Below, in pieces: positions 1-29,619 of a DNA stretch of 29,619 bases. The notes under the pieces were generated by a model that searched no databases, was not told the origin of the DNA, and saw nothing but the letters and a program-made list of their open reading frames with translations. The position numbers and the translations under genes were made by a program. Source of the DNA: Cytauxzoon felis (taxonomy: Eukaryota > Apicomplexa > Aconoidasida > Piroplasmida > Theileriidae); contig JAIQCW010000027.1 of NCBI GenBank assembly GCA_020283715.1, forward strand, positions 1 to 29,619, in the 5' to 3' direction. The first letter of the stretch is position 1; every line of letters starts with the position of its first letter.

Positions 1-2
1 CT

Positions 3-3000
3 TCAATTATAACTTGCTGCATCACGCCATTGTATAAGTAAATCAGCACATGTGTCACGTTCTTTAGCATTCTTACATTTAATCGGTAATACAAATCCAT
101 CCGGGAAATCCTCTGTAGCCGATCCATATATACAAAAACATGTCTGAGCTGTAAAACGCCTCGGCTCCTTTGTATTCGCCAACTCCAATAATGGATGCTT
201 TATACCACGAGATATATTACGTATACGCAAAATCGGTATCTTATAAGGATAATCCTCCTTTTCTGGACCCCACTCAAAACAATTCAAATCCTGAGTTGAA
301 CGCCACCTTATATTCACCAATACAACCTCATTGTTCAATAACGCCTTCAATTTACCTCCAGTCCTCAATGAATCCTTCGATACATCCGGTAAATCATGTA
401 TACCATGAGGATACGGATCCACATTCCACTCCGATAATGAAAAATCGAATTTACCTAAAAGAATGAAGATGAAGAACGTAGCGAAGCATGAGCGAGATGT
501 TGTCCACTCCACCTGAGGTCCAATCCAACTCTCTTCGTCTTGCAGACAGCTTCTCTATTTATCTCCCCTTCCAGCTCCCGTAGATCGCTTCCAGGTTCCA
601 CTTGAGGTTACATATATTACATCATCCTAGCACCATCTTCCATCATTCCCATGATGGATGATCCATCACTACCTTCAATGATCCCTGGGAGTGGCTCTAC
701 TCTTTGAGGGAAGTAATTAAAAGAGCTGTCTGCAAGACGATGAGAAGGTTGATTATAACCTCGTGTGGATAGAATGATATTATCATCATCCTAGCACCAT
801 CTTCCATCATTCCCATGATGGATGATCCATCACTACCTTCAATGATCCCTGGGAGTTGCTATACTCTTTAGAGATAGGTAATTAAAAGAGCTGACGGCAG
901 GACGAAGAGAGGTTGTTATAACCTCGTGTGGATAGAATGATATTATCATCATCATAGACCATGAGGTCGTCGGCATATAACCTCAAGTGGACATCACCTC
1001 AGTCGCAAGCTCCTTCGGCCACGATCTCTGGGAGTGGCATTACCCTTTAGGGATAGGTAATTATAAGAGCTGTCTGCAAGACCAACGGTGGTTGTAACAC
1101 GTCGTGTAGACATCACCTCACTCATTTCATTCGTCCCTCAGTCGTTTCACTCCTTCGCGTTCGTTCGCAACAAACCTGTAGATTCGAGTGGTAAATCAGC
1201 GTTATTTCCGATTGCTTCTACGAGTGTATTACATCTGTTTCTAAAATTCTTTTCTTCTGGTTTTTTATTTGGCATGTATTGTATGGCGTCTTTATATTTC
1301 TTGATTAAATCTCTGGTTACTAGGTTATTTCTGACATCTGGCGGTAGTGTGAGTGTATTTTCGAGTAGTACGGTGATTAAAAGTAGCATATTTTGTGTAG
1401 TACCGAAATTTATGAGAAATGCTTCAACAATTGACGTGAATCCATTAACGGTTAACGTCTCTCCACCAAGTCCACATGATAGGAAATAGGTCGCTATACT
1501 AATTACAATCTTTTGTAATCTAACCATTTTTTGTACAGAATCCCCAGTGGCGGCAAAACATACAACTTTTAATAAATTATCAACATCATCCTTCTCCATA
1601 CCTATATTTTCCCAAGCAGGTGCATCAGAAGTTAATTTAGATTGTGTCATATTAAGCATACCAAGTATAAGTCTAGAGCATTCAATAATAATATTAGATT
1701 GATGTTTCATTTTAATAAATACATTTAATAATGTATTAAGTCCATCTTGACTACATAGTAGATAAACCATTTCATCAGTAATAATTAATTTACGTAAACA
1801 TCTTAATGTAGCAATTAATACTTCAGTTAATTCATTACCTTGTTGTCCTTCAAATGTAAGTATATTTAATAATAAACTATATATATCCATTTCTAATAAT
1901 TTTATAATACCATCATTAATATTTGTTTGTAATGTTAATAAATGTATACCAATAATTAATATTTCAATATCATAATTCATACGTTTCATAGTTTTTATAA
2001 TTAAATGTATACCATTATTATTTAAAAATAATATACAATTAGATTCAAGTCTACATAATGAAGATAATATATCAAATAATAAAAATATAATTTTACCATC
2101 AATAGATTCTTGTTTTAATATATTTAATATTGGTAATAATACAATAGAAAATTTTTCCATATTTTCAAATTTATTTTCCATAACTAAATTTGATAATGTA
2201 GATAAACCAATTTTTAATTTTAAATCATTATAATTTAAATCTAATTGTTTTAACCATAATTCATATGATTCATTTATTTTAGCATCTAAAAAGAAAGATA
2301 CATTTTTAGTATATAAACCTAAATTAGATATAGCTTTAAAAAGAGATTCAATACATCTCATAGCTAATTCATTATATTTACCAGCAAATGATTTAAGACA
2401 ATTAACTAATGCTAATGGTGCACCAATTTTACCATATAATTCTTTTAATATATCATTTTTATATAATAAATTACATAATAATATACTAGCACCATTAATA
2501 ACTTCATATGAATCATTATATTTATTTAATACTTGTACATTTAATTGAGGTCCTTTTAATGAAACAAATCTATCAGAACTTTCTTTATTATCAACACAAG
2601 TATTAGCTAATGCTAAACAAATATTAGTAATAATAGCATTAGAACCATCGTTATTCAATTGTTTTTGTAATAATTCCAGTATAGCATCTAATAGCTTCTC
2701 TTTACATATTTGTGATTTAATAGCTGGAACAACAGCCATAGAACCAACTAAAAATAATGCATCAGGTAATAATGATGTATCTGTACATGTTAATAATATA
2801 TTTTTTATTCTAGATACCATATTACATTTAATCATTAAATCTAAATGACCTTCAGCAACAATTTTACGTAATGTACGAAATGTTTGACGTATTAATCTAG
2901 ATGATAAATATTTTTTATCATCATAAGCATTCCATATATCAATAACAGTTTTAATAACATTATAATTTAAATATACACGTCTATTAACAGCAGTAAATTC

Positions 3001-6000
3001 AACTAGTAACAATGCATTAATTAAAGCAGCTTCATGTACATTATCATCATCAGATGAGACAACAATACCTTTTTTATAATGTAAATTATATAAATATAAA
3101 TCAATACATGTCAAGACATCTTTTTTTGATATAAATGATACAACAAAATTAGGATCTAATACACCACAACATAATGATGATACATTACCATTTAATATCT
3201 TTAAATCATTTTGATTTTTAAATATAATTAAAGCAACATCTAAATAACCATTAGATACTAAATATTTACAATTTTCTACATCTTTTAATAATAATTCAAT
3301 AGATAATAAACCATATATTAAATCATCACCATTTTCATCAATACTAGATAAATTACCCTTTTTAATATACTCACCCATAATATTAATTAAGAAATCTAAA
3401 TCATCCTTTAATAATGGTATATCATTAATACTAATAGATAAACCATCATTACGCTTACCATCTAATTCCATATATACAGTCTTACATGTCTTACGCTTAG
3501 GTAAATCATTCATTATCAACTCTAATATCTCAACGACCTTAGCCGCAAGACCCAATGCTTTTTGGAGGTCCTGAGGTTCTCCGTCTGAGGTCGTCCCACT
3601 CGCCGTGGTGGCTTCCCCACTTGAGGTCGTCCTGCCGTCAGCTCCTTTATTTACTTCCCCCTCCGCTTCCCGGTGATCAGCTGCGGGTCCACTCGAGGTC
3701 TTGTCCTTACCTCCACTTGAGGTCTTATCTTTACTTCTGCCACGATCTACGGGAGTGGCTCTACCCTTTAGGGATAGGAAATTGGAGAAGGCACCACGCT
3801 TAGTGGAAGACGAGGCCGCAGAAGTAGCTGTAGAAGAAGATGCAGAAGAAGGTGCAGAAGCAGAAGGAGCAGATGTATCGCCTAACTTCTGTATATTATT
3901 GAGTGTATTATTAAGATTGGGTATATTATTGAGTATTCTACCTACACCTTCAACTTTGGCTGCATCTAGTAGAAGGTTACAAAATTCATCGGCACAATCA
4001 ACATCTTTATCTAATAGACCATCTGTTAATATATTTGGTAATATATCTTTAAGTACTAATGCACCATCTTGTGGTGATTGTTTAATCATTGCTATTAAAC
4101 CATATAATAATTCTAATAATAATTCTTTTGAATTACGTGATGATTCATCTAATAAATCATTTAATTTAGTTAAAGCACCAGTTTTTGTTAATGCTAATAA
4201 AAATCCACCTACTAATGCTGCACCTACAAATTTAACAAAATCTAATGATGTTATACCATCAAAACCATTTGAATTTAACATTGACATTACATCTTCTATA
4301 ATAGATTCATCATTTATATAACCACCTTTTAATACTGATGATACAAAATTCATATATGTTACTCTTCTCTCTTCTGATACTTCACCTATACATACACGTT
4401 GTAATGCAACAACAGCATCTGGTATACCAGAAAGACCACCACCACCATATTCTGCTAATTGTGCTAATAATTTCATACCTAATACTACAACCATATCATT
4501 ATTTTTATTTGCTACAATTACATTTACAATTTTAATAACCACATCTATATTCAATGCTCTAGTCTCATCCAATATCACCCTTGTACCATTATTCATTGGT
4601 AATGTTGATGATTCTGGTGATGTAGAAAGATATAATAAATATTCAAGTATAGAATGACATACATCAGAATTCGTCTTATAACGCTCTAAAAAATTTATAG
4701 TATTAAGCATCAACTTTGATGATTCAGATTGCATTAAATCTGTTGTATATACATTTACAACACATGATGAAAATATCCTATAAGCATGACATAAATATTT
4801 TATATTCGATGCACCAAAATCTGTACCTACAATTGTAGATAACTGTAATAAATTATTAGATGATGCTACTGCCCATGCACCAAATTGATCCTCATAATCA
4901 TCAAATACTGCATCACATAATCTTCTTGATACACATGATGAATTAACCATCAAATTCTGATTATCTGCTGCAAATGCCATTGCTGTATTCAAACTTGTTA
5001 AAAATACTTCAGTCTCTGATAATGCCTCTACCCTATTCTCTAATGGTGTTAATAAATACATAGCAAGACGTATACATAATTTATCAACCTGTTGTGCCAT
5101 TGTATCCTCACGCTTCTCTACAACCTGTATAACATTCCTCATCAATGCCCTAATTTGACATTCTGCACCTAATATACCAAATAATAAACCACATGCATGA
5201 GCAATCTCATCATTATCAACATGAATCATCATCACTGATGATATTACATCTACAATACCAGATTGATTCAAATCATCCCTAGTTTCTAAACATGCCATTT
5301 CAACCAATAGATTTAATAAACAAACTGCACATGTAGGTGAATTCTTATTCGCATTCAATGCATCCTTTATATTACCAAATGCCTTTGGGAGAGATTTATA
5401 TCCTAATAACCTCTCTCTACCAAAAAAACTCAAACATTCGGCAGATAATGATACAAGCTCCTCATCACTAGAATGCATTTCTAATACCGAAAACAATCTA
5501 GATATAACCTCAGTCTTTTCAGAAAAATGACGCAATAATACATCATCCCTTGTCCTCAACAACTCAGAAAGAGCTAATAATGAATTCAATATCATGGTAC
5601 TGTCCTCCGATAACATGGATACCAATCTATTAACCAAACCCAAAAAATCCGAATTTGATACCAACTTCTCAATCTTTCCAGGAGTTGAACTCAATACAGC
5701 TATACATTTACAAATAGCACGAATAACACCAGGTGAATTAATAAATACAGAAAATGAAGCACAAATTTTTGAAAATACATCCTCATTAAATGCAACTTCT
5801 ACATTAACCTTGTCATGATCCAATAATACAACCAATGTCTCCAATGAAGATACTGCAGCATCTTCTGTATGACTCGATACCTGAGGCTTTAAATTAGAAA
5901 ATATACGCAAATCAAGACTAGTAAATTTGACCCTTGTAGAATATACTAATCCTATACGATTCTGACACATATTACTCGTTAATTGAGCTAATTCATATAA

Positions 6001-8757
6001 TGCAGAATCCAATAATGGTTTACCTGTTAAGTCACCCTCTTCAACAAGAGCTACAGCATCAGCCAATTTAACATTAGCCAATACCCAATCACAAGACTTT
6101 ACAACAACATCACCAATCTGTAATCTTACAGCTATTCTTATAGCTTCCCTAGAGACTAACAATTGATTTATAGATGCAAGAGTTGTATGTACAATTTCGA
6201 AATCCTTGCTATTCATAGCAGCACCAAGATCATCAATTAAACGCTGTAATTCACTCTCTAATGCATCAGCTGGCATTAAAATTGATAATAAAGTACCAAT
6301 CATAGTCTTAAGCCTCTTATTTCTAGTATGAGTCCTATTAACAGTACGTAAAAGTTGGAAACAATGACAACGTTTTAAACATTCTACAGCACTCTGATCC
6401 ATTTTAGCACATGTACATAAAAGAGATATACCTAAAATTTGACATTGGAGATACATTGGAACAGTGGATAGATAATTTACAATACCCGCCAATCCACCAG
6501 TAGATATCAAAGCATCAAGACCAGCTTTACCAGTCACCTGAATAAAATTATTAAGCGCTTCAATACATGCAATTTGAGCCTGTCTAACATCACTATATTT
6601 CCTCATTACCTTATTTACACACTCTACAGTTTCTATACATTGATCCTCAGTATAGACCCTCTCTACAGCACATAATTGCTTTAAAGCACCTGTACAATGT
6701 AGAAGAAAATTATCATCAACATCCTCTAAATCTATAATCCTCTTAACTTGAGGTAACATTGCCAAGTCTTTTACACTAGATATCATGAGCTGACACTCGT
6801 TACCATCACCAGATGCTAAAATTGTTGCATGTAAAGCAGCCCTTGTTAATCTTGTTCTACCCTCAAAACTAGAACCCTCAATCCAGGATGATACAGTCTT
6901 CATTACATGCGGTAGAATACCATTTGCAGCTATAGTCGGTCTCAATCTTACTATACGATATAAACCCGTAACTGCAGCCAATTTACGATATGTTACCTCA
7001 ATATCATCCTTAGAATTATTCAATACACTCGATACATCAGACATATACTTCTTTACATCCTCCTCTGTTACCAAAATTTCCAATACCTTTACAGCCAAGT
7101 CAATTATAGCCTCATTATCCTTATGATCCAACATCAATTCTAATATCGATGTAGTTACAGTCACATCTCCAGATGTCATATACTGTTGTGCACCAGGTGT
7201 AGCAGCAAATGTTAATAGTAAATGTAATGTCTCCATACAAAATTTAGCATCCTTACAATTATGACCAAGAGAAATCGCTATACCCTGAAGGCCACCATAC
7301 TCGTATACAGTAGATAAATCTTTAACACAACTAGAAAATCTATTAAGTACTTGAATATTATTCATATGATATGCAAGATTATCAACATGATATTGACAAC
7401 ATGTTGATATAATCTCAATAACCTTATTCTCAACAAATGTATCTTGTAATTCTGGTACCTGTGTAGCTACCGATACAAAATTCATTAAAGCAGATGCTAC
7501 AACCTGATCCTCTGATAATTGATAAAGGATAGGTAATGCTATACCAACGGCATTTGTACTTTGAAATACCTTCCAATCACAACAGACTAATTGTGATAAT
7601 GCATCAGCAATAGCACTAACTGCTAATGAATAAGACATTGATGCAGCAAGAGCATTGACTAATGATTCTACACCACCATTAACAACAACCTCTTTACCAA
7701 AGGTAGGATTAGCAGATATACCAGCCAACATCCTAGAAGCACCACAAATTACATCCGCAAATTCAGCATTTGATTCCAATTTAGGTATAGTTTTATTAAT
7801 AAGATCAATCAATAATGGTACAGCTCCAGATTTCGCCAACTCATCAGAAATGGTTGTTATATATGATAAAGATCTCAGTGTATTAACCGCAGATCTATGC
7901 TCTGATGTTCCAGGCTCAAATGTCTGTAGACATGTCAAACTCTGTTGAAGTTTTTCAGTGTTAACAATAGATTTTATAATGTCACTAGCACGATTCAAAA
8001 CTATTTTTGATGATTTAAAAGATTCTACAAGTGGTATTATCATCTCCAAATGCCCATCATCCAATACACGAGAATCTGATAACAGTTTCAATACTTTAAA
8101 ACAATTTTCAACCAATGAAACTGTATTGCTCAGATTACCCTCAGATAATTTCGATGTTAATTTCAACACCCCAACAACACCTCCATTGCTATTTATAGCT
8201 GCAGCTCCAGCAGATGATTGCGCTATAAAACAAAAACATAAAAGAACCTTATCAGCAATCGAAACTGCCGTAACCTTATCAAGAGACTTACATAAATCAG
8301 GTACAATCGCAATACCACCATTGGGTAGTGACTTTATAGAACACAACTTCTCTACAAAAGTATAACAATAATCCAAAATTAACTCCTCTGTAGGACATGT
8401 ACTCAAAATCTTCTCTATTGCATTCAAAGCACCGTCACCCAAAAGCTTTTTAACCACATTTGGATCATCCTCCTCTACACACCCATGCGCCATAGCCGAT
8501 AAAATCTGACTCGAACATACACATAAATCTTCATCATCACTAAAATTCTCAACAGCCGTTACAATACTCGGTACAACATTCCTATTCAATGCATCCAATG
8601 AATTCTCCTTAAATAATTGCAGAGAAGGATTACATAAATCCGATAACGACCTCAAACCAAATATCAACATCTTCTTAAACTTTTGATGCTGTATAATTGA
8701 AGATACAGCAGTGGCAACACCACTATCAGCTGGACGTCTCATACGAACTGATACCAT
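3..8757 (-). CDS. Giant armadillo-repeat protein with C-terminal PH-like domain (2 exons)
   Basis: Exon 1 is 8757-1176 (ATG at 8757) and exon 2 is 454-3 (TGA at 3-5): 8034 nt, 2677 aa. Exon 1 encodes a long alpha-solenoid of irregular ARM-type helical repeats (recurring patterns such as VVNGGVESLVNAL and TSGDVTVTTSILELM), interrupted at about residues 1630-1735 by a Ser/Ala-rich stretch and repeat-derived sequence. Exon 2 encodes a PH-like fold at about 2561-2674 (LVNIRWRS, then FEWGP, closing in a helix ending LLIQWRDAA). The join CTACAG|GTTTGTTG ... CATTCTTTTAG|GTAAATTC keeps frame; exon 2 has no in-frame ATG, and the hydrophobic residues before it are the translated pyrimidine tract. If the intron is not used, exon 1 stops at 1147 after nine extra residues. 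The donor GTTTGT is unusual but SLP2 appears to use it too. ARM proteins usually scaffold other proteins and PH domains often bind lipids; the actual role is unknown. ORF certain, join likely. Confidence 0.85.
455..1175. repeat. Intronic copies of the modular repeat, with a 164-bp tandem duplication
   Basis: This 721-nt interval is the putative last intron of the ARM-PH gene. From about 503 to 1135 it is made of modules shared with the other repeat loci: tccacctgaggtcc, cttgcagacagcttct, cttccagctcccgtagatcg, the palindrome gatggatgatccatc, ctttagagataggtaatt and gagctgtctgcaagacga. A unit starting atcatcctagcaccatcttc at 621 starts again at 785, so it is a direct tandem duplication of period 164 bp, with small differences between copies. 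The 3' end (about 950-1135) is more degenerate. Confidence 0.8.
3566..3806. repeat. Copy of the modular repeat inside the ARM protein coding sequence
   Basis: The modules seen elsewhere in introns (ccacttgaggtc, cctgccgtcagctcctttatttac, cttcccggtgatcagctgcgg, gccacgatctacgggagtgg, ccctttagggatagg, and a ccac...gtgg end) run through the large open reading frame without a stop or frameshift. On the coding strand they give roughly residues 1651-1731 of the protein, including LSLKGRATPVDRG, KTSSG twice and REAEGEVNKGA. The segment is hydrophilic, GC-richer than the surrounding AT-rich codons, and follows a Ser/Ala-rich tract, so it is probably a disordered insert in the solenoid. It could alternatively be a retained, in-frame intron. 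Confidence 0.8.
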
Positions 8758-9451
8758 TTTGTAATAAAAATTATAATCCTATTCCTTATATATAAGCGGT
8801 TTAATCACAACACATCTAATCACCGATACATACACTTACTATACATAAACATTTAATATACACATCAACGTGAAATCATATCGAGATAAACTAATAATTG
8901 ATCACTTGTCATTTTATCTATTCCTTATATATCTGTCTAATAAGTTTAATATATACAAATAACACGATCATTACACACACATTTAACAATAATTGACCAG
9001 TTAAACTCTATATATTAATAATGATTCTTATACCATTACTTACACATCGTACCACAGCATATACACATCATGGGGCATGACATCGACACATATAACGTAC
9101 ATGACCAATCAATACATTGATGCAAACAACGAATCAATACATATTAAGCATTTGTGATAGATGGGTGTCATTGTTTCATTGAAGAATCAGGTCTAACCTG
9201 CATTTTATGCACCATACAACACATCAGATTACCGTCGCATAAATATAACATTCTCCCATTAAGATTACCTATTTTCGTCAATTTTAATCTCATTTAATTA
9301 TCATTCATCTAAAATTATCTATTCTTCATTGATTGTTTACATTTTACATACATCTTGTTAACCCAAGAATAACACATTACCCCTACTACACTAATCTGAA
9401 TAATACTACTAAACATCATGTACATATATTTAAATCAATATATTAAGGACG
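8758..9451. other. Intergenic region between the ARM-PH gene start and the COX2A end
   Basis: An AT-rich stretch of 694 bp that must carry the promoter of the ARM-PH gene. The sequence ctattccttatatat occurs twice (8779-8793 and 8918-8932). The modular repeat is absent. A 36-codon minus-strand ORF (ATG at 9425, stop at 9315) has a hydrophobic stretch (SSIIQISVVGVMCYSWV) and could be a tiny membrane protein, but nothing else supports it. I see no tRNA or other RNA gene. Confidence 0.5.
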
Positions 9452-10204
9452 TCATTCCTCTAAAGGTGGTGATTCCACCTCGTATACCCAGTACCACTGG
9501 TGTCCAATGACCTTTACAGTCATTGTCGTGTAAATGGATTCATCAAGTAGATAAAGCATTGTATAGCATGGTACAGCCAAGCTAAAAATTATAAATGTTG
9601 GTATCCAGAAGAAGCAGAATTCAGCTTTAAGCACGACATTATGATTACCCCAAAGATTAAGTCTCCTTCTTGGGTAAAAGGGTATATTTGTCTGTTCAAC
9701 ACCAAATAACTCTTGCATTGGTCTTGTTTCTACACCTAATACCATTGTTTCACCATTAACAATGGTACGTTTCTGCTTTGGAACATCTGTGTAAGCGTCA
9801 TACCAATGGAAGTTATCAGTAGAATAATGTTCTTTAAATCTACCATCTTCTTGTAAATGTTCACGTGGATCACCATGTTGATGCCTTACGAAATTGTACA
9901 TACCAGTTGGTTTACCAAATTCTATAGACGGCAAGTCTTCAGGTTGTCCCACTGGCTTTGGTAATCCTCTTCCCGGATATTTACCCTTTTTAAATGTCTC
10001 TGATACATGTACAACAGTAGGATCATTTTTATCTTTTATAACATTGAAATCATTCGTCACCTTATCATCTCTCAAGATGCGGCATATTGAAATTGACCTC
10101 TGATTAAAACCTTTAAACTGATCAAACTTCTGCGATTCATAAAACTTTATATTAAATAAAAAACTATTCAAAGACCTTTTCAATAATCTGCTATAAAATA
10201 CCAT
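9452..10204 (-). CDS. COX2A: Cytochrome c oxidase subunit 2, N-terminal half (split COX2A), nuclear-encoded
   Basis: A 250-aa protein supplying the membrane part of subunit 2 of respiratory complex IV; the copper A domain must come from a separate COX2B gene not in this window. The family mark is at the C terminus: a membrane segment at about residues 197-222 (WIPTFIIFSLAVPCYTMLYL) followed by TVKVIGHQWYWVYE, after which the protein stops within ten residues. No second membrane segment like the usual first helix of COX2 is visible. The N terminus (MVFYSRLLKRSLNSFLFN) is basic and hydroxylated, as expected of a mitochondrial presequence, and is followed by a long hydrophilic extension. The start is the first in-frame ATG; the open frame extends 15 codons upstream only from a GTG. 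No intron is seen. It is divergent from the IscX gene. Confidence 0.93.
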   Translation of the reverse strand: MVFYSRLLKRSLNSFLFNIKFYESQKFDQFKGFNQRSISICRILRDDKVTNDFNVIKDKNDPTVVHVSETFKKGKYPGRGLPKPVGQPEDLPSIEFGKPTGMYNFVRHQHGDPREHLQEDGRFKEHYSTDNFHWYDAYTDVPKQKRTIVNGETMVLGVETRPMQELFGVEQTNIPFYPRRRLNLWGNHNVVLKAEFCFFWIPTFIIFSLAVPCYTMLYLLDESIYTTMTVKVIGHQWYWVYEVESPPLEE

Positions 10205-10586
10205 CTCCAATACAAAACACCAAATCCAGTCATTCAATAAATATACCACTAGGGTATGTGATGATATAATCTCTAGGGTTAAATCAATTATAAATTAATA
10301 AAAATACATGCAAAATATAAAATTAAATATCTTTTATCGATAGGAAATTGATTATTTTTACTGTAATCACACCTGTCCCACCACAGTTCCACTTTGTTAC
10401 TCCAACAACACTCATCAATTACGTGCCAAAGTATTGATTGCTATATTTTGATTTCTGATAATCATTTCGTTTATTATTTACAGTGGAACGGATTGAATTT
10501 TAATTTTTTACAAATTCTCCAAATTCATATCCTACACATCCACCATCTCTACTTTACATGTCTTTGTCACATTTCATTATAAAATT
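10205..10586. promoter_or_regulatory. Divergent intergenic region shared by COX2A and IscX genes
   Basis: These 382 bp separate the two start codons, which face away from each other, so the promoters of both genes must lie here. Both products are predicted mitochondrial, which makes shared regulation plausible (inference). The sequence is AT-rich with no modular repeat; no specific factor site is claimed. Confidence 0.4.
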
Positions 10587-10961
10587 ATGACGAGATTACT
10601 ACAACTATTCATTAAATCTATTTATAAGCCTATAAATTCCATTAACATTCCGTATTATAAGAGAATGTTACATCGCAATGTCGACAACAACTATTTCATC
10701 AATCATAATTTCTCTACCAAACAAGACACTTGTGCTAATCATGATGCATTATCATGGAACGATTCTGAAGACATTGCGGAAATGTTATATGAACAACATC
10801 CTGATACTGATCCGCTAACGTTGAGATTTACAGAATTGCATGATCATGTTGTAAATTTATTAAAATCGCAATCCATAAAACTAAAAGACAATTGTTCAGA
10901 GCATGTACTCGAACAAATACAAATGGCATGGCTTGAATTATACAAGGAAGATAATCAATAG
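10587..10961 (+). CDS. IscX-like Fe-S cluster assembly protein with mitochondrial presequence
   Basis: A 124-aa protein. Residues about 54-121 match the IscX (YfhJ) family along its whole length: LSWNDSEDIAEMLYEQ, then HPDTDPLTLRFTELHD, then a C-terminal helix with AWLEL. In bacteria IscX is a small acidic protein that binds the cysteine desulfurase IscS and iron and tunes Fe-S cluster assembly. The characteristic W.DS..I...LY...PD.DP.T.RFT..H pattern is intact. The first 50 residues (MTRLLQLFIKSIYK and onward) are basic and free of acids at the start, consistent with a mitochondrial presequence and a matrix location beside the ISC machinery (inference). It is single-exon and divergent from COX2A. 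It is the only well-supported gene on the plus strand in the window. Confidence 0.88.
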   Translation: MTRLLQLFIKSIYKPINSINIPYYKRMLHRNVDNNYFINHNFSTKQDTCANHDALSWNDSEDIAEMLYEQHPDTDPLTLRFTELHDHVVNLLKSQSIKLKDNCSEHVLEQIQMAWLELYKEDNQ

Positions 10962-11461
10962 TGTTCCGAGTTTGAGAACGACTCATTATGTAATACAGAC
11001 GATGTTTATATTCTAGACCTTTAGATAAATTCTATTAAATAATTTATTCACATAATTATAAGAATTAATAATAATTTTATAAAAGTATAATATATATATA
11101 TATATAATTATATTATTACAAGTATAATATGTTCTATGTAACTCATATCATGCACCATATGTGTAACAATGATATTTGTAATTATTATTATAAATTAATA
11201 TTAAATATATATTAATATACACTTGTAAATGATGTAGTTAATACTTTAAATGGATACATTATAGATTTACATACAATTTTCATCTATAGATTGTAATTTA
11301 TAATTAAAAAGGGAGCCCAACAAAAAATAATTCCCACAATAGCCTCACAAAATATTAATTTGTAGAAATTACATTTAAAATGAATTATAACACGTATATA
11401 AATATATATAACAACTGATGACATATGTATGAGATATAAATGTGGTAAATTCTTAAGTAAA
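10962..11461. other. Convergent intergenic region with AT microsatellite
   Basis: These 500 bp lie between the 3' ends of the IscX gene (+) and the transporter gene (-). The region is very AT-rich and contains a TA dinucleotide run at about 11090-11105. No gene or modular repeat is seen. A 99-codon minus-strand ORF here is the terminal exon of the transporter read in the wrong frame and continued past its stop. Confidence 0.6.
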
Positions 11462-13313
11462 TTAAAGTCCATCCGAATCATCAGAAAAATCACTCTGTAA
11501 TTCCCAGGGCGACTTAGGTTCATTATTATCAGTAGAGATATTTGTATTATAACTAAAACTATTGTCCCATTTATCACCATCAACTTTATCTATAAAAGTA
11601 ATGTAATTTATTTATAAATAGATCATGTTACCTGTACTTTTAATAAATTTTGAGCGTAAATTCTTATAACGTTGCAATAAATTCTTATGATTAATATCGA
11701 ATAATATACAATAACAATAAGAGTGTACAGATATAATAACAATATCAAATGCAGCTTTGAGGGTATAATCCAACTCAACAAGAGACTTTAGTGGTATAAC
11801 CGACAAATGCATAACAAAAGTCGGTAATGATATAACAGAACTCTCATAACCTTTTAACATATTCAATAAACATATGGAAAATGAATAAGTTAATAACATC
11901 TGCTGTGAACCTGATGTGATCAATGTCATTAATATCATCATCAAAAATCCACCATTCTCAATTCTCATAAGTAGTCGTAATAACAATGGACGCAATGGAT
12001 AAATCATCAACAACGCAAAACCAAATATACCCATTGATAACTTTACGACACGCTTAAAATTAATATGAGTCAATATCAAAGATGATACAGTAATCTTTGC
12101 CAATCTATAGAAATTAATTATTATTATTATTGAACGATAACATTGATTTGTAGAATCCACCTGAGGTCCTGCCGTCAGCTCTTCCAATTACCTATCTCTA
12201 AAGAGTAGAGCCACTCCCAGAGATCGTGGCGGAAGTGTAGTATATTTGACCTCAAGTGGAACCCGCAGCTGATCTCAGGGAAGCGAAGGGGGAAGTAATT
12301 AGAAGAGGCTCCACGCCGAGTGGAGAGACCTCAGGTGGATTGTAATTCGAGTGGAGATTCTTCTGTTTATGGATCGGAGTTGGTATAAAAGTGTATGTAT
12401 GTGTTATATAAACATACTGTGAGTATAAGAATAGTAGATAATTGTAAAGTTGGTTGAATTGATGTTTGGATTTTAATATTTGGCTTTTGAAATTTAGTGC
12501 CATGAGTAGAAGTATGATTAATGCGATGATGCAATCGAATGAGAATTTATGATTATCATCATTGGTGGATGTATTGAGTGCTTCGGTATTTGGTGAAGTT
12601 TGTTCTACGATATCTTTGAAGATTGAGACATGTTCTAGGGTATCTCCGGGTATGTATACACCTTTATATATCATCCAGAGTATGGATAATCCATTAGAGA
12701 AGACGAATATTGGAAATAGTATGTTCATATTTAATAGATTGGCGAATCTAGAGCTATTTAATAATAATGGTGTGACTACGCAAACAACAGTAGAGAATCC
12801 ATAGATGGATGATAAGATGAGTCTGATGGATACATATTTTATATATTCAGATTCACTTTTACTTTTAACATATTTACAGAATAGAAGTTCAGCATATGCA
12901 CTAGTATATACTAAAAAGATCATAAAGATGACTGATGTGATGGGATTGATATTACTATTAAAGTAATAAGAGATATATAATAGAATTGAAGTAATAATCA
13001 TAATAATTTCCGATGTGATGAGGATAATTAAATTTAAATTTAATATTCTACCATTAAAGGTAAAGAATTTCAATTTTTTATTATTAGAATCATCATTTAA
13101 CCTATCATTAATAAGACAAAGTATAGGTTTAAATAACCATATATATGGTAAATATTTATATATATGTAGATTATCTAATTTATTATTTACTATAATATCC
13201 TGTAACCAGCACATGTATATTGTATACAATGCTTCAGCTTTAAATAGAAATCCTAAGAATAAATAAAATTTTAATGTCTGCGATGATGCTTTAATTATCA
13301 TTTTTTCTATCAT
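11462..13313 (-). CDS. 12-TM transporter of the major facilitator type, possibly folate-biopterin (BT1) family, 3 exons
   Basis: Exons 13313-12418, 12104-11632 and 11589-11462 join to 1497 nt, 498 aa. Splice sites are TCACA|GTATGT ... ATTTCTATAG|ATTGGC (313-nt intron holding the modular repeat) and ACAG|GTAACA ... TTTTATAG|ATAAAG (42 nt). Both keep frame; the first restores membrane helix 8 across YSQ|LAK. About twelve hydrophobic helices are visible in two groups of six, with a hydrophilic central loop (GDTLEHVSIFKD to NDDNHK) and an acidic C-terminal tail ending DFSDDSDGL. The stretch YLPYIWLFKPILCLINDRLN after helix 1 resembles the KPLYG..SD region of BT1-type folate/pterin transporters, but the similarity is weak, so the substrate is open. 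The ATG at 13313 begins the first helix-containing frame. Confidence 0.75.
12156..12356. repeat. Modular foldback repeat in transporter intron 1
   Basis: A compact copy. It begins tccacctgaggtcc (12156) and its inverted match gacctcaggtgga lies at 12327-12339, followed by a second ttcgagtgga. Between are cctgccgtcagctcttccaa, the tctctaaagagtagagccac module, gagatcgtggcgg, a central tgacctcaagtgga, cagctgatctcagggaagcg and the short palindromic ccacgccgagtgg. No target-site duplication is evident at the flanks. Confidence 0.85.
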
Positions 13314-13528
13314 ATAGCATTGTCTATTTATCCCTATACACTCTTATACTTTAGATAAAAAAATTCGTCTAGTGACCTAAAATTACATCATACATTTTTT
13401 AAAATAAAAAATTATCTTATGAAAATTCTAATATAATAACTAGACAGATATAAATTAAAGAGATTAAATTAACATTATTTATTTAGAGTGGGGGGTGTTG
13501 AAAGATTCCATAACTTTATATTATACTT

Positions 13529-16500
13529 CTATTCATCATCTCCAACTGGTGGCTTCTCTGGCTGTAATGTTATCAAATCATCTATCCTCAATATTGTTAT
13601 AGCTGCCTCTGTAGCAAATCTAATAGATTTTATCTTACTAACCGTAGCCTCTAATACACCACTCGTTAAATTATTACGTATTTTACCATCATTCAAATTC
13701 AAACCATACCATTTATAATTATCATAAGAACCATTAGGCTTATTATGAGATAATTGAGCCTTAGCATGATGAGCACGCAATAATGCCACCAACTCGGTAG
13801 AATCCAATGCAGCATTCATAGCCAACGTCTTTGGAATTATCAACAATGCCTCAGCAAACTCCGCTATAGCCAACTGCTCACGAGAACCCTAAATAAATAA
13901 TTATAATAATAGATAATTATTAGAACCATTGTTTCACTCGCCGTTCCACTCGAGGTCCAATCCAACTCTCTTCGTCTTGCAGAGAGCTCTCCACCTGAGG
14001 TCCAATCCACCTCTCCATTCCACTCGCCGTGGAGGCCTCTTTTATTTACCTACCTCTAAAGAGTATAGCCACTCCCAGAGATCGTGGTGAAGGTAGTGAT
14101 GGATCATCCATCATGGGAATGATGGAAGATGGTACTAAGGATGTGTTGGATGTAACCTCAAGTGGAGAACCTGGAAGCGATCCACGGGAGCTGGAAGGGG
14201 AACTAAATAAAGGAGCTGTCTGCAAGACGAAGAGTAGGTAGAGTAGAAGATAGTGATCGAACCTCGTATGGAAGTGAATATATATTAATGGTTGTGATCA
14301 AGGTCTGGTTTGAAATCAACTTACGAGTGTTCTTGCGAAGTTATCGAGATAGATTGAGAGTGCTGTTTCGACACATCCGCCGCCTGGTACGAGTGAGTCT
14401 TGTTCGAGTGCTCGGCTAACGGCGCATAAAGCGTCATGTACAGATCGTTCTACTTCATCGATCATAAATGTATTAGCGCCTCGTAATATAATAGTAGCGG
14501 ATTTAGAACTTTTACATCCTTCAAAAAAGAGGCAATCCCAATCACCAACTCTACTTTCATAAACTTTATTACAAGTACCCAATGAAGAGGATAAGAATGA
14601 TTCATCACCTTCAACTGTAGCCATTGTTAATACAACAGTTCCTATAAGGAGTAAATATAAATTTTAATACAACAATAATGATCTATTAATATATCATTCA
14701 ACATACCACCTGTTAATTTAGCAATACGTTTCATATCCTTTTTAGTTACTCTTCTAGCAGCAATTACACCAGCTTCAACAAAATATTTAAGTGACATATC
14801 ATCAATACCCTGAGTAGTCAATACAACATTAGCACCAGATGCTAATATCTTCTCAACACGCTCCTTAGTTATATCCTTTTCCCTATAAATTATTTTATAA
14901 TACATATTACATATCATGTCTTAATACAGGTTCTAGTCCTGAGATCCCGATAATCTTCCACTAGGCGTTCCACTTGAGGTCAATCCAGCTCGCATTCTCT
15001 TGCAGAGAGCTCTTTTATTTAGTTCCCCTTCCAGCTCCCGTAGATCGCTTCCAGGTATTCCACTTCCACTTGAGGTCCTATCCTCACTAACCTCGCCACG
15101 ATCTCCGGGAGTGGCTCTACTCTTTAGAGATGAATAATTGGAAGAGGCCTCCACGGCTAGTGGAAATGAGAGTAGTACTGAACCTCAAGTGGAACGTCGA
15201 GTGGAAAAGGATTGGATATCAAGTAGAGGTAAAAATATATGGACTTCGGCTTGTTAGTAGAGTTGTTAAATATGTATTATAACATACTTGAGTCGTATTT
15301 TTTCAAGTTCTTCGGGGTTATTAACTTGTATTTGTACGCCGAGATGTAGACGATAGTGTTTGAGTGGGAAGTCTAGTAGTGCAATTTTGGCATTGGTAAC
15401 GGCTAGTGGCATTCCTTGAGCGGCTCTTGCCATCATTATAGCATATCCATCTACTAAATGTGATTCTTTGGTTGATTTTCCATGTACTTTAAGTATATTA
15501 ACTGCGTTTACGGGATATTTAACATCACCAGAGTCTGATGTATACTTTACAGACTGTATGGCTTGTACTACAATTTGTGAGAAGTAATCTGAATCAAATC
15601 CAATCAATTTCGATGATAATGTCGTCTTGGCAATATTCAACAACACTTCTTTTCCCATCTTATCCAAACGACAACTCAAATGCTCTTTAATATACTTTAC
15701 ACTCTCCTGTAGATGTTATGAAGAAATGAATTATAATACAACCCCTGGATAACAGAAATATAATTCACTCATGGATAACGGGAATGATGGATAGGAGACC
15801 AATCTCCAGTATGACCAGTATCATTAGGAGGATCATTAGGAGTTTGACTATCAGGAGTAACGACAATCTCTAGATTAAACTTACTTTAATGGCAAGTTTA
15901 TAACCTGAAATAATAGAAGTAGGATGTATACCAGCATTTGTAAGTTGATTAGCACGTCTCAATAATTCAGCAGCGACCAAAACTACAGATGTTGTACCAT
16001 CACCAACCTAAAAATAAATATATCATAATATATTATAGATACAATTACACTTGAGGTACATCCTGACGTCAGCTCTTCCACCTGAGGTTGTCTTGCAGAC
16101 AGCTCTTTTAATTACCTATCTCTAAAGAGTAGAGCCACTCCCGGAGATCGTGGCGGAAGTGAAGGTAGTGATTGGACCTCAAGTGGATTACCCGTAGCTG
16201 ATCTACGGGAAGCGAAGGGGGAAGTAAATAGAGAAAGCTGTCTGCAAGACGACCTCAGGTGGAGAGCTGTCTGCAGGACAAGGAAAGGATATCATGTTGA
16301 ACGCCTAGTGGAAGGAGACGACCTCAGGTTGAATGAACATCAATGGCAGATCACTATATATTATGTAATAATCATACCTCTTGGTCTTGTAGTTCGCTTA
16401 AATCTACGAGTAATTTGGCTGCGGGGTGTTGTACTTCTAATTGTTTAAGCATTGTGGCTCCATCATTAGTAACAGTTACATCTCCGAGATCATCTACAAG

Positions 16501-16678
16501 CATTTTATCTAATCCTTTAGGTCCGAGGCTTGATTTTAAAATATTGGCAATGGCTTGTACGGCCGTTACTATATGAAAATATTATTAGTCATTTATAGAA
16601 TCCATCAATTAACAACATACCATTACCTGAGCGTACCTCTTTTCCTGTTATACGTTGACCTAAAATACCTACTGTCAT
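13529..16678 (-). CDS. CCT1: T-complex protein 1 subunit alpha (CCT1), cytosolic chaperonin subunit, 7 exons
   Basis: Exons 16678-16621, 16568-16378, 16007-15885, 15706-15288, 14882-14707, 14641-14325 and 13888-13529 total 1644 nt, 547 aa, close to the usual length of about 550. CCT folds actin and tubulin in the cytosol as a double-ring ATPase. Nucleotide-site motifs are intact: [12 protein letters not shown] (about residues 47-58), GDGTTS (85-90) and VPGGG near the C-terminal third. Subunit alpha is indicated by the N terminus ([14 protein letters not shown]), by LRYPVN-type text seen as [16 protein letters not shown], and by [16 protein letters not shown] at the end. All six introns have GT-AG ends and preserve frame; they measure 52, 370, 178, 405, 65 and 436 nt, and the three longest each contain one modular repeat. 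The 178-nt intron does not. The ATG at 16676-16678 gives the expected N terminus. Confidence 0.95.
13934..14272. repeat. Modular repeat in CCT1 intron 6
   Basis: This copy has doubled left-end modules: ccactcgaggtcc, tcttgcagagagctct, then ccacctgaggtcc and ccactcgccgtggaggcctctt. The core (cctctaaagagtatagccac, gagatcgtgg) follows, then gatggatcatccatc, a central acctcaagtgga, aagcgatccacgggagctgg, and gagctgtctgcaagacga at the right. The plus strand stays open for 70 codons (14029-14241), giving [16 protein letters not shown] and [11 protein letters not shown], similar to the coding copy in the ARM gene, but it is antisense to CCT1 and inside an intron, so I do not call it a gene. Confidence 0.85.
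14955..15229. repeat. Modular repeat in CCT1 intron 4
   Basis: It begins ccactaggcgttccacttgagg and ends acctcaagtggaacgtcgagtgga, an inverted arrangement. Inside are tcttgcagagagctctttta, ttccagctcccgtagatcgc, ccacttgaggtc, gccacgatctccgggagtgg, ctctttagagatg and gaggcctccacggctagtgg. On the minus strand (sense to CCT1) a 73-codon open frame reads [12 protein letters not shown] and [11 protein letters not shown], again matching the exonised copy. Confidence 0.85.
16047..16334. repeat. Modular repeat in CCT1 intron 2
   Basis: The inverted organisation is clearest here: acagctcttttaattacctatc near the left (about 16097-16118) faces gtaaatagagaaagctgtctgcaag near the right. The outer modules are acttgaggta, cctgacgtcagctcttcc and ccacctgagg at the left, with cgacctcaggtggag, a second gagctgtctgcagga and gacctcaggttg at the right. 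The core tctctaaagagtagagccac, gagatcgtggcgg and acctcaagtgga is present. Confidence 0.85.
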
Positions 16679-16752
16679 TTTCGATATAAAACAAATATAA
16701 TATAGATACAGTAATAAATTTATATAGAAATACAAGTACCGTACACCACAAT

Positions 16753-16875
16753 ATGAGACGAGTTGATCAAACGCCTGGTCAAACTGGTGGGTCCCGAAAA
16801 AATTTACCAAAACTTGTAGATGAAATATTAATACATACAAGGTTATTTAATGAATTTATAACGTCTATTATGTAA
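16753..16875 (+). CDS. Possible very small gene divergent from CCT1 (hypothetical)
   Basis: An ATG at 16753 opens 40 codons (MRRVDQTPGQTGGSRK, then NLPKLVDEILIHTRLFNEF) of mixed, non-repetitive composition with an amphipathic second half. The ORF ends at ATG TAA, but the same bases (at 16872) form a consensus donor GTAAGT; AG acceptors 21 or 23 nt downstream would continue the frame for a few or about fourteen residues. Introns of about 20 nt are known in some piroplasms. The start lies only 74 bp from the CCT1 ATG on the other strand. I do not recognise the product. It may be a real short protein gene or a chance ORF in the CCT1 5' region. Confidence 0.3.
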   Translation: MRRVDQTPGQTGGSRKNLPKLVDEILIHTRLFNEFITSIM

Positions 16876-17273
16876 GTGGTGTTGTGTATTAGAGTAATTT
16901 ACGTCGTGGGTAATTTTTATAAAATGAAGATTGAAAATTAAGACATCGCTTAAATTTTAGAACATTAATAAAGATTTAAATTATAATTATATATTTATTA
17001 TTTAATTTTTGTTTAATTTAAAATATTTATACTCATTTTAGTCTATTTTCAATCACAATATTAATCTCGTTCCCAAACCCCCTCGTATCCACAACAAAGT
17101 AATACTAAATACATTTAACTTTAATTAAATGATTAATTTCATATAATCTAATGTAATCAAGTAATAATAAATCCATGTACCATATAAATTTATAATCTTC
17201 ATGAATGGGGTCGATTGTATCTAGTCAGTAGATATTTAGACCGTCGTTTTTTTTAAATCGACATAAACTTTTT
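16876..17273. other. AT-rich intergenic DNA
   Basis: About 400 bp of AT-rich sequence between the small plus-strand ORF and the candidate snoRNAs. No ORF of note, no modular repeat and no tRNA are seen. A run of eight T at about 17247-17254 lies just upstream of the candidate RNAs. Confidence 0.5.
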
Positions 17274-17351
17274 TATAATGATGATAGTGTAGACGGGCGA
17301 TCTGAACAGTTACTTTAAATGTAACACTGTTGATGTCTACGACTGATTATT
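17274..17351 (+). ncRNA. Candidate box C/D snoRNA 1
   Basis: The sequence has ATGATGA (C box, 17278-17284), CTGA (possible D', 17302-17305), GTTGATG (weak C', 17329-17335) and CTGA (D box, 17343-17346). The bases ATAA just 5' of the C box region can pair with TTAT just 3' of the D box. Box spacing is typical of C/D guides. Against this, the interior can fold into a long hairpin (GTAGAC ... GTCTAC enclosing GTTAC-loop-GTAAC), which would compete with guide pairing, and no rRNA target was checked. It might instead be another structured RNA. Confidence 0.3.
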
Positions 17352-17443
17352 AATTCACAAATGATGAAAACACACGGACTAGAGTATATGAAATTAATTA
17401 AAATTATTGATTATACTTGAAATTTCTGATAACATGTGAATTA
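17351..17443 (+). ncRNA. Candidate box C/D snoRNA 2
   Basis: TAATTCACA (17351-17359) is the exact reverse complement of TGTGAATTA (17435-17443), giving a 9-bp terminal stem. Just inside lie ATGATGA (C box, 17361-17367) and CTGA (D box, 17426-17429). This is the classic box C/D arrangement, although the D box is five bases from the stem rather than one or two. Internal C'/D' boxes are weak. It directly follows candidate 1, as snoRNAs in clusters do. It ends 33 bp before the CDC50 stop codon on the other strand, so it could also lie antisense to that gene's 3' UTR. Confidence 0.4.
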
Positions 17444-17475
17444 TTAAAAATATACATTGCGATATTGATTTGAAA

Positions 17476-19308
17476 TTATTCATGTAAATGACATAAACAT
17501 CGTTGTGTTGGTTTCGGTACATCCGAATCTAATGATACCTTTACATCTAATACACTTTTATTTACAACCATTTTATTCTTCTCATCACCCTCTCTTATAC
17601 GCTCTAATTCTCGCCATGGAGCTAATGGAATTTGATCATACATTAATATATAAACTTACAATAATTTGATTCATATCCCATTAAATAAAATCCTAATATT
17701 AGTACACCCGTTAAAAAATATAATCCACCTGAATTTTAATATATTATAATCTAATATAACAAACATACCAACTACAAATACCAAAATCTCAAAAATCGTC
17801 GCCCTTGTACCCCAAGATCTAACTGGAGCTATCAATATCGATTTTTTAGCCTTCCACGCTAGAGATGGCCATAAATTATTCGTCACATACAAATTATAAC
17901 GACCACTTGACATCTTATCATATATCACACCATACGGCTTTAAAAATGTATTCTCATGAGGATTCAATAACCATGATTGATAATACGGATTCGATAAATC
18001 CATCCATAAAAATCCATCCGCATGAGATGATTTATTCAACTGTATAATTATTTTATCGTGATATTTAAATTTGAACTAGAAGTCCACCCGAGGTCCAATC
18101 CACCTCTCTTCTAGTCCACCTTCTATTCGTCCTGCCGTCAGCTTCTCTATTTACCTATCTCTAAAGAGTAGAGCCACTCCCGGAGATCGTGGCTGAAGTT
18201 TAGTGATGGATCATCCATCACGGGAATGATGGAAGATGGTGCTAAGGATATGTTGGATGTAACCTCGAGTGGAACCTGGAAGCGATCTACGGGAGCTGGA
18301 AGGGGAAGTAAATAGAAGAGGCCTCCACGGCTAGTGGAAAAGAGAGGTGGATTGTACCTCGGGTGGATGAAACTCAGTCATACTTCCTTCGACTACGTTC
18401 ATTCAAGTTTCAACATACGGATAGTGTGGTGAATAGGTGAACATTGATTTTATTATATAGTGCGATTTTGATGCATTTATCACTGAATCCACTGATGAGT
18501 GTACCGTATCTATCAAATTGAAGTCCACTGGTTCCATCTGGGCAGACTTCAAAGTTATCTGTCATGATGGTGGCTGGGAGTGTACCGCAAGGATATGCGG
18601 GTAGTTTATATTCGGGAACGTCATGATAATTTTCACACATTTTATGATTGCCATTGAGTGTATTAACGCCATTGATACAGCGCAGATCGAGTATTTCTTC
18701 AAATGTTTTATAGGCTGTAGGATGAATATGATGTAAAGTATTTTCAACATACTGGAGCATTTGTGTGATGCGATAATATCAGGTTCGGTATCATAGATGA
18801 CATGTTTATGTGTGATATAAAAGTCGGAGATTTTGTAGTAGACATAAATGGGTGGTTGAAAATCTTCCTTTAGTGTGAAGGGCAGTGGTCCAGAGTAGTT
18901 TTCATTATAGGGTATTTCGATTTGTTGTATATTAGAAAAGATATGTAGGCATGTACCGATGAGTAGTAATAGAATACCAAGTAGTATGAAGATAGAAGAG
19001 GCTACACATGGTGTATATACTTTGAGTATACCATATTTCATATTAAGATCCATTTGTTTGATACGTTCTATACGATTCTTATATTCTGTATCAATTTCTT
19101 TATTTGATGGTAGCCATAGATATTGTTGTCCTATCGGTATTAATAGATCATTAAGATCATCTTGTCTATATACTGTAGTTGATTGTATATCTGGTACTTG
19201 TAATCCATCGTTAGTTGTACTTGCTTTATCACAATCTGTCATATATGCTAGACTTTTTCTATATACTTCTGAATCTACCCTTTCCATTGTTGATTTTGTT
19301 TGTGACAT
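17476..19308 (-). CDS. CDC50/LEM3 family protein, P4-ATPase (lipid flippase) beta subunit, 5 exons
   Basis: Exons 19308-18753, 18714-18419, 18039-17769, 17728-17660 and 17621-17476 total 1338 nt, 445 aa. CDC50 proteins pair with P4-ATPases, letting them leave the ER and flip phospholipids. Two membrane helices flank a large ectodomain: TM1 at about residues 100-125 (CVASSIFILLGILLLLIGTC) and TM2 at about 366-390 (FEILVFVVGGLYFLTGVLIL). Family marks include PPIYVYYKISDFYITHKH, the cysteine-bounded YPCGTLPATIMTDNFEVC, and the pre-TM2 block SGRYNLYVTNNLWP followed by KSILIAPVRSWGTRATIFE. Splice sites are mostly GTATGT or GTAAGT with AG acceptors; introns are 38, 379, 40 and 38 nt, and the 379-nt one holds a modular repeat. 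Read without splicing, the last three exons look like a separate short gene starting with TTG at 18039. The N-terminal tail of about 95 residues is long for the family. Confidence 0.9.
18082..18368. repeat. Modular repeat in CDC50 intron 2
   Basis: It begins gtccacccgaggtcc and ends gtacctcgggtgga, an inverted pair matching even at the variant bases (ccg/cgg instead of ctg/cag). Inside are cctgccgtcagcttct, the tctctaaagagtagagccac core, gagatcgtggc, gatggatcatccatc, aacctcgagtggaa, aagcgatctacgggagctgg and gaggcctccacggctagtgg. The matched substitutions at the two ends suggest the ends evolve together. Confidence 0.85.
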
Positions 19309-19450
19309 TTTTTTATATTTTACATTTTATCAATTTCACACTAATAATAGGGCGACACATTTTAGACTCATTGAGGGAGGTAATGTGGTACTCGTATACA
19401 TACTGATACTATTATCTATTACATGTATAAAAATAAAGAAGATATTAAGA

Positions 19451-22400
19451 TTAATTTTCATCAGCAACTTCATCATTATCATCTTCAAATGGATTTGGTG
19501 AAAATGGATCCATTGGTGAATATGCTGGTGAAGTTGGACTATATACCGGTGAGGTTGGTGAGTATGCGGGACTCGTAGGACTATAAGCTGGCGATGCCGG
19601 ACTATATACCGGAGATGTAGGTGAATAACCGATGTTTGGTGAAGTTGGTGAATATGCTGGTGATGTAGGAGAGTATGCTGGACTAGTGGGAGAGTAAGCA
19701 GGTGATGTAGGAGAATACGCAGGTGAAGTTGGAGAGTATGCCGGACTCGTCGGTGAATAAGCTGGACTAGTGGGAGAGTAAGCAGGTGATGTAGGAGAAT
19801 ATGCCGGAGAAGTTGGTGAGTATGCCGGTGAGGTTGGACTATACGCAGGTGAAGTTGGCGAATACGCTGGACTAGTCGGTGAATATGCAGGACTAGTTGG
19901 ACTATATGCAGGTGATAGTGGATTTGGTGAAAGGGGTGCATATGGTGAAGTTGGTGATCTTGGTGATTGTATTGTTGGTGAGAAGCTACCACCTAATGCT
20001 GATGTATCAACCATTGAATTTGTAAAGCTAGGTGAATTAGCAACAACAGGTGACATCATAAGTGCAGAATAAGATGGTGAAAATGGTAATGGTGATAGCA
20101 TAGAATTAATTTTACCTGGTGACATTGAATCAGGTGATGCACCAGGGCTTATAAAACCAGACATTGCAGAATCTGGTAATAATTGTAAATTTTGATTAGC
20201 ATCCCTTAATTTCCCTTCATCAATCATAATATCAAATGAACCAGTACCATATGGACATAATTGTCCTACCATTACATTTTCTGTTATACCTTTAAGTTGA
20301 TCAACTTCACCAAATACAGATGCATCTAATAATGTTTCTAATGTCTCTTCAAATGAACATTTTACTAATGGTCCTCTATCAGCTCTATTTAAACCATGCC
20401 TTGTTATAGACATTATATGTCCTTTTTGTGTCATTACATCACATAATAATGATAGATGCCTATAATTAACATAACTACCATCAAAACTAATAACAGCTCT
20501 CAATTCTCTTAATAATGCTCTTCTAGCAGCTTCTATACCAAATACATGAAATATTTCACTTATATCATTAGATATTGTTCTAATATAATCAACACATGGT
20601 ATAGGTAATACATCTTCTAAATTACAACCATCTGTATCTAATACCCATTGACTTATCCTTTCAAATCTACCTGTTATATCATTATACTTTGTTCTAGCCT
20701 CTTCTTTCATATATACTTTTGTTATCTTTGGTATACCTCTTAACATTACTGTTGATAATACCTGTGACATAAAACGTTGTAAAAATTCACCCTCATTCTC
20801 TGTCATTGTTTGATCCTCTGCCATCTCTACACCATAATATTTCACCCTTATCCTCAATACTAATTCTTCACTATTATCATCTGTATATATACAATCTATC
20901 TCATCATTACTAAATTCTTGATATATCCTATCACCAATCTCTTTCATTGTTAATCTTTTATCAGTCATTATTTTATTAGATAATTGTATCCTTAATAACC
21001 AAGGCCCTAAACGATTCTCATCTTCATCTGGAAATTCATAATAATCACGAACCCATTCTCTATCTTTTAATACTATAGTATTTGATATATTAGGATCATA
21101 TATAACTTGTGATGATGCTACAACTTTATCTAATGTTGTATATTCTAATCTAGTCTGCATATCTTTAGCACGTTCTTGATCTTGTGCAACACCTTCATCA
21201 AGATAAATTGTAAGTGAAGGTGTCTTAACATTACGTACAACATTTATTAATTCTTTCAACCTAGGTAAACCTAAAGTAACATTTTTTGATGATACACCAG
21301 CAAAATGAAATGTATTTAATGTCATTTGTGTAGCAGGTTCACCAATAGATTGAGCTGCTATAGCACCTACACATTCACCCGCATGAGCAATACATCTATA
21401 GAAATGACGTTCAATCTCACCCAATAACCAATCTAAAGCTAAATTACCAATTTTTTCATGTTCCATTAATCTTCTTGAATGTAATGCAAGTCTTAAATGA
21501 GCTTTAATTAATATTGTAGCATTCTCTTGAGCTTCTGCTGCAAGAACATCCTGTGGACCTGATGTGTTAACAATAATTAAACCTTCAAGTAATTTATGAG
21601 TCCTCTGTGCAATATCTACAGGATTCAATAACTTTCTACTCTCTATAGTTGATGGAAATTGTGTTTTAGCATACTCTAATAAACGATTAATATTAATAGG
21701 TAAATGCTGACTATAATCACCATCAGGAAATACCTCCTTACATACTATAGATTTCATATCCAATAATCTCTGATATTCCTCAACAAGAACAACCTGTTGA
21801 CTAAAATCTGTTAATATACTCGTCCTTATATTCTCATCCAATATCCAACCTATACCATAATTTTCATTCCTAAAATCATGAGAATATAAACGATTCAATT
21901 CAGAATAATCCAATTTCATCAATTCTAAATGCTGATCTTCAATATATTCAGCACTCATACCATCCTCACCATATAAAAATTGTAATATATCACCATTACC
22001 ATTCCTAGCCGTTTTATCATATTGTACCATTATATCCTCCATAGCCTTAATCAATCTCCTTTGTACATAACCCGTCTCTGATGTCTTACATGCTGTATCT
22101 ATAATACCCTCTCTACCACCCATAGCATGAAAAAACATTTCTTGCGGTGTCAAACCTGATAAATATGAATTTGATACAAATCCTCTCGATTCTGGACCAT
22201 AATCATGCTTTATAAAATGAGGTAATGAACGATCCCTAAAACCAAATGGTACACGCTTACCCTCTACATTCTGTTGACCCACACATGCTATAATCTGTGA
22301 TATATTAATCGTAGAACCCTTAGAACCAGAATTTACCATCGCTAATATATTATTCCTCTCATCTAAACTCTGAGCAGCTATTGTACCACTCTGCTCTCTA

Positions 22401-24613
22401 GCATCATTCAATTCTTTATTTACACGAGCTTCAAATGATTCAAATAATGATTTACCAGGTTGACATTTTAATTTACCCCTCTGTGCTAATCCAATTAATC
22501 TTTGTACCTCTTTTTTTGAACGATCTAATACCTCTGTTACACGAGCAAGCGTAGACTCACTTGCAGTAATATCAGAACATGATACAGTAAAACCAACCTG
22601 TACAAACCATGCATTAACAACCTTTTGTACAGTAGTTAAAAAATCTTTACATCTTTCTGGCCCAACCTCATGCCATAATACATGAATTAATGAACCAGAT
22701 GAACAACCAACAGTACGTTTACAAATTACACCACTTAAATGCTCATTCTTACGTATTATAACTTTAGAATCATTAGCAGAACAATATGGATTATCCTTAT
22801 CCTTAGATATACCAGCATCACGCATTAAATTTATATTTGTTAATGATTGCGATTGATCAAATGTTAATAATACAGTTATAACCTGCTTACCAGTCCATAA
22901 TGATACAGGATGAAATATACAAGGCTGAGGCAATTTACCATCCCAATATGGTATCCACATTAATAAATTCATTAATTGATCCCTAGTTAAAAAACAATCC
23001 CTTTTTGTAAATTTTGATATACCAAGTAATGAATCCTGTACTATACCCATTACAGGACGATTACCTTGTGGTGATACAATCTGCTTTGGTACAAGCATTA
23101 AATGCTTTACCTCTGCTCTTGTTTCATGTGTCTGAACTAAATGTAAATTCATTTCATCACCATCAAAATCAGCATTATATGGGGTAGTTACAGATAAATT
23201 TAAACGAAATGTTGAATATGGTAATATTTTAGCACGATGACCCATTATACTCATCTTATGTAATGATGGTTGACGATTAAATAATATATAATCACCATCT
23301 TGCATATGACGTTCTACTTTATAACCATATTCTAATTGTAATTCACTATTCCTTTTTACATGTCTTAAATCAAATCTTGTACCATCATCACGTACTATAA
23401 ATTTTGCACCTGGCCAATCATGTGGACCCATCTCTACCTTCTTTCTTAAACTTTCATAATTTAATGGTGTTACAGTTTCTGAAAATGTTAATGTCATTGC
23501 TATAGATTTTGGTACACCTATTGTATCAATTGGTAAATTTGGATCACCTGTAATTACAGTTCTTGCCGAAAAATCTACTCTTTTACCCATTAAATTACCT
23601 CTTAATCTACCTTCTTTACCCTTTAATCTAGCCCTTATAGATTTTATAGGCTTTTTAGATCTAGTTGATGCTATAGGCATACCCGGTATATCATTATCAA
23701 ATAATGTTGTTATATGAAATTGAAGTAATTGTGACATCTCTTGTATAATATGTGGAGCTGTTGCCCTCTTATCATGCCTTTTTATTAAATTATTTGTCTT
23801 TACTATATCCAATAATTTTAATGTCAAATCATCCTCACTCCTATCACTACCATATTGTACATATGGACGTACTGCAGGTGGTGGTATTGGTAATACCTGT
23901 AATATTAACCATGATGGTTGTGAACGCTCTGGTGTAAATCCTAAATAATTCATATCATCATGATCAATGTTTTTTAATATTTTAAATGCTTCATCTGCAT
24001 TTAATACACGCTTAACCTCATCACATTCTTCATCAACCTCTTCTAATATCTGACGATGCTTTTGAGTGAATTGGATCATAATATTTGGACCTTCTTTAGT
24101 ATATCTAGGCTGTGGATAACCACAACCTTTAACCTTTGAATCAGATTGTGATGCATATTGACAACGTGATGATGATGAACATATATCAGCTAATCTACTT
24201 AATCTCATTGATGTCGCCCTAGCCTTCATTAAATTACGTATCCTAGGATCATCCTTATCACATAATAAACGACTACAATTATAACATATACAACGTAAAA
24301 TTTTCATTACTGATGACATAAAACCATAATGATACATTGGCTTCGCTAATATCACATGTCCAAAATGACCATTGCAATATTTCAAATCCATACAACATGT
24401 AGTACATACATGACGAGGATCCGTTGTACCCATACGTAAATCATTCAAACCACCTACTTGTGGTATACCATCTCTATACAATTCCGATAATGTCACCTCA
24501 CATACTGACATACGCTTTATCAACTCCGGATCCAATATACCAAACTCTATCATACGAATCTTCTTCAATTCGCATGGAGAAAATGGTTTGTTTAATTCTA
24601 TCACCGTCGTCAT
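19451..24613 (-). CDS. RPB1: DNA-directed RNA polymerase II largest subunit RPB1
   Basis: A single-exon gene of 1720 aa encoding the catalytic subunit that makes mRNA. The N-terminal clamp has zinc-binding cysteines ([17 protein letters not shown] and [11 protein letters not shown]). The active-site metal motif [12 protein letters not shown] is at about residues 480-490. The bridge-helix/trigger-loop region is seen in GPESRGFV and [20 protein letters not shown] (about residue 1100). The C-terminal domain (about 1560-1710) has 13 uninterrupted heptads mostly YSPTSPA, the insert NIG, then five more (two ending V, one YSPASPA) and a degenerate last one, closing in an acidic tail ending [10 protein letters not shown]. 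Heptad position 7 is Ala or Val, never Lys as in Plasmodium. The codons of the heptads differ, so they are not a fresh DNA expansion. The start is ATG at 24611-24613; the frame reaches one codon further only to a GTG. Confidence 0.97.
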
Positions 24614-24892
24614 CACTACACAAATTATTCATCACATCTTCCAAATATCACTTTCCTTATACTGACCACTACTATAATCACCTACTACAATCGGGCCCCC
24701 TAACTATCTAATGAAATCGACAATTAGGAAGTATTCACGATATTTCAACAATGTTATTCTACCTTTTAAATTTACTATTCATATATTCCATCAATTTAAT
24801 CCTGTATATCATTACAATGGACCCATACGACGGACCGCGGTAAATATCAACTACTGACTCTTAATAAATCAGATTATAAAATATATTAAATA

Positions 24893-27800
24893 CTAAACTA
24901 CATTAATTTGTTCCTTATTTGTTGGTTGATTACTAAATATGTCATCAGAATCCCTTGATTCAGGTTTGGTATTTAGAGCCTTGTAAATCGATACCGCCTG
25001 TGTTATAAAGTCATTACCCCTAGTCAAATCATTCGGTATAATGATTGTATTGCTACTCTTAGCCAATTTACTAAAGGCTTCTATATATTGTTCTGCAAGA
25101 CGTAAAGCAACAGCCTCACCCATACCTAATTTAGAAATAATAATTAGTTTTAATAATGATCAATGAAAATTATATTCAATAGAATATTAATATAAACATT
25201 TCCACCCGAAGTCCAATCCTACTCATCTTCCACTATGTGTTATACCGTAGGTCCTGCAGACAGCTTCTCTTTTTACCTCCCCCTCCGCCTCCCCGAGATC
25301 AGCTGCGGGTAGTCCACTTGAGGTCCAATATTACTACCTCCGCCACGATCTCCGGGAGTGGCTCTACTCTTTAGAGATAGATAATTGGAATAGCTCTCTG
25401 CAAGAGAAGGAGAGGTGGATTGCATCTCAGGTGGAGGGTTAAGTTACAACTCTTTCATTGTTATGATTATGTGTTTTAATTCTATTGTATAACGTACCCG
25501 ATTTTTTTAATGTAGAGGTGAGTGTTTCGAGGCTGTATGCTGTAGCATCGGCTTTTTGTCGTTGTGCGATTGCTTCACCTTCGGCTTTTAGAATTTCTAT
25601 TTGTCTTCTACCCATTGCTAAATTAATTTCACTTTCTCGATCACCTTCGCTGCGTAATATTTCTGCACGTTTCATACGTTCAGCTTCAGCCTATTTGAAA
25701 TTAATATGATTTGTATTAAAATTTACATCCTTTTGGATATTTTTTTAAAACATAAAGTACAATTAAACCATGAACAACCTCCACTCAATGAATTTCACTG
25801 TTGATCTACAACTCCATCAGCAGCGGCTTGCAGGAATTGCAATAACCAATCAATCACTAGAAATATAATACCAGCTGTTAATATAATCCCATTTAAATAT
25901 TTAGCAATGCATCCATGAGGAAAGTGTATTATAGAAAAGAAGATGAGAATACATAAGAATACGGGATATAAAGGCTCACGTAAGATGCCACAATGTATGA
26001 CCACTATCCCATTTACTATTTGGTCCTATTGCAGGGATATTAGTGCTGTAATCAATATCCAATAGTGGAGATTTTTATATGGTGAATGATATAGGATAAA
26101 CACATTGAAAACCCCAACATAGCAATAGGAGACCAATCAACTCCATTACCCGCCTTCTCCTTTTTCCCACCAGTAAAATCAATATCAAATAATTTCTTTA
26201 TACCTGAGTCTGCTGTTGCAGCAGAGACTATTGCTGCAAGAAATCCAAATAGAATAAAGCCAATCATTGTCCATATAATAAATGAACCCTCCATTGACAT
26301 TGACGTACAGAAGGATGTAATACCAATAAAATCTGACAAGAGTATACAACTACTAGCCAAGGCTTGTGATGTAGCAGCTTCTTTTTGAGCTTTAAGAACA
26401 AACACTGCTATTGCACTAGATATTGCAATTCCTCCAAGTTAAAGCAATTCATCTCACCATCCCACTCGAGGCCCAATCCATACGACTTCCTTTCCACTCG
26501 CCGTGGAGGCTCTTCTATTTAGTTCCCCCTGCGCTTCCGCGAGATCAGCTACGGGTAATAAGACGATACAATAATGTTTGCCCTTATTATATTATTGACA
26601 TTGAGAGTATTGGTCATTTCAACTTTAGGAGCATCCGATATAGTTGTGGTAGCAGTTGTCATATGATCGCCATCTTTTAGAGTGGAATAAGGGAGAGGAG
26701 TACCAGTATAATCAGTTCCTTCCTGTTGCCATGTTTTAGCGCCGGTACCTTTAAATCTATACAATTTAACAGTCTCGCTAGATCCAGGTGTATATTTAAA
26801 TAATTGATTTCCAATAATCTTTGTCTTAAGTACAGTCTTATCATTATAATTTCCAAACATTAGGCATGTGTAGATGGGAATTAGTCCGAGAATTGAGAAT
26901 ATTATGCCTGTGAATATAGGTGAGTAAGGGGATTCCGTATGACATATGATGAAAAACCAAAGGAATATGCTGGAGAATGATACACCAGCGATAAAGGTTG
27001 AAGTAATAACAGGAGCTTTCATTTCATGATCGGTCTGATAAAATTTTTTCATCCAATTATTATCCCAAACTCTGGTAAGTTTTCCTGCATCTTCTGTTAA
27101 TTTCTCGGCTAATGCAACATTTCTATTGTATTTATCATCATCGACAGAAACATCATTATAATCTGTACCTTTAACAATTGTAACTTCAGTGTCACCAACT
27201 CTTTTTTTATGATCCCTAATATGTTCAGTGCGAGGATTATCAGCATGAATAGTATTACTACTCGGATCATGTGGTCCCCATGTGTACGATTTTCGTGTCG
27301 TTGGTTGCCAATTATTATTATTAGCCGCATCGAATATCCCCTGCAATGCCCAAAATTCTATTTCGGTTGCAATATATTCCAACATTGATCAATTGTCTTC
27401 AATTTATTCCCTTAAGCAGCGACAATATTCAATCTAACTATATCATCAACTTTATTAAATTCATGCACTGGATTATTAGGATCCCATTCTAAGTTTCCGA
27501 TGTCAGCTTTAGTAAGTTGAGTACCACTTTGAGTCCAATTCGTCCTCAACTTGATTTCAGAGCTCTTCAAGGCAACCTTCTCATTATGGTTTGCAATTAA
27601 GACGGCTGAGAATATTGCAAATATGGATCTGAGAGCTAAGGAAATTCCGAAGTTTATAATTTTATTTGAATGCTCTGAATCTCCAGGATCAATGAATGCA
27701 GTTGTAAAAATCCCAAAAATAACACTCAATAAAAGGAAGAAACCGAATATACCTAAAGCTACACCACCAGCAATTTTAACATTTTCAGCTTCAGTTCCAT

Positions 27801-29280
27801 CCCAAAGTGTACTAAATTCGTCAAGTTTCTTGGCAACACCGTTATTGTTATGGTTAAGGCGATCTGCAATTTGTGTGGAAATATCGAAATTAATCTTCTT
27901 CTTATCTTCAAGAGCATCTTTATTAGCTTGATTTTCAGCTTGATTAGCACCAGTGGCGGCAGTAATAGTTTGATCACCACTCGTCAATAATTCATTGGCT
28001 GATGTTTTATTTGAGGAATGGAGAAGGAGGGAGAAAATCTGACTGATAGACAACAAAATTAGCCACGGCAAAATTTTTAGCTTGACCTCGAGTTTCATTT
28101 TCACCAGAGCCAAAATCGGTAATTGTAGTATTAAGATCGCTCTTCAATACTCTATTAACACCACTTGGTTGTGTATATTCACCGAGTGTAAACTTCTCTC
28201 GATGATTGGCGATGACAACTCCAAAGAATATTGGAATGAGGAGGACGAAGTTGAGAAAGGGTTGGAGAGGGGTTCCAAAAATGATTACGGATTTAGAAAC
28301 CCCTGGATAATAAATATGCAGAAGTATACAGAGGATAATATCTGTACACCAACTGAAACTAAAGCCACATAACAAGCATATTTAACTGCATCATTTTCAC
28401 TATTCATTTCACTTACACCCTCTACAAATTTGTTAAAAGCGCTATCAGTATTTGATGTTCTGAGATTTAGTGCGTTTGCGGCATTGTCTTTATTAGTATC
28501 ACTACCTGTCCACCCATTGCCTTTAAGTATCACCCATTCTACAAAATTTGCACCATAATAAGGTAATCTTAGATGAAGAACTTCATTCCCAGTCCACAAA
28601 AGACAGGCAAAGAACAATAAGCCTATTGTAACTTTGATATGATAAACAACTAACGTATAGTCATAGTCCTCCCAGTAATATTTTTTTATAGAAATGTTCA
28701 CACTGAAATGAGTGAATGATTAACAACCTCAAAAGTCCGTAGAAGAAATCCGTCGTTCGATGGAGATGAAAAAATGGAGAGTTACAAACATCATGAAATC
28801 AAATGAGGTATCAACATCATAAAACCAAGTAATAACATAGCAAGGCTACCTAAGATTTTGTTAACCTTCTTACGTTGTTCCTCATTTAGAGCCATTTTTA
28901 CATATCGTTGGTTCCATCTTTACACATCATTCTAATTAACCATCTTCATTTATTTTAAAGTTAAAAAAATATCCGAAATCCAGAACAATCATAATCCTTC
29001 AACAAACCTGTTTCTCCATAGCAGATGTAATATTCTTTGGGAGTGTAATATCTCTAATCTCATATCTCAAACACGTTATTCCCCAAGATTTGGATGCAGC
29101 ATTAATGTTCTAGTAATTTAAAATTAATATTAACAATAAACATACATTAACAATTATATTATTCAAATTATCACGCTCAAGAAATGTATTATCCAATGAT
29201 AATTTACCCAATTCCGATCTCATTGTAGTCTGAGCCAATTGAGTTATAGCAAATATAGGATCCTCAACACCATAAGATGC
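24893..29280 (-). CDS. Stomatin-like protein 2 (SLP2), mitochondrial SPFH-family protein, 5' part beyond the window
   Basis: Four exons in the window, 29280-29146, 29109-29008, 25690-25498 and 25125-24893, give the last 220 residues; the N-terminal exons lie to the right. SLP2 is a mitochondrial inner-membrane scaffold that binds cardiolipin and prohibitins. Matching text: ASYGVEDPIFAITQLAQTTM, then ELGKLSLDNTFLERDNLN, INAASKSWGITCLRYEIRDI, AEAERMKRAEILRSEGDRES and AEQYIEAFSKLAKSSNTIII. Joins keep frame: AAT|GTATGT..AG|AAC (36 nt), CAG|GTTTGTTG..AG|GCT (3317 nt) and G|GTACGT..AG|GTATGG (372 nt, with a modular repeat). The join MEKQ|AEAERMKRA reproduces exactly the family's continuous helix. 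The 3317-nt intron is far outside the size of any other in the window and contains membrane-protein genes on the same strand. An upstream intron from 29281 also contains a modular repeat. Confidence 0.88.
25202..25438. repeat. Modular repeat in SLP2 last intron
   Basis: It begins tccacccgaagtcc and ends catctcaggtggagg. Internal modules are gtcctgcagacagcttctct, cctccgagatcagctgcggg-type sequence, gtccacttgaggtcc, gccacgatctccgggagtgg, ctctttagagatagataatt and gctctctgcaagagaagg. It lies wholly inside the 372-nt intron 25126-25497. Confidence 0.85.
25795..26438 (-). pseudogene. Fragments of a multi-pass membrane protein inside the SLP2 intron (unit D)
   Basis: Two open segments in different frames. 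The first (26438-26052) reads LGGIAISSAIAVFVLKAQ, then SFIIWTMIGFILFGFLAAIV and NGVDWSPIAMLGFS: at least two hydrophobic helices and no in-frame ATG at its start. The second (about 26025-25795, TGA) reads PLYPVFLCILIFFSIIHF and NGIILTAGIIFLVIDWLL, two more helices. A GT-AG intron (donor near 26069, acceptor gattacag near 26031) could remove part of the gap but does not by itself bring both frames together. It may be a decayed gene or a gene with several tiny introns I cannot resolve. I do not recognise it, and its similarity to units A-C is not convincing. Confidence 0.4.
26456..26560. repeat. Partial modular repeat between membrane-protein units C and D
   Basis: It contains tcccactcgaggcccaatcc, ccactcgccgtggaggctctt, ctatttagttccccctgcgc and gagatcagctacgggtaat, that is, only the outer half of the element. 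It overlaps the end of the reading frame of unit C: the TAG stop at 26549-26551 is made by the gctgatc..ctacgggta module. Confidence 0.75.
26549..27385 (-). CDS. Membrane protein of unknown function, family unit C (nested in the SLP2 intron)
   Basis: An intact ORF of 278 aa from ATG 27385 to TAG 26549. It has a long polar N-terminal half (MLEYIATEIEFWALQGIF, then many Asn, Asp, Lys), two hydrophobic helices (FSSIFLWFFIICHTE and IFTGIIFSILGLIPIYTCLM) separated by a short polar turn, then GNYNDKTVLKTKIIG and a polar tail ending NNIIRANIIVSSYYP. The turn, the N.(D/E)K...LK motif after the second helix and the tail (..(I/V)R.NI(I/V)) align with unit B and partly with unit A, so they are paralogues. 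The last residues and stop come from the modular repeat. It begins 26 bp after the stop of unit B. It may be one of the fast-evolving multicopy membrane families of piroplasms; I cannot name it. Confidence 0.6.
   Translation of the reverse strand: MLEYIATEIEFWALQGIFDAANNNNWQPTTRKSYTWGPHDPSSNTIHADNPRTEHIRDHKKRVGDTEVTIVKGTDYNDVSVDDDKYNRNVALAEKLTEDAGKLTRVWDNNWMKKFYQTDHEMKAPVITSTFIAGVSFSSIFLWFFIICHTESPYSPIFTGIIFSILGLIPIYTCLMFGNYNDKTVLKTKIIGNQLFKYTPGSSETVKLYRFKGTGAKTWQQEGTDYTGTPLPYSTLKDGDHMTTATTTISDAPKVEMTNTLNVNNIIRANIIVSSYYP
27412..28098 (-). CDS. Membrane protein of unknown function, family unit B (nested in the SLP2 intron)
   Basis: The open frame runs from ATG 28098 to TAA 27412, 228 aa. It starts with a hydrophobic stretch (ILPWLILLSISQIFSLLL), then a polar region rich in Asn, Lys and Asp, then two helices (GVALGIFGFFLLLSVIFGIF and FGISLALRSIFAIFSAVLI), IANHNEKVALKSSEIKL, and a tail with LEWDPNNP ending DDIVRLNIVAA. 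The second helix and IANH.EK are shared with unit A, and the tail with unit C. The first 92 bases overlap the 3' end of unit A in another frame, so the true start is uncertain; the body might instead begin at an acceptor (acatcag|CCAATG) about 100 bases further in. Confidence 0.55.
   Translation of the reverse strand: MKLEVKLKILPWLILLSISQIFSLLLHSSNKTSANELLTSGDQTITAATGANQAENQANKDALEDKKKINFDISTQIADRLNHNNNGVAKKLDEFSTLWDGTEAENVKIAGGVALGIFGFFLLLSVIFGIFTTAFIDPGDSEHSNKIINFGISLALRSIFAIFSAVLIANHNEKVALKSSEIKLRTNWTQSGTQLTKADIGNLEWDPNNPVHEFNKVDDIVRLNIVAA
28007..28701 (-). pseudogene. Membrane protein family unit A, apparently frameshifted
   Basis: Two frames together align with unit B. The first (28701-28285) has a helix (IKVTIGLLFFACLLW), a polar Asn-rich region, and KYACYVALVSVGVQ..SSVYFCIFII. 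The second, one base out, continues YPGVSKSVIIFG, FVLLIPIFFGVV, IANHREKFTLGEY, and a tail ending in FVVYQSDF. The switch falls near 28300-28312. A 47-nt GT-AG intron would fix the frame but would delete most of the helix aligned with unit B, so a true frameshift, or a sequencing error, is more likely. The first frame opens at a GTG after a possible acceptor (catttcag|TGTGAAC), so an upstream exon is expected, perhaps the 34-codon ORF at 28791-28895. Confidence 0.5.
28791..28895 (-). CDS. Small ORF with one membrane helix; possible first exon of unit A or a tiny gene
   Basis: ATG 28895 to TGA 28791, 34 codons: MALNEEQRKKVNKILGSLAM followed by LLLGFMMLIPHLIS. The polar, charged head and single hydrophobic helix look like real protein. 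A donor at AT|GTTGAT joined to the acceptor before unit A (cag|TGTGAAC) would keep frame with unit A, but the donor is weak. As a stand-alone protein it resembles the general type of single-helix microproteins of ER or mitochondrial complexes; I do not recognise it. Confidence 0.35.
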   Translation of the reverse strand: MALNEEQRKKVNKILGSLAMLLLGFMMLIPHLIS

Positions 29281-29383
29281 CTAAAATGATTGTATTAAAT
29301 GAATGATGTAATCTACATCCAAAGCCTAATCATAATTCACTTTCCATTGTTACCTGAGTACCAATATACCTTTATTACTCTTG

Positions 29384-29619
29384 CAGAGAGCTCTTCTAAT
29401 TACCTCCCTCTAAAGAGTATAGCCACTCCCAGAGATCGTGGCGGAGGTAGTGATTGGACCTCAGGTGGAGACCTCAAGTGGACTACCCGCAGCTGATCTC
29501 AGGGAAGCGGAGGGGGAAGTAAATAGAAGAGCTGTCTGCAGGACGAAGGTAAGGTTGGAGATGAGGTTAGTGATTGGACTTCGAGTGGAAGTGGAACCTG
29601 GAAGCGATCTATGGGAGCT
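29384..29619. repeat. Modular repeat at the right edge, probably in an upstream SLP2 intron
   Basis: It reads cttgcagagagctcttctaa, ctctaaagagtatagccac, cccagagatcgtggcgg, gacctcaggtgga, gacctcaagtgg, cccgcagctgatctcaggg, gagctgtctgcaggacga and tggaagcgatctatgggagc, then runs off the window. Exon 29280-29146 begins with a clear acceptor (cattttag|GCATCTT), so this repeat lies in the preceding intron unless that intron is very short. Confidence 0.8.

Follow-up and report, generated by a model that had tools for sequence, protein, structure and literature searches.

The repeats in the window, a stretch of 29,619 nt analyzed over its whole length, are best read as copies of a non-autonomous palindromic mobile element that is built of exchangeable hairpin modules and resembles the Rickettsia palindromic elements in its way of working; we put the probability of this reading at roughly two-thirds. 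The observed basis comprises the copy number, the placement of copies, their bias in orientation and reading frame, the lack of inserts at the corresponding places in Theileria equi, the covariation within hairpins, and the free exchange of arms. Mobility itself, translation of the inserts, and the route of spread are inferred.

The source is a piroplasm near T. equi, with an RPB1 that is 90% identical to that of this species. Across the 8.62-Mb assembly, a 20-base core of the repeat is matched 1,942 times with up to two mismatches (953 and 989 times on the two strands; reversed control, 0 and 0), such that the modules, for which the earlier note had proposed an assembly-wide search, are not confined to this contig. 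The 178 copies recognized in a 277-kb sample make up 14% of its DNA, and because this sample is 1.49 times richer in the repeat than the genome as a whole, the scaled estimate is about 3,700 copies, or 9% of the genome. Within the sample, the 45-nt left and 42-nt right core patterns have 141 and 161 matches; after reversal, the left pattern and the first of the right patterns have 0 and 0. With no matches to the reversed patterns or the reversed 20-mer against hundreds of true matches, a chance origin of the modules is excluded. Masked elements are mostly 60 to 300 nt long (median, 224 nt), and the identity of whole copies to their nearest counterpart within the sample has a median of 79% (125 copies), which argues against a single recent burst. 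An assembly artifact or contamination is ruled out, as the copies differ from one another, occupy many contigs, and respect reading frames. A 24-mer of the core had 0 matches in viral contigs and 0 in prokaryote contigs, as expected for a eukaryote.

The ten loci of the window that the earlier note had described as built of shared modules were all recovered, as families of direct and inverted repeats; the arms at 531 to 598 and 14167 to 14234, for example, are 93% complementary. Its division of these loci into seven intronic, one probably intronic, one exonic, and one among nested genes agrees with the gene models, in which eight are intronic (seven in complete GT..AG introns and one in an intron cut off by the contig end), one is exonic, and one lies among nested ORFs. 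Masking marks 11 element intervals, three of which form the locus at 503 to 1135, where three tandem copies lie on the minus strand in intron 455 to 1175 of an ARM-repeat gene (minus strand; sense). The exonic copy, at 3566 to 3806 on the minus strand, lies in frame inside ORF 1147 to 8757 of the same strand. A copy at 12156 to 12356 (plus) is antisense within intron 12105 to 12417 of a minus-strand gene, and CCT-alpha holds three more: 13934 to 14272 (plus, antisense) in intron 13889 to 14324, 14955 to 15229 (minus, sense) in intron 14883 to 15287, and 16047 to 16334 (plus, antisense) in intron 16008 to 16377. With these three introns removed, CCT-alpha is a 547-aa protein that aligns to residues 4 to 540 of the solved CCT-alpha without a gap at any of the three splice junctions, which verifies the introns independently. 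The copy at 18082 to 18368 (plus, antisense) occupies intron 18040 to 18418 of a CDC50/LEM3-family gene, and that at 25202 to 25438 (minus, sense) occupies intron 25126 to 25497 of a gene that we take to be stomatin-like (the one exon scanned had no Pfam match). A half copy consisting of the right module and one arm (26456 to 26560, minus), seen as a repeat family member and absent from the kept mask intervals, lies among the ORFs nested in a 3.3-kb intron, and the copy at the contig end (29384 to 29619, plus) is antisense in the last, cut-off intron (29281 to 29619). An Rfam scan of the window returned nothing at gathering scores.

The modules are ordered as arm, left core, spacer, right core, and arm, flanked by ends of the CCACYYGAGGT type and their inverse, and the number of modules at the ends, judged by eye, is variable. 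The cores are hairpins with compensatory changes. Among noncoding copies, 420 of the 432 stem cells in the left inner hairpin are Watson-Crick pairs, with 35 two-sided changes, and the right hairpin has 354 of 378, with 90 two-sided changes; controls in which the hairpin was slid gave 0.04 to 0.64. The left core also has a conserved outer stem, which varies too little to be informative (2 two-sided changes among noncoding copies), and positions 4 to 24 of the right core, tried as a pair, showed no pairing (0.33). Stems of the arms are perfect in 134 of 245 cases (48.5 expected), and the PAVS arm (GTCCTGCCGTC) has no self-complementarity. The earlier description of a modular, foldback-like repeat held: the arms are inverted and copies fold back (mean z of −5.0 for 18 intronic copies). 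When tested as terminal inverted repeats, however, the arms at one end show no association in type with those at the other, the two being alike in 19 of 101 copies against an expected 21.7. Selection by the host for a functional RNA or DNA element kept in introns, such as an aid to splicing or packaging, would fit the compensatory changes as well as the near-invariant core positions, which differ by 1.7% per site among intronic copies even though whole copies are far more diverged. This explanation is extremely improbable, however, given that copies occur in both orientations relative to the gene, that 288 introns have none, and that copies are also intergenic and exonic.

Searches for mobilizing machinery bear on the possibility that the repeat is an ordinary MITE, i.e., that it derives by deletion from a cut-and-paste TIR DNA transposon whose transposase was lost or has diverged beyond detection and whose target-site duplications have eroded or been misplaced at the modular ends. 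Like MITEs, the repeat is non-autonomous and short, with inverted arms and a high copy number, and to this extent the earlier comparison with MITEs stands. Target-site duplications, on the other hand, were sought in the 48 of 178 copies with defined ends, and none was clear: the longest common word averaged 4.25, against 4.24 in shuffled sequence, and for lengths of 2 to 10 the best offsets gave 0 to 5 matches, with no clear excess; the modular build of the copies leaves the exact position of their ends in doubt. DDE_3, MULE, and Y1_Tnp were not found in the assembly, where positive controls were detected; searches for piggyBac-type (PF13843) and Helitron proteins gave no control signal and are uninformative. 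The reverse-transcriptase family has one match, a single ORF that, from its motif, is presumably telomerase, and a LINE partner therefore has no support. The unmatched arms of individual copies would be surprising if a transposase recognized paired, matching ends, and one reading frame of the repeat is often open, a further difference from MITEs. A survey of 64 apicomplexan genomes portrays these as having few mobile elements and apparently no class II transposons, reporting none (PMC9141347). Considering these points together, we regard a MITE origin as unlikely.

Placement was assessed with a home-made gene finder on the 277 kb, with element bases treated as neutral, which can favor an exonic call for an open sense copy; under these models, 113 of the 178 copies are intronic, 33 intergenic, and 32 exonic, i.e., 146 lie outside ORFs. 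Relative to non-element DNA, introns contain 3.30 copies per kb, intergenic regions 1.05, and exons 0.18, in line with the intronic enrichment for which the earlier note had suggested a test. This density, and the presence of a copy in 102 of 390 introns, would suit introner elements, whose insertion creates new introns with their own or recruited splice sites. Introners reportedly occur in Micromonas and Aureococcus. Those of the parasitic alveolate Amoebophrya are reported to be repeated intronic elements that likewise contain inverted repeats and hairpins, with direct repeats overlapping the exon/intron boundaries (PMC7789003). The repeat described here differs in lying within ordinary GT-AG introns at a distance from their splice sites, as well as in exons. 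The mask edge falls within 10 nt of the donor in 3 of the 102 element-bearing introns, of the acceptor in 7, and of both in 0, with median distances of 57 nt to the donor and 62 nt to the acceptor. In favor of introners, the non-element remainder of these introns is longer than that of element-free introns (median, 124 nt versus 44 nt), and part of these flanks may be decayed element, because the mask may stop before the actual limits of the element (it covers 170 nt of the approximately 273-nt insert in the ARM exon) and the G+C content of the flanks rises to 0.35 to 0.42 away from splice sites. By eye, flanks in 45 of the 102 introns are mostly unrelated between copies, a few having a ATAACCGAAATGT-like word. 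Exon-junction letters and intron phases differ little from those of the 288 introns without an element, except that T is commoner as the second letter of the downstream exon (59% versus 38%). With 32 exonic copies unspliced in the gene models as well, introners are a very unlikely explanation, and the suggestion in the earlier note that the repeat seeds introns is not supported. The data establish neither a MITE nor an introner, because no target-site duplication was found and element ends were never both at splice sites.

Intronic and exonic copies differ in orientation. In introns, 43 are sense and 62 antisense (8 unassigned), and in exons 30 are sense and 1 antisense (1 unassigned; Fisher exact test, P = 5e-9); counted by cores, antisense cases in exons number 3 among 33 left cores and 2 among 35 right cores. 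Of 27 exonic sense pairs, 26 have cores spaced by a multiple of 3, versus 37 of 85 noncoding pairs, and the exonic copies share one reading frame and a conserved in-frame peptide, their flanks keeping an exon-like G+C pattern by codon position. Genome-wide, 56 of the 150 six-frame peptide matches scored lie in open frames of at least 200 aa, up to 3,670 aa. The bias is partly explained by the other frames seldom being open anyway: among 85 full-length noncoding copies, the exonic frame is open in 21, the other forward frames in 0 and 0, and the reverse frames in 3, 1, and 2. Set against this 21:6, the exonic ratio of 30:1 gives P = 0.04 (Fisher exact test). When the segment running from the left core to the right core is taken by itself, the reverse frames are less often open than the exonic frame, yet still frequently so (14, 12, and 10 of 77 copies versus 30). 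The earlier reading missed how common exonic copies are (32 of 178) and that almost every one has the same orientation and frame.

At the exonic copy of the window, 105 residues encoded by the ARM gene correspond to only 14 in T. equi, the copy and an adjoining Ala/Ser-rich stretch supplying about 91 extra residues, and the insert is absent from 9 of 9 aligned piroplasm homologues (T. equi and eight others). All five inserts of a GCN1-like gene are also missing in T. equi, although two of them are only 41 residues apart and may represent one composite site. For these six exonic places in two genes, the proposal of a spreading element was borne out as lineage specificity, its scope being the exonic sites tested. 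Old conserved intron sequence, as a general account, is ruled out by the occurrence of both orientations and by the inserts missing in T. equi at these exonic sites. Within the genome, a single match resembles an empty site, and it is weak (76% over 111 nt, from an intergenic copy). If the modules instead spread by recombination or gene conversion among copies already present and sites prone to hairpins, through ectopic copying or slippage and with no strict mobile element, this would account for the independence of left and right arm types, the variable module numbers, the lack of a clear target-site duplication, and the near-identity of the exonic neighbors C9:28719 and C9:30411 (97% over 315 nt). 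This explanation is nonetheless unlikely, since copies occupy thousands of places in both orientations, including exons that are insert-free in T. equi.

Under the preferred reading of a palindromic mobile element, this piroplasm lineage would have gained the repeat at thousands of places, and where sites were tested it would have done so after diverging from T. equi. Intronic and intergenic copies would persist in either orientation, those in introns being tolerated both ways because splicing removes them. Copies in coding exons would persist almost only when orientation and frame join the open frame of the element to that of the host, to be kept as inserts rich in Ser, Thr, Gly, and Glu. As for the route, our tentative guess is that a folded single-strand or hairpin intermediate inserts without target-site duplication and that modules are reshuffled by gene conversion. 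It is conceivable, though somewhat short of an even chance, that such elements form a genome-wide eukaryotic class of protein-coding palindromic mobile element, with a hairpin intermediate and no target-site duplication, its hairpins maintained by compensatory change and its open frame maintained for the survival of exonic insertions. Such a class would continually supply new in-frame protein segments to the compact genome of a parasite whose phylum reportedly lacks DNA transposons.

The closest parallel in way of working, as distinct from sequence homology, is with the bacterial Rickettsia palindromic elements. These are reported to be short palindromic repeats of about 150 bp, with 44 integrations in R. 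conorii, whose open frame with a conserved peptide lies in frame in unrelated genes and which also occur outside genes (PMC10969869). The present repeat has palindromic sequence, an in-frame peptide in unrelated proteins (where it is presumably translated), and copies outside ORFs, and differs in its eukaryotic host, its median masked length of 224 nt, its thousands of mostly intronic copies, and its exchangeable hairpins. If it works in the Rickettsia manner, both the eukaryotic host and the far higher copy number set it apart. By its published description (PMC2996958), PARCEL is also coding sequence with dyad symmetry, thought to be mobilized within genomes and reported from some eukaryotic algae, but consists of a tandem 25-residue amphipathic motif in ORFs, unlike the dispersed and mostly intronic element considered here. 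If the reading is right, an estimated tenth or so of a piroplasm genome would be one palindromic element, and selfish DNA in a eukaryote would be extending conserved proteins by in-frame segments in large numbers. The copies would also serve as presence/absence markers within the T. equi group and provide a hairpin system in which to study spread without target-site duplications or a visible enzyme. The hosts of the in-frame peptide, from the 10 host exons scanned, include GCN1-like, XPG-domain, FAINT-domain, and gamma-tubulin-complex proteins.

The repeat modules that the earlier note described at ten loci of this 29.6-kb contig were recovered at all ten in a repeat search of the window, and their core recurs across the assembly. 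In the 181 contigs (8,623,106 bases, this contig included), the 20-mer TCTCTAAAGAGTAGAGCCAC, allowing at most two mismatches, has 953 forward and 989 reverse matches, and its reversed control has none in the same search. Judging from its RPB1, which is 90% identical to that of Theileria equi WA and 77 to 83% identical to the next four matches, all from piroplasms, the source organism is a piroplasm. It is distinct from T. equi WA itself: its G+C content is 31 to 34% in five large sampled contigs; an excerpt of the T. equi genome report puts that genome at 11.6 Mb and 39.5% G+C (PMC3505731).

Elements were delimited in 277,519 bases (3% of the genome) comprising the window and C9:1-138700, C4:1-59500, C26:1-39700, and C28:1-10000 of the same assembly, a nonrandom sample picked once match positions were known, with a core density 1.49 times that of the genome. 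Eight further loci of 2.4 to 3.0 kb (L001-L008) contributed motif counts only. Requiring at least 60 covered bases per repeat-word mask interval retained 178 of 213 intervals and dropped 35; the 178 elements have a median length of 223.5 nt and occupy 38,800 bases, or 14.0% of the sample. Extrapolated from the number of cores found genome-wide, the whole genome would contain an estimated 3,700 or so elements, amounting to 9.4% of its length. Among the five sampled contigs, C28 is the most element-dense, with 15 element intervals in 10 kb (L033).

Read in left-core orientation, a copy opens with a CCACYYGAGGT-type end, a pyrimidine-rich stretch, an arm, YYAATTACC, and the left core TCTCTAAAGAGTAGAGCCACTCCCGGAGATCGTGGC, and continues through a purine-rich spacer, ACCTCRRGTGG, the right core CCCGCAGCTGATCTCAGGGAAGCGGAGGGGGAAGTAAATAGA, the inverse arm, and the inverse end (module order read by eye in 32 of the 82 copies of 200 to 300 nt). 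The best-matched copies fold as a single long hairpin, with C9:7364-7573 at -128.9 kcal/mol. Among copies of 180 to 300 nt, mean fold z-scores are -5.0 for intronic (n = 18), -4.7 for intergenic (n = 10), and -3.2 for exonic copies (n = 14, one of which reaches +0.85), which, together with the inverted arms and ends, bears out the foldback nature assigned to the repeat.

Base pairing is also evident within modules. A perfect 4-bp stem is present in 134 of 245 NNNN-TGC-NNNN arms, compared with 48.5 expected when partners are shuffled (GTCT/AGAC in 89, CCAT/ATGG in 24, and CTCT/AGAG in 21); CCAC..GTGG forms a further arm type, and the PAVS type lacks self-complementarity. Of 141 left cores, 95 have TA and 43 have CG at pair 11-18, and 112 have CG and 23 have GC at pair 12-17; of 161 right cores, 113 have CG and 35 have GC at pair 7-21, with which pairs 6-22 and 8-20 covary. 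Stem cells of noncoding copies are Watson-Crick in 420 of 432 cases in the left core and 354 of 378 in the right, with 35 and 90 two-sided changes, respectively, a tally that mixes inheritance with independent events, many copies having changes in common. Arm types are interchangeable between copies, and those of the two ends are independent (the same in 19 of 101 copies typed at both ends, versus 21.7 expected), and modules therefore reshuffle. Some long-spacer copies, such as C9:30411-30743, contain an extra repeated block of the AACCCGGAAGAACAG / CCCCTAAGAACAGG type, with the peptide VNPEEQ..VQPLRTGNLPGGTKN, which is possibly an additional module.

Genes were predicted with our own finder (an order-4 codon model and splice matrices trained on the sample, with element bases scored as neutral), whose individual calls may err. 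Predicted introns have AG|GTATGT or GTAAGT donors and TATAG- or TTTAG-like acceptors. The CCT-alpha model of the window, with three element-bearing introns spliced out, encodes 547 amino acids and aligns over residues 4 to 540 with solved CCT-alpha, gap-free at those junctions, which verifies the gene model. The 178 elements comprise 113 intronic, 33 intergenic, and 32 exonic copies (102, 29, and 30 when a single class must hold 90% or more of a copy's length). Per kilobase of non-element DNA, there are 3.30 elements in introns versus 1.05 in intergenic regions, confirming an intronic enrichment, and 0.18 in exons.

The claim that the element seeds introns was not supported. Non-element sequence in the 102 element-bearing introns (of 390) has a median of 124 nt, compared with 44 nt in the 288 empty introns, but mask edges lie a median of 57 nt from donors and 62 nt from acceptors, no element-bearing intron has element edges near both splice sites (0 of 102), and both phases and exon-junction letters nearly match those of empty introns, one exception being a T as second base of the downstream exon in 59% versus 38%. 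Rather than as intron birth, we read the longer remainder as room needed between element and splice signals plus edges missed by the mask, which covers only 170 nt of an exonic insert of about 273 nt in the ARM-repeat gene of the window.

Orientation differs between classes. Intronic copies are 43 sense, 62 antisense, and 8 undetermined (binomial P = 0.08), whereas exonic copies, toward which the neutral scoring can tilt open sense copies, are 30 sense, 1 antisense, and 1 undetermined (30/3 by left cores and 33/2 by right cores). This concern is countered by the flanks, which retain an exon-like codon-position G+C pattern and, for most inserts in the ARM-repeat gene and a GCN1-like gene, align with T. 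equi. Sense exonic copies are read in a single frame as variants of a common peptide, some carrying one half only; 2 of the 32 exonic copies (C4:32000 and C26:9986) extend beyond exon ends and have stops there. Core-to-core distance is divisible by three for 26 of the 27 exonic sense pairs versus 37 of 85 noncoding pairs. The frame bias is partly inherent in the element, since the peptide frame is fully open in 21 of 85 noncoding copies (other forward frames, 0 and 0; reverse frames, 3, 1, and 2); over the core-to-core stretch only (77 copies), the forward frame is open in 30 and the reverse frames in 14, 12, and 10. The exonic bias is thus largely the residue of selection against stops, with a modest extra (30:1 versus 21:6; Fisher exact test, P = 0.04). 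In a six-frame genome search with a 53-residue piece of the peptide, the best 150 of 4,329 candidates, a choice that favors in-frame copies, included 56 whose open frames reach 200 amino acids or more, 93 in frames below 160, and 1 between.

Comparison with relatives was made at exonic sites, by protein. Within the window, the exonic copy falls in the ARM-repeat protein, which is 62% identical to that of T. equi WA over the alignment; in all nine homologues aligned, of 23 found (one T. equi, five Babesia [one putatively so], two Theileria orientalis, and one Theileria annulata), the insert is absent, with 6 to 14 residues in place of 105. One open exon, 3,268 codons long and carrying five in-frame copies, encodes a GCN1/EF3-like HEAT protein (L030:176-9979, or C26:10076-19879). 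Relative to its T. equi counterpart (2,572 amino acids, 37% identity), the inserts span 72, 77, 136, 116, and 65 residues versus 7, 11, 27, 2, and 5 aligned, scattered ones, a count that leaves out a sixth, ambiguously aligned stretch at the exon end; the fourth and fifth, 41 residues apart, may be a single composite insertion. Joined flanks searched within the sample yielded one weak empty-site-like match (76% over 111 nt).

Among the 178 copies, 48 have defined ends; in these, target-site duplications, a sign of movement raised by the earlier note, were not clearly above chance at any length from 2 to 10. Six-frame searches of the assembly, in which positive controls were detected, yielded no member of the DDE_3, MULE, or Y1 transposase families; movement by a terminal-inverted-repeat transposase since lost from view is possible. 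So is spread through an RNA intermediate. The one RVT_1 match reported for the assembly (L034, C56 near 73693-74436) lies in a 1,010-codon open frame, which, from its motif, we take to resemble telomerase reverse transcriptase, although the excerpted apicomplexan survey does report LINE-like elements in T. equi (PMC9141347). Near-invariant core positions diverge per site by 1.7% in intronic, 2.5 to 3.5% in intergenic, and 2.5 to 2.6% in exonic copies, against a median whole-copy identity to the best match in the sample of 79% (125 copies); the cores are therefore constrained as part of a mobile unit, or homogenized, and the remainder is mosaic. Ectopic copying alone could possibly spread modules, but we favor a hairpin-borne, nonautonomous element whose modules would be reshuffled among copies.

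Apicomplexans are described as seemingly devoid of class II transposons, and candidate MITEs were discarded as likely false positives, in the same excerpted survey (PMC9141347). Judging by titles and the starts of abstracts, no paper on the element was listed in literature searches covering T. equi introns and repeats, the Theileria haneyi genome, Theileria and piroplasm mobile elements, apicomplexan introners, and palindromic in-frame insertions. As excerpted (PMC10969869), the palindromic elements of Rickettsia are the closest in their way of working, a likeness proposed for mode of action and not for sequence.

Two other features were observed in the window. The ORF at 9452-10204 has a weak COX2 match (PF00116; E = 0.0026, under the curated cutoff) and is probably a nuclear-encoded COX2 fragment. 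The GT..AG intron at 25691-29007 is 3,317 nt long and contains several same-strand ORFs, apparently membrane-spanning by eye; its host gene, presumably of the stomatin-like family, has exons at 29146-29280, 29008-29109, 25498-25690, and 24893-25125 that join in frame.
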